From Thiomicrorhabdus sp. zzn3 (GTDB lineage Bacteria; Pseudomonadota; Gammaproteobacteria; Thiomicrospirales; Thiomicrospiraceae), in NCBI RefSeq assembly GCF_029767755.1, contig NZ_JARUQS010000001.1, positions 1,116,001-1,180,000 on the forward strand: a stretch of 64,000 nucleotides of DNA, read 5' to 3'. Made by a program: the position numbers and the translations under genes. Numbering within the stretch: position 1 is the stretch's first letter; each line of letters begins with the position of its first letter. Of this stretch, positions 1 through 64,000 are shown one piece after another. The notes beneath the pieces are model-generated. The model was given only the letters and a program-made list of their open reading frames with translations. It had not been told where the DNA came from and did no database searches.

Positions 1-739
1 ACTGTTCACCCAACTGATGGCGTACATCAAACACCTCAAACATGTCTTTGATTTTAAGCTGCAGCGCTCCCACCTCGTTACCGTACTTAAATACCTTTTG
101 CGCATCCTCAATGTGAATAATCGCCAAAGCACTGTCATACTCATGCATACCGGCCTCAAACAGTCCTGTGACGGTAAAACGCTTAATCCTTGGCACCATC
201 CCGACCGGGGAAAAAGTCCCCTGAGGTGCAATCAAGGTCACTTTGTCCCCCACGGATACACCTAAACTTACTGCCAGTTCAGACCCCAGAACCACACCAT
301 ACTCTTTAGGCTTCAGATCATTTAGGGAACCGCGAACCATTTTGCTTTCGATATCGGCCACTTCGTTCTCGTAGGCCGGATCAATCCCGCGAACCGCCAC
401 GCCTTTAACCTCACCGCTACGCGTCAACATGCCCTGCTCCATAATATTGGGCGCGGCACCGACCACTTCAGGGTTTTTTTTAACCTCGTGATAGAGTGTC
501 GACCAGTCATGCAAACGCTGATCACTTTCCGTCAACGTCATGTGTGCAGTCATCCCCAAAATTCGATCGCGCAATTCCTGTTGAAATCCGTTCATAATGG
601 AGAGCACGGTAATCAACGCGGTCACCCCCAAGGCGATGCCGATCATGGAAGAAAAGGTAATAAACGAGATGAAGCCATTGCGACGTTTCGCACGGGTATA
701 GCGAAAACCGAGTAACAATTCAAACGGCGCTTTAAACAT
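1..739 (-). CDS. lolC: Lipoprotein-releasing ABC transporter permease LolC/LolE (partial)
   Basis: Partial gene on the minus strand: it starts at the ATG at 739-737 and stays open to the left edge (246 codons). The product begins MFKAPFELLLGFRYTRAKRR, followed by a first membrane segment and VTALITVLSIMNGFQQELRD, which is the classic LolC/LolE N-terminus, then the periplasmic MacB-like core domain. LolCDE extracts outer-membrane lipoproteins from the inner membrane and hands them to LolA. Family membership is clear. Calling it LolC rather than LolE is a guess because many Gammaproteobacteria carry a single hybrid permease, and the partner ATPase would lie outside the window. Confidence 0.9.
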   Translation of the reverse strand, partial: MFKAPFELLLGFRYTRAKRRNGFISFITFSSMIGIALGVTALITVLSIMNGFQQELRDRILGMTAHMTLTESDQRLHDWSTLYHEVKKNPEVVGAAPNIMEQGMLTRSGEVKGVAVRGIDPAYENEVADIESKMVRGSLNDLKPKEYGVVLGSELAVSLGVSVGDKVTLIAPQGTFSPVGMVPRIKRFTVTGLFEAGMHEYDSALAIIHIEDAQKVFKYGNEVGALQLKIKDMFEVFDVRHQLGEQ

Positions 740-750
740 AATAAACCTAA

Positions 751-1419
751 TTAAGAGTGATGATTATCCCGGTCCTCGGGACGCATTTGAGGAGGTTGAG
801 GGGCTTTATAAGAGATAAACACCGGCAGTTCGATATTATACATAATGGCACCCACACGCATTGCCAAGGTAACAATAATTGCCACCGCTACCGCTAAATC
901 GGTCGCGACCTCCCATTGAACCAGCAACAGCAGCAAACTGGCCCCCACAAAAGAAGCGGTCGCATAAATTTCTTTACGAAAGACCAGGGGAACCTCCCCC
1001 ACCAGCACATCGCGAATAACACCGCCGACGACACCGGTCATAATGCCGGTCATAATCGCAATGGGATCCGAGAACCCCAAAGCCATGGCTTTTTGCGTGC
1101 CAATGACGGTAAACACGGCCAGGCCCAATGCATCTAAAAACAGGAGCAACTTGACAGGCAACCGCCTAAAACGGGCTAAAAAGAAGAGCAGCAGCGCAGA
1201 AATCACCACCACATAAATATAAAGGTCTTCCTGTGTCCAAAAGACTGGCACATCAATAATCAGATCGCGAACCGTTCCACCGCCAATCGCGGTCACCATG
1301 GCAATGACGATCGCACCGAACAGGTCTAGCTGCTTACGACGTGCAGCCAACAACCCGGTAATGGCAAACACTACCGTGCCCAACAGATCCAAATAATGTA
1401 ATATCAGCGCCAAACTCAT
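751..1419 (-). CDS. TRIC/UPF0126-family membrane protein (YicG/YadS-like)
   Basis: Protein of 222 residues with about seven membrane segments arranged as two repeats of the UPF0126 (TRIC-type) domain. The glycine-rich signatures TAIGGGTVRDLI and GVVGGVIRDVL, one per repeat, are diagnostic. Family members include trimeric cation channels, and E. coli YicG has been implicated in glycine uptake; the substrate here is unknown. The reading frame stays open upstream to 1518, but that extension would run through the sqr terminator, so I choose the ATG at 1419 (MSLALILHYLDLLGT), which matches the family's usual start. It ends 11 bp before the LolC-like start, so the two may be cotranscribed. Confidence 0.85.
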   Translation of the reverse strand: MSLALILHYLDLLGTVVFAITGLLAARRKQLDLFGAIVIAMVTAIGGGTVRDLIIDVPVFWTQEDLYIYVVVISALLLFFLARFRRLPVKLLLFLDALGLAVFTVIGTQKAMALGFSDPIAIMTGIMTGVVGGVIRDVLVGEVPLVFRKEIYATASFVGASLLLLLVQWEVATDLAVAVAIIVTLAMRVGAIMYNIELPVFISYKAPQPPQMRPEDRDNHHS

Positions 1420-1496
1420 AGGCGCATTATATAGGATCAATAAAATAAGAAAACTGTAATATGTCCATTCTGTAATTAAGGAAACTAATCCGTCCC

Positions 1497-1532
1497 CTAA
1501 AACAAAAAACGCCCTCAATTTAGAGGGCGTTT
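1497..1532 (-). terminator. Rho-independent terminator downstream of sqr
   Basis: Perfect 10-bp stem AAACGCCCTC (1507-1516) / GAGGGCGTTT (1523-1532) with a 6-nt loop, and an A-rich tract on its left that reads as a U-run on the minus strand. It lies 30 bp past the sqr stop codon. Confidence 0.9.
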
Positions 1533-1562
1533 ACGCTTTGGTATTAACGTTTCAGGTCCGAC

Positions 1563-2885
1563 TTATTTTTTCGCGTCAGACTTCAAACGGTTAATCCCCA
1601 ACATCTTCATAATGTACTTCTGGTAAATCGGTTCAGAGTTACCCGCCTTCATGTTACGGATAAAGTATTTCTCAAACGCGATCTTGGCCAAATGCACCCA
1701 CTTCCCTTTTTTCGCCCAAGTCAGGTTACGAGGCGGGATCTGAGGCAAGGCTACGAATGCCGCTCCCGAATCCCCCATATCGGCCAAACACACCGTATTC
1801 CAGGTTGGTTCCTCATGAGGCTCCTTACCTTCAATATTGGCTTCGATATTGTGGCAAATCGCCGTCACCATCGACTCGATCATCAATCCGGTTTTTGGTG
1901 TACCGCATGGCACTGGACACTTGGTATCCACCGGAGGAATTGCAATCCCAACACCCAACGCATAAATATTGTGGTAAGTCGGGTTACGGCTGAATTGGTC
2001 AACTTTGACGAAACCACGTGGGTTAACCAATGGCCCACCCATTTTTTCAGGATCTGGATCCACCATCTCCTGCAGGAACTTAGACCCTTTAAAGGCCGGC
2101 AACATCATCGCATATTTAAATGGCAATTCGTGTTGATCGATCACCTCACCTTTGTTGTTGTGCTCGTCTACATACATAATGCCATCGGCGATTTTGGTGG
2201 TTTTTGCATTACAGATCCAGTTGATGTGACGGTTACGCAACTCGGATTCCATCAACCCTTTAGAGTCCCCTACCCCCCCAAGACCAAGGTGTCCGATGTA
2301 AGGTTCTGCGGTGACAAACGTCATCGGAACCTGGCTACGAATCTTACGCTTACGCAGATCCGTTTCCATAATCATGGCAAACTCGTAAGCCGGACCGAAA
2401 CAGGAGGCACCTTGGACCGCACCGACAATGATTGGCCCTGGATCTTTACAGAACTCTTCCCATTGCTCATGCGCTTCAACCGAGTGCGGCGTAGTACATA
2501 CCGATACCGTGTTACCACCGTGACTCTTAGGTCCGAACCCTTCAACCTCATCAAACGCCAGTGCCGGACCCGTCGCCAGAATCAGATAGTCGTATTCCAT
2601 TTCAGAACCGTCATCCAAGGTGATCTTGTTGTTCTCAGGATCCAAGCCGGTACAAGTATTGTGATAAAACTCGATGCCTTTGCGAGTCAGATAAGGCTCC
2701 AATTTGAATGAAATATCTTCAGGCTTTCTCCAGCCGACAGCAACCCACGGGTTCGATGGAACAAAATTAAACTCATCAATGGCATTTACGACCTTAATCG
2801 TATGACCTTTATCAAGGTGCTTACGAATGTCGTAGGACATAGGCAATCCGCCTGTACTCGATCCAACCACAACAACTGTTGCCAT
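1563..2885 (-). CDS. sqr: Sulfide:quinone oxidoreductase
   Basis: A 440-residue FAD-dependent disulfide oxidoreductase. The N-terminus holds the dinucleotide-binding motif (VVVVGSSTGGLPMSYDIRK) and the YLILATGPAL strand follows near residue 100. Cysteines C130, C162 (in GASCFGPAYE) and C323/C327 (KCPVPCGTPKTG) sit where SQR enzymes carry the residues that handle the sulfide sulfur. SQR oxidises sulfide at the inner membrane and reduces quinone, the usual entry of electrons in Thiomicrospira-type bacteria. The start has a good ribosome site (AAAGGA, about 7 nt upstream). It is probably monocistronic, with its own terminator and a 237-bp structured AT-rich leader. The SQR subtype cannot be fixed by eye; a flavocytochrome c-like relative is less likely. 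Confidence 0.9.
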   Translation of the reverse strand: MATVVVVGSSTGGLPMSYDIRKHLDKGHTIKVVNAIDEFNFVPSNPWVAVGWRKPEDISFKLEPYLTRKGIEFYHNTCTGLDPENNKITLDDGSEMEYDYLILATGPALAFDEVEGFGPKSHGGNTVSVCTTPHSVEAHEQWEEFCKDPGPIIVGAVQGASCFGPAYEFAMIMETDLRKRKIRSQVPMTFVTAEPYIGHLGLGGVGDSKGLMESELRNRHINWICNAKTTKIADGIMYVDEHNNKGEVIDQHELPFKYAMMLPAFKGSKFLQEMVDPDPEKMGGPLVNPRGFVKVDQFSRNPTYHNIYALGVGIAIPPVDTKCPVPCGTPKTGLMIESMVTAICHNIEANIEGKEPHEEPTWNTVCLADMGDSGAAFVALPQIPPRNLTWAKKGKWVHLAKIAFEKYFIRNMKAGNSEPIYQKYIMKMLGINRLKSDAKK

Positions 2886-2923
2886 ACTTCTATCCTTTCT
2901 TGTTCTTCAAGTGATTTAATTAT

Positions 2924-2981
2924 TTAATAATGGCCTATAAGGCCCATTTATTAAGGGTTCTGCGACCCAAAAGTGGGTTCA
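2924..2981 (-). promoter_or_regulatory. Structured leader upstream of sqr
   Basis: Within the AT-rich gap 2886-3122 there is an interrupted inverted repeat, TTAATAATGGCC / GGCCCATTTATTAA around TATAA (2924-2953). Next to it, two mutually exclusive hairpins share the bases ACCC at 2965-2968 (GGGT 2955-2958 or TGGGT 2974-2978). This could be an operator, an attenuator, or a terminator for the upstream membrane gene. No function is proven. Confidence 0.4.
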
Positions 2982-3122
2982 ATAATGGACTAAAGAATCC
3001 CAAAATAACAATAAAATTTACATATCACTCATCAATTAAATTAATTAATCACTAAAATTTTCCCTTATGAAACTTTACCCATGCCCATAAGCATTAAATA
3101 CACTGATAATTAACCATCAATT

Positions 3123-4334
3123 TTACTGATTCGTCCGCCTCACCAAATAAGCTGGAATTAACCATAAAATCACCGCCGTCGCGGTCGCCAATGACAGCAG
3201 GGTCACCCAAGAAGCCTGTTGAATATCATCATTGCTACTCAACAGCAATACGCCAACCCCTAAAAACAGTGTCCAGCTGCTTAACCAGATAGGACGTGCG
3301 ACACTGGCCATGGCATACCGTACCGCCGAGTCGTTATCACGAAACAACCCTTGCTTGGCACGGACATAGCGCGAAAAAAAATGAATGCCGTCATCGACAA
3401 TCAATCCCATCGGCACCATCAACCACAATAACGGTAAACTTGACGGAGCAACCAGCCAAACAAATAGCGCAAGAGCAAACAATAACGCGGCAAAATTCGC
3501 CAAAGTATTGAGCAGTGCTAAATGCACACTGTGCCAGAAAACCACAAACAACAGCGCCAGCACCAGCAGCATCCCCCACATATTGGCCATGGCATTCCAG
3601 ATCATCGGCTGACTCAACACCAACCCCAATAGAAGCGTTAACATCCCCAGCGTCAACGCCAAACTCAAACGCGGATAGCGCTTCATCCAATCCAGTACAA
3701 ACAGGTAGCCGTGACGATCAGATGGATTCCCCACCCTGAACTCCAATAACCAACTCAGCAAAATAAGCGGCAACCAGCTCAGAGTCACGGCATAACTTAA
3801 AATGGCGCCTAGCGTCACCACGACCGCCATCGATTGCAGTTGTGGTTCATACCAGGCCGCAAAGACAAAGCCCAGCAAGGTCGTTAAATTGGAGAGAAAG
3901 ATCGGGCGGTGATTCAATTTTAGGGCTTCCGCAACAGCATCAAATTGAAACAGACCACGCGCCATTTCGCGTAACAGACTGCTTAAGACATGAATCAGAT
4001 TACTGGTCATCAAGGTCATCACGACCACCAGACCCAATACACTGTTCGCATCCAAAACCACCCCCAACCAACCAAGGCCGCCAAGTGTCATCAACAGAAT
4101 GTAAAGACCCAATCCCAACTGAACCAGCGCAGTTCTAACCGACGCCAACAACCAGGCCAAAGCCGCAGACATCACCACCAATGACGAGGCCGATATCCCC
4201 CAGGCCTGCCAGGAAAGACGACTTTCAAAAAAAACCAATCCCGACAGACACATTGCAGATAACAACGCCAGCAAGGCCCCTAGCAGCTTTTTATGGTGCG
4301 CCATAATCTGTACCCAATTAAATGCCCAGTTCAT
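3123..4334 (-). CDS. RND/MMPL-like membrane protein lacking the periplasmic domains
   Basis: A 403-residue, almost entirely hydrophobic protein with roughly 11-12 membrane segments. Two halves each resemble the TM4-TM6 region of RND-superfamily transporters: SNLIHVLSSLLREMARG with HRPIFLSNLTTLLGF in the first, and GLIVDDGIHFFSRYVRAKQG with ARPIWLSSWTLFLG in the second. Only the second half keeps the acidic pair (VDD) typical of proton-coupled RND proteins. The large loops normally found after TM1 and TM7 are absent, so the protein is about half the usual length. It shares orientation with sqr and lies 237 bp upstream of it. Function and substrate are unknown; it may be a partner subunit or a degenerate lineage of MMPL exporters. 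Confidence 0.65.
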   Translation of the reverse strand: MNWAFNWVQIMAHHKKLLGALLALLSAMCLSGLVFFESRLSWQAWGISASSLVVMSAALAWLLASVRTALVQLGLGLYILLMTLGGLGWLGVVLDANSVLGLVVVMTLMTSNLIHVLSSLLREMARGLFQFDAVAEALKLNHRPIFLSNLTTLLGFVFAAWYEPQLQSMAVVVTLGAILSYAVTLSWLPLILLSWLLEFRVGNPSDRHGYLFVLDWMKRYPRLSLALTLGMLTLLLGLVLSQPMIWNAMANMWGMLLVLALLFVVFWHSVHLALLNTLANFAALLFALALFVWLVAPSSLPLLWLMVPMGLIVDDGIHFFSRYVRAKQGLFRDNDSAVRYAMASVARPIWLSSWTLFLGVGVLLLSSNDDIQQASWVTLLSLATATAVILWLIPAYLVRRTNQ

Positions 4335-4534
4335 GTCTTATCCTTTATGTCCACTGGTTTAAACAACAACTCACCTTGAAAGCGTCGAACTCAATAACCT
4401 GCCGCTAAACAAGAATTCAAAGCGTACGGAATAGACGCCACTTTCGTAAGCCAGACGCGTAGTTTAAAATAGTGCGCTTTAATTGATAAGCACAACCGCG
4501 AATCAACCCATCACTGCAACTACCCGCATCTGAC

Positions 4535-7500
4535 ATGACAAACAAACGTTCACTTTTCGATCTTAATGCCATTTCCCTTCAAGGGCACCGCTCCTATTGG
4601 GCTAATCTAAACTCCGCCGAACAGAGTCTGGCCATTGCCCGCCACTGCCAAAACGCAACAGGCCTGGTGGTGGTGATCACCCCGGATTCCCAAAGCGCAA
4701 GTCGCATGATGGACGAAGTGCGATTTTTTGCCCCTGATCTGCCGCTGATGAGTTTTCCGGAATGGGAAACGCTGCCCTACGACCGTTTTTCCCCGCATCA
4801 GGACCTGATTTCCGAGCGTTTAAAAACCCTCTATCGCCTGCCGCAGACTCAGACAGGCCTGCTGATTTTACCGCTCGCCACGCTGATGCAACGCGTCGTA
4901 CCGCACGATTACATTCAAGCGTTTACCTTTCTACTCTCTACCGGTGAACGCCTTGACCTGGAACAGTTTGCACAAAAACTTGAAACCGGCGGCTATCAAC
5001 GCGTCAGCCAGGTGATGGAGCACGGTGAATTTGCCATTCGCGGCTCCATTATCGACCTCTACCCGATGGGCAGCCGCCTACCCTACCGCCTCGACCTGTT
5101 TGATGATGAGATCGAAACCATCCGCAGCTTCGACCCGGAAAGCCAGCGTTCCATCGAACAGATCGAACGCATCCAGCTGTTACCGGCCAAGGAGTACGAT
5201 TTTACCCCGCAGGGGATTGAGCGCTTCCGCCAGAAATTCAAACTCGCCTTCGGTGATGACAGCCGTCACTGCCAGCTCTACCAGCAGGTCAGCGACGCCC
5301 AAGCAGTCGGCGGACTCGAATACTACCTGCCGCTGTTCCATGAACACCTGACATCACTGTTTGATTATCTGCCGGACAATACCCAATTTTTTGATCTTGA
5401 TGATCTGCAGACCACCTTGCAACAGGTAGAGCACGACTACAACGAGCGTTACCAGATCGGCCAGCACAATCCCGATTACCCGATTCTGCCACCCCAGGAA
5501 CTGATCCTGGGTGAAACCGAACTGCTGACCACGCTCAAACAGTATCACCGCATTACCTTGCAAACAGCGGTCAATAGCAAAACCACCGTTTCGTTTGACA
5601 CCCTGAACCTGCCTGATCTGAGTGTGCAGCCGCAGAGCGACTATCCGCTGGCGCGCCTGAACGCCTTTTGCGATCACTATTGCGGTGAAAACCAAGGACG
5701 TGTGATTTACAGTGCCGAAAGCACCGGGCGCCGTGAAACTCTGATGACTCTGCTCGGCAAACACAAACAGCATCCGCATATCGTGCATAGCTGGGAGGAA
5801 GCCCTAAAATCCGATCAGGCCTATACGATTGTCGTCAGCCCGCTGGAAACCTCGATTCACACCCCGCACATCAGCGTCATTTGCGAAGCGCAGATTTTCG
5901 GGCAGACCGTGGTGCAAAAACGCCGCCGCAAACGCAAGCACAGCGATTTCGACACCGCCATCAGCAACCTCATCGAACTCGATATCGGCAGCCCGATTGT
6001 CCATATCGACCACGGTGTCGGCCGCTATCAGGGATTGCAAACGCTGGATGTCGGCGGTGAAGAGCGCGAATTCCTGACGATCGAATATGCGGGTGAAGCC
6101 AAACTGTATGTACCGGTCACCTCACTGCATTTGATCAGCCGCTATACCGGAGCGACCCCGGAAACCGCCCCGCTGCATAAACTGGGCAGCGACAAGTGGG
6201 ACAAAGCCAAGCGCAAAGCGGCGGAAAAAGTCCATGACGTCGCCGCCGAGCTGCTGGATATTTATGCGCAACGCGAAGCCCGCCCCGGTTACGCCTTCCA
6301 AACCCCGCAAGAAGCCTATCAACGCTTTGCCGCCAGCTTCCCGTTTGAAGAGACCCCCGATCAGCAGGCGGCGATTGAAGCGGTCATTGACGACATGCAC
6401 AGTGCCAAGCCGATGGATCGCTTGGTGTGTGGTGACGTCGGTTTCGGTAAAACCGAAGTGGCCATGCGTGCCGCCTTTGTCGCCGCCTATGACGGCAAAC
6501 AGGTCGCCGTTCTCGTGCCAACCACCCTACTGGCACAACAGCATCTGGAAAACTTCCGCAATCGTTTTTCCGACTGGCCGGTGCGTATCGAAGTGCTGTC
6601 GCGTTTCCAGACCGCCAAGGAACAGAAGCAGGTTCTCGCCGACCTCGAAGAAGGCAAAATCGATATTATCATCGGCACCCACAAGCTGATTCAAAAGGAC
6701 GTCAAATACGCCCATATCGGCTTGATTATCATCGATGAAGAGCACCGTTTCGGCGTGCGCCAGAAAGAGCAGCTGAAAAAACTGCGCGCCGAAGTGGACG
6801 TGTTGACCATGACCGCCACGCCGATTCCGCGCACCCTGAATATGGCGATGAACGACCTGCGCGACCTGTCTATCATTGCCACCCCGCCGGCCAAGCGTCT
6901 TGCCGTGCAGACGTTTGTCCAGGAGTGGAACGAGGAGGTGGTACGCGAAGCCTGCCTGCGTGAAATCCGCCGCGGCGGACAGATTTATCTGCTTTACAAC
7001 AACGTCGACAAGATCGAGAAGATGGTCGAAGACATGCAGACGCTGATTCCGGAAGCCAAGGTCGATTACGCCCACGGTCAGATGAACGAACGCGAACTGG
7101 AAACCGTGATGGAGAACTTCTACCACCGCCGTTTCAATATTCTGGTGTGTACTACGATCATTGAAACCGGAATCGACATTCCAACCGCCAACACCATTCT
7201 GATCCACCGCGCCGACAAGTTCGGTCTGGCGCAACTGCATCAGCTACGCGGCCGTGTCGGTCGGTCGCATCATCGCGCCTACGCCTACCTGTTTACCGCC
7301 GGCAAATCGCTGCTCACCGCCGATGCCGAAAAACGCCTGACTGCAATTGCCAAGCACGACACTTTGGGTGCCGGTTTTATGCTTGCCAGCCACGACCTGG
7401 AAATTCGCGGCGCCGGGGAACTGCTGGGGGACGGTCAGTCCGGACAGATTCAGGAGATCGGTTTCGGCCTCTACAGCGAACTGCTGGAACGCGCCGTCAA

Positions 7501-7990
7501 GGCCTTAAAGTCCGGTAAGCAGCCGGAACTGACGACCTCATTGCATACCGGCAGTGAAGTGGATTTGGGGGTACCGGCGTTGATTCCCGAAGACTACCTG
7601 CCGGATATTCACAGCCGCTTGGTCTTCTACAAACGCATTGCCAGCGCCGATAACGACGATGCCTTGCATGAACTGGAAGTGGAGATGATCGACCGCTTCG
7701 GCCTGCTGCCGGATCAGGTTAAAAACCTGTTTGCCGTTACTCAGGTCAAATTGCTGATCGAACCGATCGGCATCACCAAACTGGATGCCAGCGAAGCGAT
7801 GATTCGCGTGCAGTTCAATAATCAACCAAATATCGACCCGTTAAAGCTGATTCAGTTGATTCAGGCCTATCCGAAGAACTACCAATTAAAAGGTCAGACC
7901 GAGCTGAAATTTTTCGATACAATGCCAACATTGGAATCCCGAATCGCAGCCATTGAGTTGATGATTCGCTCGATAAAAGCGGACGCTTAA
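4535..7990 (+). CDS. mfd: Transcription-repair coupling factor Mfd
   Basis: Full-length Mfd of 1151 residues (E. coli has 1148). Order: N-terminal UvrB-homology module (SMMDEVRFFAPDLPLMSFPEWETLPYDRFSPH region, about residues 10-340), CarD-like RNA-polymerase interaction domain (about 475-550), then the RecG-like translocase with Walker A GDVGFGKTE at 633, DEEH at 734-737 and RGRVGRS near residue 905, and the TRCF C-terminal domain. It displaces RNA polymerase stalled at lesions and recruits UvrA. The downstream csiV-like gene follows after 18 bp, the arrangement seen in other Gammaproteobacteria. Two CAGGCCTG octamers lie in the 5' part of the gene. Confidence 0.98.
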   Translation: MTNKRSLFDLNAISLQGHRSYWANLNSAEQSLAIARHCQNATGLVVVITPDSQSASRMMDEVRFFAPDLPLMSFPEWETLPYDRFSPHQDLISERLKTLYRLPQTQTGLLILPLATLMQRVVPHDYIQAFTFLLSTGERLDLEQFAQKLETGGYQRVSQVMEHGEFAIRGSIIDLYPMGSRLPYRLDLFDDEIETIRSFDPESQRSIEQIERIQLLPAKEYDFTPQGIERFRQKFKLAFGDDSRHCQLYQQVSDAQAVGGLEYYLPLFHEHLTSLFDYLPDNTQFFDLDDLQTTLQQVEHDYNERYQIGQHNPDYPILPPQELILGETELLTTLKQYHRITLQTAVNSKTTVSFDTLNLPDLSVQPQSDYPLARLNAFCDHYCGENQGRVIYSAESTGRRETLMTLLGKHKQHPHIVHSWEEALKSDQAYTIVVSPLETSIHTPHISVICEAQIFGQTVVQKRRRKRKHSDFDTAISNLIELDIGSPIVHIDHGVGRYQGLQTLDVGGEEREFLTIEYAGEAKLYVPVTSLHLISRYTGATPETAPLHKLGSDKWDKAKRKAAEKVHDVAAELLDIYAQREARPGYAFQTPQEAYQRFAASFPFEETPDQQAAIEAVIDDMHSAKPMDRLVCGDVGFGKTEVAMRAAFVAAYDGKQVAVLVPTTLLAQQHLENFRNRFSDWPVRIEVLSRFQTAKEQKQVLADLEEGKIDIIIGTHKLIQKDVKYAHIGLIIIDEEHRFGVRQKEQLKKLRAEVDVLTMTATPIPRTLNMAMNDLRDLSIIATPPAKRLAVQTFVQEWNEEVVREACLREIRRGGQIYLLYNNVDKIEKMVEDMQTLIPEAKVDYAHGQMNERELETVMENFYHRRFNILVCTTIIETGIDIPTANTILIHRADKFGLAQLHQLRGRVGRSHHRAYAYLFTAGKSLLTADAEKRLTAIAKHDTLGAGFMLASHDLEIRGAGELLGDGQSGQIQEIGFGLYSELLERAVKALKSGKQPELTTSLHTGSEVDLGVPALIPEDYLPDIHSRLVFYKRIASADNDDALHELEVEMIDRFGLLPDQVKNLFAVTQVKLLIEPIGITKLDASEAMIRVQFNNQPNIDPLKLIQLIQAYPKNYQLKGQTELKFFDTMPTLESRIAAIELMIRSIKADA

Positions 7991-8008
7991 GGTACAGTCA
8001 ATCGCACT

Positions 8009-8851
8009 ATGAACTCTTCTTATTTAAGAACCGACAAGATGAAATCGGCCACACCAACCTTTATTCAGCAGATAACGCGCACCTTTTTGATCGGCAGCCT
8101 GGCTTCATTGAGTTTTGTCGCGCAAGCCGCAGACAAGGTAGAAGTGATGGGTATAACCAATGCGGTCGAATCGACGGCAGAGGCACAACCTGCTCTGCCC
8201 CCGCCGCCTCCGAAGTTTACCCAACCCGCCAACGGTGAAGATGCCATTCCCAACTACACCTTGGAAGTGATTGTATTCGAGACCTTTGCCCTCAAAAGTT
8301 GGACCGAAGAGTATTGGCCGGAAGACATTGAAGAACCGGAAATCGAGTCGGCTTTCTCTTTGCAGGCACTATTAGACGGGCAGCAGGATAGCGGTGACAT
8401 GCAAGTTAAACCCCAAGCCAACGCCCTCACCGATCAAGCGGCGCGTCTCAGCCCCAAAAAAGGTTATCGCATCTTGTTTCATCAGGCCTGGTCACAAAAT
8501 ACCGCCGGCGACCAGGAAATGCCGAAGATCAGTATTGAAGGTGCTTACGGCACCACCAATGTTTATGGCACCGTTAAGCTCTATAAAAGCCGCTATGCCC
8601 ATGTCGATTTCGACCTGAATCTGGAGCGTCGTATCCCGGATCGCATTATCGATGAATTTATTGACCATCAAAAGCTGATGCCAACCAATGAAAACGGCTA
8701 CGCTGAGAATGCGCCTTTCGTCGCCCCGGAGTATTGGTCTTTCAAACTCAAAGAAGCCCGCAAGATTCGCCCGAATCAGCTTCACTACCTGGATCACCCA
8801 CAATTCGGCGTTCTGGTGCAACTGCGCTATAACGGCCCCGCAGAACTTTAA
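8009..8851 (+). CDS. csiV: CsiV-family periplasmic protein
   Basis: A 280-residue secreted protein; the signal peptide ends near SLSFVAQA-AD (about residue 40 from this start; a second ATG at 8039 is equally plausible). A proline-rich stretch (PPPPP) follows, then the CsiV signatures NYTLEVIVFETFALKSW, GYRILFHQAWSQ, YKSRYAHVDFDLNLERRIP and NQLHYLDHPQFGVLVQL. CsiV was described in Vibrio as a peptidoglycan-binding protein that works with LpoA to activate PBP1a. Position directly after mfd is conserved for the family and supports the call. It ends at an inverted-repeat terminator built from the CAGGCCTG motif. Confidence 0.8.
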   Translation: MNSSYLRTDKMKSATPTFIQQITRTFLIGSLASLSFVAQAADKVEVMGITNAVESTAEAQPALPPPPPKFTQPANGEDAIPNYTLEVIVFETFALKSWTEEYWPEDIEEPEIESAFSLQALLDGQQDSGDMQVKPQANALTDQAARLSPKKGYRILFHQAWSQNTAGDQEMPKISIEGAYGTTNVYGTVKLYKSRYAHVDFDLNLERRIPDRIIDEFIDHQKLMPTNENGYAENAPFVAPEYWSFKLKEARKIRPNQLHYLDHPQFGVLVQLRYNGPAEL

Positions 8852-8888
8852 GCAGCTATTAAGAAAAGATTTCGACAACTCCCTTAAA

Positions 8889-8910
8889 AAGCAAACAGGC
8901 CTGCCAGGAG
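8889..8910. repeat. CAGGCCTG motif copy (left arm of stem-loop)
   Basis: Core octamer at 8896-8903; forms the left arm of the stem-loop at 8894-8930. Confidence 0.7.
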
Positions 8911-8930
8911 TTATTTCCGGCAGGCCTGTT
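8894..8930. terminator. Stem-loop made of two inverted CAGGCCTG motifs
   Basis: A perfect 12-bp stem, AACAGGCCTGCC (8894-8905) / GGCAGGCCTGTT (8919-8930), with a 13-nt loop, followed by CAGTTT. It lies between the convergent csiV and HbpS-like genes and probably terminates csiV. It is the only place in the window where two copies of the dispersed motif face each other. Confidence 0.75.
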
Positions 8931-8935
8931 CAGTT
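8914..8935 (+). repeat. CAGGCCTG motif copy, exact TTCAGTTT tail
   Basis: Core octamer at 8921-8928 followed by the exact tail TTCAGTTT on the plus strand; right arm of the stem-loop. Confidence 0.8.
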
Positions 8936-8952
8936 TCAAAGAACCGAAAAAC

Positions 8953-9462
8953 TTAAAACGCCAATCGATCTTCCAGCTTTTCCAATGCCTTGAGGGCACA
9001 CGCCTCATCCTTTTCGCCACCGGGCGCACCGCTGACACCGATTGCCCCAACACGTACCCCGCCGCTGATGATCGGTACCGCACCGACCATCATTAATACG
9101 CCATTCACATGATTCAACTCCGGACGGATATCGCCGCGCTGGGCACGGAAGTCACCGGATTTCAGCCCGGACATAATGGTTGAATTGGCTTTCTCCTCGG
9201 CGATTTGCAAAGTAAACTTGGAGGCAAAATCATCACGCAACGCCACACGTTGATTACCGTGGCGATCCACCACTACCGCACTGACAGAATAGCCTTTTTC
9301 ACGGCACGCCGTAATCGCTTCACTTGCCAGATCGCGCGCCAGTTCCATGCCAATATTACGTTCGTCCACTACATCTTCGGCAAACGCCGCGGGCGTGGCA
9401 CTTAACATCCCCAACACCAACAACATAGCTGATCGAACGGTTTTTGCACCCTGTAATCTCAC
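8953..9462 (-). CDS. Secreted GlcG/HbpS-family protein
   Basis: A 169-residue protein with a clear Sec signal (cleavage near AFA-ED, residue 29) and a GlcG/HbpS (DUF336) domain: SEAITACREKGYSVSAVVVDRHGN, FTLQIAEEKANSTIM and the glycine-rich VGAIGVSGAPGGEKDEACA. Characterised relatives are octamers that bind haem or corrinoids, or are accessory to glycolate utilisation. A periplasmic haem- or redox-sensing role is inference. It may be cotranscribed with the DUF4156 lipoprotein upstream, with one motif copy between them. Confidence 0.8.
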   Translation of the reverse strand: MRLQGAKTVRSAMLLVLGMLSATPAAFAEDVVDERNIGMELARDLASEAITACREKGYSVSAVVVDRHGNQRVALRDDFASKFTLQIAEEKANSTIMSGLKSGDFRAQRGDIRPELNHVNGVLMMVGAVPIISGGVRVGAIGVSGAPGGEKDEACALKALEKLEDRLAF

Positions 9463-9484
9463 ATCGAACTCCTTTTGCCATGAA

Positions 9485-9506
9485 GGCCTAGCAGGCCTGT
9501 TCAGTT
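9485..9506 (+). repeat. CAGGCCTG motif copy, exact TTCAGTTT tail
   Basis: Core at 9492-9499, between two minus-strand genes. The T-rich tail points against the direction of transcription, so it cannot be an ordinary terminator for either neighbour. Confidence 0.8.
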
Positions 9507-9516
9507 TAATCTGCGT

Positions 9517-9855
9517 TTATTTTTTAGGGTTGCAGAGGTAAACATCAAATACCATCACCCCGTCTTTCACCGGGGCACGCGGCACAATGGTGTCCCCGCC
9601 CATCAACGCGGCTTCGTTTTGTGCTAACGCGGTCAATTCTCCGGTCATTTTGTCTGCATCACGCTCAATAAAACCGATTTTGTGTTTAACCAGCGAGCGC
9701 GTATAACCGAGTTTCTCGCAGGACGCTACCTGCTCATAACTGCTGACGCTCACCTGCGCGCCCTGCTCACTGACCTTTACCCAACTGCACGCAGACAGTG
9801 TCGCCACAGCTGTGGCTGCAACCAGTGCTCTGACCCCTGCCGTCACCTTTTTCAT
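9517..9855 (-). CDS. DUF4156-family lipoprotein
   Basis: A 112-residue lipoprotein precursor: Lys-rich start, hydrophobic segment and lipobox TLSAC with lipidated Cys at residue 22. The mature part fits DUF4156, with CEKLGYTRS in the middle, ALMGGDTIV and a C-terminal VYLCNP, leaving two cysteines that could pair. No biochemical function is known for the family. It precedes the HbpS-like gene on the same strand. Confidence 0.8.
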   Translation of the reverse strand: MKKVTAGVRALVAATAVATLSACSWVKVSEQGAQVSVSSYEQVASCEKLGYTRSLVKHKIGFIERDADKMTGELTALAQNEAALMGGDTIVPRAPVKDGVMVFDVYLCNPKK

Positions 9856-10009
9856 GATCTTCTCCTTTAGCCCTTAGCGGGTTAGATTGAAATCGTTAAC
9901 AGATCTCTTTACCCTGTCTATAATGCAAACAGATCGCAAATAGATCAACCTGTTTGCAATCTTTTCACAAAAGGGGTCAAAGCCTTGTAACAAATGGATA
10001 GACGCAGCT

Positions 10010-10216
10010 ATGGCTTCAATTTTAATTCTCATCGGATTGCTTTTGGTAGTGATCGGCGTCATTGTTAAATGGGCACCGGGTTTACTAAGCTGGTTTGGCC
10101 AGCTGCCCGGCGACATTCACATTCAAACCGCCCGTGGCGAGCTCTTCATCCCTTTTACCTCGATGATCCTGACCAGCATTGCCATCAGTTTAATTTTGAA
10201 CTTCTTTAAACGCTGA
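10010..10216 (+). CDS. DUF2905-family small membrane protein
   Basis: A 68-residue protein with two membrane segments separated by the conserved GLLSWFGQLPGDIHIQ stretch characteristic of DUF2905 (about 70 residues, widely conserved, function unknown). No strong ribosome site is visible before this ATG, but the length and sequence match the family. It converges on the next gene, with stop codons 7 bp apart. Confidence 0.85.
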   Translation: MASILILIGLLLVVIGVIVKWAPGLLSWFGQLPGDIHIQTARGELFIPFTSMILTSIAISLILNFFKR

Positions 10217-10223
10217 AGACTCC

Positions 10224-10859
10224 TCAGGCCTTTAACGGTTTGACGTTCAGCAAAGAAACGAACAGCGAGATCACGATAGTGCCGAACATAAAACAAAATA
10301 GGCCATGCGACGTCAAAACACCCCAGGTGAGCAAATCAGCAGGCACAAACGGCGGACTCAGCGCAAACTGGGTATGCATGGCTTGCATTAACGGCGCTTG
10401 CCACGCACCCAGCAAATAATCAGGAACTTCGGCAAAGGCGCCCACGATTTGATAGACGCCAGCAAACAAAAACATCGCCGTCAGGTAATTCACCATGGCG
10501 AGCACAATCACCCGCCCGGTTGCCGACACGGCCGTGCCTTCGGTGATTTTACAGATGCCAAACAGGATCACCCCGAGTTCTTTATTAAGAATACCGATAA
10601 TGCGCAACCCTAATAACAACGCAATCCATTGCGGCAGAGAAAAAAGACTGCTTAAAATAAACAGGCCTGCTGCCAAAACCAGCCAGCCCACAATGTAAAA
10701 CTCCGACAGGAACAGGCGCCGGTTGCGCAGTTGTTGCCAGGAATCAGACTCCGGTTCAAATGCGAATTCCCTGTTTTTAAAATAACGATCCAGCCAAAAA
10801 TAAGGGGAAAGCGCATAGATCCAGCGTATCAACTCCTTAACAACAGCCGCAATATTCAT
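10224..10859 (-). CDS. Uncharacterised integral membrane protein
   Basis: A 211-residue protein with a soluble basic N-terminus (about 55 residues, including FWLDRYFKNREFAFEPESD) and four predicted membrane segments near residues 56-76, 78-98, 117-140 and 178-203. I do not recognise the family. A GAGG ribosome site lies about 10 nt before the ATG. The gene follows the MBL hydrolase on the same strand by 34 bp and may share its transcript. It contains one CAGGCCTG octamer. Confidence 0.6.
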   Translation of the reverse strand: MNIAAVVKELIRWIYALSPYFWLDRYFKNREFAFEPESDSWQQLRNRRLFLSEFYIVGWLVLAAGLFILSSLFSLPQWIALLLGLRIIGILNKELGVILFGICKITEGTAVSATGRVIVLAMVNYLTAMFLFAGVYQIVGAFAEVPDYLLGAWQAPLMQAMHTQFALSPPFVPADLLTWGVLTSHGLFCFMFGTIVISLFVSLLNVKPLKA

Positions 10860-10893
10860 ACTTTTATCATCCTCACGCAGAGATTTTGATCGA

Positions 10894-11610
10894 TTAAAAC
10901 TCTATACGATCCCCGGGCAACAACAACGGCCAACCTTGTTTTTTCTGCACCCGCACATGCGTCATATCCAAACCGTGTCCAAGAATATAACGCCCGGCTT
11001 TCAACCAGGGCTTGACCTCGTCAAAGCTGGCATGCCAGGCATTGGCTTTTGGGCGTGAATCGATTATAAACACACCTGCCGAATCCAATTGAGAATACAG
11101 CGCTTCATCAAGCTTACTGTCACCGGTATAGGCTAACCGAGGCTGACCGTCAATTGACAGCAGAAATCCACAGCTGAACTCGGAGTGTACACCTTCAAAA
11201 AAGGTCACCGCTACCTGATCGTCCACGGCAATCGCTTCACCGCTGGAAGCGGTCTTCCAGCTTGCCAACTCCTCGGCACTCATCAAACTCAAATGCTCTG
11301 CGAGACGATGGGTTTTCAGACGATGGGCGACCTCCTCTTGGGCCAAGACGGTCAGTTTGCGCCCCTGTGCCTGCTCCACACGTAACACCACCGGCAGCTC
11401 CGCCGCATGGTCACTGTGATTGTGAGTAATCAAAATATGCTCCGGAAAATGGCCAAAATAAGAGAGCACCTGCTTGCCGACACACAAGCCAAGATCCACC
11501 AGACAAAACGGTTCATTTTCTCGCAGCAACATAAAACTGCTGCTGACCAGACCGTCATAAATGGAAGAAGCGCCCGAGCCACAGCCCAGTACCACCAGTT
11601 CATATTTCAT
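10894..11610 (-). CDS. MBL-fold metallo-hydrolase (RNase Z-like)
   Basis: A 238-residue metallo-beta-lactamase fold hydrolase. The metal motif HNHSDH is at residues 63-68, the later ligands are H142 (EGVHSEF), D164 (YTGDSKLD) and H212 (GHGLDMTH). This layout resembles the RNase Z/phosphodiesterase branch, but the long RNase Z exosite arm is missing, so tRNA processing is not assumed. The start has an AAGGAG site 8 nt upstream. The substrate is unknown. Confidence 0.8.
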   Translation of the reverse strand: MKYELVVLGCGSGASSIYDGLVSSSFMLLRENEPFCLVDLGLCVGKQVLSYFGHFPEHILITHNHSDHAAELPVVLRVEQAQGRKLTVLAQEEVAHRLKTHRLAEHLSLMSAEELASWKTASSGEAIAVDDQVAVTFFEGVHSEFSCGFLLSIDGQPRLAYTGDSKLDEALYSQLDSAGVFIIDSRPKANAWHASFDEVKPWLKAGRYILGHGLDMTHVRVQKKQGWPLLLPGDRIEF

Positions 11611-11901
11611 CTGTGCTTCTCCTTTAAGATTTATAGAATGCCGTTTACATCACGAAGAAACGGCCCCTAATTGTAAGCAATTCCCCGTGATAACTTATAA
11701 AATTTTCCTATGATTAGGCTAATCGATTGAAAACCGCTTATCGATCAAACGCTGCTATCATCCCTAAGTTCGCACGGTTTTTTAACGCTTGATTTGAATA
11801 AAAATTACCTATATTCTTGGCTAAAAAGCCGAATGTATTTTCAAAAATTTCAAATAATTAAAACCGATTGTCCCAAGCGAAGAGTCCTATAGAAAAGCCC
11901 C

Positions 11902-12285
11902 ATGTCGTTTTTGTCTGTGATTACCCTGTTGCTGGTCTACCAGCTGATTGGCGAACTGATTGTTCTGCAACTGGCTCTGCCCGTACCCGGTCCGGTGATC
12001 GGCATGCTGTTATTGCTATTGACTCTATTGTTCAAGAAGCCGCTGGCGCTGAAAATGGAACCCACCGCGCAACAGTTTCTTGCGCATCTTTCACTGCTGT
12101 TTATTCCCGCCGGGGTCGGGGTGATGGTGCATTGGGAACGCCTGCAAACCGAATGGCTGGCTATTTTGCTGGCTCTGCTGATCAGCACGATTTTAGGCTT
12201 ACTGGTGACCGCCGGAATCATGCTATTACTCATGCGCTGCTCCGGTCACTCGCCATCTCAGCCTGATTCTAAGGAGACACCATGA
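11902..12285 (+). CDS. lrgA: CidA/LrgA-family holin-like protein
   Basis: A 127-residue protein with four membrane segments and the family signature YQLIGELIVLQLALPVPGPVIGML near the N-terminus. CidA/LrgA proteins are holin-like and, with LrgB, affect murein hydrolase export or pyruvate and glycolate movement in different bacteria. Its stop overlaps the lrgB start, so the two are translationally coupled. The 291-bp gap upstream is AT-rich and presumably carries the promoter; no strong ribosome site is seen. Confidence 0.85.
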   Translation: MSFLSVITLLLVYQLIGELIVLQLALPVPGPVIGMLLLLLTLLFKKPLALKMEPTAQQFLAHLSLLFIPAGVGVMVHWERLQTEWLAILLALLISTILGLLVTAGIMLLLMRCSGHSPSQPDSKETP

Positions 12286-13001
12286 TGTCACCGTCGGCCA
12301 TTTGGGTTTATCTGCATGCCAATCCACTGTTTGGTCTGACCCTGACTTTGGTGTGCTATCTGGTGGCATGGCGCTTTTATGAATGGGGGCGCTACAACCC
12401 GATACTGAACCCGGTAGCCTGGGCAATCGTGATCATTATTGCGTTGCTGTGGGCGCTAGATATGCCCTATCAAGACTACTTTTCCGGTGCGCAATTTATT
12501 CACTTTTTGCTCGGACCTGCTACCGTAGCCTTAGCCATTCCGCTCTATTTTCAGCTACGCAAACTCAAAACCATTTGGTTGCCGTTAACTGTGGCACTGA
12601 TCATCGGCATCAGCTTTTCCGGTGTCAGTGCGTACTTTATCGCCCAATGGCTTGGTGCCAGTGAACAGACCATGCTTTCGATGATTCCTAAATCTGTCAC
12701 CGCTCCGATTGCCATGGGGATCAGCGAACAAATCGGCGGACTTCCTACCTTAACCGCAGTGTTTGTGGTGATTACCGGCGTTCTTGGCGCTGCCATCGGC
12801 ACTTGGCTGTTACGCAAATTCAGAATTGAGGACGAATCGGTGAAAGGTGTCGCCATGGGGGTGACAGCTCATGGGCTAGGCACCGCGCGGGCTTTCCAGA
12901 TCAGTCCGCAAATGGGCGCGTTTGCCGGATTGGCAATGGCCCTGTCCGCTTCCATTTCGGCATTTGTCTTACCGCTGGTGCTCACACTGATCAGCGCTTG
13001 A
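12282..13001 (+). CDS. lrgB: LrgB-family membrane protein
   Basis: A 239-residue LrgB family protein with about seven membrane segments and the conserved SVTAPIAMGISEQIGG and GVTAHGLGTARAFQ motifs. It follows lrgA with an ATGA overlap; an AAGGAG site precedes two adjacent ATG codons (12282, 12285). LrgA/LrgB pairs are linked to controlled murein hydrolysis and, in some species, to pyruvate or glycolate transport. No LytS/LytR-type regulator is nearby. Confidence 0.9.
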   Translation: MMSPSAIWVYLHANPLFGLTLTLVCYLVAWRFYEWGRYNPILNPVAWAIVIIIALLWALDMPYQDYFSGAQFIHFLLGPATVALAIPLYFQLRKLKTIWLPLTVALIIGISFSGVSAYFIAQWLGASEQTMLSMIPKSVTAPIAMGISEQIGGLPTLTAVFVVITGVLGAAIGTWLLRKFRIEDESVKGVAMGVTAHGLGTARAFQISPQMGAFAGLAMALSASISAFVLPLVLTLISA

Positions 13002-13015
13002 TCGAGGCTCTGCCA

Positions 13016-13037
13016 TTCTCAACAGGCCTGTTCGATT
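13016..13037 (+). repeat. CAGGCCTG motif copy
   Basis: Core at 13023-13030, 22 bp after the lrgB stop; tail TTCGATTT deviates slightly from the consensus. Confidence 0.7.
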
Positions 13038-13159
13038 TCGTCTCGCAAAGCATGCGACTTCCTTGTTAAAGCGGTAAGATAAACATCAGAAAAGCGTTTA
13101 ATCAGCGCTTGCCTTTTTTGATCGAAGTCGGCCTCACTCTGCTATTCAGGAGAATCATC

Positions 13160-13948
13160 GTGCCCCCTGTACAGTCCCATTCTCACTCATTGTCCGAGAT
13201 CAAAGTCGTTCTGCTCGACTTAAGCGGCGTTTTGTACGCAGGCGACAATCCGATTGCCGGAGCGACGAAAACCCTGAGCTGGTTGCGCCAACAGGGGTAT
13301 GTGGTGCGTTTCGTCACCAATACCGCCACCGAATCGTCCACACAGATCCTGCACAAACTGCACTCTATGGGATTTGAACTGGACGCATCGGAACTGTTTA
13401 CCGCGCCTATGGCTGCCAAACATTATCTGCAAACGCACCAGCTCCACCCCTTTTGTCTGTTGCACCCCAACCTTCTAGCGGAGTTTGCCGACCTGTGCAG
13501 TGATAAGCCCAATTGCGTTCTCCTCGGCGATGCACAAGACGACCTCAATTACGCCAATCTCAATCACGCTTTCCAGTTATTAGAGCAAGGCATGCCCTTG
13601 ATCGGCATCGGCAAGAATAAATACTTTATGAGCCACGATGGTTTACAGCTGGATGCCGGTGTCTTTATCCACGCCTTGGAGTGGGCCAGCGGTAAAACGG
13701 CGACAATCATGGGCAAGCCGGATGCCCACTTTTTCTCTGAAGCGGTGCTCTCCACTGGATTCAGCGTGAATGAATGCCTGATGATCGGGGATGACGTGCA
13801 AAGCGATGTTCAAGGTGCGATGGATGCGGGACTTCAGGCGGCCCTGGTCAAAACCGGCAAGTTCAAAGAACGTGATCTCGAACAGTTACCGAAATCAGCC
13901 TATTTAATCGATTCTATTCAAGGGCTTCCCAAGCTGCTGAAGCCCTAA
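13160..13948 (+). CDS. LHPP-like HAD-IIA phosphatase
   Basis: A 262-residue HAD hydrolase of subclass IIA. Motif I reads LLDLSGVLY (D20, with Ser at 22 in place of the usual second Asp), motif II region FVTNTATES, Lys in MGKPDAHFF, and motif IV MIGDDVQSDVQGAMDAG. The Ser variant and the stretches PNCVLLGDAQDDLNYANLNHA and GLQLDAGVFIHALEWA match animal LHPP (phospholysine/phosphohistidine inorganic pyrophosphate phosphatase). The frame opens at a TTG at 13109, but the GTG at 13160 has CAGGAGA 7 nt upstream and fits the family. The substrate is unproven. Confidence 0.8.
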   Translation: MPPVQSHSHSLSEIKVVLLDLSGVLYAGDNPIAGATKTLSWLRQQGYVVRFVTNTATESSTQILHKLHSMGFELDASELFTAPMAAKHYLQTHQLHPFCLLHPNLLAEFADLCSDKPNCVLLGDAQDDLNYANLNHAFQLLEQGMPLIGIGKNKYFMSHDGLQLDAGVFIHALEWASGKTATIMGKPDAHFFSEAVLSTGFSVNECLMIGDDVQSDVQGAMDAGLQAALVKTGKFKERDLEQLPKSAYLIDSIQGLPKLLKP

Positions 13949-14017
13949 TTCTATCTGCTGCTTTTAACCGGCCTGCCCGGTTTCTACCGAATCCAAGACA
14001 ATCTCATTAACTTGCTT

Positions 14018-15310
14018 TTAGAGCATACGCGGTTTCACTTCGCGTTTATGAATTTTCTGCAGCAAAAATTCGCTGACAAACGCCGTCATTAAAAACGCCA
14101 ATAGAATCCATATCACATGGTTCGACTGCTGGAAAACATAGCTCACCGCCAACCCAATCGCCAGCGACGACAACCCAATCGCCATCCCCACCCATAACCT
14201 GGAAGCTCCGGTTTGCTTAATGATTTTCAAATGGCCGATATGGGTAATAGCGTGTACAAACAGCACTGAGATCGAACCGATGGCGGCAATCTCGTTTAAA
14301 TCGAACAGCAACGACATCACTATGACCAGCACCCCGCTGATGACCAAGCCTTCCCGGCTGTGCGCAATCGGCACGCCGAACGCCTGCGGCAGTTCGCCCT
14401 CCTTGGCCAACTGATAGGTCACATTCGTCACCGCGTAGAGGTTGGCGTTAATCGCCGATGCCGTGGCAATCATCGCAATCACCGTCACCACGGTAAAACC
14501 AATCGAACCAAATACCGGTAACGCGGCCTGAGCCAAAGCAAAATCCTTGGCCTCAATCACCGATTGCACCGGCAAATTGCCAAATACCGCAAACGCAATC
14601 CCGACATACAGCAGCATAACCAACAACACCGCCGTCATCATTGCTCTGGGCAAGGTTTTGGCCGGATCAGGCATGTCTTCAGCGGTATTGGTAATTACCC
14701 TAAAGCCTTCGAAGGCAAAAAAGGTCACCGCCAAACTGAAAAAAATGTAACTGGTCGGAGGATAATGTTTGGGTGACAGCAGTTCTGGCTGTAACACCAT
14801 GATCCCGGCAATCGCCAACACGCATAACACCAGCAGCTTCAGGGCCACCGTCAGCCGCTCCCAGAACGCCACATCCTTGGCCCCTTTTAAGTTGATGAGC
14901 ACAAAGAGAATGACAATGGCAGACGTTAAAACCGGGTGCCAAATCGGCGACGCGTGTTGTGGTAGAAAAGTGATGGTGTAATTGGCAAAAGCCTCGGCAA
15001 TCAGGCTTAAGGACACCACGGCGGCAAAATAGAGCATCACGCTCATGGTGCCGGAGAAATAGCCCACGCCGTAGGCTTGAGTCAAATACTCAATCATGCC
15101 TCCCGAAGATGGAAACGCCGCGCCGAGTTTACCCAGTGAATACGCGCTCGACAACGCAATCAGCCCACCAATGATAAATGAGAGGTATACCGCGCTGCCA
15201 GCAATGGCACTGGCCTCCCCGAGTAGTGCAAAAATGCCGGCGCCGACCATAGCGCCGACTCCCATCGAAACGGCCGACCAAAATCCGATTGGTTTTTGCG
15301 TGACATGCAT
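14018..15310 (-). CDS. APC-superfamily amino acid permease
   Basis: A 430-residue transporter with 12 expected membrane segments. It begins with the APC signature GFWSAVSMGVGAMVGAGIFALLGEA in TM1 and keeps the TM6-region motif FFAFEGFRVITNTAEDM. Sequence resembles bacterial YhdG/APC-type amino acid or amine uptake carriers; specificity cannot be read. It lies 41 bp downstream of the 7TM gene at 15352-15999 on the same strand. Confidence 0.85.
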   Translation of the reverse strand: MHVTQKPIGFWSAVSMGVGAMVGAGIFALLGEASAIAGSAVYLSFIIGGLIALSSAYSLGKLGAAFPSSGGMIEYLTQAYGVGYFSGTMSVMLYFAAVVSLSLIAEAFANYTITFLPQHASPIWHPVLTSAIVILFVLINLKGAKDVAFWERLTVALKLLVLCVLAIAGIMVLQPELLSPKHYPPTSYIFFSLAVTFFAFEGFRVITNTAEDMPDPAKTLPRAMMTAVLLVMLLYVGIAFAVFGNLPVQSVIEAKDFALAQAALPVFGSIGFTVVTVIAMIATASAINANLYAVTNVTYQLAKEGELPQAFGVPIAHSREGLVISGVLVIVMSLLFDLNEIAAIGSISVLFVHAITHIGHLKIIKQTGASRLWVGMAIGLSSLAIGLAVSYVFQQSNHVIWILLAFLMTAFVSEFLLQKIHKREVKPRML

Positions 15311-15351
15311 GACCTTAACCCATAGCGTTTATCGTATTAGCAAAGGGGCGC

Positions 15352-15999
15352 TTATCGCAGCAAGAGACTTTTTCTTAAACCGAGCCATAAAAGCGCAACC
15401 CCAACCATTTGCATCACATGGTAAACACCATTGTGGTCAAATGGCCAGATAAAACTGAATGTAAACTCTTTACCCGCTTGAACCATCGCGGCTAACAGAG
15501 AGACAGATACTCCTGCAACCATATACCAAGCACCAGAACGCCTTTTCGATAACGCCAGCCAAATATAGCCAAATAGCGCCAACACCATCCCTACGGCTTC
15601 ATAGATAATAAACACAATGAATTCAGACCTGAGCAGATGCACAAGAAAAACCATTATAGCCAACCCCACAGCAAGAGGAATAAACCGCCGTGCCATGCGC
15701 TCCCCCCAAATCTCATAAGCCACAGCCAGCATAAACAGCGCGATCACGCCATCCAGTGCCAGATAGAGTAGAGACCAGATCAATGTTTGCTGCGCTTCGG
15801 TTAATTTAAAACCATGAGCACTTGTTCCTAGTAGACTGGCGGCAGCGAGCAGTGAAAATACCCAGAACCAAAGCTTAATTTTAAAAGGCTCTGCCTGGCT
15901 GATCCGTTTGAGGTAGAGCGCACTGAACGCCGCCGCCATCGCCAGCAAAGCATCGGTAACGGCGGTGGTTTGTTCGGTTGGAATATCAATCCATTCCAC
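15352..15999 (-). CDS. Seven-TM membrane protein of unknown function
   Basis: A 215-residue protein with seven predicted membrane segments. Conserved-looking polar residues sit inside hydrophobic stretches: LGTSAHGF near residue 60, and FIWPFDHNGVYHVMQMVG near the last segment. An Asp plus spaced His residues in the final segments resembles, loosely, CREST-type membrane hydrolases such as alkaline ceramidase; this is only a pattern match. The only plausible start is a GTG without a clear ribosome site. It is upstream of, and in line with, the APC permease. Confidence 0.65.
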   Translation of the reverse strand: MEWIDIPTEQTTAVTDALLAMAAAFSALYLKRISQAEPFKIKLWFWVFSLLAAASLLGTSAHGFKLTEAQQTLIWSLLYLALDGVIALFMLAVAYEIWGERMARRFIPLAVGLAIMVFLVHLLRSEFIVFIIYEAVGMVLALFGYIWLALSKRRSGAWYMVAGVSVSLLAAMVQAGKEFTFSFIWPFDHNGVYHVMQMVGVALLWLGLRKSLLLR

Positions 16000-16056
16000 T
16001 TAAGCGCATCCCCGTGGGTTCAGCCCTTGAGAGATGGCTTTCTTGCAGCAGCAGAA

Positions 16057-16078
16057 ATTTAAACAGGCCTGTTCAGTG
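16057..16078 (+). repeat. CAGGCCTG motif copy touching a stop codon
   Basis: Core at 16064-16071. The tail TTCAGT supplies the minus-strand TGA stop (16073-16075) of the DUF4386 gene. Confidence 0.75.
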
Positions 16079-16783
16079 TGCAAGACGGCTACCCTTGATC
16101 AACAACCATAAACACAAAGCGAGCTCGGTCATCAAAGGAATCCCATAAAGCGGTTCAATCACTCCCAGGGCTTCGGCAAAGAGAAACCGGCTGAAACTGC
16201 CGAGCAAATACACCGCCGCTGCGGCAATCAAGCCATAACCCAATAACTTAGGAAAATAACTGGATTTAATCATCAAATATCCAAGGATCAAACTGGAAAC
16301 ACCAAAGAAGATCAACCCCAAGTCATAGCCGTGACCATGCACATCCAGAGTCATCAACAACAGGTTCTGAACTTGACTATCCCCCAACCCGCCTTCGGCA
16401 TTCATGCCATAGCCTGCGCCGTTCAACAGCAACATCGCTGCATAATAGCTCAATAGATTAACCCCGATAATGGCGGCCTGCATAAGGCGAAACGCGGCGG
16501 CCATTAGCGATAGTGTTTGATTGACCGGTTTGAACATCAGATAAAACAGCACGGCAATCGCCACATCACTCAACAGCATAATTGCATCGGCGGCAAAGCC
16601 TAATCGGAATAAACCTTGCGACCCTAGGATGTTCGTTGTGGTCGCCGCGGCATCCCCAGCCACAATCAAATTGGAGCGAATAAACACTTCGCTGCCAATA
16701 CCGCAGACGATGATAATCAAATAGAGAATACCGGCTAACCGGGCGTACTGCAGATAAGGATTCATCTCGGCTTTTGTCTCCAT
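16073..16783 (-). CDS. DUF4386-family membrane protein
   Basis: A 236-residue protein with six predicted membrane segments and the DUF4386 pattern YARLAGILYLIIIVCGIGSE at the N-terminus, later DVHGHGYDLGLIFFGVSSLILGYL. Function is unknown for the family. I use the ATG at 16783 rather than the TTG at 16786. Its stop codon is embedded in a copy of the dispersed motif. The upstream cyclase ends 8 bp before it, so the two are probably cotranscribed. Confidence 0.8.
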   Translation of the reverse strand: METKAEMNPYLQYARLAGILYLIIIVCGIGSEVFIRSNLIVAGDAAATTTNILGSQGLFRLGFAADAIMLLSDVAIAVLFYLMFKPVNQTLSLMAAAFRLMQAAIIGVNLLSYYAAMLLLNGAGYGMNAEGGLGDSQVQNLLLMTLDVHGHGYDLGLIFFGVSSLILGYLMIKSSYFPKLLGYGLIAAAAVYLLGSFSRFLFAEALGVIEPLYGIPLMTELALCLWLLIKGSRLAH

Positions 16784-16790
16784 CAAAGGC

Positions 16791-18311
16791 TCACTCCGAA
16801 ATGTAACGGTTTCTTCCGGACGCTTTCGCCTTATATAGCAGTGCGTCTAAACGGTTCTGTAATGAAACCAGACTGTCATCTGGGCGAATTTCAGTTACCC
16901 CGATGCTGATGGTTAGCTCTATTCTATTCGTCCATGTGTGTTCAGCGACTTTAACTCTAAGCTCTTCGGCTTTTTCAATCGCTTCATTTAATGAGGTGTT
17001 TTGCAACAGCAAACAAAACTCTTCCCCTCCCCAACGGAATAAGAGGTCATCATCACGCACACGGCTTCTCACAAAAGCGGACAGACTTTTAAGAATTTCA
17101 TCCCCCACCAAATGGCCGTAATCATCATTAATCTTTTTAAAATAGTCCAAATCGAAAAAAATCACGGAATTGTAATGTTCTGCCTGCTCGCTGCCTTTTT
17201 CGGTAAGCTGCGTCATAATTTTATTGAAATAACGACGGTTGTACGCATGCGTCAACTCATCCCGATAACTGCTATGCGTAATCTCCTTCTGCACTTTTTT
17301 TGATACCTTGAGAGCCTGAACAGCAGTAATTAATTTCCGGTGATAACGGTTGAAAATCACGTAGAGAATGGTAAAGAAAATTGAAAACAGAGCGACATTC
17401 ATCATCACATGGAATTGCAATTCATAACGGTGCTTTTCACTGAACTCAGTCACATCTTCCAGAATCTGAAAACGCACCAACTCCCTACCATCGTACGTCT
17501 TGAGATAAACGTCTGAAATAATCAGATAGGTACGGTCGTCATAGTCGACAAATTCATCATCTTGATGCACCCCCAGCTTGATCTGTTTAAATAAGTCGTC
17601 GGTATAAATAATCGAATAATCGCTGATCTTCTCAAAATGTGTTTCATAACTTAAGTTCTTCAGGCTGTCGGTCTTCACGAGAATACGCGACTTAATATCA
17701 AACTTTTGCCTGAGAGCATCGACAAAATATTGGGGACGAATACCAAACTCCAGCGCCCCTATGTGCTTGGAATTGCGGTCAAACATCGGGGTGGTAATAC
17801 GATAAGTAACGCCGTTTTTTCCGCCTTCGAATCCACTGGCCTGCTTTTTGTTGCGGTTGACATAGGCCACAATCGGTCTTAACTGAGTGAGGTCATCATC
17901 GAAGCTCTGGGGCTTATGCATGCGCAAAATGGTGATGTTTTCAGGGTCAAAAAAATGCATTACATACAAATGCGGTTCAAGCCTTTTAAGCATCAGATAA
18001 TCAGAAGCGACCAAATCATAAAGCTTCAACCGATCCCTTGTAGCAATGGCCTGAGTTATGGCCGGCATCGAACCGTAATGAGCGACTAAAAAACTGAATT
18101 CACGGTTTAACAGTTCAAGAGAATCTTGAAACGTCGCCTGAACCCGTGCTTTAACCATGTTCAGTTTGGATTGATACAAGGTTTGCTTGTTTTGGACACT
18201 GAAGTAGAGATTGGTACCGAAACCAGCGGCACAGAGAAACACAATTAAGGCAAAGATTGAACCTATCGACGGAATATCTATTCGGTTATGTTTCTCAGCA
18301 GATTTTGACAT
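16791..18311 (-). CDS. dCACHE-type sensor diguanylate cyclase
   Basis: A 506-residue inner-membrane protein: TM1 near residues 17-38, a large periplasmic double-Cache-like sensor (HFFDPENITILRMHKPQ and YRITTPMFDRNSKHIGALEFG), TM2 near 305-325, and a C-terminal GGDEF domain. The active-site loop reads RWGGEEF and an inhibitory RxxD site (RDDD) sits five residues before it, so c-di-GMP synthesis with product feedback is expected. The longer TTG start at 18380 is possible; I prefer the ATG at 18311 with a purine-rich stretch upstream. It lies 8 bp upstream of the DUF4386 gene. The ligand is unknown. Confidence 0.88.
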   Translation of the reverse strand: MSKSAEKHNRIDIPSIGSIFALIVFLCAAGFGTNLYFSVQNKQTLYQSKLNMVKARVQATFQDSLELLNREFSFLVAHYGSMPAITQAIATRDRLKLYDLVASDYLMLKRLEPHLYVMHFFDPENITILRMHKPQSFDDDLTQLRPIVAYVNRNKKQASGFEGGKNGVTYRITTPMFDRNSKHIGALEFGIRPQYFVDALRQKFDIKSRILVKTDSLKNLSYETHFEKISDYSIIYTDDLFKQIKLGVHQDDEFVDYDDRTYLIISDVYLKTYDGRELVRFQILEDVTEFSEKHRYELQFHVMMNVALFSIFFTILYVIFNRYHRKLITAVQALKVSKKVQKEITHSSYRDELTHAYNRRYFNKIMTQLTEKGSEQAEHYNSVIFFDLDYFKKINDDYGHLVGDEILKSLSAFVRSRVRDDDLLFRWGGEEFCLLLQNTSLNEAIEKAEELRVKVAEHTWTNRIELTISIGVTEIRPDDSLVSLQNRLDALLYKAKASGRNRYISE

Positions 18312-18488
18312 GCACTGCCCACCCTCAAATTGTTTCAACTCACTATTTGCTGAAACTAAAGAAAGATCAACTTCTTGCAATCATACGACGGTTAAGCCTA
18401 GAAAAAAAGCTTAACGCTGGCTGTCAACCAAAACCGTTACCATGGTTAACCGTAAGACCCCCTTTCCAGTGAGGTAAAAACCGATCGG

Positions 18489-19631
18489 TTATGGCCCGTT
18501 AAGTGCATTGATTTCAATGTGACGCAATAAAGTCAAAAAAGCCCGAGACGCCGCAATCGACGCCGTTTCATTCATAGTGTGGTAACCCGTCGTCGGAATC
18601 TGCAAAGTGGTACCGTGCACCAATCCATTGGCATTGGCACAGATACGGCCAAGTTCGGTGCGACCCAGTGGTTGACGCGACTGTCCGGATCCGACACGTT
18701 GCTGATTTAACTGTTCGATGTAATGATCTTTGAAACCAAATGAAATATCCAGCTGTTGACACAGTCGTGCGAGATTCTGTGTGGTTTCGACATGAAATTC
18801 CGCATGCTCGTCGCGGTTGCGCAGGGTCACTAACTGCTTGTCAGCCTCTTCCCGGTTACGGTATGGACTCGTATCCAGTACATAAAGCTGGTTGGTGGAT
18901 TTACCGAAACGGCGATACCACTCGAGCAGATAACGCCAACTGCCGCCACACTCCTCTTCCGCAGTAAAAAACGCCGTGCCCTGATAGCCTAGACTAAACA
19001 GATGCACCAGCATGGCCGCAGTGAGGACATTATCCAGCTGCCCGGAAAGCAGCCCCTCTTCCACTTTCAGTTTGTCGCTGAACCCGACCGGCGTACCGGC
19101 CACCAAATGCTCCAACCCTTCCACCTCAAAAATCAGGTTATTGCGATACTCGCAAATATAAGCGTTATCGATCAGGCCTTTGCCGCGATAAGCCCCTGAC
19201 CAAGGTTCATAAGCCAGTACCGGCGTGTTTTCAAACCGGTTCATCAACGTCAATTTAATTTCTTGATCCACATCCGTACCCAACAGATCGGTACGTTTGC
19301 CAGAGACAAAAGCAGCAAACTGAAACTCGTTAGGCCCGGTACAGATCAAACCGTGACGGTCAATATGGCTGGAAAAGTGGCAACTGTCCGGATTATTCCC
19401 CTGTGCCACCAACAAACCTTCATACCAAGTCACCTTGGCGCCGCGCTCTTCCAGTTCGCGCTGCAACACTCGGAAAAAGGCGTGCTCCGCTCCTACCACG
19501 CTCGGTTGGCGAATCAGCGCTTTTAATAGATCCAGAAACTCGTCAAACTGATTCTCATCGGTTTCTACTTCGGCTTCAACTGGATCAGGGAGTTCAACAG
19601 CAATTTCAGCAGGCTGCATCGTAACAGGCAT
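18489..19631 (-). CDS. M42/M20-like zinc peptidase or deacylase
   Basis: A 380-residue cocatalytic metallopeptidase fold. Visible metal and catalytic motifs: FSSHIDRHGL near residue 95, GQLDNVLTA near 205, the Glu-rich TAEEECGG near 230, the Asp in VLDTSPY and the His in TTGYHTMNE near 350. This is the M42/M20/M28 di-zinc arrangement. The first 40 residues are acidic and not part of the core. I choose ATG 19631 over the TTG at 19649 because GAGAA precedes it. Likely a cytosolic aminopeptidase or deacylase; the substrate is unknown. Confidence 0.75.
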   Translation of the reverse strand: MPVTMQPAEIAVELPDPVEAEVETDENQFDEFLDLLKALIRQPSVVGAEHAFFRVLQRELEERGAKVTWYEGLLVAQGNNPDSCHFSSHIDRHGLICTGPNEFQFAAFVSGKRTDLLGTDVDQEIKLTLMNRFENTPVLAYEPWSGAYRGKGLIDNAYICEYRNNLIFEVEGLEHLVAGTPVGFSDKLKVEEGLLSGQLDNVLTAAMLVHLFSLGYQGTAFFTAEEECGGSWRYLLEWYRRFGKSTNQLYVLDTSPYRNREEADKQLVTLRNRDEHAEFHVETTQNLARLCQQLDISFGFKDHYIEQLNQQRVGSGQSRQPLGRTELGRICANANGLVHGTTLQIPTTGYHTMNETASIAASRAFLTLLRHIEINALNGP

Positions 19632-19856
19632 GACGGTTCTCACAAACAAGGCAATAAAACAGAGGTACTCAAACGCGCACCCATGGAACGATTTGAATTC
19701 AATTTATAAGTTGTTTATCTGCCTTTAATTTGAATTCAAATTTTTGTCATTATACGCCGCACAAAACGATCTTGTTTTCTTTAATAAGATCAAACGACTA
19801 CTTACTTAACTCACCGACCATCTAGCATCGATGAATATGATTTTCGGAAGGTCAAA

Positions 19857-20342
19857 TTAACCTGGGCGTTTTTTAAAATCTCCATGTCGCCAGCGCCACA
19901 AGAAAAGCACTATCAATCCTGCAATGTTGGAATACCATACCCAAGGATGACTCCATGCAACGCCGTCATAAAATGACGTTGAAACCGGCCATAAAAACTG
20001 CGTAGGGAAAAAATCGGCTGTATGGAACGGAATATCCAACAGGATATGAAACGGCCAGGCCAGCATCGCAAAGGCCACGTCTTTTCGCCATAAAGCCACG
20101 AGACCGATCACGGCAAACGCGATCAGAAGACTATGAAACAGGTTATATTGAACAACAACCCAATCAGGAATCAGTGCAAGACCAGGTTTGCCAAATTGAA
20201 ACCCATTGGTCAGTAAATGGGCGGGCAGCCATAAACCAAAAGAAACCAGATCCGGTAAGGCACCGAAAAGCATGGCTAACATAAAGCGGCCACGTTTTCC
20301 GAAAAGAGCGGCGCCCCACAGGGTATGGCTCAGCGTATCCAT
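19857..20342 (-). CDS. YdjM/DUF457-like membrane protein
   Basis: A 161-residue protein with four to five membrane segments and His/Asp motifs: MDTLSHTLWGAALFG at the start, GALPDLVSF, and HILLDIPFHT. These are typical of the LexA-regulated YdjM/metal-dependent hydrolase family of inner-membrane proteins. Catalysis is presumed from the conserved His and Asp residues only. No ribosome site is obvious. The gene stands alone on the minus strand with AT-rich flanks. Confidence 0.7.
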   Translation of the reverse strand: MDTLSHTLWGAALFGKRGRFMLAMLFGALPDLVSFGLWLPAHLLTNGFQFGKPGLALIPDWVVVQYNLFHSLLIAFAVIGLVALWRKDVAFAMLAWPFHILLDIPFHTADFFPTQFLWPVSTSFYDGVAWSHPWVWYSNIAGLIVLFLWRWRHGDFKKRPG

Positions 20343-20388
20343 AACAGACCGAAGTGCAAATAATTTCTGTTATTACTCAAAGATGTAT

Positions 20389-20577
20389 CTAAGAGTCCTC
20401 ATGCTCTTTTGATTTTAAAATCACCGCTTGCGCTGCAATCACTTGTTCACCATTAAAGGTCAATGCCGGTGAACCGTAGAGCTCATAACCTTCATTAAGC
20501 AACTGGGTGACTCTTTCACAAAAGGAAGCGTCATCCGGCCCGGTGATCAATTTGTATCCCACAGTTTGCTGCATCAT
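20389..20577 (-). CDS. DUF1737-like small protein
   Basis: A 62-residue soluble protein: VGYKLITGPDDASFCERVTQLLNEGYELYGSPALTFNGEQ, which matches DUF1737 (short basic-aromatic family of unknown role). Two ATGs are adjacent (20577, 20574) with AAGGA six nt upstream, so the longer frame to 20643 is not used. It follows the C39-like peptidase gene on the same strand. Confidence 0.75.
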   Translation of the reverse strand: MMQQTVGYKLITGPDDASFCERVTQLLNEGYELYGSPALTFNGEQVIAAQAVILKSKEHEDS

Positions 20578-20615
20578 TAAATATCCTTCAATTTTGAAAA
20601 CCGTTATTATGTTAT

Positions 20616-21029
20616 TCAATCCAGGTTTACTTTGATAAACCATTTGGGCTGCATACGCCCAAAATCGGTTCTGACATGATTTTTCAAACTCTTTTTCGAA
20701 TCAAGTACATAGCTGCCATCACCATCACGAACAAACACGACCCAATGCCAATAGGGCTTGCTATTGTCCAAATGCCATTTAATGGCAAGCAGAGCACAAT
20801 CGGGCAGGGCCTCCCAGGACGAAAAGGGGGTGGTTTGCGCCTCTACACTGACTCCAAGCCGTCCAAGCAGCCTTAACATATGATCCGTTTCAGACCACAA
20901 AGCATCGTCTTCTGCATAGATGCCTAATCCATTGGCTACCGATTTAGCGTGCTGATAACTGATTCCTGCCACAGCGGCGGCAGAGGCGATGGCGCAACCT
21001 GTTTTTTGTTCCTGAATGACCGGTTTCAT
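20616..21029 (-). CDS. C39-like cysteine peptidase-fold protein
   Basis: A 137-residue single-domain protein with the papain-like C39 triad in order: Q7 and C12 in QEQKTGCAIASAAAVAG, H95 in YWHWVVFVRDGDG, and D110 in YVLDSKK. There is no signal peptide or transporter domain, so it is not a bacteriocin exporter. It could be a small protease or a transglutaminase-like protein. It lies 39 bp upstream of the DUF1737 gene. Confidence 0.7.
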   Translation of the reverse strand: MKPVIQEQKTGCAIASAAAVAGISYQHAKSVANGLGIYAEDDALWSETDHMLRLLGRLGVSVEAQTTPFSSWEALPDCALLAIKWHLDNSKPYWHWVVFVRDGDGSYVLDSKKSLKNHVRTDFGRMQPKWFIKVNLD

Positions 21030-21221
21030 AACATCATTATCAATGGATTAAGGCACAATTATGTCAATTTCTACAACCATAGACGATTAGCCCGCCATAG
21101 CGCAATAAAATAATCGAAACGGCTGGACGTCGATTTACATAAAACCCATCGCGGCCGCAAAAACCAAACGCCATATATGTTAAAATCCCGCTTTTTACTC
21201 TCGACTTAAAGGACGACAGAA

Positions 21222-21842
21222 ATGTCACAAAAATATACCACCTCGGCTGAAATTGTAAGCTATAGCCTGGGCCGCCAAATGGGTGATCAGTTTGCCGCCG
21301 ATCCGTTTGACGGTATTGATGCCAAGGCCATCGCTGCCGGTGTCATTGACTCTCTATCAGGCACTCCTAGCCCGATCAGCCAAGACGATTTTCAAAAAGC
21401 GTTTCAGGAAATCAATGAAATCATGCAAGCCAAAGAAGCAGAAAAAGCGCAAAAGGCGGCGGCCGAAGGTGAAGCTTTCCTGGCTGAAAATGCCAAGAAG
21501 GACGGTGTCATGGTTACCGATTCAGGATTGCAGTACGAAATTCTAGAAGCCGGAACCGGCGAAAAACCGACTGCCGAATCGGTGGTTTCTACCCACTACC
21601 ACGGAACCTTAATTGACGGCACTGTATTTGACAGCTCGGTTGAGCGTGGTCAGCCAGCACAATTCCCGGTTAACCGCGTAATCGCCGGCTGGACCGAAGC
21701 GCTGCAAATGATGCCGACCGGCTCAAAATGGCGTCTGTACATTCCGCATAATCTGGCCTACGGCCCACAAGGCTCCGGTGGGAAAATCGCCCCCTACTCT
21801 GCATTGATCTTTGATGTAGAACTATTGGACATCGTGTCCTAA
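21222..21842 (+). CDS. fklB: FKBP-type peptidyl-prolyl isomerase FklB
   Basis: A 206-residue isomerase (E. coli FklB is 206). The N-terminal helical dimerisation part (residues 1-90, Lys/Ala/Glu-rich near 65-85) is followed by the FKBP domain: VVSTHYHGTLIDGTVFDSS, VIAGWTEALQMMPTGSKW and YIPHNLAYG. No signal peptide, so it is cytoplasmic (unlike FkpA). The start has GGACGACAG upstream. It stands alone. Confidence 0.92.
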   Translation: MSQKYTTSAEIVSYSLGRQMGDQFAADPFDGIDAKAIAAGVIDSLSGTPSPISQDDFQKAFQEINEIMQAKEAEKAQKAAAEGEAFLAENAKKDGVMVTDSGLQYEILEAGTGEKPTAESVVSTHYHGTLIDGTVFDSSVERGQPAQFPVNRVIAGWTEALQMMPTGSKWRLYIPHNLAYGPQGSGGKIAPYSALIFDVELLDIVS

Positions 21843-21941
21843 AAAATACAAGCGGGGCCTAAAGGCTCTGCGTTGCATTCTAGAAGCACTAAACTTTTAG
21901 CCCTTGTCCGGCTTTCTCTAATTCCATTAATCACCACTGAG

Positions 21942-21976
21942 CTGACCAATCTAACCGCAAGCGGTTGACCGGTCAG
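21942..21976. terminator. Two-tier hairpin between fklB and yaiI
   Basis: Outer stem CTGACC (21942-21947) / GGTCAG (21971-21976) and inner stem AACCGC / GCGGTT (21953-21966). It sits between convergent genes but lacks a U-run, so it may be a weak terminator or another structured element. Confidence 0.45.
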
Positions 21977-21999
21977 AGACTTGTAATCTATTGAGAACC

Positions 22000-22449
22000 T
22001 TATCGATTTTGCACTAACCAGCGGTCTAACTGATTGGCAAAAGCCTGGCGGTCTCTTTGGCTTAACGCATCCGGCCCACCGGTTTGAACTCCGCTGGAAC
22101 GCAAGCTTTCCATAAAATCACGCATATTAAGGCGTGCGCGGATATTGCTTTCGGTATACAACTCGCCGCGCGGATTGAGGGCCAAAGCGCCTTTGGCAAT
22201 AACTTCCGACGCCAGTGGAATATCTGCAGTAATCACCAGATCATTGGCTTCGCATTGCTGCACAATCCAATTATCCGCGACGTCAAAACCGCCTTCTACC
22301 TGGCGAAACTGAATCAGCTTTGACGGCGGTACGCGTATGGCGTGATTGGCCACTAAGGTCAATGGGGTTTGCGTACGTTGGGCCGCTTTAAACAAGATTT
22401 CTTTAATCACCACCGGACAGGCGTCCGCATCCACCCAAATTTTCTTCAT
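22000..22449 (-). CDS. yaiI: YaiI/YqxD-family (DUF188) protein
   Basis: A 149-residue protein with the complete DUF188 signature: [16 protein letters not shown] at the N-terminus, [33 protein letters not shown] and [13 protein letters not shown], ending in [29 protein letters not shown]. The fold is PIN-like; the biochemical role is unknown. It is 37 bp downstream of the PQQ-type dehydrogenase on the same strand. Confidence 0.93.
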
Positions 22450-22486
22450 TGCATGCTATCTTTTAAACAAGTTCGATGCGGCTATT

Positions 22487-23587
22487 TTAATGCTTATTAG
22501 AATGGGTCAAACGATAAATATTGCCAGAATCGGTCCCGATATAAATTCGTCCCTCTTTATCGATCGCCAGACTGCGCAGGCGCTGATTGAGGGGTTGCAA
22601 ATAGCGATTTTCTTTCACCGGCCGCTGTTGGGCATTTAAAACAATGTGGTTCAGGTGCTGCAGTTTCAGGGCACCGGTTAACAGGTCACCTTGCCAGGAT
22701 TTAAACTCCTCACCGTCATAGACCTGTAAATCACTCGGGGCAATGGACGGTATATACACCTTAATCGGTTCTTGCATCCCCGCCTTATGCTTTACCCCTA
22801 CCGCAAAATCCGAAAAATATTCCAGACCTTGGGACACCACCGGCCAGCCATAGTTGCGCCCTTTCTCAATCAAGTTGATCTCATCCCCACCTCTCGGTCC
22901 ATGCTCAACCTCCCAAAGTCGATCCGTTTTCATATCGTAAAACAGACCTTGCGGATTACGATGGCCGTAGCTCCAAATTTCATCCAACGCTTGTGCATGA
23001 TCTACAAACGGATTATCCCTGGGCACACTGCCGTCCATATTCAGACGAAGAATACTGCCGGCATGATTGGTTAAGTCCTGCGCGTTGGATCTCACCCCGC
23101 GATCGCCAATCGAGAAAAACACATGCCCCTTGCCGTCAAAGGCGATGCGACTGCCAAAATGAATATTGCGTAAACTGGCCGAATCGCTGACCAACAGATC
23201 CTGCCAATCCGTCAAAGCGTTATTTTTCAATTTAGCCCGCGCCAACGTGGTTCTCGCCTGAATCAATTCCGGCTTACTGTAGGTAAAATAAAGCCAGCCT
23301 GTTTCCGCATAATCCGGAGGAACCGCCACATCCAGCAACCCACCTTGATTTTGCGCATGCACCTCCGCCACACCGGATAACCAGATCACACGGTGATCTG
23401 ACACATCCAACAGGCCTGCCTTCCCTCCCCGTTGGGTAAAAATGATTCGGTCGGAATCCACAAAATCCATTCCCCAAACCACGCCCAAATTGCTGGCCAT
23501 TTTTTCAATCTGGATAGACTTATCATTTGCCACAACGGCTTGAGAGAACAAAACGAAAAACAAAACAAACGATTGGCACAGGCGCAT
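22487..23587 (-). CDS. PQQ-dependent sugar dehydrogenase (YliI/Asd family)
   Basis: A 366-residue periplasmic beta-propeller protein with a signal peptide (cleavage near AVVA-ND, residue 21). Family motifs: VVWGMDFVDSDRIIFTQRGG, NIHFGSRIAFDGKGHVFFSIGDRG, IWSYGHRNPQGL and VEHGPRGGDEINLIEKGRNYGWP, which holds PQQ/Ca2+-contacting residues in soluble glucose/aldose dehydrogenases. It likely oxidises sugars in the periplasm; whether PQQ is made by this organism cannot be seen here. A GAGGAG site lies 8 nt before the ATG. Confidence 0.88.
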   Translation of the reverse strand: MRLCQSFVLFFVLFSQAVVANDKSIQIEKMASNLGVVWGMDFVDSDRIIFTQRGGKAGLLDVSDHRVIWLSGVAEVHAQNQGGLLDVAVPPDYAETGWLYFTYSKPELIQARTTLARAKLKNNALTDWQDLLVSDSASLRNIHFGSRIAFDGKGHVFFSIGDRGVRSNAQDLTNHAGSILRLNMDGSVPRDNPFVDHAQALDEIWSYGHRNPQGLFYDMKTDRLWEVEHGPRGGDEINLIEKGRNYGWPVVSQGLEYFSDFAVGVKHKAGMQEPIKVYIPSIAPSDLQVYDGEEFKSWQGDLLTGALKLQHLNHIVLNAQQRPVKENRYLQPLNQRLRSLAIDKEGRIYIGTDSGNIYRLTHSNKH

Positions 23588-23650
23588 GGAATACTCCTCT
23601 CTTCAGAGTTTCACCCATTCTAATCTGAATTAAAGAGATAACCAAACCCT

Positions 23651-23938
23651 CTAGGATGAAGGGTTCCGGCAAGCAAGATAGCCAATTAGCCAGCCAACAC
23701 AACCCCACATTCCGGCATTAAGGGCAATCGAAACCAGAAGGATCGCCACATTAAACTCCCCTTCCGTCGCTAGCAGCAGAAAACCTGACAACCAACCAAC
23801 TTCACACATTCTGAGCAGGACGACTGGTTCAAACTCCATGATCAGACAAACCAATGGCAACATCACACCCATCGCCGCAAACCTGCGCGCCCACTGATTA
23901 CCACGAGCTCTTTTGTGTTTCTCTAAACCACTTATCAT
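23651..23938 (-). CDS. Small two-TM membrane protein, unknown
   Basis: A 95-residue protein with a basic N-terminus and two to three hydrophobic segments (about 22-38, 47-60 and 64-88). An AGAGGA site lies 9 nt before the ATG, which supports a real gene. I do not recognise a family. It is followed by the dehydrogenase gene after 63 bp. Confidence 0.5.
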   Translation of the reverse strand: MISGLEKHKRARGNQWARRFAAMGVMLPLVCLIMEFEPVVLLRMCEVGWLSGFLLLATEGEFNVAILLVSIALNAGMWGCVGWLIGYLACRNPSS

Positions 23939-24012
23939 CTGATTCCATCCTCTGTTTAGGATTCATTTATGGTACCTATCTTGTTCCTCATAAATCAAAA
24001 AAGACGAGCTAA

Positions 24013-24606
24013 TCATGAACAATCCTGATCAAAAACCAGTTCGGCAACTCGCTTTTGCAGAGCTGGAAGCATATTCTCTTCAAACCAGGGGTTGTTGATA
24101 AACCAGCGAACATTTCTCGGACTCGGATGCGGCAGCGGCACTTGTTGGGGCCAGTAGGCCTGCCAGTTTTTCACGCGTTCGGTCAAAGACAAGCCGTCTT
24201 TTCCAAAATGGTAATCATGGGCGTAACGGCCAATCACCAACGTCAATTCAAGCTGAGTCAGCTGTTCCAAGAGAGCTTCACGCCAGGCAATGGCGCACTC
24301 CGCTCTGGGCGGAAGGTCGCCATTGGCCCCTTTTCCAGGATAACAAAACCCCATCGGTAGAATCGCAATGGCGCTGGCATCGTAAAACATATCACGAGAG
24401 AGACCGAGCCAGGCGCGCAGCCGATCGCCACTGGCGTCATTAAACGGCATGCCGGATTCATGCGCTTGGATGCCTGGCGTCTGCCCGGCAATTAAAATCT
24501 TAGCTTGCGGATCAAACTGCAACACCGGCTTCGGCGGATACGGCAGAGCCGCTTTACAGATTTCGCAATGGCGGATGTTATTCAGCAGAGTCGAATCAGA
24601 AACCAT
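24013..24606 (-). CDS. Uracil-DNA glycosylase family protein
   Basis: A 197-residue enzyme of the UDG superfamily. Motif 1 is ILIAGQTPGIQAHESGMPFNDASGDRLR and motif 2 is PLPHPSPRN. An N-terminal CxxC (HCEICKAALPYPPKP) is present, but the four-cysteine Fe-S arrangement of family 4 is not evident. It may excise uracil or a related base; some members of this group are uncharacterised. Start codon context is weak. Confidence 0.8.
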   Translation of the reverse strand: MVSDSTLLNNIRHCEICKAALPYPPKPVLQFDPQAKILIAGQTPGIQAHESGMPFNDASGDRLRAWLGLSRDMFYDASAIAILPMGFCYPGKGANGDLPPRAECAIAWREALLEQLTQLELTLVIGRYAHDYHFGKDGLSLTERVKNWQAYWPQQVPLPHPSPRNVRWFINNPWFEENMLPALQKRVAELVFDQDCS

Positions 24607-24704
24607 AAAAAAACCTAAACGGCAGCGAGGATAAACCCCGAATCCCGTGCGTTTGCATTATAATCCAGTTCAATTCGATCAATCCGATAACGACGAGTTC
24701 AGAC

Positions 24705-25313
24705 GTGTCATTACAAACCTCACTCAACAAGCCCTTTGCCCAATCCTGCGAAGAGAACAAACAGGTCATTTTGCAAGCTATTCAGGGCTTTTTAACCGAT
24801 CGACAAACGGTATTGGAAGTCGCCAGCGGTACCGGACAGCACGCCGTCTTTTTTGCCGAACAGATGCCGCACCTGATTTGGCAGACTTCCGATCTGATCG
24901 AGTCGCATGACGGCATCAAGCAATGGATTGCCGGTGCACAGCTCAACAATATCCTGCCGCCGCTATGTTTGAATGTATCTGAAGATGAATGGCCGTCGAG
25001 CACCTACGATGCCGTCTTCAGTGCCAATAGTTTTCATATTATGGCCAAAGAGAATGTTGAAGATTTCTTTGCCCATATCGGCCAGGTGCTGAATCCCAAC
25101 GCACTGGTAATAATTTACGGTCCGTTTAACTACCATGGAGGTTTTACCAGTGAGAGTAATGCGCGCTTTGACGAATGGCTCAAACGCCGCAATCCGCAAA
25201 GCGGCATTAAGGGTTTTGAGTGGTGCAATCAGCTTGCAAAACAAGCCGGGCTAAGCCTAATTGACGACATTGAGATGCCACAGAACAATCGAATTCTGGT
25301 GTGGAGAAAATAA
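24705..25313 (+). CDS. DUF938-family SAM-dependent methyltransferase
   Basis: A 202-residue class I methyltransferase-fold protein. The SAM motif is VLEVASGTGQHAVFFAEQMP (residues about 36-55), the acidic strand end is QTSDLIES, and the family block is FSANSFHIMAKENVEDFF with IYGPFNYHGGFTSESNARFDEWL. These define DUF938, a family without a known substrate. The start is a GTG with CGACGAG upstream. It stands between two minus-strand genes. Confidence 0.88.
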   Translation: MSLQTSLNKPFAQSCEENKQVILQAIQGFLTDRQTVLEVASGTGQHAVFFAEQMPHLIWQTSDLIESHDGIKQWIAGAQLNNILPPLCLNVSEDEWPSSTYDAVFSANSFHIMAKENVEDFFAHIGQVLNPNALVIIYGPFNYHGGFTSESNARFDEWLKRRNPQSGIKGFEWCNQLAKQAGLSLIDDIEMPQNNRILVWRK

Positions 25314-25337
25314 TTCTCCGTACCAAGCTATGTAGGT

Positions 25338-25994
25338 TTATTTTAAGACGGTGAAAAGAGTCTCTTCCGGCAATCGGGATTTTGGCAAACGGGCATTAAA
25401 ATCACCCTCATCGTGATAACCCAACGCCACCAGGGCCACGGCGGCATAACCTCGATTAATAAGATCAAACTCTTCATTCAACACCTGTAAATCCACCCCT
25501 TCAATCGGCACCGCGTCAACACCCAATACGCCCGCTCCTAACAGAACGGTGCCGATATTCAGATACACCTGTTTCTGCATCCAACTCTGGGTATCGCCGA
25601 GCGTTTTACGATGCAGATCGGCATAAAAGGTGCGCACCTTGATGGCCATCTCTTTGGCTTCTGGGGTTGGAAAACGGCCGTCCTGATCTTCCTGATCGGT
25701 GATTTGCTGAATATAACCATCATCCATCTCGGTTTTGGCACAAAACAGAATCACATGTGATGCATCGAGTATCTTAGGCTCATTGGCACTGTACACACCC
25801 TGCGCCGCTTTGCTGAAACGCTTTTTACCTTCCTCACTGTCCGTAATGACAAAATGCCACGGCTGAGAATTCACACTGGATGGACTTAATCGCAGCAACC
25901 CTTTGATCTGTTCAAACACCTCATCCGGAATGCGTTTGCCGGCATCAAATTTTTTGGTCGCATAACGGCTTTTGGCGGCTTCAATTAAATTCAT
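25338..25994 (-). CDS. nfsB: Oxygen-insensitive NAD(P)H nitroreductase NfsB
   Basis: A 218-residue FMN nitroreductase closely matching E. coli NfsB (217) along its length: SRYATKKFDAGKRI, LRLSPSSVNSQPWHFVI, DASHVILFCAKTEMDDGY, MQKQVYLNIGTVLLGAG and the C-terminal FNARLPKSRLPEETLF. It reduces nitroaromatics and quinones in the cytosol. The ATG at 25994 has GAGAGGAC upstream and gives the family length; the longer frame to 26084 is rejected. Confidence 0.93.
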   Translation of the reverse strand: MNLIEAAKSRYATKKFDAGKRIPDEVFEQIKGLLRLSPSSVNSQPWHFVITDSEEGKKRFSKAAQGVYSANEPKILDASHVILFCAKTEMDDGYIQQITDQEDQDGRFPTPEAKEMAIKVRTFYADLHRKTLGDTQSWMQKQVYLNIGTVLLGAGVLGVDAVPIEGVDLQVLNEEFDLINRGYAAVALVALGYHDEGDFNARLPKSRLPEETLFTVLK

Positions 25995-26137
25995 CAGTCC
26001 TCTCCTCTCAATCCAATTTTGTGTCTCTCTATGATAATGGAGTCGTTTCACTGCGAAAAGAGGCGCGAGGTAAAACCATGTCAAAAAATAAAAATCCGCA
26101 TTCCAAGCTCACACCATGTGCGGAGAGGGGAAAGATA

Positions 26138-26159
26138 AACCAAACAGGCCTGCTCATTA
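26138..26159 (+). repeat. CAGGCCTG motif copy, diverged tail
   Basis: Core at 26145-26152 between two minus-strand genes; tail CTCATTAT is diverged. Confidence 0.6.
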
Positions 26160-26181
26160 TTCAAGGTGTCTGAACGGGAAG

Positions 26182-28107
26182 CTAATTCACGGTTCGGTTA
26201 CCCGTTGCCTTAACCTGATACATGGACTGATCCGCCATACGAATCAGTTTCTGGACATCTTGTGCATCTTTAGGGTAAACACTGAAGCCGATACTTGCGG
26301 AAACGTTCAGTTTCAAATCATCCACCACAATAACGGGCCGAATCGCTTGGTAAATCTTATCAATGACCCTTTGCAAGTGATCCTCATGTTTCAAATCCTT
26401 GATCACCGCCAAAAACTCATCTCCCGACAAACGCCCAACCAGGTCGTTTCGTCTCAGTGCCTGTCGAATGCGCAGCCCACTCTGTTTCAGCACTTCGTCT
26501 CCTACCTGGTGACCAAAGCTGTCGTTAATCGGTTTAAATTCGTTCAAATCAATAAACAGCACCGCCAATCGACTCTGATGACGTTTGGCATCCGCCAGCG
26601 CCTCTCTCAACAAGCTTAGAACCAAAGCGCGATTTGGCAAACCGGTCAAGTCATCGTAATGCGCCGCCTGATAGAGTTTCTCTTCCATTTCTTTTTCGGC
26701 GGTAATGTCTCTGGCCATACAGATCACGTGTTTGTGATTTTTATCTTCGGTTTCAATCGGCATATTGGCCCAGTTGCACAGCAGTTCATGGCCGTCTTTA
26801 CGAATATTCAGGTTTTCCGAATAAGTGGTTTGATTGCTCTTCCAGGCAGAGGTAATCATGGCGTCAACCGAACCCGCGCGATGTTTAGGTACGAGCAGGT
26901 CGAGCGCATTCTGCCCCACCGCTTCTTCAGCACTGTATAAAAAAGTATTCTCGGCCTCACGATTCCAGTTATGAATAACGCCTTTTTGATCGACTTCCAT
27001 CAAGCTGATCGGCGCATTTAAAAACAGGGTTTCAAACTGTTTTCTACGCAGATTGGCCAAACGATAAAGTCGATAAAAAATGGCGGCCATCAGCATCACC
27101 ACCAGCAGAACGGCCAGTGCCCAGTAAAACTGTTGTTTTAACTGCTGGTAGGCGTGCTCCTTATCCAACTGATAAAGCATGCCGTCCACCTTAAACGTTT
27201 CCGGCAGCAGCCCCAATTGAACGTAGGCATGGGCCATAGATTGCCAACGTCCGGGATTGATATAACCGATCTCAACGAAATCCGGCTCCATCAACACTGA
27301 CATCTTTTCTGCTTCATAACGTAAGTGCGCGCGAGTTTTGCGCTGCGAATACTTGGAGACAATCAGATCAATCATCTCTTCCGGATGGCGTATGGCATAT
27401 TTCCAGCCTTTAAGAGAGGCCTGTCGAAAAGCGTCAACCAGCTGGGGATCTCGATCTATCAACGACTGAGTGGTAAACAGGTTATCGCCGTAAAAATCAA
27501 TGCCGCTCATCGACGGACGAAAGAGCTGATAGTCAACACCTCGGTTTTCAAAATCAAACGTCTCATCGGTAGTGTAGATTGACATCGCTTCGACCTTACC
27601 ATCGATCAAGTCCTGAGTATGATGGCTGTGTTCAACCAATCTCAAACGCTCAAGTTCAATGCCCTCATTTTTCAGGTAAGCAAACAGTTCTGACGAGTTG
27701 GGTTCGATCATCAGTGTCTGACTGGCAAGCTGGTGGATATTGGCAATCCCGGAAGCTTTCAAAGTCGCCAGTGCCAGCGGTGAATGCTGCATAATCGCCG
27801 CCAGAACCACAACTGGATCGCCATGATAATAATTCACCATCAACTCACTGGTGCCGACCCCGAATTCCGCTTCTCCAGCCAATACAGCCTGAATCGAATC
27901 CGTACCCACATCCGCCTCAACGAGGGAGACATCCAATCCGGCATCCCGGTAAAATCCTTTTTCCAGCGCTGCGTAATAACCGGCAAATTGAAATTGATGC
28001 TGCCATTTCAACTGCAGCTTTACCGGTTTGAGCGCCGCCGGAGAGGCATATACACAAACACCCAGCAACCAGCCCGCAAACAAGATCGACAGTTTAATGA
28101 GGCGCAT
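26182..28107 (-). CDS. Periplasmic-binding (NMT1/THI5-like) PAS-GGDEF protein
   Basis: A 641-residue sensor: signal peptide (about 1-22), an NMT1/THI5-type periplasmic binding domain (KLQLKWQHQFQFAGYYAAL at about 30 through about 300), one TM near 318-340, a PAS domain (about 355-470; NWNREAENTFLYSAEEAVG) and a GGDEF domain. The GGDEF loop reads RLSGDEF (Ser for the first Gly) with a possible RxxD site five residues ahead, so cyclase activity is likely but not certain. The ATG at 28107 lies inside the 3' end of the cytosine deaminase gene (14-bp overlap), indicating coupling. THI5-like domains in other proteins bind pyrimidines or related small molecules, so a pyrimidine-type ligand is a reasonable inference. 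Confidence 0.85.
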   Translation of the reverse strand: MRLIKLSILFAGWLLGVCVYASPAALKPVKLQLKWQHQFQFAGYYAALEKGFYRDAGLDVSLVEADVGTDSIQAVLAGEAEFGVGTSELMVNYYHGDPVVVLAAIMQHSPLALATLKASGIANIHQLASQTLMIEPNSSELFAYLKNEGIELERLRLVEHSHHTQDLIDGKVEAMSIYTTDETFDFENRGVDYQLFRPSMSGIDFYGDNLFTTQSLIDRDPQLVDAFRQASLKGWKYAIRHPEEMIDLIVSKYSQRKTRAHLRYEAEKMSVLMEPDFVEIGYINPGRWQSMAHAYVQLGLLPETFKVDGMLYQLDKEHAYQQLKQQFYWALAVLLVVMLMAAIFYRLYRLANLRRKQFETLFLNAPISLMEVDQKGVIHNWNREAENTFLYSAEEAVGQNALDLLVPKHRAGSVDAMITSAWKSNQTTYSENLNIRKDGHELLCNWANMPIETEDKNHKHVICMARDITAEKEMEEKLYQAAHYDDLTGLPNRALVLSLLREALADAKRHQSRLAVLFIDLNEFKPINDSFGHQVGDEVLKQSGLRIRQALRRNDLVGRLSGDEFLAVIKDLKHEDHLQRVIDKIYQAIRPVIVVDDLKLNVSASIGFSVYPKDAQDVQKLIRMADQSMYQVKATGNRTVN

Positions 28108-28573
28108 CACACTCACACTCTCCAATGTCCTCATTCCAAATATCCGGTCGCTGCTCAATAAAACGGGCCATTAATTGCATGCATCGCGGATCGTTCAATT
28201 CCACCACTTTAACGCCTGCGTCGCGCAACCAATCTAGATGGCCGGCAAAATTCGTCGACTCTCCAACCACAACGGTGCCGATATTGAACTGACGAATCAA
28301 GCCGGAACAATACCAGCAAGGCGCCAGGGTCGTCACTAGAATTTTGTCGCGATACGTTTTTTGACGCCCTGCTTTACGAAAGGCATCCGTTTCACCATGA
28401 ATGGAGGGATCCTCTTCCTGAACGCGTCGGTTTCGGCCCACGCTCAGCAGGTTGCCCTCGGCACCAAAAAGCGCCGCCCCTACCGGAACACCACCTTCTT
28501 CAAAACCCAGTTGGGCCTGCTCCAATGCGGGTTCAAGCAGAGCCGCAAAATTTATTAATCCACTCACCATCAA
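28094..28573 (-). CDS. Fcy1-type cytosine deaminase / nucleoside deaminase
   Basis: A 159-residue zinc deaminase with HGE (H59, E61) and PCWYC (C86, C89). The distal part, VVVGESTNFAGHLDWLRDAG and ARFIEQRPDIWNEDIGE, resembles yeast Fcy1 cytosine deaminase much more than TadA, which carries different flanking motifs. It probably deaminates free cytosine or a related pyrimidine in the cytosol. Its last codons overlap the start of the sensor cyclase by 14 bp. A TadA-like tRNA role is less likely. Confidence 0.82.
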   Translation of the reverse strand: MMVSGLINFAALLEPALEQAQLGFEEGGVPVGAALFGAEGNLLSVGRNRRVQEEDPSIHGETDAFRKAGRQKTYRDKILVTTLAPCWYCSGLIRQFNIGTVVVGESTNFAGHLDWLRDAGVKVVELNDPRCMQLMARFIEQRPDIWNEDIGECECDAPH

Positions 28574-28712
28574 TAACTTATAACATTAGGACATTCTTAT
28601 AATAAGGGCTACATTTAGCCATAAATATTCTTAACAATCAAATAAGTAATAGTTTGTACTAATGAAATCTGTTTATAAACAAATGTTTGAATAAAAAGCC
28701 ATTTACCAGTAA

Positions 28713-28759
28713 CCGTTATGGTTCTAGCGATCACTATCCTGAACCGTAACCAATAACGG
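28713..28759. other. Imperfect inverted repeat in a 273-bp gap
   Basis: CCGTTATGGTTC (28713-28724) pairs with GAACC (28741-28745) and ATAACGG (28753-28759) across an interior bulge. The gap 28574-28846 is otherwise AT-rich with no gene. It could be part of the deaminase promoter region or a degenerate terminator. Confidence 0.35.
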
Positions 28760-28794
28760 ATAAGAAGAGGGCTTCGAAAAAACCGGACAAAATA

Positions 28795-28816
28795 AACCGA
28801 ACAGGCCTGTTCGGTT
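28795..28816. repeat. CAGGCCTG motif copy, fully palindromic form
   Basis: A perfect 22-bp palindrome, AACCGAACAGG/CCTGTTCGGTT, core 28802-28809, downstream of a minus-strand gene. Confidence 0.85.
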
Positions 28817-28846
28817 GTGCGAAAGGGTGCGCCTTAGTGTAAGGCT

Positions 28847-29263
28847 CTACTTCAGACTTCCATCATTTCGATACTCATTCTGGAATGCCTGTTTGCGGTC
28901 ATGAAGAAAATCCGCAAACGACCATGCTGTTGATTCCAGACAGGAAACGAACTCGGGGCGAACAAGGTAGGTCTCTGCCAACAGGATTTTGCCATCGGCG
29001 AGTTCAACCTCAACCGGATGGCGCATATACACCTCCCCTTCATAGTGATCCAAACGCGTCCATGCCCGCTCAGAGACATCAAGATAAACAACGCCTTCAA
29101 CCCGAGCGCTTTCATGTGGCACCATACCGGGGTAATACTCGCCTTTCACACGCAAGCGAGTAAACCCCGATACCCAGCCTGAAACTGGCTGAAGCGGTTC
29201 ACCACAGACTTCATCCATAATGTCTTGACACATCAAAGTTCCGTAGGTGAAACAGGGGATCAT
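28847..29263 (-). CDS. Gamma-glutamylcyclotransferase (AIG2-like) family protein
   Basis: A 138-residue protein with the YGTLM motif (residues 7-11), the HxxxR/DxxE region YLDVSERAWTRLDHYEGEVYMRHPVEV containing the conserved Glu, and the late segment TYLVRPEFVS. This is the gamma-glutamylcyclotransferase fold (AIG2/GGACT). Which glutamyl compound it acts on is unknown. A motif copy lies on each side of the gene (28795 and 29304). Confidence 0.82.
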   Translation of the reverse strand: MIPCFTYGTLMCQDIMDEVCGEPLQPVSGWVSGFTRLRVKGEYYPGMVPHESARVEGVVYLDVSERAWTRLDHYEGEVYMRHPVEVELADGKILLAETYLVRPEFVSCLESTAWSFADFLHDRKQAFQNEYRNDGSLK

Positions 29264-29303
29264 GGGGTATTGTCTGTCTTTACTGGTATTCGAACGAATT
29301 ATA

Positions 29304-29325
29304 AACTGAACAGGCCTGGTCAGTT
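29304..29325 (-). repeat. CAGGCCTG motif copy, minus-strand orientation
   Basis: Core 29311-29318. The left arm AAACTGAACAGGCCTG is an exact reverse copy of the consensus; the right arm has one mismatch. Confidence 0.8.
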
Positions 29326-29367
29326 ATCTGAAGAATCAAGCAATTCTATCCTATCGAACAGAAAAGA

Positions 29368-29667
29368 CTATACTAAATGCTCACAAATTAACGTCTTTAC
29401 AAAATTCTCATCAAAACTGCTGCTCAATACATCATCCAGCCAAACCGGCTGAGGCTGATACTCTTCAAAGAAGGCAAATCCCACTTTATACTCATCGCCA
29501 AATCGCGCCAACATAAATTTGAACTTATTGCCGTTACTATTGTTCTGCATCACACAGGAACCATTGTCAGCGATTTCAAATTTAATCGAAACCTGGTCAT
29601 TGTTTTGCAAATATTGCTCTATTTCAGAGGTAATCAGTTTATGTAAATCGTTGTAAGTTTCGATCAC
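29368..29667 (-). CDS. Hypothetical protein
   Basis: A 99-residue, mildly acidic soluble protein (VIETYNDLHKLITSEIEQY at the start, QPVWLDDVLSSSFDENFV near the end). No motif is recognised. The GTG at 29667 has GGGAG six nt upstream and is preferred over the TTG at 29682. No membrane segment or signal peptide. The upstream gap 29683-29854 is AT-rich. Confidence 0.5.
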   Translation of the reverse strand: MIETYNDLHKLITSEIEQYLQNNDQVSIKFEIADNGSCVMQNNSNGNKFKFMLARFGDEYKVGFAFFEEYQPQPVWLDDVLSSSFDENFVKTLICEHLV

Positions 29668-29854
29668 CGTTTTCTCCCGCAATGCCTAATATCAACGGGA
29701 ATTATTATCGGCTATTTATGAAAAAATCGGCGGCTGAATTGAAAGGAAATCCCTATACAATCCATAGAACATCTCAATAGATTAGAGCGTCACCTAGCCT
29801 ATATCGATAACACTTCACCTATTCAAAAGGCACCGTGCATCTCGACACACCCCA

Positions 29855-30049
29855 CTAATCCGGCCAAACGCGATGGCATGGCATGGCGGTGATCGTTTCC
29901 CGCTCATGAATCGTTTTTTGCGTTTGCGTGTTTACCAAAGCGGTACTTGCTGTGGTTGCAGGCGTCACTTGTTTTGGGTTAGCCTTTGCGCGGCGTACGC
30001 TATTGGCTAATTTTGAACCGGTCGTGCTTCTTGGTTTTGCGGTTGTCAT
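29855..30049 (-). CDS. Small basic protein paired with ParA (possible McdB-like partner)
   Basis: A 64-residue protein with a basic, Thr/Ala-rich disordered N-terminus (TTAKPRSTTGSKLANSVRRAK) and a C-terminus ending MPCHRVWPD. It starts at an ATG preceded by a strong GAGGAGG site and overlaps the parA stop by 4 bp (ATGA), so it is coupled to it. Basic N-terminal peptides in such partners stimulate ParA ATPases. A near-terminal tryptophan is a known hallmark of proteobacterial McdB carboxysome adaptors, and this protein fits that outline, but overall similarity cannot be tested here. A ParG-type centromere protein is the alternative. Confidence 0.7.
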   Translation of the reverse strand: MTTAKPRSTTGSKLANSVRRAKANPKQVTPATTASTALVNTQTQKTIHERETITAMPCHRVWPD

Positions 30050-30678
30050 AAAACCTCCTCGATAATGTCGTCTATTTCTTGTGCCGCCGACTGTCCGCGC
30101 TTGCCGATGCAATAAACGCTCAACCCTTCTATGGCCGCATTACGATAGATGGCCCGGCGACGAACCCCGCCCTGCAGCGCAGGAATATCAAATTCCTCCA
30201 ACGCCTCTTTCATGGCGGTAGACAAAGCACTTCTTGGCTCCAACTGATTCACCACAATATAGGGTTTGAGTGATCGATTACGGATTCTGGCGTGCTCAAC
30301 CGCATCCGTAATCCGGATACTCGCCCATAAATCCACCGGGGACGGTAAAACGGGAATCAAAACCGATTCCGACACACTCAAAGCGGACTGCATCACCCCG
30401 GTTTCTAAGGTGGGCGGACAATCAATCACAATAAAATCGTAATCCTCGGCAAAACGCCCTACTTCCCGTGACAACTGACCGCCGACCGAAATCACCGAAA
30501 CCGGAAACGGCTTATCGTTCGAAGACGATCGGCTCCAATGACTCGCCGACCCCTGTGGATCGGCGTCAATCAACAACGCCCGCCCCCGCTGCGCCAAGCC
30601 TGCGGCAAAGTTCATGCTCAAGGTCGTTTTACCGGTTCCGCCCTTTTGGTTGGCAATAGAAAAAATACGTGCAGACAT
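30046..30678 (-). CDS. Orphan ParA/MinD-family ATPase
   Basis: A 210-residue ParA-type ATPase, short like ParF and McdA (no N-terminal HTH). Deviant Walker A KGGTGKTT begins at K12, the switch region DADPQGSASHWS follows, and the Walker B strand is FIVIDCPPTLE. No parB-like gene with an HTH is next to it; the only partner is the 64-residue gene overlapping its stop. Size and gene order suggest a nucleoid-surfing ATPase that positions a plasmid, carboxysome or protein cluster. A chemoreceptor gene ends 336 bp upstream on the same strand, so a chemotaxis-array role (PpfA-like) is another option. Confidence 0.85.
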   Translation of the reverse strand: MSARIFSIANQKGGTGKTTLSMNFAAGLAQRGRALLIDADPQGSASHWSRSSSNDKPFPVSVISVGGQLSREVGRFAEDYDFIVIDCPPTLETGVMQSALSVSESVLIPVLPSPVDLWASIRITDAVEHARIRNRSLKPYIVVNQLEPRSALSTAMKEALEEFDIPALQGGVRRRAIYRNAAIEGLSVYCIGKRGQSAAQEIDDIIEEVL

Positions 30679-30681
30679 CAC

Positions 30682-31017
30682 CCTTCCAAACTATTCAAAA
30701 ATACAAATACGCGCGGCTTTTAAGCCAAGCCGTCTAAAAGATTTAAGTATTGCAGATTGAAAGAGGTTTAACGGAGTTCTTCCAGTTGAATATCCAATCC
30801 TGCGGCGGGGAAAGTGAGAAGAATTCCTATGAATGTCACGATGGCATAACAGAGACCATATCGATTGAGAGACTCAAAAGACCACTAAACAAAGAGATAA
30901 GAGGATAAGAGCAAACAATAAAAATAACAAACCCGCGCTTTCAGGCACGGGGCTTCAATATAAAAAAATTTTACAATTCGCCTTTTATTGCAGGCTGCAC
31001 TGGGTTAACAATGATCC
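30682..31017. other. 336-bp noncoding gap upstream of parA
   Basis: No open frame with coding character. It contains the likely chemoreceptor terminator (30921-30951) and, nearer parA, AT-rich sequence that should hold the parA promoter. No motif copy is present. Confidence 0.5.
30921..30951 (-). terminator. Probable terminator of the chemoreceptor gene
   Basis: A 7-bp stem with one mismatch, CCCGCGC (30932-30938) / GCACGGG (30945-30951), and an A-rich tract on the left that reads as a U-run on the minus strand. It lies 67 bp past the chemoreceptor stop. Confidence 0.6.
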
Positions 31018-33162
31018 TTATTCTGACCCTGCTGAAATCTTAGGAATGAGGAGCGTATCCACGTGGGCACCAGTTGATTTAATTTTGAAAAAAGCCATAT
31101 CTCTATCGAGACGTTCGGCCTGTTCACTCATGCTGTCGGCGGCGGCGGCAGTCTCCTCTACCAAAGCGGCGTTTTGTTGGGTCACACCATCGATTTGGCT
31201 GACCGCTTTATGCACCTGGTCGATTCCTTCCATTTGTTCACTGGAGGCTTGTTCGATCTGTTCAACCACCTTCACAACGCCATCAATCGATTGATTGATA
31301 GCCGACAGCACCTCACTGGATTCAGATGCCAGCTTCGTCCCTTGATCTATACGCTCAACACTTTCCGAAATTAAGGTGCTAATTTCCTTAGCCGCATCGG
31401 CTGACTTTTGAGAAAGGGAGCGAACTTCACCGGCTACAACGGCAAAACCACGTCCATGTTCCCCGGCTCGGGCTGCTTCAACCGCCGCATTGAGCGCCAA
31501 TAAGTTAGTTTGGAATGCAATACCATCAATCAAGGTAACAATGTCGGAAATTTTATGGCTGGACTCTTGAATCGCATTCATGGCTTCAATGGTTTGTCCC
31601 ATTACTTTAGATCCGGTATTGGACTGGCCTTGCACTGTACGCACCACCTGTGCGGCCTCTTTAGCATACTGTGCATTATTTTTGACACTGGAAGTAATTT
31701 CTTCCATTGTGGCGGAGGTTTCTTCAATGGCGGCAGCCTGCTCCTGTACACGCGAGCTTAAATCCATCGCTCCTTGTGCAACTTCTTGGGCCCCCTGAGA
31801 GACAATCTGCGAAGCTTGGGTGGTTTCATTAATAACAGCCGACAGTTTCGCGACGGTGTTATTAACCGTCTGTTTAAAGTCACCCAATTGGCCTTTGTAA
31901 TCTCCATTGACTGTTTTGGTTAGATTACCCTGCTCAATTTCCATCAAAACACTCATGGCTTCATTCAGCGGCTGCACTATACCAGAAAGAATGTGGTTAA
32001 CGCCGTCTATCATCTGTTTCCAGTCGCCTTCAAACTTATCGGCATCAGCGGATTTACTAAGCTCCCCATTGGCAACGGCCTGGACCAACATATTGGTATC
32101 ATCGGCAATCGCTTTGAGGTTACCGCGCACGGTCTCAATCGTTTCGTTGATAAACGCTTTTTTGCCCGGCAGTTTTTCGATATCGGCATCAAAGTTGCCA
32201 TTACCAAAAGACTCAAATACGGCAATGGCTTTTTTCTTGACATTAATATGTTCACGGACCATGTCATTGATTGCGGCCGCCATTTTTTGATAATCGCCTT
32301 GGAATTTACCTTCATCTACCACAACATCAATATCACCGGCACTGTGTTCTGCGGACATATGATGCATGTCATGCAAAAGCAATTGAATGGTATCTTGCAT
32401 GCGTTTCATCGAATTTAACAGCTGGCCCGTTTCATCCTTTGCATCACTCTCAATCGTATTAGAGAAATCGCCTGCTGCAATGGCATTGGCGGCGTGGATG
32501 GTTTTTTGTAGCTGTCTGGAAATATTTCTCGGAATGGAGTAACCAAGCCATAGCGCACCGAGCAGGATCAGACCGATGATGACAAGAGCGATGGTTTTGA
32601 ATTGATCCAATTGCTGTGCCAGGTGTTCGCGCATTTCTACGGATTTTAATAAGGCCGCTTCTCCCGCTTTATCAAGATTGTCACGCAGTGCCGAAAACCT
32701 CTGTTCTTCTTCCTTGCGTAAAGCTGCAATCTCTTTTTGATCGGCTTGACCAATCGCTGCAACCAACCTGTCCGATTGATTTTTCCAGGCCTCAAAGTCA
32801 GACTTGAATCCCTCTGACTTAGCCAGCACATCAGGGTAATCCTGCATGTTTTGCGTATATTTAGCATAGCGATCCGAAACCTGTTGGGCATTTTCAAGTC
32901 GCGAAGCCTCATTTTTCTCTGCTGAACCATAGTGAGCCAATAAGTTTAGCTCTGCCACTTTTGCCTGATAAAGATCGCGATCCGCATTGAGCGTAAGTGA
33001 AATGGATTGAACAAACTTATCCGCCTGCAACTTGATTGAATGCTCCTGCATTTTTAGCATCCAGTAAGCGGCTACTAGCACAATGACCATTGAAATCGCC
33101 AATGTCACCGTAGGAATTGAACTTTTGATTCGAATACTATTCATTTTTTGGTTGTTAAACAT
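31018..33162 (-). CDS. Methyl-accepting chemotaxis protein with tandem HAMP repeats
   Basis: A 714-residue chemoreceptor: TM1 near 15-37, a helical periplasmic domain to about 190 ([18 protein letters not shown]), TM2 near 193-212, then a canonical HAMP and a run of HAMP-like repeats ([64 protein letters not shown]) to about 440, and the methyl-accepting signalling domain. The hairpin tip [21 protein letters not shown] is intact. The C-terminus ends ISAGSE, without a CheR/CheB pentapeptide. The ligand is unknown. AAGGGC precedes the ATG. Confidence 0.93.
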
Positions 33163-33397
33163 AATTGATGCCCTTAATTTTGACGGGCATTTTACGCTAA
33201 AAATGCCCCACCATACATTGAATCGTTTTCTTTACCAATCAATTGGACTGATGCCATTTCAGGGCAAAGTTATTAAATCCACACCTTTGGGCGTAAGCGC
33301 AGGACAAACGGCTAAAGTTCTCATTCTGATTCTATGCAATTGAATAAAATCGCATTAACAACAAACATTTTTGAGCAGGCACGACCATCTCCGCATA

Positions 33398-35026
33398 TTA
33401 AAACGGTGATGGTTTTTCGCTTTTACGTTGCTGCTTGTTTTCGTACATGCGGATATCAGCCAAGTGTTTCAAATCCGAGGTGTTGGCCGCCTCATGCATA
33501 AAGGCCGAACCCGCGCTGACGCCAGAATGATCAAAACCGAGTCGATGCATTTCCTCAATAACGCTTTCTATGAGTTTCTGCACCCTGTAGGTATTACCAT
33601 CCGGACAGGTTACCGCAAATTCGTCACCGCCTATCCGATAAATAGTGCCCTTAGCTCCTAACCCCTGCTTCATCAGTTTGGCAAACACGGTTAGCATCTC
33701 ATCGCCCTTCGCATGCCCAAAACGGTCGTTGTAAAACTTCAGGTTGTCCATATCAATGTAGGTTAAAGAGGCGCTTTGTCCGAATGACGCCAATTCCATT
33801 TCCAGTGCATAACGATTTGGAATATCGGTAACGGCATCGGTATGAGCCATTTTTTTACTGTGATCGAGGCGAAGCAGTATTCTCATGCGCTCACGGTAAA
33901 GCTCACCAACCTGATAGGTGAGCACCAGTGCAAGCAGAATCACCTCCATCGCAATGGCCGCCAGACCATAGTGTTCAACATAGATGGTATTTGAACTCAA
34001 GCGCGTCGGTATCGTCGCCATACTGGCAAAAGCAATAAAGCTCACTAGAGCAACCAGGTACAAACGCGCCACAATACTCCCCTGCATTGAACGGATCACC
34101 CCTGCCACTAACCCATACAGCAGAAACCCCCATACGCCAAAACGCGCCATCTCATTAATCCAGTGAGGCGACAGCATGGCAAACAGCGCAAATACCGCCA
34201 GCAATGACAGCATCACGACACCCATGGCGTAGAGCTTTTTATTTTTTGCCGGATGAATCTCCAAAAGCCGCATCACAAAGAGCACATAAATGAAATTGGA
34301 AAACAGGATAGGGAAAGAAACCAGATAAAAGTTATGCCAGTTAAAGAGTTGCGCCAGAACCTGGTGTGCACCGGCATTAAACAGCAGGTTAGAGAAAATG
34401 AAAAGCGCATAAAGAATCTCGGTATTACGCGAGCGTGCAAAAGAGAGCGCTCCATAATAGATCCCCATAGAGAGAAAGATGCCAAGCCCGACCAACACAA
34501 CGGCATTCCCCAGTTTGATCTCCTGCTGGTAAGCGTCGAGCGTATTAATATAGGGAACTGGCTGGGCGATAAAATAAGGCGAAGACACTTCCGCCAGCAA
34601 CTGATAGTGCCCGGCGTTTAAATGAAAGGTGCGCCCGTGGCGAAGAAAAAACGGGTTGGGTTCAGGGCTCCCAATCCCTCCGGAAGCACTGGCGATCAGG
34701 TTGTTCTGCGGATCGTAAAGATAAAAGGAAAAGCGGTCTATCGCCGAGGTGTTTTTGAAATCGACCACATAAAAGCCATCCTGATCAATACGGATCTCTT
34801 CAGCATAAAGATAATGGCCGCCAACCAACGAAATATCCTTTACCTTTTTCAGCTTGGTTCGCAACTCCGGCTGCTCAGGATCAAAATATTGGCCCTCTTC
34901 AATACTATACAGTTGCCAAGCCATATTTTCGGCTTGCGCATAGGCTTGACTAGACAACACAAGGCCGATTAACCAAAGAGTAAACAGCAGTGCCTTGTAG
35001 GTTCCAAAATCTCTGGCGTGGTACAT
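33398..35026 (-). CDS. 7TM-DISM sensor diguanylate cyclase
   Basis: A 542-residue protein: signal peptide (about 1-30), an extracytoplasmic 7TMR-DISMED2-like domain (about 35-170; FYVVDFKNTSAIDRFSFYLYD), seven TM segments (about 180-390) and a GGDEF domain with RIGGDEF and YIDMDNLKFYND. The usual RxxD inhibitory site five residues before GGDEF is not seen, so product inhibition may be absent. The DISM domain generally binds sugars or similar ligands. The start has AAGGGG five nt upstream. Confidence 0.9.
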   Translation of the reverse strand: MYHARDFGTYKALLFTLWLIGLVLSSQAYAQAENMAWQLYSIEEGQYFDPEQPELRTKLKKVKDISLVGGHYLYAEEIRIDQDGFYVVDFKNTSAIDRFSFYLYDPQNNLIASASGGIGSPEPNPFFLRHGRTFHLNAGHYQLLAEVSSPYFIAQPVPYINTLDAYQQEIKLGNAVVLVGLGIFLSMGIYYGALSFARSRNTEILYALFIFSNLLFNAGAHQVLAQLFNWHNFYLVSFPILFSNFIYVLFVMRLLEIHPAKNKKLYAMGVVMLSLLAVFALFAMLSPHWINEMARFGVWGFLLYGLVAGVIRSMQGSIVARLYLVALVSFIAFASMATIPTRLSSNTIYVEHYGLAAIAMEVILLALVLTYQVGELYRERMRILLRLDHSKKMAHTDAVTDIPNRYALEMELASFGQSASLTYIDMDNLKFYNDRFGHAKGDEMLTVFAKLMKQGLGAKGTIYRIGGDEFAVTCPDGNTYRVQKLIESVIEEMHRLGFDHSGVSAGSAFMHEAANTSDLKHLADIRMYENKQQRKSEKPSPF

Positions 35027-35116
35027 TTCTACCCCTTAAGCAAATTGGGAACAGCAAAACGCTATTCCCTAGGCATATCAGCCTGCCATACATCTATCGG
35101 AATTGAGCGGCCTCAA

Positions 35117-35152
35117 TTTAAGCAAAAATAACAGGTGATTACTATTTTTTCT
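35117..35152. repeat. 36-bp near-copy of the lpdA 3' end
   Basis: Ungapped match of about 31/36 to 38889-38924: both begin TTTAAGCAAAAA and end TGATTACTATTTTTTCT, with seven variable bases between. The other copy spans the lpdA stop and trailer. Confidence 0.6.
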
Positions 35153-35176
35153 AATCAACAATCGTTATGGCAGAAA

Positions 35177-35198
35177 AAACGAACAGGCCTGTTCAGTT
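35177..35198 (+). repeat. CAGGCCTG motif copy between divergent genes
   Basis: Core 35184-35191 with exact TTCAGTTTTAAAAT tail, shared base for base with the copy at 52858. It lies between divergent promoters, where a terminator is not expected. Confidence 0.85.
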
Positions 35199-35482
35199 TT
35201 AAAATTCGATTTTATTTCATCGCTCTGCGCCCATTGCTCTGAGCTCTTTCATCAAGAAAGCTGTGCCGATCTCTATCTTAAACAGATGGCAGTTAAGCAG
35301 ATTTCGGAGCCTATAAACCGGAAATAGCCGCGAGGATTGACAGGTAATCCAATATCGGGAAAAAAAACCTTTAAAATACACCAAGTTCCGTTTTATTCTG
35401 AACCTGATTATTCCAACCCAACAAGTGTACCCAACCATGGCGTTACCAAAGCGCTGCCACTGGTTTTACCAATTGAGACCCA

Positions 35483-36850
35483 ATGAAATTTACCGAACTT
35501 GGCTTAAATGCCCACATCACCAAAGCTGTCAGTAACACTGGCTACACCACCCCTACTCCAATCCAGGCCCAGGCGATCCCTGCTATTCTGGATGGCCATG
35601 ACCTCATGGCAGCCGCGCAGACAGGCACCGGCAAAACCGCGGCTTTTACCCTGCCATTGCTCGAAAGACTCTCGCAAGGCCGCAAAGCCAAATCCAATCA
35701 GGCCCGCGCCCTCATCCTCACACCAACGCGAGAGCTTGCCCTTCAAGTGAGTGAGAGTGTTGAAACCTATGGTCAAGAGCTGTCTTTAAGTTCCACCGTT
35801 GTTTACGGCGGCGTCAAAATCAATCCGCAAATGATGCGCCTGCGCAAAGGCGTCGACATACTGGTGGCTACGCCTGGCAGATTGCTTGATCTTTATCAGC
35901 AAAACGCCGTGCGCTTTGATCACCTGGAAATGCTTGTGCTGGATGAAGCTGATCGCATGTTGGATATGGGCTTTATTCGCGACATCAAAAAAATTCTGAC
36001 ATTACTGCCTAAACAGCGCCAGAACCTGCTGTTCTCGGCCACCTTTTCCAACGAGATTCGTGAACTGGCCAAAGGGCTGGTGCATAACCCGGTGGAAATT
36101 TCGGTCACGCCCAAAAACTCCACCGCTGAAACCGTAAAACAGAAAATCTATCCGGTCGATAAAGCGCAAAAAACCAAATTACTGATTCAACTGATGAAAG
36201 ACCAGGCCTGGTATCAGGTGCTCGTTTTCACCCGAACCAAGCATGGCGCCAACCGGCTTGCTACCCAATTAGACAAAAGCGGCATTAAGGCGAGCGCGAT
36301 TCATGGCAACAAAAGCCAAAACGCCCGGGTGCGCGCCTTGAATGAATTTAAAGGCAATAAACTGCAAGTGCTGGTGGCCACGGACATCGCCGCACGCGGC
36401 ATTGATATCGACCAGCTGCCTCACGTGGTCAATTTCGATCTGCCGCACGTGTCCGAAGACTATGTTCACCGCATCGGCCGCACAGGACGTGCCGGAGAAA
36501 GCGGCGAAGCCGTGTCACTGGTGTGTGCTGAAGAATTCAAAGAGCTGGTCAGTATTGAGAATCTGATTAATCAGATTCTGCCAAGAGAGATCGTTGCAGG
36601 CTTTGAACCGCACAACCCTTTAGGCGAATCCAAACTCGGTCTGAAAAAAAAGAAACCGAAAAAGCCTAAAAAGCCGAAAGTATTTGCAGAAAAGTCGGCT
36701 GAACAAAAGGCCACTGCAAAAGAAAACACTGAAAAGCCTGCCAACAAGCGGCCGCCACGCCATCGCCAAAAACCACCAGGACACCCCCCTCGTAGACGAA
36801 GCCGAAAACTGCAGACTTCAGGCCGTGATAACAGCAATCGTCAAAACTAG
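35483..36850 (+). CDS. rhlE: DEAD-box RNA helicase RhlE
   Basis: A 455-residue DEAD-box helicase with Q motif ([14 protein letters not shown]), motif [10 protein letters not shown], motif II DEAD ([13 protein letters not shown]), motif III SAT, and motif [12 protein letters not shown]. The C-terminal 75 residues are Lys/Pro/Arg-rich ([12 protein letters not shown] and [10 protein letters not shown]), typical of RhlE. It remodels RNA in ribosome assembly and RNA decay. An imperfect hairpin terminator follows. It carries one in-frame CAGGCCTG octamer. Confidence 0.93.
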
Positions 36851-36858
36851 ATAGTCCA

Positions 36859-36890
36859 ACCAGGTTATGGAGCTCATTCCACAACCTGGC
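36859..36890 (+). terminator. Hairpin downstream of rhlE
   Basis: Stem CCAGGTT (36860-36866) / AACCTGG (36883-36889) continued by TGGA/TCCA inside. There is no U-run, so termination would be weak or Rho-assisted. Confidence 0.5.
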
Positions 36891-37054
36891 GTATGCCTGT
36901 CCATTCAACCCTCTCGACCCTATTGATAAATAGAGCATTTTTCTTATAAAAATCAGCGTAAGATGGATAAACCTCAACCTTATGATTAGAATGGAAAAAT
37001 GTTCGTACTATCTCAATAGTGCCCCAGACTTCCCCATGAAGAAGGAGACAGCCC

Positions 37055-38131
37055 ATGCCAACCGAGACGACTCCCCTATTTCAACCCGTAAAACTGGGTG
37101 ATCTATCCATTCCGAACCGCTTTGTTATGGCACCGCTCACACGCTGCCGAGCTCTCCATCACCTTCCCAATGAGCTGATGGCAGAATACTACTCACAACG
37201 GGCAAGCGCCGGATTGATCATCAGTGAATGCACCATGGTCACACCGCAAACCTCAGCATTTGGCAACGATCCCGGCATTTACAGCCAGGAACAGATTGAC
37301 GGCTGGAAAAAGACAACCGAAGCGGTTCACAACGCAGGGGGACGAATATTCTTGCAAATCTGGCATGCTGGCCGAGCCGCGCATCCTCTGCTCAATAACG
37401 GTAAAGATGCGGTCAGCGCAAGCGCGATTGCCATTGAAGGTGAAACACACACACCAGAAGGCAAAAAACCCTACACCGTCCCCCATGAACTGACCCAAGA
37501 AGAGATTTCCAGTATTGTGGAAGATTTTCGTAGAGCCGCTGCCAACGCCATTGCTGCGGGCTTTGACGGGATTGAAGTCCACGGAGCCAATGGTTATCTC
37601 ATTGACCAGTTTCTGCGAGACGGTTCCAACCAGCGCACTGACGAATACGGCGGTTCTTTAGCAAACCGGGCGCGCTTCCTGACCGAGATCCTAACGGCTG
37701 TCACCAATGAAATCGGCAGCCAACGCGTCGGCCTTCGCCTGTCGCCACTCAACAGCTTTAATGATATGAAAGACAGCGATCCGGAAAGTTGGATCCGCTA
37801 TCTGGCAGAGCATTTGAATCAGTTTGATCTAGCCTACCTTCATGTAATGCGCGCCGATTTCTTCGGCATACAACAAGCGGATGTCATTCCCATTGCCCGT
37901 GAGCACTACAAAGGGCATTTGATGGTAAACATGGGGTATTCTCCGGAAGAAGCCGCTCAAGTCATCGCCAATAATATGGCCGATTCAGTGGCATTCGGCA
38001 CTGGATTCCTGGCCAATCCGGACCTGCCGGCAAAAGTCAAAGCAGGAGCCGAACTAAATGAGCCCGATCCTGATACGTTCTATACATCAGGACCCGAAGG
38101 CTATACCGACTACCCATTTATGGAACTTTAA
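37055..38131 (+). CDS. nemA: Old Yellow Enzyme-family alkene reductase
   Basis: A 358-residue FMN flavoprotein with the OYE marks: NRFVMAPLTRCRA, LQIWHAGRAAHP, DGIEVHGANGYLIDQFLRDGSNQRTDEYGGS and late VAFGTGFLANPDLP. The active-site pair in EVHGAN (His/Asn) is intact. Such enzymes reduce activated alkenes, nitrate esters and maleimides. A GGAG site lies 8 nt upstream. It stands alone, with a terminator shared with the next gene. Confidence 0.88.
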   Translation: MPTETTPLFQPVKLGDLSIPNRFVMAPLTRCRALHHLPNELMAEYYSQRASAGLIISECTMVTPQTSAFGNDPGIYSQEQIDGWKKTTEAVHNAGGRIFLQIWHAGRAAHPLLNNGKDAVSASAIAIEGETHTPEGKKPYTVPHELTQEEISSIVEDFRRAAANAIAAGFDGIEVHGANGYLIDQFLRDGSNQRTDEYGGSLANRARFLTEILTAVTNEIGSQRVGLRLSPLNSFNDMKDSDPESWIRYLAEHLNQFDLAYLHVMRADFFGIQQADVIPIAREHYKGHLMVNMGYSPEEAAQVIANNMADSVAFGTGFLANPDLPAKVKAGAELNEPDPDTFYTSGPEGYTDYPFMEL

Positions 38132-38141
38132 TCAAAAATAA

Positions 38142-38174
38142 AGGCAGACGGATCAAACCGTCGAAAACCTGCCT
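38142..38174 (+). other. Nested hairpin after the OYE gene
   Basis: Outer stem AGGCAG/CTGCCT around inner ACGG/CCGT, just past the nemA stop. It may help termination or protect the 3' end. Confidence 0.4.
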
Positions 38175-38208
38175 CGTCAATAACGCTTAAATCCAACTAA
38201 GCTTATAA

Positions 38209-38236
38209 AAAACCCACGTTTTTGGGCGTGGGTTTT
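38209..38236. terminator. Bidirectional terminator
   Basis: Perfect 10-bp stem AAAACCCACG (38209-38218) / CGTGGGTTTT (38227-38236) between the convergent OYE and membrane-protein genes. Confidence 0.85.
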
Positions 38237-38251
38237 CAATAATAGGCCGGT

Positions 38252-38713
38252 TTATTTGTCTCCCTCAACGCTGAGGCTTAATTTTTGGTAAATACCCAAT
38301 GCTACAATCGAAATTGAGGAAACAAAAATAAGGGCCGCAGGATAGAGCAAAAGCTCCAAATTCTCTGTCCCCGCCTTAAATATGTAGACCAGCCCTTCAA
38401 TACTCACCGCAATTGAAATGATGACGATGATTTTGGTGACCGTCTTACGCGCTTCTTTAGGGTCACGAAGCTCTTTGTCTTGAAACACTTCTTCTTCAAT
38501 CATGTATTGCGCAACATCAATGATTGCAGCCGCAATAATAATAGCGCCGACAGACTGCAGTATTAACGGTATAAAGGCTTCCTTGCTCTCAAACATAAGG
38601 TTTGAAAAAATCTCATAAACCGACCAGCCAATGGTCACCAACGCTATTAATATGAGTATTAAAGCGGCTAAAAAATGAATGGCCGTTAGAAATTTATTAC
38701 TGATATTTTCCAT
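38252..38713 (-). CDS. Uncharacterised four-TM membrane protein
   Basis: A 153-residue protein with four membrane segments (about 10-31, 50-70, 92-110 and 122-143) and a charged loop (YMIEEEVFQDKELRDPKEARKT) between the second and third. I recognise no family. The ATG at 38713 is chosen because AAGAAGG is correctly spaced from it rather than from the ATG at 38719. It lies downstream of lpdA but is separated by a terminator. Confidence 0.6.
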   Translation of the reverse strand: MENISNKFLTAIHFLAALILILIALVTIGWSVYEIFSNLMFESKEAFIPLILQSVGAIIIAAAIIDVAQYMIEEEVFQDKELRDPKEARKTVTKIIVIISIAVSIEGLVYIFKAGTENLELLLYPAALIFVSSISIVALGIYQKLSLSVEGDK

Positions 38714-38850
38714 GTTCATCCTTCTTCATTATGATGAGTTTTCGCATAACAATAGGGGTGAGGGAGAATGAATATCCAAACCATAGTCTTGCATATCCAG
38801 ACTCATCTTAATGACCGCTAAGAACATCAGAACGGTATCTTTAAAATAAA

Positions 38851-38886
38851 AAACCCGCGTTCTAAGCCAACACTTAGCGCGGGTTT
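38851..38886 (-). terminator. Terminator of the aceF-lpdA unit
   Basis: Stem AAACCCGCG (38851-38859) / CGCGGGTTT (38878-38886) continued by CTAAG/CTTAG. An A-rich tract on the left reads as a U-run on the minus strand. Confidence 0.88.
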
Positions 38887-38913
38887 CATTTAAGCAAAAA
38901 CAAGTAATGATTA

Positions 38914-40686
38914 CTATTTTTTCTTCTTCGGAGGCATCAGGTCAGTAATCGTCCCTTCGGCCATCTCTGCGGCGAAGCAGATGGTTTCCGATAACGTTGG
39001 GTGAGGATGGATGGTCAGACCGATGTCTTGCATATCCGCGCCCATTTCAATCGCCAGCATGGCTTCAGCTACCAATTCACCGGCGTTTGGCCCGACAATA
39101 CCGCAACCTAGCAGACGATGGGTTTCAGCACAGAACAACGCTTTGGTCATCCCTTCGTCACGTCCCAAACTCAAGCTGCGTCCGGAAGCGGCCCATGGGA
39201 AAGCGCCTTTCTCGTACGCCACACCTTCGGCTTTAAGCTGTTCTTCCGTTTTACCGGCCCAAGCCACTTCCGGATCGGTATAAGCCACCGATGGAATGCC
39301 CATTGGGGTAAACGCGGATGGCATGCCGTTAATGACTTCTGCCGCCACTTTCCCTTCGTGAACCGCTTTGTGCGCCAGCATTGGCTGCCCCACGATGTCA
39401 CCGATGGCGTAGATGTGATCGACATTGGTTTTCTGACGTTCGTCGACTTCAATGAAGCCCCAGTCGTTAACGATGACACCGGCCTTTTCAGCGTCGATCA
39501 GTTTACCGTTTGGCGTACGCCCTACCGCGACCAAAATACGGTCGAAGGTATCGGTTTCCGGGCAGTCTTTGCCTTCAAAGGTCACCACCAGTCCATCTTC
39601 CTTGGCTTCCACATTGGTCACCTTGGATTTCAGATAGATGTTCTCGTATTTCTTTTTGATCTTTTTCAGTAACGGCTTGGAGATGTCTTTATCCGCACCC
39701 GGAATGATGGTGTCGCCCAATTCCACCACTGTAATACTGGCACCCAGTGAATCATATACCTGCGCCATTTCCAAGCCGATGATACCACCACCGATCACCA
39801 ACATGCGCTTTGGAATCTCTTCCAGCTCAAGGGCATCGGTTGAGTCCATGACGCGCGGATCGTCATGCGGAATAAACGGCAGTTTCACCACACGTGAACC
39901 GGCGGCGATAATGGCGTTGTCAAAGGAGATGGTTTTAGTCCCACCATCAGCCAACTCAACCGTTACCGTATGAGACGAGCTGAACTTACCGTAACCCTGC
40001 ACCACTTCAACTTTACGCGCTTTGGCCAGGCCTGCCAGACCGCCGGTCAGTTTACCGATTACAGAATCTTTGTAGGCACGCATTTTGTTGACGTCAATTT
40101 CCGGCTCTTGGAAAGTGATACCGTGCGCCCCCATTTCACGGGTTTCGTTCAATACCACCGACATGTGCAACAACGCTTTAGACGGAATACAGCCGACGTT
40201 CAAGCACACCCCACCGATGTTTTCATAACGCTCGATCATGACCACTTTTTTGCCCAAATCCGCCGCACGGAAAGCGGCCGTATAACCACCAGGACCGGAG
40301 CCCAAAACCAACACTTCACAGTGCATGTCGGCTTCAATCCCTTCCGCCGAAACGGCTTTTGGGGCGTCAACCGCTTTCTCATCTTCAGCCGGAGCGGCAG
40401 TGGCGGCCACGCTTTCTTCCACATTGGCACTGACGGATTCGACATCGGCAATTTCCATGCTGCCGACGATCGTCCCTTCAGAAACCTTATCACCGATAGC
40501 AATGTTCATCGCTACAATTTTACCAGCGTGCGGCGCTGGAATTTCCATGGTCGCTTTGTCCGATTCCAACGTCAAAATGGAGTCGTCCTGAATCACTTCG
40601 TCACCGGCGTTCACCAACACTTCGATGACGTCTACTTCGGCGAAATCGCCAATATCAGGAATTTTGATATCTACAATACTGCTCAT
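38914..40686 (-). CDS. lpdA: Dihydrolipoyl dehydrogenase (E3) with N-terminal lipoyl domain
   Basis: A 590-residue E3. Residues 1-78 form a lipoyl domain (lipoyl Lys in TLESDKATMEI), then an Ala/Glu-rich linker to about 125, the FAD motif VLGSGPGGYTAAFRAADLGKK, the redox disulfide GGVCLNVGCIPSK, an NAD domain (VIGGGIIGLEMAQ) and the C-terminal HPHPTLSE base motif. It regenerates oxidised lipoamide for PDH. Lipoylated E3s of this type occur in several Proteobacteria. It follows aceF by 15 bp; the protein ends in a Lys run. The sequence around its stop codon recurs at 35117. Confidence 0.96.
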   Translation of the reverse strand: MSSIVDIKIPDIGDFAEVDVIEVLVNAGDEVIQDDSILTLESDKATMEIPAPHAGKIVAMNIAIGDKVSEGTIVGSMEIADVESVSANVEESVAATAAPAEDEKAVDAPKAVSAEGIEADMHCEVLVLGSGPGGYTAAFRAADLGKKVVMIERYENIGGVCLNVGCIPSKALLHMSVVLNETREMGAHGITFQEPEIDVNKMRAYKDSVIGKLTGGLAGLAKARKVEVVQGYGKFSSSHTVTVELADGGTKTISFDNAIIAAGSRVVKLPFIPHDDPRVMDSTDALELEEIPKRMLVIGGGIIGLEMAQVYDSLGASITVVELGDTIIPGADKDISKPLLKKIKKKYENIYLKSKVTNVEAKEDGLVVTFEGKDCPETDTFDRILVAVGRTPNGKLIDAEKAGVIVNDWGFIEVDERQKTNVDHIYAIGDIVGQPMLAHKAVHEGKVAAEVINGMPSAFTPMGIPSVAYTDPEVAWAGKTEEQLKAEGVAYEKGAFPWAASGRSLSLGRDEGMTKALFCAETHRLLGCGIVGPNAGELVAEAMLAIEMGADMQDIGLTIHPHPTLSETICFAAEMAEGTITDLMPPKKKK

Positions 40687-40701
40687 TGATACGACTCCGG
40701 A

Positions 40702-42027
40702 TTACAGCAACAATTGACGCAAGTCAGTCAGGTATTGACCAACCGTGGTGGTGAATCGAACCCCTTCAGCCCCGTCGATCACGCGGTGATCGTATGAAAC
40801 GCTGAATGGCATAATCAGGCGCGGCACAAACTCGTTTCCGTTCCAGACTGGCTGCATTTTCGCTTTGGATAAGCCCATAATCGCCACCTCTGGCGCATTG
40901 ACGATTGGCGTAAATTGCGTGCCGCCGATCCCGCCCAAGCTGGAAATCGTGAAGGTACCGCCGGACATATCCTTAGGCCCCAACTTGCCATCACGCGCTT
41001 TGGCGGAAATTTCCATCAATTCGCGAGACAGTTCAAAAATGCCTTTTTGATCGACGTCACGCACCACCGGCACCACCAGACCGTTTGGCGTATCGACGGC
41101 AATACCCAGGTTGTAGTAGGATTTTTTGATCAGCGATTGCGCATCGGGACTCAAAGAAGCGTTGAAGCTTGGGAAGTCTTGCAACGCTTTGACCACCGCC
41201 TTCATCACGAAGACCAGCGGCGTCAGTTTTACTCCCTGCTTCTCGGCATTGGCTTTCATCTCTTTACGGAACTGATCCATCTCGGTGATGTCGCACTCGT
41301 CGAACTGGGTGACATGAGGAACGTTCAACCAGCTGGTATGCAGGTGCTTACCGGAAATCTTCTTGATACGGCCCAGCTCTTCGGTTTCGGTTTCACCGAA
41401 CTGGCTAAAGTCGATTTGCGGCATTGGTGGAATGCCCATGCCACCCTGTGCTCCGGACGCGCCCGGCGCCGCTGCTTGACCTTGCATCACCGATTTAATA
41501 AAGGCTTCCACGTCGGTTTGCTGGATACGTCCTTTTGGCCCAGTACCGGAAACCGCCGTCAAATCGGCACCTAATTTACGTGCAAAGGCACGTACAGATG
41601 GAGAAGCGTGGAACGCAGCCCCCATAGGCTGCTTATTGATTGGTTTTTGTTCTGCTGGCGCCGCCGCAGGCTGAGGAGCCGGAGCAGTAGGTGCTTCCGC
41701 TTTTGGAGCAGGCGCTGCAACCGGTGCCGGCTTCTCTTCTGCCGATTTTTCTTCCGCTGGTGTTTCGGCTTTTGCAGCCGCGGCTTCACCAGCAACCTCA
41801 ATGTCGCACACATAAGTGCCTTCGGAGACGCTGTCGCCAACCGAAATCGCCATTTTGGTAATGGTTCCGTTCACCGGCGACGGGATTTCCATCGTCGCTT
41901 TATCGGATTCCAAGGTCAGAATAGAATCGTCTTCACTAACCGTATCGCCTTCTCCCACCAATACTTCGATGACATCGACCGAATCGAAATCCCCGATGTC
42001 TGGGATATGAAATTGCATTGTTGCCAT
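40702..42027 (-). CDS. aceF: Dihydrolipoamide acetyltransferase (PDH E2)
   Basis: A 441-residue E2 with one lipoyl domain (residues 1-75, Lys in TLESDKATMEIPSP), an Ala/Pro/Glu linker, a peripheral subunit-binding domain (SPSVRAFARKLGADLTAVSGTGPKGRI) and the catalytic domain with SVSYDHRVIDGAEG. The single lipoyl domain is fewer than the three of E. coli. The chosen ATG (42027) has AAGGAA nine nt upstream; the frame reaches 42048. A hairpin terminator separates it from aceE, so it may have its own promoter in the 137-bp gap. Confidence 0.96.
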   Translation of the reverse strand: MATMQFHIPDIGDFDSVDVIEVLVGEGDTVSEDDSILTLESDKATMEIPSPVNGTITKMAISVGDSVSEGTYVCDIEVAGEAAAAKAETPAEEKSAEEKPAPVAAPAPKAEAPTAPAPQPAAAPAEQKPINKQPMGAAFHASPSVRAFARKLGADLTAVSGTGPKGRIQQTDVEAFIKSVMQGQAAAPGASGAQGGMGIPPMPQIDFSQFGETETEELGRIKKISGKHLHTSWLNVPHVTQFDECDITEMDQFRKEMKANAEKQGVKLTPLVFVMKAVVKALQDFPSFNASLSPDAQSLIKKSYYNLGIAVDTPNGLVVPVVRDVDQKGIFELSRELMEISAKARDGKLGPKDMSGGTFTISSLGGIGGTQFTPIVNAPEVAIMGLSKAKMQPVWNGNEFVPRLIMPFSVSYDHRVIDGAEGVRFTTTVGQYLTDLRQLLL

Positions 42028-42084
42028 AGTAAGAATTCCTTTTATCAACGCACCGACGTGGTTTAGGTTAAGTTGTCAGTGCTT

Positions 42085-42106
42085 GTCAGACCAGGCCTGT
42101 TGGGTT
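42085..42106 (+). repeat. CAGGCCTG motif copy in the aceE-aceF gap
   Basis: Core 42092-42099; tail TTGGGTTTT is slightly diverged. It sits between the aceE terminator and the aceF start. Confidence 0.65.
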
Positions 42107-42130
42107 TTAGGCCGGGTTTGAGTCAATACA

Positions 42131-42157
42131 AAACCGCCCGTGATCAAGACGGGCGGT
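42131..42157 (-). terminator. Terminator/attenuator after aceE
   Basis: A perfect 9-bp stem ACCGCCCGT (42133-42141) / ACGGGCGGT (42149-42157) with A-residues on the left that read as U on the minus strand. It lies inside the PDH gene cluster, 8 bp past the aceE stop. Confidence 0.88.
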
Positions 42158-42164
42158 GTGTTTA

Positions 42165-44825
42165 TTACACGTGTAACGAGAAGGCGGTTTCGCCTGAGAT
42201 GCCGTATTTTTTCATAGCATCCGTTACGACTGACACGTCAACCTTGCCTTCGTCTGCGAGTGCTTTAAGCGCAGCCACTACAATGTGATAGCTGTCCACT
42301 TCAAAGAACTTACGCAGTTGCGCACGCGTATCGGAACGACCGAAACCATCGGTTCCCAATACGTGGAATGCGCCCGGCACATATTCACGAATACGGTTCG
42401 GGTAGTCGCGAATATAATCGGTTGCTGCAATAAAAGGACCTTCTACTTGAGAAAGGACTTCAGTGACATAAGGTACTTTCGGCGTTTCGGTTGGGTTCAA
42501 CATGTTCCAACGCGTCACTTCCATACCGTCACGGCGTAGCAGGTTGAAACTTGGTGCTGCCCAAATGTCAGCGGCCACGTTCCACTCTGTTTCCAGCATT
42601 TCTGCTGCTTTAATCACTTCAGTGAAGATCGTTCCAGAACCCATCAATTGAGCGCGGGCTTTGGCTTTAGACTCCGATTTCTTAAACGGATACAGACCTT
42701 TGATGATGCCCTCTTCGACGCCTTCCGGCATCGCCGGGTGGCTGTAGTTTTCGTTCATCGCAGTGATGTAATAGAAAACGTCTTCTTTATCGTGCATCAT
42801 GCGCTTGATGCCGTCACGCATAATCACTGCCATTTCATAGGCAAATGTTGGGTCGTATGACATACAGTTCGGCACAGCGTCAAACATAATCAAGTTGTGA
42901 CCGTCCTGGTGCTGCAGCCCCTCCCCTTCAAGGGTAGTGCGTCCTGCGGTGGCCCCTAATAGGAAACCGCGTGCACGCGAGTCACCGGCGGCCCAGGCCA
43001 AGTCACCGATACGCTGAAAACCGAACATCGAGTAATAGATGTAGAATGGAATCATCGAGACGCCATAGTTGGCGTAAGCGGTCGCCGCGGATACCCATGA
43101 AGACATCGCACCGGCTTCGTTGATCCCCTCTTCCAGTACCTGGCCATTGGCCGATTCTTTGTACCACATCAACTGATCGCTATCCATTGGCTGGTATAGC
43201 TGACCGGCCGGATCGTAAATACCGACTTGACGGAACAGACCTTCCATGCCGAAGGTACGGGCTTCATCCGGAATGATCGGCACACAACGCGGCCCCAAGG
43301 TCTTGTCACGCAACAGGATCGATAGAATGCGCACAAACGCCATGGTGGTCGACATTTCGCGGTCACCCGTACCGTCAGTCAACATTTTGAACGCGTCCAT
43401 TTCAGGAACCGGAAGCGGCTCAGCGTTATCTTGGCGGCTTGGAATGTCGCCACCCAGTGCTTCACGCTTGGCTTTCAGATAAGACATGATCTCGGAGTCC
43501 TCATCCGGACGGTAGAACGGGATGTCTTTTTCCAATTGTTCGTCAGAAATCGGAATCGAGAAACGGTCACGGAAATATTTCAAACCGTGAATATCCAGCT
43601 TTTTCTGCTGGTGAGCGGTCATCGCCGCTTCACCGTATTCACCCATTCCGTAACCCTTAACGGTTTTCGCTAGGATGACCGTTGGCTGACCTTTAGTTTC
43701 GGTGGCGGCTTTATAGGCTGCATACACTTTACGTGGCGAGTGGCCACCACGTGTCAGACGGAAAATCTCATCGTCTGTCATATCGGCAACCAAAGCAGCG
43801 GTTTCTGGATACTTACCAAAGAAGTGTTCGCGAACGTAAGCACCATCTTTTGCTTTATAGGCCTGGTATTCACCATCGACCACTTCGCCCATACGCTCGA
43901 TCAGCTTACCGGTGGTGTCTTTAGCCAGCAGTTTGTCCCAACCTGAACCCCAAAGTACTTTTAGAACGTTCCAACCGGCACCGCGGAAAACACCTTCCAA
44001 CTCTTGAATGATCTTGTCATTACCACGAACCGGTCCATCGAGACGCTGCAGGTTACAGTTGACTACGTAGATCAGGTTATCCAGTTTTTCGCGCTTAGCC
44101 AGCTGAATGGCACCACGTGATTCCGGTTCATCCATCTCACCGTCACCGAGGAAAGCCCAAACCTTACGCCCTTCCGTTTTCGCCAAACCGCGGGCTTCCA
44201 TATACTTCATGAAGCGTGCTTGATAGATCGCCATCAACGGTCCTAGACCCATCGATACGGTTGGGAACTGCCAGAAGTCCGGCATCAACCAAGGATGCGG
44301 ATAAGAAGACAGACCGTTACCGTCTACTTCCTGACGGAAGTTTTTCAGTTGATCTTCAGTCAAACGCCCTTCCAGGAAGGCACGTGAATACATACCGGGT
44401 GCGGTATGGCCTTGGAAGAAGACCATATCAGCGCCTTGCTCATGATTTGGACCTTTAAAGAAGTGGTTCATCCCCACTTCATAAAGCGTACAGCTTGAAG
44501 CGTAAGAAGCAATGTGTCCCCCGACGCTGGTGGTTTTGTTAGCACGCACCACCATCGCCATCGCATTCCAGCGCAGAATAGCGCGTAACTTTTGCTCTAG
44601 CGATAAGTCACCAGGATAGTTGCTTTGCTCTTCAGGTGGAATGGTGTTGATATAAGGGGTGTTGGCTGCATAGGGAATATCGATGCCGTGAACACGGGCT
44701 TTTTCGATCAAATGCGCAATCAGGTGTTTGGCTTTTTCAGAGCCTTCATATTCGACGACGGCTTCTAACGCATCGATCCACTCTTGCGTTTCTTGTGGAT
44801 CCTGGTCAATAAACTGTTCGCTCAT
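42165..44825 (-). CDS. aceE: Pyruvate dehydrogenase E1 (homodimeric)
   Basis: An 886-residue E1 (E. coli 887). The ThDP motif begins AFLGDGEMDEPESRGA and continues to NCNLQRLDGPVRGN; also GHIASYASSCTLYEVG, and late LGTDGFGRSDTRAQLRKFFEVD. It decarboxylates pyruvate and transfers the acetyl group to lipoyl-E2. The ribosome site GAGAGGAC is well placed. The 651-bp upstream gap should hold the PDH promoter. No PdhR-type regulator is nearby. Confidence 0.98.
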   Translation of the reverse strand: MSEQFIDQDPQETQEWIDALEAVVEYEGSEKAKHLIAHLIEKARVHGIDIPYAANTPYINTIPPEEQSNYPGDLSLEQKLRAILRWNAMAMVVRANKTTSVGGHIASYASSCTLYEVGMNHFFKGPNHEQGADMVFFQGHTAPGMYSRAFLEGRLTEDQLKNFRQEVDGNGLSSYPHPWLMPDFWQFPTVSMGLGPLMAIYQARFMKYMEARGLAKTEGRKVWAFLGDGEMDEPESRGAIQLAKREKLDNLIYVVNCNLQRLDGPVRGNDKIIQELEGVFRGAGWNVLKVLWGSGWDKLLAKDTTGKLIERMGEVVDGEYQAYKAKDGAYVREHFFGKYPETAALVADMTDDEIFRLTRGGHSPRKVYAAYKAATETKGQPTVILAKTVKGYGMGEYGEAAMTAHQQKKLDIHGLKYFRDRFSIPISDEQLEKDIPFYRPDEDSEIMSYLKAKREALGGDIPSRQDNAEPLPVPEMDAFKMLTDGTGDREMSTTMAFVRILSILLRDKTLGPRCVPIIPDEARTFGMEGLFRQVGIYDPAGQLYQPMDSDQLMWYKESANGQVLEEGINEAGAMSSWVSAATAYANYGVSMIPFYIYYSMFGFQRIGDLAWAAGDSRARGFLLGATAGRTTLEGEGLQHQDGHNLIMFDAVPNCMSYDPTFAYEMAVIMRDGIKRMMHDKEDVFYYITAMNENYSHPAMPEGVEEGIIKGLYPFKKSESKAKARAQLMGSGTIFTEVIKAAEMLETEWNVAADIWAAPSFNLLRRDGMEVTRWNMLNPTETPKVPYVTEVLSQVEGPFIAATDYIRDYPNRIREYVPGAFHVLGTDGFGRSDTRAQLRKFFEVDSYHIVVAALKALADEGKVDVSVVTDAMKKYGISGETAFSLHV

Positions 44826-45476
44826 AATGTGTCCTCTCGGGTTGGTTCGAGTTCTTCAGGTGCTGGGTGGGCCTGAAGCAGAGTCAGTACAGATAGGTCG
44901 TATCGGTACCGCCAACATAATTTTTTAAACGTCTAGGGTTCCAGCTACTTAGTATTCCAAGACGCTGAACAAAGGATCAGGAATATGCTCAAAAGCATTC
45001 AGCCACTTTGCTGCACTGGCTTTTCGGGACTCAACAAGGACTCAAAAAGGCAGAATAACTGAATCACAGGGTTCATTAAAGTCGGAGCATCATACCACTT
45101 TTTTACGCATTTTTCATTCAATGCAACGGTAACTAAAGCCTCTCGCAGAGACAAATACGCTAAGCTCTTGAAAGCGCAAACAAAGCGGCCACAGGATATT
45201 TTGAAATCTTTTAAGCTTCCTGTTTATCGCAATGTCATGAACAATTACACTGAATGCTTAAGCAAATAACAGAATTTCACTTTGAAAATCATAAGCGTAG
45301 AATCAAAACCAAGGGTGAATGATTATCTTTTATTAAGCAACCAAAAGCGATAACCTTTGTAGGACGACAAACGGGCGCTGTTTCAATGCGTTCCTCTATC
45401 GCTTCTATTCATCCTTGGGCACGGACGCAGCGCCCATTTGCTCTTAGGATGTGTTCGACGCATCAAGGAGTCAGGC
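44826..45476. other. 651-bp noncoding region between aceE and the ComEA-like gene
   Basis: No supported gene or motif copy. The aceE-proximal part presumably holds the PDH promoter. The right part contains an inverted repeat GGGCGCTG (45373-45380) / CAGCGCCC (45428-45435) about 40 bp before the next start. Confidence 0.5.
45373..45435 (+). promoter_or_regulatory. Leader inverted repeat before the ComEA-like gene
   Basis: An 8-bp perfect inverted repeat, GGGCGCTG / CAGCGCCC, with a 47-nt loop, ending 41 nt before the ATG. It could fold in the mRNA leader or bind a regulator. Function is unknown. Confidence 0.4.
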
Positions 45477-45770
45477 ATGAATCTTAGAAACATGCTATTG
45501 ATAGCAAGTCTGCTTGTTACAAGTCCGCTTGCCTACGCCAATCCCGTGAATGTGAACACGGCGAGCCCGCAAGAAATTGCCCACTCACTGGACGGGGTTA
45601 ATCCAAACCTGGCAAGAGAAATTTCGCTACATTGCGGGGCCACAAACTGTAAGCAGCCAAAGGATCTGCTGCATGTTTACGGCATGAGCCCAGACCTGTT
45701 GCATCATATTAAAGGAGACTTACGTTTTCATGATATGAAGCCGGAAAAGGATTCAAATGACGATTGCTAG
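45477..45770 (+). CDS. Secreted ComEA-like helix-hairpin-helix protein
   Basis: A 97-residue protein with a signal peptide (NLRNMLLIASLLVTSPLAYA) and one tandem HhH unit: VNVNTASPQEIAHSL, then DLLHVYGMSPDLLHHIKG. The VNVNTAS opening is the ComEA hallmark. ComEA binds incoming DNA in the periplasm during transformation; other small members are of unknown role. Two cysteines (HCGATNC) interrupt the usual inter-hairpin linker. The ATG has AAGGAG 7 nt upstream. No other competence gene lies in the window. Confidence 0.8.
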   Translation: MNLRNMLLIASLLVTSPLAYANPVNVNTASPQEIAHSLDGVNPNLAREISLHCGATNCKQPKDLLHVYGMSPDLLHHIKGDLRFHDMKPEKDSNDDC

Positions 45771-45780
45771 ACGGTCTTGT

Positions 45781-45795
45781 TTGACCTAAGGTCAA
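45781..45795. other. Short palindrome TTGACC-TAA-GGTCAA
   Basis: A 6-bp stem with a 3-nt spacer just after the ComEA-like stop; role unknown. Confidence 0.3.
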
Positions 45796-45860
45796 CGTAC
45801 GGCTTTACACACGGGGTAAACAACCCGCCGCTACGTTATTACTAACCTCCTAGCAGAGAC

Positions 45861-45888
45861 AACAAAGCCCCTTAATCGGGGCTTTGTT
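45861..45888. terminator. Bidirectional terminator
   Basis: Perfect 11-bp stem AACAAAGCCCC (45861-45871) / GGGGCTTTGTT (45878-45888) between the convergent ComEA-like gene and rppH. Confidence 0.85.
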
Positions 45889-45928
45889 GGGAGGTGCAAC
45901 AGTCCATATTCACATAAACTATCAACTA

Positions 45929-46417
45929 TTATTTAGGCAGCCAAAATTTGTCCAGAAGCTCTTGCAGTTCAGTCAGTGCCTGATGATACACAGACTGTTT
46001 GAAGCAGACCACCTCTTGAACCGGGCGCCAATAATCCACCCAAGTCCAATCTTCAAACTCAGGTGTCTCATGGTGGCTCAAATCGATACGTTCAGGCTCG
46101 CTTTCCAAACCGAGCATAAACCAAATCTGCTTCTGACCAATACATAAAGGTTGGCTGTACTGGCGAATCAAGTGCTTGGGAAGGTCGTAGGTTAGCCAAT
46201 CTTTAGTACGCCCTAACACACGCACATCCGAAGGGTCTAAACCGACTTCCTCTTTCAGTTCACGAAACACCGCTTGCTGCGGCGTTTCATTTTCTCGAAT
46301 TCCCCCTTGAGGAAATTGCCAAGCATCTTGTTGAATTCGTTTACCCCAGAAAAGCTTCCCTTCCTTGTTTACAATAATAATACCGACATTATGCCGATAT
46401 CCGTCTTTATCTATCAC
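45929..46417 (-). CDS. rppH: RNA pyrophosphohydrolase RppH
   Basis: A 162-residue Nudix hydrolase. The Nudix box GGIRENETPQQAVFRELKEEVGL starts at residue 38, and the RppH-specific MIDKDGYRHNVGIIIVN, WQFPQGG, CIGQKQIWFML and FEDWTWVDYWRPVQEVVCFK match E. coli. It removes 5' pyrophosphate to start mRNA decay. The start is GTG with AAGG six nt upstream. Confidence 0.95.
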   Translation of the reverse strand: MIDKDGYRHNVGIIIVNKEGKLFWGKRIQQDAWQFPQGGIRENETPQQAVFRELKEEVGLDPSDVRVLGRTKDWLTYDLPKHLIRQYSQPLCIGQKQIWFMLGLESEPERIDLSHHETPEFEDWTWVDYWRPVQEVVCFKQSVYHQALTELQELLDKFWLPK

Positions 46418-46602
46418 GAATAACCTTAAAACTTAAATACAAATATCGCTTATTATTGCCTGATTTTTAGGATTTTTTCAATCAGAAATTTTTTGGTGCT
46501 GCCCTAATCGGTTTTCAACACAATTTCAGGTAAATGCAGCTTGTGACTTAACAATCAATCGTTTAGGATTGTGCGCAAAATTTTGATTCGGGACTTTTTA
46601 AC

Positions 46603-47259
46603 GTGGCTTTAGCAATTTTTGACTTGGATAACACTCTAATCGCCGGCGACAGCGACTACCTATGGGGAAAATTTTTAATTCAAAAAGGCGCTGTGGATGC
46701 CGTCTTTTTTGAAGCGGAAAACGACCGTTTTTACGAAATGTATAAAGCGGGCACGCTGGATATCATGGAGTACCAACGTTTTTCACTAAAACCATTGACT
46801 CAGTTCGACATGGCAACGCTGCAAACCTGGCATGCCGAATTCATGCAGACCATGATTGAACCGATCTACCTGCCTAAAGCTCAGGCACTGGTGGACCTGC
46901 ACAAAAACCAGGGAGATGAGCTGCTGATTATTACCGCCACCAATAGCTTTGTGACCCGCCCGATTGCAGAACGATACGGTATTCGCAACCTCATCGGGAC
47001 CGATCCGGAGGTCGTAGACGGCCGCTTTACCGGCGAAGTGGATGGCACTCCTTCCTTCCAAAACGGCAAAGTGATTCGCCTGCAGGAGTGGTTAAAAGCT
47101 CACGACCAGAACCTGGAAGGCAGTTATTTCTATTCTGATTCGCACAACGATCAGCCACTGCTTGAAGTGGTGGACAACCCGGTAGTGGTGGATGCCGATG
47201 CGACCCTGTTAAAAACAGCCGCGGAAAAATCTTGGCCATCGATCACGCTGCGTGATTAA
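46603..47259 (+). CDS. HAD-IB family hydrolase (SerB-like)
   Basis: A 218-residue HAD hydrolase of subclass IB. Motif I AIFDLDNTL (D7, D9), motif II ITATNS, motif IV region YFYSDSHNDQPLLEVVDNP. This is the HAD-SF-IB-hyp1 group, near phosphoserine phosphatase and CicA-like proteins; the substrate is uncertain. The start codon is GTG. Two terminators follow, the first formed by a copy of the dispersed motif. Confidence 0.85.
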   Translation: MALAIFDLDNTLIAGDSDYLWGKFLIQKGAVDAVFFEAENDRFYEMYKAGTLDIMEYQRFSLKPLTQFDMATLQTWHAEFMQTMIEPIYLPKAQALVDLHKNQGDELLIITATNSFVTRPIAERYGIRNLIGTDPEVVDGRFTGEVDGTPSFQNGKVIRLQEWLKAHDQNLEGSYFYSDSHNDQPLLEVVDNPVVVDADATLLKTAAEKSWPSITLRD

Positions 47260-47274
47260 GCCTCATCATCTGAC

Positions 47275-47300
47275 AACCGAACAGGCCTGTTCGGTTTTTT
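47275..47300 (+). terminator. Palindromic motif copy acting as terminator
   Basis: A perfect 22-bp palindrome AACCGAACAGG/CCTGTTCGGTT (core 47282-47289) followed by TTTT, 15 bp after the HAD gene stop. Of all motif copies this looks most like a working Rho-independent terminator. Confidence 0.8.
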
Positions 47301-47327
47301 AACCGGCAGCTCATGTCTTTCAGACAT

Positions 47328-47354
47328 AAAAAAACCGCAGTAAAGCGGTTTTTT
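47328..47354. terminator. Bidirectional terminator
   Basis: Core stem CCGC (47335-47338) / GCGG (47345-47348), extended by A- and T-runs on the two sides, between the HAD gene and the flavodoxin gene. Confidence 0.85.
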
Positions 47355-47373
47355 ATGTCAGCGTCTCTAACGA

Positions 47374-47889
47374 TCAAATACCAAACTCTTCTTTGACCTG
47401 TTCGACCCAGTCATCAACCCGTCCGGCAGTCAGCTCGGGTTGCTGATCTTCATCAATCCCCAGCCCAACAAAGAATTCTTCGTCTTCCGTTACCGCCTTG
47501 GATTCGTCAAACTCAAACCCTTCAGTAGAAGTATAGCCTGCCGGGGTAGCCCCATTTTCTACGGCAATATCATGCATCATGCCCATCGCGTCCAGAAAGT
47601 ATTCTGAATAGTCAGCCTGATCGCCTAATCCAAAGCAGGCAACCGTCTTACCGGTAAAATCAATGCCTTTAAAATCTTCCCAGAAATCATCCCAGCTGCT
47701 TTGCAACTCACCGTAATACCAGGTTGGCTGTCCAAGAATGATCTTGTCGTATTTTGCAAAATCGTCCGCGCTGGCAGTCGCCACATCGTAAACATCCACG
47801 ATGTCCGCGCCGATCTTGTCCTTGATCATATCTGCAACACGCTCGGTATTACCTGTATCCGTTCCGTAGAATAGGCCGATCTTACTCAT
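47374..47889 (-). CDS. fldA: Flavodoxin (long-chain)
   Basis: A 171-residue acidic flavodoxin. FMN phosphate loop YGTDTGNTERVADMI (9-23), the isoalloxazine-contacting GQPTWYYGELQSSWDDF (W56, Y57/58), and the ACFGLGDQADYSEYFLDAMG loop with the long-chain insert after it. It is a low-potential electron carrier for radical-SAM and reductive enzymes. The ATG follows an AAAAGGG site. It stands alone between terminators. Confidence 0.93.
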   Translation of the reverse strand: MSKIGLFYGTDTGNTERVADMIKDKIGADIVDVYDVATASADDFAKYDKIILGQPTWYYGELQSSWDDFWEDFKGIDFTGKTVACFGLGDQADYSEYFLDAMGMMHDIAVENGATPAGYTSTEGFEFDESKAVTEDEEFFVGLGIDEDQQPELTAGRVDDWVEQVKEEFGI

Positions 47890-48113
47890 GTTTATACCCT
47901 TTTAAATCAAAATAACAGTAAAATGAATTCCATTAGCGATCATTAAAACACGATTGTTAATGCAATTTCCAAATCCTCAACGTCTAAAATAGACAAATGA
48001 AATTGGTTTAAAATGCGTCACCCTTTGCACTTTACGCATTTTCTTCTAAATTATGGCGCGAATATTAGCACAGCCTAATTCGAGAAAAAATTCACTAATT
48101 TTTATCCTGTTTT

Positions 48114-48332
48114 ATGAATAAAACTAATCCTGTTGACTGTTTTAAATGCCGTTACTTCTACATCACCTGGGACGTCAACAATCCAAGAGGTTGCAAGGCA
48201 TTTGGATTTAAAACCAAAAAACTGCCTAGCCAGGTTGTCTTAGAAACATCGGGGGAAGTATGTCTGAAATTTTCCCCCAAAGAAGACAAATCGCCTCCGT
48301 CCAACTCCTCAAAAAAAGGCTGGATTGCTTAA
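48114..48332 (+). CDS. Small four-cysteine conserved protein
   Basis: A 72-residue protein with CFKCRYFYITWDVNNPRGCKAFGF and, further on, GEVCLKFSPK. The C-x2-C plus two later Cys and the TWDxxxPxGCKxFGF pattern recall a small uncharacterised bacterial family that looks suited to bind a metal. The ribosome site is weak. It converges on ampD, with stops 28 bp apart. Confidence 0.75.
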   Translation: MNKTNPVDCFKCRYFYITWDVNNPRGCKAFGFKTKKLPSQVVLETSGEVCLKFSPKEDKSPPSNSSKKGWIA

Positions 48333-48359
48333 CATTAACAAGCTTAGTTCTGGTCATTT

Positions 48360-48911
48360 CTAAGCCAGCAGACGTTCCAGAGCCGACCACTGAAAATAGG
48401 CTCCAGGATCGGTTTTGCGCCCGGGTGCAATATCGCTGTGTCCAACGACCTGATGACTTTGCAAGCCAGGATAAGCCTGCCATAATCCCTTAATCAACTC
48501 GGCCAACACTTCGTACTGCTTGGCGGTATAGCAGGTATGATCGGTCCCTTCCAACTCAATTCCAATGGAAAAATCGTTACAACGTTCGCGACCGTTAAAC
48601 TCGGACACCCCGGCATGCCAAGCGCGGCAATGAAACGGCACATATTGAATCAAATGTCCGTCTCGTCGAATGAGTGCATGCGCTGAAACCTTCAGGTCTT
48701 TAATCTTGGCGAAATATGGGTCTTCATGTGGATCCAGGGCGTTAGTAAACAACTTGGTGATGGCTTCTCCACCAAACTGCGCGGGCGGCAAGCTAATGCC
48801 GTGCACTACGATCAGTTCCGGCAGACACCCTTGCGGACGCTCATCATAATTAGGACTTTTTATATATTCGGCTTGCTGACACAGACCCGACTTTGGATCA
48901 ACTTGGTACAC
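48360..48911 (-). CDS. ampD: 1,6-anhydro-N-acetylmuramyl-L-alanine amidase AmpD
   Basis: A 183-residue zinc amidase (E. coli AmpD 183). Predicted zinc ligands H37 (VVHGISLPP), H158 and D168 (VVGHSDIAPGRKTDPG) are in place, with YVPFHCRAWHAGVSEFNGR between. It cleaves anhydro-muropeptides in cytoplasmic wall recycling. The start is GTG without a clear ribosome site. It is transcribed toward the small Cys-rich gene and is divergent from nadC. Confidence 0.94.
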   Translation of the reverse strand: MYQVDPKSGLCQQAEYIKSPNYDERPQGCLPELIVVHGISLPPAQFGGEAITKLFTNALDPHEDPYFAKIKDLKVSAHALIRRDGHLIQYVPFHCRAWHAGVSEFNGRERCNDFSIGIELEGTDHTCYTAKQYEVLAELIKGLWQAYPGLQSHQVVGHSDIAPGRKTDPGAYFQWSALERLLA

Positions 48912-49076
48912 GAATTAAGCTACTCCACTTCTATCTCTACGCAATCAACTCTTAAGCTTAAGAACGACTCGCTTAAGGTATAATACATAACTATCGTTTT
49001 TCAATCCCACTCTTTCATTCAAAATTTTCAATCGTCAACGAATGAAATCGAGTTTGAATTTAAAGCCGAACTGACT

Positions 49077-49919
49077 ATGCAAACAATCGATTACTTTTTA
49101 AACCTCAGCGAAACCGTCCGTATTGCACTGGAAGAAGATCTCCGTGATGGCGACTTGACCGCCGATCTGGTCCCCGAAGCCAACCAGGCTACCGCCACTA
49201 TTATTTGCCGGGAAGCGGCCGTCATTTGCGGGCGTCCATGGTTTAATGAAGTATTTCGGCAAATTGATCCAAAGATTCAAATTGAGTGGGCGATCGATGA
49301 AGGACAAGCGGTTGAAGCCAATCAACTGTTGTGCACTCTCAAGGGGTCGGCACGCGGGATTTTGACAGCGGAACGTACCGCATTGAACTTTTTGCAAACG
49401 CTTTCAGCAACCGCCACGGTCACCGCACGCTATGTGGCTCAATTGAAAGACAGTCGCACCCAACTGCTGGATACCCGTAAAACGATTCCTGGACTGCGTC
49501 TGGCGCAAAAATATGCGGTGCATTGCGGCGGAGGCACTAATCACCGTATCGGCTTGTTTGATGCCATTTTGATCAAAGAGAATCACATTATGGCAGCCGG
49601 AGGCATCAAAGAAGCGGTATTTACCGCTAAAACGTACCATCCGCGGACAACGGTAGAAGTCGAAACCGAAAATATGGATGAGGTCCGTCAAGCCCTGGAG
49701 GCCGGTGCCGACATCATTATGCTGGATAATTTTACGGTTGCGGAAATGCATCAAGCTGTCGCTCTGGTTAATGGCCAGGCTAAACTCGAGGTGTCGGGCA
49801 ATGTCGAAATCGATCATCTCAAGGAACTGGCGACCACACAGGTGGACTTTATCTCTACAGGCGCGATCACCAAACATATTCAGGCAATTGATCTCTCAAT
49901 GCGCTTTCAAAGCCAGTAA
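49077..49919 (+). CDS. nadC: Nicotinate-nucleotide pyrophosphorylase (quinolinate phosphoribosyltransferase)
   Basis: A 280-residue QPRTase with the family core LQTLSATATVTARYV, DTRKTIPGLRLAQKYAVHCGG, NHRIGLFDAILIKENHI and VEVETENMDEVRQALEAGADIIMLDNF, closing with EVSGNV and VDFISTGAITKH. It converts quinolinate and PRPP to nicotinate mononucleotide. It is divergent from ampD, as in E. coli, with 165 bp between them. Confidence 0.95.
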   Translation: MQTIDYFLNLSETVRIALEEDLRDGDLTADLVPEANQATATIICREAAVICGRPWFNEVFRQIDPKIQIEWAIDEGQAVEANQLLCTLKGSARGILTAERTALNFLQTLSATATVTARYVAQLKDSRTQLLDTRKTIPGLRLAQKYAVHCGGGTNHRIGLFDAILIKENHIMAAGGIKEAVFTAKTYHPRTTVEVETENMDEVRQALEAGADIIMLDNFTVAEMHQAVALVNGQAKLEVSGNVEIDHLKELATTQVDFISTGAITKHIQAIDLSMRFQSQ

Positions 49920-50059
49920 GTTCCTGATATAAAATAACTCCATACCGAATAATGCTGATTCATAGACAAAGTAAGCGACAAATCGATTACTAACTGCAAC
50001 AAAGACGTTGTTTAATCAGCATTCACCCGCGAAACAAATCAAACCGATCAAGGAAAACC

Positions 50060-52048
50060 GTGAACGATCACCTGCTGCTACACATCGTTTTATTATTAGG
50101 AATTGCGGTGGTTACCGTATCTGTTTCCCGCCGCCTGCATTTCCCACCTATTCTGAGTTACATCATTGTGGGGATCATTGTCGGCCCATTCGGCTTCGGC
50201 TGGATTCAGAAAGAAGAAAACATCACCCTGCTGGCAGAGTTTGGGGTGGTGTTTCTGCTGTTCTCCATTGGCCTGGAATTTTCCCTGTCGCAGATGATTG
50301 CCATGCGCAAGCTGGTATTTGGCTTGGGAAGCGCTCAAGTACTCGGCACCGGGCTCATCGTCTACGGAATTGGCTGGGCGGCCGGTTTAGACACCAATAC
50401 CAATATTGTCGTGGCCTGTGCCTTCGCCCTTTCCTCCACCGCCATTGTTATCAAGCAGCTCACCGAGCAGACGGAAATTCAGTCACGTCACGGGCGTGCC
50501 GCAGTAGGGATATTGATTTTCCAGGACATTATGGCGATTCCACTGCTGATTCTGATTCCTGCTCTGGCGATGACCAACCCGGAAGAAAATGCCCTGGCCA
50601 TGTCGTTATTAGTCGCTTTTGCCAAGGGGATCGTCATCGTGGTTATCATGCACGCCATCGGTCGCTATCTCCTGCGCCCGCTGTTTAATGAAGTGGCCTC
50701 GGCAAAGTCGTCCGAACTTTTCACCTTGACCGTTCTGCTGGTGGCATTAAGCTCCGCAGCGTTAACTGAAGAGATGGGGCTTTCGATGACGCTAGGAGCC
50801 TTCCTCGCGGGAATGATGCTCGGCGAAACTGAATATCGTCACCAGATCGAGTCAGATATTCGTCCTTTCCAGGACATTCTGCTTGGCCTGTTCTTTGTGA
50901 CCGTGGGGATGCTGATCTCCCTCGAAAGACTGATGGAGCATTTCTGGATTATTCTCGCCGTCACAGCAGCCATTATTGTGGTCAAGGTGGGCGTTATCTA
51001 CACCATTGCCCGCCTGTTTGGCAACGAACCTGGTGTCTCCACCCGTACCGCGATCTCTTTGGGTCAAGTTGGTGAGTTCGGCCTGGTCTTAATGACCCTC
51101 GCCTTCACCTACCGCTTGCTTCCTGAAGACACCGGCAATATCCTGCTGACCGCCGCGGTCATCAGCATGGCGATATCACCGTTTATGGTGAAATTTAATG
51201 GCCAGATCACGCGCTTTCTGCATCGAGGCAGTTATTCGCAAAGCCATGCCGAATTTGAGCGCTCGATTGCCGAAGATAATGTCTACCTCTCCAATCATGT
51301 GATCCTTTGCGGCTTCGGTCGTGTCGGGCAAACTGTCAGCCGTTTTTTACATAAAGCCAACGAAAACTTTGTCGCTCTCGACATGGACATTCGCCGGGTT
51401 AACGAAGCCCACAATGCCGGGGAAAGGGTCTACTATGGTGATGCGGCGAAAGAACGCATTTTGCACGCCGCCGGAATTGATAAGGCTAAAGCGGTTATTA
51501 TTACGTTCAGTGATTATCACGCTTCCATGAAAATTCTGAAATCGATACGCCAGCACCATCCCAACATTCCCATTCTGGTGCGGACGATCGACGATGCTCA
51601 CTTGAATGAGTTTTTGGAAGCCGGGGCCACCGAAGTGGTACCCGACACCTTTGAATCAAGCATCATGCTGTCGTCCCATTTGCTGTTAATGATCGGCCAA
51701 TCGCCCAGCAAGGTGCTGCGCGAAACCCGTGCCGCCAGAAAGGATCGCTACAAACTGTTGGAAAACCTCTATCCTGGGCAGGACGACAATCTGCTCGATG
51801 AACGTCATGTACCCGGCGGGGTCATTCACAGTGTGGTAATGGAAGAGAAGGCCTATGCGGTAGGCAAGCGCCTCAAACAGCTGCCTTTCGAAGAACTGAA
51901 TGTTCATGTGGACGCCATCGCCCGAGGTCATGTGCGTGGTGAAAATCCGGATCCGAACACGATGATCCGGGTTCAGGATCACATTGTCATTTCAGGCACG
52001 CCGGAAGACGTTGAAAAAGCGGACTACTTCCTTAAAACCGGCCACTGA
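50060..52048 (+). CDS. Kef-type (CPA2) cation:proton antiporter with RCK domain
   Basis: A 662-residue protein: about 12-13 TM segments (residues 5-385) with CPA2 signatures SYIIVGIIVGPFGFG, VFLLFSIGLEFSLSQM, ALSSTAIVIKQL and FQDIMAIPLL; an RCK N-domain (VILCGFGRVGQTVSRF, about 415-540); and a TrkA-C domain at the end (HVDAIARGHVRG, about 570-660). It resembles YbaL/KefB-C efflux systems; no KefF/KefG ancillary gene is next to it. Start GTG at 50060 with AAGGAAAACC. The substrate (K+ or Na+) is unknown. Confidence 0.92.
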   Translation: MNDHLLLHIVLLLGIAVVTVSVSRRLHFPPILSYIIVGIIVGPFGFGWIQKEENITLLAEFGVVFLLFSIGLEFSLSQMIAMRKLVFGLGSAQVLGTGLIVYGIGWAAGLDTNTNIVVACAFALSSTAIVIKQLTEQTEIQSRHGRAAVGILIFQDIMAIPLLILIPALAMTNPEENALAMSLLVAFAKGIVIVVIMHAIGRYLLRPLFNEVASAKSSELFTLTVLLVALSSAALTEEMGLSMTLGAFLAGMMLGETEYRHQIESDIRPFQDILLGLFFVTVGMLISLERLMEHFWIILAVTAAIIVVKVGVIYTIARLFGNEPGVSTRTAISLGQVGEFGLVLMTLAFTYRLLPEDTGNILLTAAVISMAISPFMVKFNGQITRFLHRGSYSQSHAEFERSIAEDNVYLSNHVILCGFGRVGQTVSRFLHKANENFVALDMDIRRVNEAHNAGERVYYGDAAKERILHAAGIDKAKAVIITFSDYHASMKILKSIRQHHPNIPILVRTIDDAHLNEFLEAGATEVVPDTFESSIMLSSHLLLMIGQSPSKVLRETRAARKDRYKLLENLYPGQDDNLLDERHVPGGVIHSVVMEEKAYAVGKRLKQLPFEELNVHVDAIARGHVRGENPDPNTMIRVQDHIVISGTPEDVEKADYFLKTGH

Positions 52049-52066
52049 CAAGGTCGCACGTATCTA

Positions 52067-52852
52067 CTACTGCGCCAGCCAGATCAGGCTGGCGATGCGC
52101 CCGGTTTGGCCATCGCGCCGATAGGAATAAAAGCGCGATTCATCGGCATAGGTACACAATTCACTATCGTAAATCTGTTCGACCCCCAATCCCGCCAATT
52201 CCAATTTGAGCAGGCCTGCCAGGTCGGCCAAATACTTGCCCTCACTGTCTTTTATCGCTGTGAAACAGGCCGTATTGTGCGTATTTAACTCGGCAAACGC
52301 ATCGTACACATCCTGCCCGACTTCAAAGTAAGGCTGGCGAATATGCGGGCCAATCCAAACCAATAACGCTTCAGGAGATTCAGGCAGTTGTTTAACGGTT
52401 CTACTGACAATCCCCTCCGCCAAGCCACGCCAACCAGCATGAATGGCGGCCACTAACGTGGCGGAACGGTTAGTGATCAAGATCGGCAAACAGTCGGCGG
52501 TCATCACCACCGCCACTTGATTCGTCTGTCGACTCCAAGCCGCATCGGCAATCGGGGCCTGCCAATCTTGCTGATCAAAAGAGTCCAAATTGACGACCTC
52601 AACCGTATGCTGTTGATTGAGCCAATACGGTGCACAAGGCAAATCGCCCTGCTGTTGCAGACAACGACGGTTGCTTGTCACATTTTCGGGGTCATCGCCA
52701 ACGTGCAGGGCGAGATTAAAATCGTCGTAAGGCGGCAAACAGGCACCGCCACAGCGGGTTGTGCATAAGGCTTTAACCGATGCCTGTACCGGCCAGCTGG
52801 GGATAATAAACTCCGAGTGTGGACAGCTTAGCGCTCGCGTGGGCTTATGCAT
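52067..52852 (-). CDS. pgeF: YfiH/PgeF-family (laccase-domain) enzyme
   Basis: A 261-residue protein of the YfiH family: CTTRCGGACLPPYDDFNLALHVGDD, VVMTADCLPILI, AIHAGWRGLAEGIVSRT, GPHIRQPYFEVGQDV and FYSYRRDGQTGR. His, Cys and His residues in VVMTADC and AIHAGWRG form the usual metal site. Family members correct mis-incorporated residues in peptidoglycan precursors or act as purine nucleoside hydrolases or phosphorylases. It follows rluD (70 bp), and a motif copy lies directly before its ATG with no other ribosome site visible. Confidence 0.88.
   Translation of the reverse strand: MHKPTRALSCPHSEFIIPSWPVQASVKALCTTRCGGACLPPYDDFNLALHVGDDPENVTSNRRCLQQQGDLPCAPYWLNQQHTVEVVNLDSFDQQDWQAPIADAAWSRQTNQVAVVMTADCLPILITNRSATLVAAIHAGWRGLAEGIVSRTVKQLPESPEALLVWIGPHIRQPYFEVGQDVYDAFAELNTHNTACFTAIKDSEGKYLADLAGLLKLELAGLGVEQIYDSELCTYADESRFYSYRRDGQTGRIASLIWLAQ
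52073..52094. terminator. Hairpin across the pgeF end
   Basis: Perfect 8-bp stem CGCCAGCC (52073-52080) / GGCTGGCG (52087-52094) covering the last codons of pgeF, between convergent genes. No U-run. Confidence 0.45.
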
Positions 52853-52872
52853 TCAACCAGGCCTGTTCAGTT
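52851..52872 (+). repeat. CAGGCCTG motif copy adjoining the pgeF start
   Basis: Core 52858-52865 with exact TTCAGTTTTAAAAT tail. Its left end reaches the pgeF ATG (52852), where a ribosome site would be expected. Confidence 0.85.
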
Positions 52873-52922
52873 TTAAAATGCATTCGGACGCACGCATCGG
52901 CCTGATTGCCGGAAACAGGCAC

Positions 52923-53966
52923 TTATTCCGGAATATCGTCATCGGTCACCCACTCGACTTCCACACCGTAATCGTAATCGAACTCGTCATAGCCTTGATG
53001 CATCGCTTCAAATTCGTCAATATCATCCCGCAAGGTATCGATCAGATTGAGCATGTCTTCCGGCATATCGACCTTCCACTTCATCTTTTTACCGGTCACC
53101 GGATGCGTCAAACTCAGAGCACCGGCATGCAAGGCCTGACGCTTAAAATTGCGCAGCACTTCGATAAACTCTTCAAGCATCTGCTTAGGGATTCGCATAC
53201 GCTTGCCATACAGAGGATCCCCCACTAATGGAAAACCGATGGAGGCCATATGTACGCGAATCTGGTGAGTGCGCCCAGTTTCCAGCTTAACGCGAATACG
53301 CGAATGCTCTCGAAAATGTTCCAACACGCGGTAATGACTGACCGCCGGTTTGCCGCCCACCGGACGAATCGCCATTTTTTTGCGATCCTGCGGATTGCGG
53401 CCAATCGGCTTATCCACCGTGCCGCCAGAAATCATCTTCCCCACGACCACCGCATCATAAATACGCTCTACGGCATGACGCTGCAACTGTTCCACCAGAT
53501 GGGTCTGTGCCGGTACAGTTTTGGCCACCACCATCAAGCCGGAGGTGTCCTTGTCCAAACGATGCACAATGCCGGCGCGCGGCACCTCTCGCAGGCGCTT
53601 ATCATGAAACAACAGTGCGTTCATCAGCGTTTGATCGGGGTTGCCCGCACCTGGATGGACCACCAGGCCAGCCGGTTTATTGATGACCAGAATCGCATCG
53701 TCTTCATACACAATATCCAGCGGAATTTCTTGTGCAGGCGTATCCAGACTCTCTTCAATATCGGCCTGCAGCTCGAGCTTTTCACCACCTAAAACTGTGT
53801 GGCGTGGTTTGGTGCACACATCACCATCCAAGGTTAATTTGCCCTCTTTAATCCACTGCTGAATGCGGTTTCTGGAATAATCTGTAAAAAGATTGGCAAC
53901 CGCCACATCCAAGCGTTGTCCGAGACTTTCCTCTGGAATTTGGGCATTTAATGTCTGTGTACTCAA
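52923..53966 (-). CDS. rluD: 23S rRNA pseudouridine synthase RluD
   Basis: A 347-residue synthase. N-terminal S4 domain (SRNRIQQWIKEGKLTLDG), catalytic HRLDKDTSGLMVVAKT (D138), and GRTHQIRVHMASIGFPLVGDPLYG. Pseudouridylates helix 69 of 23S rRNA. Divergent from bamD and followed by pgeF, the conserved gammaproteobacterial order. The start appears to be TTG at 53966, with AGG about 8 nt upstream. The C-terminus is acidic. Confidence 0.95.
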   Translation of the reverse strand: MSTQTLNAQIPEESLGQRLDVAVANLFTDYSRNRIQQWIKEGKLTLDGDVCTKPRHTVLGGEKLELQADIEESLDTPAQEIPLDIVYEDDAILVINKPAGLVVHPGAGNPDQTLMNALLFHDKRLREVPRAGIVHRLDKDTSGLMVVAKTVPAQTHLVEQLQRHAVERIYDAVVVGKMISGGTVDKPIGRNPQDRKKMAIRPVGGKPAVSHYRVLEHFREHSRIRVKLETGRTHQIRVHMASIGFPLVGDPLYGKRMRIPKQMLEEFIEVLRNFKRQALHAGALSLTHPVTGKKMKWKVDMPEDMLNLIDTLRDDIDEFEAMHQGYDEFDYDYGVEVEWVTDDDIPE

Positions 53967-54253
53967 TGCGATACCTGCGTTTAAAAAATAGAAGAAGTTA
54001 TTGCCATGCGCTGTATTTTACGGCGTTTTTTATCACTTTCCATCCAAAGCCGTCACTCTCTTTACAAGCACAACAGCAATAATGGCCGAAAAGTCAGATA
54101 TAACCGAATCAACAGGCGCGTAATCCAATTAAAAAAATCGCTTGGATTCTTGGTTATTCAAAGGGTTTATGAAAAATAGTATGCTACAATTTTGATCTTA
54201 TTAATCTTAATATGGATCTTGGCTAAGATTCTCAAATATTGTAACGAAGAAAT

Positions 54254-55108
54254 ATGAAAAAATCGCTGCTAACCGCCGCTCTGGCGCTCACATTTTCTTT
54301 GCAAGGCTGCTCTTCCCTCATTGAAAAACCCGATTCCGAAATGACCGTAGAGGAATTCTACGAGGAAGCAACGACAGCATTCAGCGACGAAAACTGGGAT
54401 ACGGCGATTCAATATTACGAAAAGCTCAAAGCCTATTTCCCTTACGGAAAGTATGCTGAACAGTCTTATCTGGAGCTGGCCTACGCCTACTACCGTTACG
54501 ATGAACCAGAATCCGCCATTCGTGAATTGGAAGAGTTCATTAAACTCTACCCAAAACACAAAGAACTGGCCTACGCCTATTATTTGCGCGCCCTAGCGGC
54601 TGACTCAGTTAACCAAAGCTGGCTGGATCGCTGGATCACCGACCCGGCGACTCGCGATGTAATTTCCAGCAAACGTGCTTTCCGCTACTATCAGGAACTG
54701 ATTCACCGCTATCCGGATACCGACTATGCACAAAGTGCCAAAACGCGCCTGATTATCATCCGCAACCGCCTGGCTCGTCACGAATACCAGGTGGCTAAAT
54801 TCTATTATGACCGTAAAGCCTATTTAGCTGCGGCCAACCGTTGCCGTCAGCTTTTAGAAAATTACCCACGCTCGGTCATGAACTTGCAAGCGCTGGACAT
54901 GATGAAGGACAGCTATGCGGCTTTGGGCATGGAACAAAACTACCAGGATACGCTTAAAGTGTATGAACTGAACCGCACGCTCCAGCAGGAAGCCGAAGCT
55001 CAGGCCGAAATGGAGGAACAACCAGCCCAGGCACAGCAAACTCCAAAAGCTAAAGAAGACAAAGGCTGGTGGGAGCGCTTTAGTGACAGCGTAACTAGCT
55101 GGCTTTAA
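54254..55108 (+). CDS. bamD: Outer-membrane assembly lipoprotein BamD
   Basis: A 284-residue lipoprotein: lipobox SLQGC with lipidated C19, then TPR-like repeats (EEFYEEATTAFSDENWDTAIQYYEKLKAYFP; YAEQSYLELAYAYYRYDEPESAIRELEEF; YYDRKAYLAAANRC) with the BamD landmark DPATRDVISSKRAFRYYQELI. Part of the BAM complex inserting outer-membrane proteins. The C-terminus is Gln/Glu-rich. It is divergent from rluD. The family was earlier called ComL, but transformation roles are indirect. Confidence 0.95.
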   Translation: MKKSLLTAALALTFSLQGCSSLIEKPDSEMTVEEFYEEATTAFSDENWDTAIQYYEKLKAYFPYGKYAEQSYLELAYAYYRYDEPESAIRELEEFIKLYPKHKELAYAYYLRALAADSVNQSWLDRWITDPATRDVISSKRAFRYYQELIHRYPDTDYAQSAKTRLIIIRNRLARHEYQVAKFYYDRKAYLAAANRCRQLLENYPRSVMNLQALDMMKDSYAALGMEQNYQDTLKVYELNRTLQQEAEAQAEMEEQPAQAQQTPKAKEDKGWWERFSDSVTSWL

Positions 55109-55133
55109 AGTTAATACTAAAAAAGTCACCAAT

Positions 55134-55177
55134 CAAAAAAACGCCGCAGATTCATTAAGAATTGCGGCGTTTTTTTA
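55134..55177. terminator. Bidirectional terminator
   Basis: Stem ACGCCGCA (55141-55148) / TGCGGCGT (55163-55170) flanked by A-run on the left and T-run on the right, between convergent bamD and nadE. Confidence 0.92.
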
Positions 55178-55187
55178 GGTTTTACTT

Positions 55188-56819
55188 TTATTCACTGTAA
55201 CGACTGGTAATCGGATAACGACGATCACGCCCAAAGGCTCGATGGGTAATCTTAATCCCCGGAGCGGCCTGGCGGCGTTTGTATTCGCTACGGTCGATCA
55301 TGCGAATCACGCGTCGCACTTCGGTTTCATCATAGCCCAACGCAACGATCTGCGCCGGCGTTTTATCTTCTTTGACATACGCCCTGATAATGGCATCCAA
55401 GGTATCGTAATCCGGCAAGGAATCCTGATCTACCTGGTCCGGACGCAACTCCGCCGACGGCGGGCGGGTAATCACCCGTTCGGGAATGACCTCTTCTGAC
55501 AAACTGTTTCTGTAGATCGCCAGACGATAGACCAGCGTTTTCGGCACATCTTTCAATGGCGAAAAACCGCCCACCATGTCGCCATACAGGGTCGAATAAC
55601 CGACCGCAACTTCACTCTTGTTGCTCGTCGCCAGCACCATACTGCCGGTTTTGTTGGACAATGCCATCAGCAAGGTGCCACGAATACGGGCCTGCAAGTT
55701 TTCTTCCGTCACATCCGCTTCATAGCCGGCAAAATCTTCGGCGAGCGCAGACTCGAAAGCTTGATACATCGGTTCGATCGGTTTGACACTGTATTTAACG
55801 CCCAAAGTCGCGGCCTGTTTTTCAGCATCTTCCATGCTGATTTCCGCCGTATAACGAAACGGCATCATCACCGCCTCAACACGATCTGCTCCCAGCGCAT
55901 CCACCGCTAACGCCAAGGTCAAGGCCGAATCGATCCCGCCGGACAGTCCTAGGATGACACCGGGAAAACCGTTTTTTTCCACATAATCGCGGATACCCAT
56001 CATCAATGCATGATAAACACGGGCTTCATCCTGATGCAGTTCTGCCTGCTCACCCGGCAACATCACTAAGGCATCCGCCTGCTTCATCAGTTTCACCGGC
56101 GTATAAGCTTCACTGAACTCGGGAGCTTGCACCATCACTTCGCCTTCACCGGACATGGCGAACGAGCAGCCATCAAACACCAATTCATCCTGCCCGCCTA
56201 CCTGGTTGACATAGATCACCGGACACTTCACTTCATTAACACGGCGCCGCACCACATTCAGACGGTCCTGATGTTTTTCTTGTGAAAAAGGCGAGGCATT
56301 TAAGTTCAGCAGAATCTCAGCGCCCGCCTCTACCGCTTGCGCCGCTGGTGAAATTTTCCAGATGTCCTCACAGACCAGCAAACCGAATTTTATCCCTTTG
56401 TAGTCCACGACACAGGGCTGCTTGCCCGGCGAAAAATAGCGCTGCTCGTCAAACACGCTGTAATTGGGCAAGTTCTGTTTGATATAGCTGCCCTGTATCT
56501 GACCATTTTCGATCCAGGCCGCCATATTAAAGCGTTCACCCAGTTCATCCATCATTGGATACCCGACCACTACAGCCATATCCTGAATCTGTTCACACAG
56601 AGTCGATAAGGCCTGATCAATTTGCGGGTAGAGCCCTTCTCGCAACAACAGATCTTCCGGCGGATAACCGGTTAAAGTCATCTCAGGAAACACCACAATA
56701 TCCGCTTGATGATCGGTTCTAGCGGCATTCGCAGCCTCGATCACTTTTTCGACATTGCCGTTAATATCTCCAACCACGGCATTGATCTGTGCCATCACAA
56801 GGGTTACGTTCTGGGTCAT
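55188..56819 (-). CDS. nadE: Glutamine-dependent NAD+ synthetase
   Basis: A 543-residue two-domain enzyme. N-terminal nitrilase-like glutaminase (about 1-260) with Glu/Lys/Cys: VVFPEMTLTGYPPEDLL, KQNLPNYSVFDEQR and GLLVCEDIW. C-terminal ammonia-dependent synthetase with the P-loop LGLSGGIDSALTLAL and KTGSMVLATSNKSE. Makes NAD from deamido-NAD and glutamine. The ATG at 56819 gives correct spacing to AAGGA; the GTG at 56825 is too close. It lies 48 bp downstream of sucD. Confidence 0.95.
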   Translation of the reverse strand: MTQNVTLVMAQINAVVGDINGNVEKVIEAANAARTDHQADIVVFPEMTLTGYPPEDLLLREGLYPQIDQALSTLCEQIQDMAVVVGYPMMDELGERFNMAAWIENGQIQGSYIKQNLPNYSVFDEQRYFSPGKQPCVVDYKGIKFGLLVCEDIWKISPAAQAVEAGAEILLNLNASPFSQEKHQDRLNVVRRRVNEVKCPVIYVNQVGGQDELVFDGCSFAMSGEGEVMVQAPEFSEAYTPVKLMKQADALVMLPGEQAELHQDEARVYHALMMGIRDYVEKNGFPGVILGLSGGIDSALTLALAVDALGADRVEAVMMPFRYTAEISMEDAEKQAATLGVKYSVKPIEPMYQAFESALAEDFAGYEADVTEENLQARIRGTLLMALSNKTGSMVLATSNKSEVAVGYSTLYGDMVGGFSPLKDVPKTLVYRLAIYRNSLSEEVIPERVITRPPSAELRPDQVDQDSLPDYDTLDAIIRAYVKEDKTPAQIVALGYDETEVRRVIRMIDRSEYKRRQAAPGIKITHRAFGRDRRYPITSRYSE

Positions 56820-56867
56820 AAACACGGTTCCTTAAGGCTCTGCATAAAATGGCTAATAATGCCTGAA

Positions 56868-57749
56868 TTAGCTTAACTGCTTAAGCATGGCATCTCCGAG
56901 ATCCGCCGGCGAGCGAACCACGGTGACACCAGCCGCTTCCAGCGCCGCAAATTTTGCCTCAGCCGTACCTTTACCCCCGCTCACAATCGCCCCGGCATGC
57001 CCCATGCGTTTTCCTGGAGGCGCGGTGACACCGGCAATGTAAGCGACAACCGGCTTGGTGACATTGGCTTTGATAAAGTCGGCGGCATCTTCTTCCGCCT
57101 GACCGCCGATCTCACCGACCATAATAATCCCTTCGGTTTGCGGATCTTCCTGGAACAGACGTAAGCAATCAATAAAGTTCATGCCCTGAATCGGATCGCC
57201 GCCAATACCGACGCAAGTCGATTGGCCTAAACCATTATGGGTGGTTTGGTGCACCGCTTCATAAGTCAGCGTTCCCGAACGCGAGACCACACCGATTTTA
57301 CCTGGCAGATGAATGTGTCCCGGCATAATACCGATTTTGCAGCCTTCGCCGTCCACGCCTGGACTAATCAAGCCTGGACAGTTCGGACCGATCAAATACG
57401 CATCCGACTTGTCCAGTACGGCACGCACTTTGAGCATGTCCGCCACCGGAATCCCTTCGGTAATACAGGTAATGACTTTGATGCCGGCGTCAATCGCCTC
57501 GATAATCGAGTCTGCAGCAAATGGCGGCGGCACATAAATCATCGACGCTTCGGCACCGGTTTGTTCCACCGCCTCGCGTACCGTATTGAAAACCGGCAGT
57601 CCCAAATGCGTTTGCCCGCCTTTACCGGGGGTCACCCCGCCCACCATTTTAGTACCATAGGCAATGGCTTGCTCTGAGTGAAAGGTTCCCTGTTTGCCGG
57701 TAAACCCCTGACAGATCACTTTGGTGTTCTTATCGATCAAAATACTCAT
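56868..57749 (-). CDS. sucD: Succinyl-CoA synthetase alpha subunit
   Basis: A 293-residue subunit with the CoA-binding fold ([27 protein letters not shown]), the conserved [19 protein letters not shown] and the phosphohistidine loop [19 protein letters not shown] near residue 240. Catalyses interconversion of succinyl-CoA and succinate with nucleotide formation. Its ATG overlaps the sucC stop (TAATG), so translation is coupled. The usual sucAB genes are not adjacent, which fits an incomplete or split TCA cycle common in obligate autotrophs (inference). Confidence 0.96.
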
Positions 57750-58918
57750 TACGCTGTTACTCCCGCTGCCTCAACCACTTTCTTGGCCGCATCCGCCAAA
57801 CCATCTGCCGTGATAATGCTTAAACCACTCTTCGCCAGTTTCTCTTTACCCAGTTCCACATTCGTGCCTTCCAAACGCACCACAACCGGAATCGTTAAGC
57901 CGACTTCTTGAACCGCCTGGATAATCCCGTCGGCAATCAAGTCACAGCGAACGATTCCGCCAAAGATATTCACCAGAATCGATTTCACCTGGTCTGAAGA
58001 GAGAATCAGTTTAAAGGCTTCCGCCACGCGCTCAGGCGTCGCACCGCCGCCCACATCGAGGAAGTTGGCCGGTTCACCACCATTGAGTTTGATCAAGTCC
58101 ATGGTCGCCATTGCCAAACCGGCTCCATTAACCATACAGCCAATATCGCCGTCCAACGCAATGTAATTCAGTTGGTGCTCTGACGCTTTGGCTTCGCGTT
58201 CGTCTTCTTGAGAAAAGTCGCGCATTTCCACCAGCGCCGGCTGACGGTAAAGCGCATTGGAATCGATATTCACTTTGGCATCCAGGGCGATCAATTCGTT
58301 ATCCGCAGTACGAATCAACGGGTTGATCTCCACCTGGGCCACGTCCTTGTCCAACGCCAGTTGATAGAACCGCTGCATCAGTTGGCCGATCTGTTTAAAG
58401 GCGGTGCCAGTCAACCCCAAGGCAAAGCCGACTTCACGGCACTGATACGGCATCACACCTACGGTCGGATCGATATGCACCGTTAAAATCTTTTCCGGAG
58501 ACTGCTCGGCGACTTCTTCGATGTCCATGCCGCCCGCCGCAGAGATAATAAACGTATGCGTCCGGCTGACACGATCGACCACCAAGCTCAAATAAAGCTC
58601 TTCTTCAATCGCCAGGGTTTCTTCAATCAACAGACTGTTAATCGGCAAGGCTTTACCGGCCGTTTGAATCGTCGCCAAGGCACTGCCCAACAGTGAAGAG
58701 GCCACTTGCTGAGCTTCTTCACGACTTTTCACCAACTTAACCCCACCGGCCTTACCGCGTGCGCCGGCATGGATTTGCGCCTTGACCACCCACGCATCAC
58801 CGCCCACCTTCTGCATGGCCGGATCCAGTTCGCTTAATTCGGTAATCAGCACCCCTTCTGGCACGCCGATCCCATATTCCTTAAATAACGCCTTGGATTG
58901 ATATTCGTGTAAATTCAT
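57749..58918 (-). CDS. sucC: Succinyl-CoA synthetase beta subunit
   Basis: A 389-residue ATP-grasp subunit: [51 protein letters not shown] and [30 protein letters not shown]. Length is usual for the family. It opens the sucCD unit; the 293-bp upstream gap has no other gene except a possible 24-codon frame on the opposite strand. No regulator site is recognised. Confidence 0.97.
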
Positions 58919-58993
58919 CTAAAAACCCGTCTCCGATTTTCCGTGTCCGTTTTATCAAATGCATTCATCGCAGATATTTCAAAGGAGCACGAA

Positions 58994-59068
58994 ATGTTCA
59001 ATAGCCGTAAAATCCCCAATATTTTTCTGGCCGACATCCTATTTCAAAGCGACCAACCTACGCCTTAA
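58994..59068 (+). CDS. Possible 24-residue microprotein
   Basis: A short frame (MFNSRKIPNIFLADILFQSD...) opened by an ATG seven nt after a strong AAAGGAG site in the gap 58919-59211. Nothing else supports it, so it may be chance. The remaining gap is AT-rich and probably carries the promoter of the PP0621-family gene. Confidence 0.3.
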   Translation: MFNSRKIPNIFLADILFQSDQPTP

Positions 59069-59211
59069 CAGACCCAATCAAACAGGCTGTTACAGGCGGA
59101 CTTTACGCAGATAAAAAATTGCTTTTATTGTATGATTTTTGGACAATGTTTGCACCAACAATTCATCGGACACCCCCATTCTTATCGGGCCTGTCCCTCT
59201 AGAGAAACGAT

Positions 59212-59511
59212 ATGAGAGCAATTGTATTTCTGCTGTTTGTGATTCTGGTCTTTTTGATCCTGCGTTTTACCCTTAATCGAATCATCGAAATTCGCCGGCA
59301 AAACCGAGAGAAAAACGCCTCGCAAACGCAACAGGCCTCCTCACTGAACCCGGAAGAGCAGCCTATGGTGCGCTGTGCAGAATGTGGCGTACACCTGCCG
59401 CAATCAGAAGCCTACTTTGACGGTCAACATACCTTTTGCAGCGAAGGCCATATGCAGGCCTATCATCGTAAACAGCAAGAAAAACACGAACAAGACTCGG
59501 CTGAAAACTGA
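59212..59511 (+). CDS. PP0621-family protein
   Basis: A 99-residue protein with an N-terminal membrane anchor (IVFLLFVILVFLILRFTLNRI), an Arg/Lys-rich linker and the family's metal-like module: VRCAECGVHLPQSEAYFDGQHTFCSEGHMQAY, with Cys pairs positioned like a zinc ribbon. Function is unknown. Its TGA stop lies inside a motif copy. Confidence 0.82.
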   Translation: MRAIVFLLFVILVFLILRFTLNRIIEIRRQNREKNASQTQQASSLNPEEQPMVRCAECGVHLPQSEAYFDGQHTFCSEGHMQAYHRKQQEKHEQDSAEN

Positions 59512-59527
59512 ACAGGCCTGTTCCGTT
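59506..59527 (-). repeat. CAGGCCTG motif copy containing a stop codon
   Basis: Core 59513-59520. The left arm AAAACTGAACAGGCCTG is exact in minus orientation and supplies the TGA stop (59509-59511) of the PP0621-family gene; the right arm (TTCCGTTT) has one mismatch. Confidence 0.85.
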
Positions 59528-59547
59528 TAATGCCACTGTTGTTCCGG

Positions 59548-60033
59548 CTAGGAATGAATCGCTTTGATTGTCGCCTTAAAAACAATGGTTTGACCGGCCA
59601 GAGGATGGTTGAAGTCGATCACAATCCGATCCCCTTCAACCTGATGAACTTTTCCCGGAATCTCTTCACCCGCCGGCGTATTAAAGCCGATCACATGGCC
59701 TTCTTCCAGCGGCATATCGGCCGGAAAGTCACTACGGGAAAAGGTCTGTAAGTTGGCCGGATCAGGCTGGCCAAACGCCTGCTCGGGAGGTAAGGTAAAG
59801 GTTCCTGTGGTACCCACTTCCAAACCGATTAACAGCTCGTCAAGTTTGTTTAAGAAGGTGCCATCCCCCACGGTAAAGCGGAAGGTTTCGCCCTCTTCGG
59901 TCTCTTCAACCAGAGTGCCGTTCGCCATCGACAACTGAAATTCAATTTCAATCTCGCTGTGCTCGCCGACCACCTTTACCTTTTTTTTCTCTGCTGCGGT
60001 TTCAGGCGCTTTTGCGTTTGCGGATTCTTGCAC
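59548..60033 (-). CDS. slpA: FKBP-type isomerase/chaperone SlpA (FkpB)
   Basis: A 161-residue SlyD/SlpA-type FKBP with an insert-in-flap domain: SEIEIEFQLSMANGTLVEETEEG, FRFTVGDGTFLNKLDELLIGLEVG, TFTLPPEQAFGQPDPANLQTFSRSDFP and a late IVIDFNHPLAGQTIVF. No His-rich tail, so SlpA rather than SlyD. The only start is a GTG at 60033, 32 bp inside the upstream cyclase gene, with AAGGGA upstream, so expression is coupled to that gene. Confidence 0.88.
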   Translation of the reverse strand: MQESANAKAPETAAEKKKVKVVGEHSEIEIEFQLSMANGTLVEETEEGETFRFTVGDGTFLNKLDELLIGLEVGTTGTFTLPPEQAFGQPDPANLQTFSRSDFPADMPLEEGHVIGFNTPAGEEIPGKVHQVEGDRIVIDFNHPLAGQTIVFKATIKAIHS

Positions 60034-61243
60034 TTTTCTGTCCCTTTTTTATCGATTGACTCACCGGATCACCAAAGACGACCACGCGATTGCGCCCGCC
60101 CTCCTTGGCCTGATACAGCGCCTGATCGGCTGCCTTAATCACTTCTTCCGGTGATTTGTTTTCTTTGTTTTTACAAGCCACCCCCATGCTCACCGTCACT
60201 TTGGTGGAGGTTTCCTTGCCTTCGTGTTTAAAACTCAAATCGGTTTCTTCAACCTTTTTGCGTAGTTCGTCCATCACCGGGCGCACCTCTTCTGGAGTTT
60301 TACCGGCAAAGACCACGGTAAACTCTTCGCCACCGAATCGGTACGCTTTTCCGCCCGATCCAACCTGATTCAGTACTTTACTAACCGTACGCAGGACCAA
60401 GTCGCCAATATCGTGGCCGTAGCGATCATTAAACGATTTGAAGTGGTCGATATCGATCATTACCACCGAGTAGCTGCGACTCATTCCCATAAAAGACTCA
60501 AACAACGCCCTGCGCCCCGCCATCCCGGTCAGCTCATCTGTATAGGCAATGTGGTGCGCATCAAACACCTGGGACAAAAGCACGATCAATACGGCAGTGG
60601 ACGCCATCCAGGCCAACACCCCATACTGCTGACCGCCGTTCAAACCAAACGCCATCAGCAGCAAGACAAACAGAATGGCCAGATCCAAAACCCGAATTTT
60701 GCGTAACAACGCCAGCCGCATCGCCAACGCCGTGGCGCTCAGTAAAAAGACCACACTGCCCATCAGCGGAATCTGTACCGGAGAATCCAGATCGGTACTC
60801 ATTGGACGCGAAAGATAACTGATCCACTGCAACGGCAATTGATGGATGGTCCAATAAACCAGCCAACCTAAGGCGCCGAACAATGCCAGCAAAAACAAAT
60901 TATAGACGGCATGCTGAACGCCCTTTTCAGGCAGAGAAACCCACAAAATCAGGCTCAGAGGTAGGAGAACACTCAAAGTTGGGAAAATCAATTCCAACGC
61001 CGGAGAAGGCGTTTGCGTTGGCAGATAGTCATTAAGAAGCCAGACAACAATCAACAGCGCCACCGTAATCAAAATCGGCTGCATGCGATTCAGATAGAGG
61101 CTGACAAACACCGTAATCGCTCCGATCGCATAGGGAGCATAGGTCAGTAAATTCTGCCACGCCAGTGGCCAGCTATGAATTTGATCCGCCTGCCAAATGG
61201 CCAGAGCGGACAGCGAAATCAACCAGAAATAGTGTTTTGCCAA
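60002..61243 (-). CDS. Multi-TM diguanylate cyclase
   Basis: A 413-residue protein with about eight membrane segments (1-230) followed by a GGDEF domain: TGMAGRRALFESF, VVMIDIDHFKSFNDRYGHDIGD, RFGGEEF and GVACKNKENKSPEEVIKAADQALYQAKEGGRNRV. No RxxD inhibitory site is visible. It has no recognisable sensory domain other than its membrane part. TTG start at 61243 with AAAGG nine nt upstream. Its 3' end overlaps slpA. Confidence 0.88.
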   Translation of the reverse strand: MAKHYFWLISLSALAIWQADQIHSWPLAWQNLLTYAPYAIGAITVFVSLYLNRMQPILITVALLIVVWLLNDYLPTQTPSPALELIFPTLSVLLPLSLILWVSLPEKGVQHAVYNLFLLALFGALGWLVYWTIHQLPLQWISYLSRPMSTDLDSPVQIPLMGSVVFLLSATALAMRLALLRKIRVLDLAILFVLLLMAFGLNGGQQYGVLAWMASTAVLIVLLSQVFDAHHIAYTDELTGMAGRRALFESFMGMSRSYSVVMIDIDHFKSFNDRYGHDIGDLVLRTVSKVLNQVGSGGKAYRFGGEEFTVVFAGKTPEEVRPVMDELRKKVEETDLSFKHEGKETSTKVTVSMGVACKNKENKSPEEVIKAADQALYQAKEGGRNRVVVFGDPVSQSIKKGQKSARIRKRKSA

Positions 61244-61366
61244 TTGCGATGCCTTTATAGCTTTTGCACTGCTTGAAATATCATAACAAGTGCCTGAAAA
61301 AGGCCGATGTGGAAGTCAACACCGCCTCTCGTCTCAGGCAAGCTTAGTTAACAATCGTTACAGAAA

Positions 61367-61720
61367 TTAGGTTCTACCAAAGATCGAGAATTTTTCTTCT
61401 GGGCGTTCTACACAGCGAATGCGCCATTCCAAAGCATAGCTGCAATCTTTTTCACCCAAACACTGAAAATGCTGCTTCGCAAACTCTGATGGCTTGCCCG
61501 CCTTGCGCAACAGGTAATCATAACCGGTCGGACACAGCTCTTTAGCTTGACGGCGTAACGCCCAGCTTTCAAAATCCGTCAAAGGTTCACTGTAATACTC
61601 GGTCAGATAATACGTTTCATCATCCACTTTATGCGTTTGCGCAGTCGAACAGGCGCTGAGATTGAATACGGCCAGAGCAACAGCCACCAGGCCTGCTGAG
61701 TTTAAGACGGGTTTGATCAT
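61367..61720 (-). CDS. Small lipoprotein, unknown
   Basis: A 117-residue lipoprotein precursor; lipobox NLSAC with C24. The mature part is Tyr/Glu-rich (YYLTEYYSEPLTDF) and has several Cys (ELCPTGYDYLL, FQCLGEKDCSYALEWRIRCVE). No family recognised. A CAGGCCTG octamer overlaps its signal-peptide codons. First of several small envelope genes upstream of the cyclase-slpA pair, same strand. Confidence 0.6.
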   Translation of the reverse strand: MIKPVLNSAGLVAVALAVFNLSACSTAQTHKVDDETYYLTEYYSEPLTDFESWALRRQAKELCPTGYDYLLRKAGKPSEFAKQHFQCLGEKDCSYALEWRIRCVERPEEKFSIFGRT

Positions 61721-61784
61721 GTATAAAAACTCTATAAGGTTTATTCAGTGCGAAATGATTTAGACATCAAAACAGAGTCGAACC

Positions 61785-62114
61785 TTACTTAACCGAAATC
61801 GACGGCAGTCGCTCTTGCAACGGTTCTTCCTTGATGCCTTTTTCCGAAATAATATAACACATATTGGTATGCAGCTTTTTGCCGTTCACCAGTAAAGAGG
61901 CACCGTAGTTGTCTTCGGGATTCAGACGGATGTCGCCCTTATAGACCTTAAGCAGTTTTCCGCTCATACAGCTATAGACCTCCACCGTACGATCCAGGCC
62001 AATCCAATCCGATTGGATATTTTTAGCGCTGTTGGTTACCTTTTCGCAACCACTCATCAGCACCATCACGCCGATCAAACTCAGGCCTAAGCCCATTTTT
62101 CTACGACTTAGCAT
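61785..62114 (-). CDS. Small lipoprotein, unknown
   Basis: A 109-residue lipoprotein precursor with lipobox LMSGC (about residue 23 from the ATG at 62114). Mature sequence WIGLDRTVEVYSCMSGKLLKVYKGDI and KKLHTNMCYIISEKG suggests a compact beta protein with one Cys pair. I recognise no family. The GTG at 62120 is an alternative start. Stop 64 bp upstream of the previous lipoprotein's start. Confidence 0.6.
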   Translation of the reverse strand: MLSRRKMGLGLSLIGVMVLMSGCEKVTNSAKNIQSDWIGLDRTVEVYSCMSGKLLKVYKGDIRLNPEDNYGASLLVNGKKLHTNMCYIISEKGIKEEPLQERLPSISVK

Positions 62115-62164
62115 CGTCACTCTTCCCTCTGTTCAAAATCCGTCTGAATCCAGAAAGGCACTTC

Positions 62165-62473
62165 TTAGTCTGGAATGCCAGACTCGTCTGTTTCCGCCTT
62201 TTCCGGGTTCTTGAACGCGTGTTTAATCTCTTCCCAGGTGCTGGTGTAGGTATCCTTCTCACCGAGCTTTTTGACCTCTTCCATGCCGTGCTTGCTGCCT
62301 TCAACCACATCATCCGAAATGGCTGACGCGGTTTCTTTAGTCGACTCCCACGCTTCAGCGGCATCGGCTTTGACCTCATCCCAAAAACCGGCTTGCGCAG
62401 GCACAACATGCGCAGAAAGAGCCAAGGCTAACACTAGTGGCAAAGACGGCATAACCGCACAGATCGCTTTCAT
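62165..62473 (-). CDS. Small secreted helical protein
   Basis: A 102-residue protein: signal peptide (MKAICAVMPSLPLVLALALS, cleavage near AQA-GF), then an amphipathic helical stretch FWDEVKADAAEAWESTKETAS and WEEIKHAFKNPEKAETDES. The composition resembles small periplasmic helix proteins seen near lipoprotein genes in sulfur oxidisers; no family is certain. GGAG precedes the ATG at 62473. Confidence 0.6.
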   Translation of the reverse strand: MKAICAVMPSLPLVLALALSAHVVPAQAGFWDEVKADAAEAWESTKETASAISDDVVEGSKHGMEEVKKLGEKDTYTSTWEEIKHAFKNPEKAETDESGIPD

Positions 62474-62683
62474 CCAACACTCCAAAATTCGTATTTATAA
62501 TTTTAGCTCCGGTTTCAACACCAAATAACGCGCCATAAAGACGGCACTGCAAAGAATTAATAGGGACTTTCTCTACACTTTCAAGCTCATTACGAGCAAC
62601 CAAAGCGAACACAGTTTAGCACGCCTTTTGCGCACTTTGTTGGTACTATAGGGCGCAATTAATTTGTATGCCGTATCCTAACT

Positions 62684-64000
62684 ATGATGACCCCTGCTCA
62701 AGCCACACCACCTTCGTCTCTCAAGTTATTGATTATTGGTTACGTCTGGCCCGAGCCGGCTTCTTCTGCCGCCGGCGTGCGCATGACGCAACTGATTCAA
62801 CTGTTTCAATCACACGGCTGGCAGATTACCTTTGCCAGTCCGGCCAAGTTGGGCGATCACCGTTTGAACCTGCAACAACTAGGCATCCATGAACAACCCA
62901 TCGAGCTTAACAATGCCAGTTTTGATGCGTTTATCGACAACCTGCAGCCGCAAGCCGTGCTATTCGACCGCTTTATGATGGAAGAACAGTTTGGCTGGCG
63001 GGTGGAAAAACAGTGTCCACAGGCACTGAGAATTCTCAATACCGAAGACCTGCACAGCCTGCGGGAGAGTCGTCACCGAGGCTTAAAAGCGCTGCAAAAA
63101 TCCAATAGCGGTATACTTTCCCCTTTATGGGAAAATGCACCGCAAGCACTCTATCAGCGAATGGCCGAGCATGAGCTGACACTGCGTGAAATCGCCGCCA
63201 TACAGCGTAGCGACCTGACGCTCATGATCTCCGAGTTTGAAAGCCGACTCCTAACCGAAGCGTTTCAGGTGCCTGAAGACTTCCTCTTCACCCTGCCTTT
63301 TTTATACTCACTGAATGAAAAACACCCCTTAAAAGAGACGGTTAAGCCCTACTCAGAACGCGAACACTTTATCTTTATCGGCAACTTCCGTCATGCCCCC
63401 AACTGGGACGCGGTATTATGGCTCAAGCAATCGCTGTGGCCACAAATTCATCGTCAATTGCCGCACGCCGAACTGCATGTCTACGGCGCCTATCCGGCCA
63501 AAAAAGTCACCGATCTGCACAACCCCAAACAAGGTTTTTATATCAAAGGTTGGGCACCGCAAGCCAAGCCGGTATTCGAAAACGCCAAACTGCTGCTGGC
63601 GCCTTTACGCTTCGGCGCCGGGATTAAAGGCAAGCTGGCCGAAGCCATGCTGTATGGCACCCCTAGCGTCACAACCCCAATCGGGGCGGAATCCATGATT
63701 GAAGACAACGACCAGTGGCCGGGCGCCATTGCACAAACCGAAGCGGAATTTGTCGCTCAAGCGGTCGAATTTTATCACTCACCAGAAAAGTGGCACCTGG
63801 CTCAGAAACGGGGAGTTGAAATAGCTCAGGAACGCTACCTGAAGGCCGAATTGGGCGAACAGTTGATGCAACGGATAGAAGCGATCAGGCCTCGGCTTAA
63901 TGAACACCGCAAGCAAAACTTCACCGGCCTGCTGCTGCGTCATCACCACCACAAAAGCACCCAATATATGGCACAATGGATTGAAAGCAAAAACCGTTTA
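62684..64000 (+). CDS. Glycosyltransferase (GT4-like), partial
   Basis: An open frame of 439 codons running off the right edge. It begins MMTPAQATPPSSLKLLIIGY, with an N-terminal GT-B Rossmann start (VWPEPASSAAGVRMTQLIQL), the linker strand REHFIFIGNFRHAPNWDAVLW, and the donor-binding half (LHVYGAYPAKK, GWAPQAKP, APLRFGAGIKGKLAEAMLYG with the Glu of the EX7E-like site). This is a GT4/group 1 transferase. The substrate is unknown, and the rest of the gene and its cluster lie outside the window. Confidence 0.82.
   Translation, partial: MMTPAQATPPSSLKLLIIGYVWPEPASSAAGVRMTQLIQLFQSHGWQITFASPAKLGDHRLNLQQLGIHEQPIELNNASFDAFIDNLQPQAVLFDRFMMEEQFGWRVEKQCPQALRILNTEDLHSLRESRHRGLKALQKSNSGILSPLWENAPQALYQRMAEHELTLREIAAIQRSDLTLMISEFESRLLTEAFQVPEDFLFTLPFLYSLNEKHPLKETVKPYSEREHFIFIGNFRHAPNWDAVLWLKQSLWPQIHRQLPHAELHVYGAYPAKKVTDLHNPKQGFYIKGWAPQAKPVFENAKLLLAPLRFGAGIKGKLAEAMLYGTPSVTTPIGAESMIEDNDQWPGAIAQTEAEFVAQAVEFYHSPEKWHLAQKRGVEIAQERYLKAELGEQLMQRIEAIRPRLNEHRKQNFTGLLLRHHHHKSTQYMAQWIESKNRL

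Follow-up and report, generated by a model that had tools for sequence, protein, structure and literature searches.

A putative self-DNA uptake sequence with several dialects in the Thiomicrospiraceae

The octamer CAGGCCTG, together with the AT-tract arms that flank it, is probably a self-DNA uptake sequence, with the uptake itself deduced from patterns in the sequence. The word is strongly over-represented, it forms the core of a longer unit, related genomes carry other words in its place, and both ComEC and ComEA are present in the 2.37-Mb genome studied (G000). A preliminary description of the window, the whole 64-kb stretch of Thiomicrorhabdus sp. zzn3 DNA that was analysed, had placed a DNA uptake word first among four candidates. 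This candidate was favoured by the tests reported here, namely the dialects, the substitutions in mfd and the lack of fit to a methylase or a terminator.

Over-representation of the word

In the window, 23 copies of CAGGCCTG were found, compared with an expected 0.95 (mean of 100 dinucleotide shuffles, maximum 4), in agreement with the earlier estimate of about one. All 22 positions given previously were correct and one copy, at 4201, was added. An independent simple gene caller placed 13 of the 23 copies in intergenic DNA, the same number as had been called noncoding. The copies are listed below by 24-bp unit and core; no strand is assigned.

4193..4216, core 4201-4208: copy 1, coding, absent from the preliminary description
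4651..4674, core 4659-4666: copy 2, in mfd, site kept in 21/28 high-count relatives
4846..4869, core 4854-4861: copy 3, in mfd
8475..8498, core 8483-8490: copy 4, coding
8888..8911, core 8896-8903: copy 5, intergenic, convergent genes
8913..8936, core 8921-8928: copy 6, intergenic, convergent genes
9484..9507, core 9492-9499: copy 7, intergenic
10654..10677, core 10662-10669: copy 8, coding
13015..13038, core 13023-13030: copy 9, intergenic
16056..16079, core 16064-16071: copy 10, intergenic
23403..23426, core 23411-23418: copy 11, coding
26137..26160, core 26145-26152: copy 12, intergenic
28794..28817, core 28802-28809: copy 13, intergenic, consensus match 21/24
29303..29326, core 29311-29318: copy 14, intergenic, consensus match 22/24
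35176..35199, core 35184-35191: copy 15, intergenic, divergent genes, consensus match 22/24
36195..36218, core 36203-36210: copy 16, coding
40019..40042, core 40027-40034: copy 17, coding
42084..42107, core 42092-42099: copy 18, intergenic
47274..47297, core 47282-47289: copy 19, intergenic, convergent genes, consensus match 21/24
52203..52226, core 52211-52218: copy 20, coding
52850..52873, core 52858-52865: copy 21, intergenic
59505..59528, core 59513-59520: copy 22, intergenic, consensus match 23/24, the best copy in the window
61680..61703, core 61688-61695: copy 23, coding

The excess was not confined to the window. Genome-wide there were 859 copies of CAGGCCTG and 21 of the reversed-word control. 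A sample of 464 kb (the window and 20 stretches of 20 kb) held 150 sites, against about 12.5 expected from an order-3 Markov background (300 against 25.1 when both strands were counted), and the density was fairly even, at 5-10 copies per 20 kb in 18 of the 20 stretches. Single-mismatch variants of the core were close to their expected counts in 10 of 12 cases, which counts against the uptake reading.

Unit architecture and genomic placement

The repeat unit is approximately 24 bp, AaactgAaCAGGCCTGtTcagttT, in which the GC core is flanked by AT-tract arms. Ten of the 13 intergenic copies in the window matched the 24-base consensus at 18-23 positions and the remaining three at 15-17, while the 10 coding copies matched at 10-17 positions. 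The 22-bp near-palindrome proposed earlier thus held for the better intergenic copies and not for the coding copies, which had no palindromy outside the octamer itself (perfect half-arms averaged 4.18 in the 150-site sample). A rightward bias of the tail, also proposed earlier, was not borne out in general: the stronger arm lay to the right in 8 and to the left in 5 of the intergenic sites in the window, and in the 150-site sample it lay to the right in 60, to the left in 70 and was tied in 20 (p 0.43).

Intergenic DNA was enriched in the word (84 of the 150 sampled sites, with 66 within genes), a figure that is probably somewhat too high, as the gene caller was crude (79% coding) and misses island genes. 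A tRNA-Met/integrase island and an O-antigen-type cluster, both GC-poor, were almost without CAGGCCTG. This scarcity may reflect a recent arrival of the islands, although base composition is a confounder, as the CAGGCCTG count tracked GC (Spearman coefficient 0.50 across 92 segments of 5 kb).

Dialects in the family

Comparison with related genomes, proposed in the preliminary description, provided the strongest evidence for the uptake-word reading, in the form of dialects that were invisible in the single stretch. Among the 62 genomes of the family, 32 had 236-1173 copies of CAGGCCTG (including all 9 g5 genomes, with 840-1128), and the other 30 had no more than 74, counts of 62-74 being classed as low. 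Seven of these 30 genomes had other abundant words, identified by motif discovery and matrices, with copies that shared an identical upstream flank counted once. The replacement words were as follows.

G023: TACCGGCCGGTA
G020: CTCAACAGGCCGGGT
G053: CCCAGCCTGG
G055 and G057: CCCAACCTGG
G061: CCACCCCTGG
G004: recognised by count only

We defined word-bearing genomes (39 of 62) as those with 200 or more copies of CAGGCCTG (32) or with a replacement word that was abundant across the genome (7). A sample of 14 word-less genomes, taken at 17-106 kb per genome with four pooled and leaving out G034, G041 and G048, yielded no replacement word. The seeds for G003 and G031 had 7 and 9 strand-hits, which were taken as chance. 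Together, there were at least six different words in one family, or eight if flank variants are counted.

Across whole genomes, CCMMVCCTGGC occurred 230-280 times in the clade of G053, G055, G057 and G061 and no more than 24 times in each of the remaining 58 genomes. On both strands, ACMGGCCGG occurred 770 times in G020, 457 in G004 and 2232 in G023; its maximum elsewhere was 149, in a genome with 157 copies of the reversed control. The commonest words of the family are palindromic, as are CAGGCCTG and CCGGCCGG, and those of five genomes (G020, G053, G055, G057 and G061) are asymmetric. Of the 12 matrices made for abundant words, 11 had a core with an AT-rich tract, the exception being that of G042, which had no clear AT arms. 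By our reading of the matrices, the AT tract begins five bases past CCTG or CCGG, and is two-sided in the palindromic words and one-sided in those of G020, G053, G055/G057 and G061.

Word positions in mfd and comEC

In an alignment of mfd from 50 of the 62 genomes (two sets of loci, 30 and 20; G006 was gapped at the site), the word occupied a single shared position in 21 of the 28 high-count genomes and was absent there from all 21 others. The high-count genomes without it were G042, G054, G056, G021, G035, G002 and G005. At this site Gly-Leu was encoded as GGC-CTG in 22 of 27 high-count genomes, compared with 19 of the 205 Gly-Leu pairs elsewhere in these genes (p 4e-15). At this one site in this one gene, the word is preserved by selection acting on the DNA.

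G053, G055 and G057 have their own words at the same mfd site, where they change conserved residues, from a PGLVV-type sequence to PSLAV or PNLAV. The dialect has switched in place at this site, and the mfd copies arose by substitution at homologous codons and not by insertion. In comEC, the common word was present in G017 and G025 where G020 has its own word, with an alignment gap of two codons there.

Alternative explanations

The word could be where a nucleoid or chromosome-architecture protein binds as a dimer, an explanation we consider unlikely. The near-palindrome with AT arms, the intergenic enrichment and the fairly even density are all consistent with such a site. However, sister species would need to have shifted hundreds of sites in concert, even inside conserved proteins, without any drive, and the asymmetric dialects are a misfit to a symmetric dimer.

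A highly iterated palindrome of the cyanobacterial kind would owe its copies to an orphan methyltransferase, specific for a portion of the word, and to mismatch repair directed by methylation, which would make and keep them. This candidate of the preliminary description appears unlikely and was disfavoured. The GC core is indeed palindromic, the alternate palindromes described as replacing HIP1 in some cyanobacteria resemble the palindromic dialects (PMC4390886), and AGGCCT was in excess in the 464-kb sample (528 observed, 300 of them within CAGGCCTG, against 199 expected). In addition, a frame of 1125 codons in G000 gave that genome's one match to PF01555, at 78 bits. In contrast, PF00145 was absent in G000 and all 9 g5 genomes, and 16 of the 39 word-bearing genomes lacked both PF00145 and PF01555 (E up to 0.001) in a survey that consisted of these two families and left out PF02384, PF02086 and PF07669. 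The two families do not track the word, and were rejected as its cause. The asymmetric words of five genomes would not be maintained by a symmetric type II methylase, and the conserved AT arms lie outside the core.

Transcription terminators or REP-like elements multiplied by copying are a very improbable source. In their favour are an excess in convergent-gene gaps (21 of 83 oriented intergenic sites, although such gaps make up 7,989 bp of the 89,502 bp of intergenic DNA that was oriented) and a few copies, 9 of the 84 intergenic ones, that form perfect inverted repeats with 10-18 bp in each half-arm. However, 66 of the 150 sites are genic, and the mfd copies were made by substitution. Between tandem genes the stronger arm was mostly upstream (31 upstream, 14 downstream, 4 tied), the reverse of a terminator T tract.

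Proposed mechanism and known systems

Under the preferred reading, self-DNA uptake, a receptor at the cell surface, belonging to the competence machinery, would bind the GC core, and the adjoining AT tract would aid bending and entry of the DNA. DNA carrying the word would be preferentially taken up and recombined, and copies would build up through point mutation and biased uptake wherever genes tolerate them. Drift in receptor specificity may then lead to the copies of a genome being rewritten as a new dialect. A palindromic dialect would carry two half-sites, inverted and overlapping, each made up of CCTG or CCGG, a further five bases and a T tract, and an asymmetric dialect would carry a single half-site. 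We give roughly even chances to a more extensive proposal: that this is a third, independently evolved family of uptake sequences, of a design undescribed in the other two, with palindromes of two inverted half-sites that the receptor engages either way, a repeated turn to single-half-site words, one group perhaps going as far as simple runs of G ahead of an AT tract, and sister species that rewrote hundreds of copies.

If the uptake reading is correct, this would be a third bacterial family with self-DNA tags, besides those with the Neisseria DUS and the Haemophilus USS, and would suggest that such tags evolved repeatedly. The family studied here consists of sulfur oxidisers, whereas the other two are of animal-associated bacteria. 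With several dialects among close relatives, and sister species, such as G000 and G020, with different genome-wide words, old questions become testable: whether the word follows the receptor, how rapidly words turn over, and whether a change of dialect isolates lineages. The rewritten copies in sister species would be a direct record of shifts in uptake specificity, and hence of genetic isolation.

As described for the Neisseriaceae, the DUS is likewise present in very many copies, and has distinct dialects that track the phylogeny of a single family, with some relatives having no obvious word (PMC3630211). The DUS is, however, not a palindrome but a 10-12-mer to which the minor pilin ComP binds (PMC3630211), whereas the commonest words here are palindromic and the receptor is hypothesised. 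The DUS letters given there are unrelated to the words here, except for CTG/CAG, found in five of six words. In accounts of the Pasteurellaceae USS, a short GC core is joined to AT tracts and copies come from mutation and not insertion, as here (PMC7811141, PMC1626085, PMC12616744), and the core-plus-AT-tract design of the Haemophilus USS resembles our matrices (PMC7811141). The USS is non-palindromic with two types described, in contrast to the many words of this family (PMC7811141, PMC1626085, PMC12616744). Known uptake words are described as non-palindromic (PMC1939737), and this counts against the uptake reading of the palindromic words. Cyanobacterial HIP1 and alternate HIPs are similarly frequent GC-rich palindromes, swapped for other palindromes in some relatives, but they are described as accompanying cognate methyltransferases (PMC4390886), whereas no PF00145 or PF01555 methylase is common to the word-bearing genomes, and several words here, unlike HIPs, are asymmetric with AT arms.

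Literature searches returned no uptake sequence for Thiomicrospira and no natural transformation for Thiomicrorhabdus, and among the papers listed by broader searches there was none on such a sequence in the family. For the letter string CAGGCCTG, the titles among the matches listed were all on unrelated subjects.

Competence genes and candidate receptors

At E up to 0.001, matches to ComEA were present in 38 of the 39 word-bearing genomes and 15 of the 23 others (Fisher p 0.001, with no correction for descent), and above the curated cut-off in 32 of 39 and 8 of 23, respectively. ComEC did not track the word, being present in 37 of the 39 genomes that bear a word and in 19 of the 23 that do not (p 0.18). 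G020 has a truncated comEC, yet an abundant dialect, which counts against the uptake reading. The short frame in G020 had prompted the idea that ComEC loss caused low CAGGCCTG counts, and this was dropped as G020 has its own dialect.

The receptor may be a pilin. GspH/FimT was rejected for this role, as GspH family matches occurred in 3 of 62 genomes, every one word-less. No receptor was identified among the prepilins of eight word-bearing genomes, or in the prepilin cluster of G000, G020, G051 and G055, where the prepilins scanned gave mainly N-terminal prepilin matches. A pilin profile search found prepilins in all eight of the word-bearing genomes examined, and in five of them one pilin cluster resembles, by our reading of size and order, type II secretion pseudopilins.

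Abundance and Anatomy of the Word

The window contained 23 copies of CAGGCCTG against 0.95 expected; the preliminary description had named 22 of them and overlooked the copy at 4201. The excess was not limited to the window, as the source genome (G000, 2.37 Mb) contained 859 copies versus 21 of the reversed word. In a 464-kb sample of G000, made up of the window plus 20 stretches, each 20 kb long, the 150 sites represented approximately 12 times the order-3 Markov expectation, so that the dispersed abundance first claimed from the sequence alone was borne out against both comparisons. All except one of the best 14 8-mers and best 14 10-mers were pieces or extensions of CAGGCCTG, the sole unrelated word being AACTCTTC (z of 8.3 versus 54.9).

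Over the 150 sites the flanks shared an A at -2, a pyrimidine at -4 and an A-rich stretch from -6 to -8, mirrored on the opposite side, and the full consensus around the octamer was AaactgAaCAGGCCTGtTcagttT. A crude gene caller placed 84 sites in intergenic and 66 in coding DNA, with 79% of the sample called coding (p 2e-21). Coding copies had similar but weaker flank preferences, and their palindrome ended at the octamer; perfect half-arms of 10–18 bp were found in 9 of the 84 intergenic copies. As one arm matched 9 or more of the 12 consensus positions at 73 sites, both arms at 31 and neither at 46, the usual unit seems to be the core plus at least one good arm, although this is not absolute.

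Two of the 20 stretches held 1–2 copies, versus 5–10 in the others, and these two had the lowest GC of the 20 (0.393 and 0.419). One contained a polysaccharide/O-antigen cluster. The other, in the sampled G000 stretch L093, is likely an integrated island:

L093:11370-20000, tRNA-Met, adjacent phage-type integrase and AT-rich genes, with 0 word copies right of the tRNA-Met

Recent acquisition of the DNA fits these copy-poor islands, although a GC-rich word may anyway be rarer in AT-rich DNA. Over 92 windows of 5 kb, the CAGGCCTG count followed GC (Spearman 0.50).

Distribution and Dialects in Relatives

The pyruvate dehydrogenase of the window had 83–85% identity to those of Hydrogenovibrio sp. 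JE_KL2, Thiomicrorhabdus sp. 6S3-12, T. marina and Thiomicrospira sp. WB1, whose family we take to be Thiomicrospiraceae. An order-level search gave only the 62 genomes of this family; relatives were read as samples, and several genomes were incomplete. Comparison with these relatives revealed 236–1173 copies of CAGGCCTG in 32 of the 62 (high-count genomes) and at most 74 in the remaining 30. The 51 genomes from other families of the class had up to 225 copies, and the one with that maximum had 63 of the reversed word. A quick mfd tree built from 50 genomes had the word in most deep branches and required 7 changes of the CAGGCCTG label versus 16.2 with shuffled labels, at least 6 of the 7 being forced by well-supported branches. 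Loss or switching has likely occurred several times within the family.

Stretches of six low-count genomes contained other abundant words, or dialects, confirmed by genome-wide counts, and a seventh (G004) was indicated by counts alone. The words were the palindromic aaa.tttACCGGCCGGTaaa.ttt in G023, AAACTCAACAGGCCGGGT in G020 (joined to G000 as its sister by the mfd tree, with an SH-aLRT of 93), CCCAGCCTGGcAGaTTTT in G053, CCCAACCTGGcAGATTTT in G055 and G057, and CCACCCCTGGCGaTTtTt in G061. High-count genomes varied next to the core, with AACAGGCCTGTT in G000, ACCAGGCCTGGT in G008, G014, G018, G027, G030, G033, G035, G036, G043, G050 and G059, AGCAGGCCTGCT in G007 (only 6.4 kb sampled), and mixed bases in G042, G017 and G025. 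By our reading, 11 of the 12 matrices built from abundant words had an AT tract starting five bases past CCTG/CCGG, two-sided in palindromic and one-sided in asymmetric words; the matrix of G042 had no clear AT arms. No replacement word was found in 14 sampled word-less genomes (G034, G041 and G048 lay outside the sample).

The sole candidate word in G011, G016, G029, G028 and, less clearly, G022 and G001 was a G-run with an AT tract after it, possibly a further dialect. G-runs of at least 7 occurred at 0.23–0.71/kb in sampled stretches of these genomes (L231, G011; L232, G016; L233, G029; L234, G022; L220-L222, G028; L145, G001) and at 0–0.03/kb in five relatives with at least 66 kb sampled. 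Bases 3–10 past the run were 78–88% A/T in G011, G016, G029 and G028, exceeding the A/T before it, an excess absent from the 4 runs of G022 and the 2 of G001. Runs in four genomes were 25 coding and 19 intergenic. Separately, sampled stretches of G012 (L112, L113, L202-L204) held a TACAG-NNN-CTGTA inverted repeat, perhaps a regulator site, with 8 strand-hits versus 0.1 expected in 100 kb.

Selection on the DNA

Of 28 high-count genomes, 21 carried CAGGCCTG at one common position in mfd; none of 21 others did. The Gly-Leu pair there was coded GGC-CTG in 22 of 27 high-count genomes, and other Gly-Leu pairs in the same genes were so coded in 19 of 205. G053 and G055/G057 carried their own words exactly at this site, where their protein read PSLAV/PNLAV and that of relatives PGL plus two small or branched residues. 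In comEC, the common word stood in G017 and G025 where G020 has CAGGCCGG, beside a two-codon alignment gap. The mfd alignment shows a word remade in place by point mutation, at one site of many.

A Putative Uptake Sequence

To favour one word, write it into genes as well as intergenic DNA, keep it at the DNA level and be able to shift a whole genome to another would require a genome-wide drive. Biased uptake with recombination is one such drive, and is usually proposed for DUS and USS. We infer function as a DNA uptake sequence with a putative receptor. The G000 word resembles DUS/USS in its AT tracts, dialects, mutational origin, and coding and intergenic copies; for uptake sequences, these features are described in passages of PMC7811141, PMC3630211 (for DUS), PMC1626085 and PMC1939737, respectively, the last also reporting no orientation bias.

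A methylase-driven highly iterated palindrome (HIP; PMC4390886) would account for the palindromic dialects, and G000 has one PF01555 match. This model leaves the asymmetric dialects and AT arms unexplained, however, and both methylase families tested (PF00145 and PF01555) were missing from 16 of the 39 word-bearing genomes (at least 200 CAGGCCTG copies or an abundant replacement word). The site of a structural protein would come without a drive for concerted change. Coding copies and origin by substitution rule against a terminator and against the REP-like element listed as a candidate in the preliminary description.

Palindromic form and dialect number distinguish the putative uptake words of this family from known uptake sequences, which a passage of PMC12616744 places in two families only. 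Among the matches listed in literature searches, there was no report of such words in the family.

Competence Genes

G000 encodes ComEC (867-codon frame) and ComEA, the latter above the family cut-off. ComEA was absent (E up to 0.001) from 1 of 39 word-bearing genomes, itself 82% complete, and 8 of 23 others; ComEC was absent from 2 of 39 and 4 of 23, a difference that was not significant. In G020 comEC was truncated despite the abundant dialect. Related loci were:

L176:4048-5652 (sampled stretch of G020), comEC frame of 595 codons versus 855–868 in relatives
Window 45546-45719, ComEA-type helix-hairpin-helix hit that is weak and, at 21 bits, falls short of the family cut-off, the main ComEA being elsewhere in the genome
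L276:1236-6090 (sampled stretch), response regulator and histidine-kinase-type ATPase with three prepilin-like frames of 222, 456 and 300 aa around them

Beside the G020 comEC were small genes and a frame read, without family search, as phage-like and DNA-adenine-methylase-like. Prepilin clusters were also observed in G020, G051 and G055.
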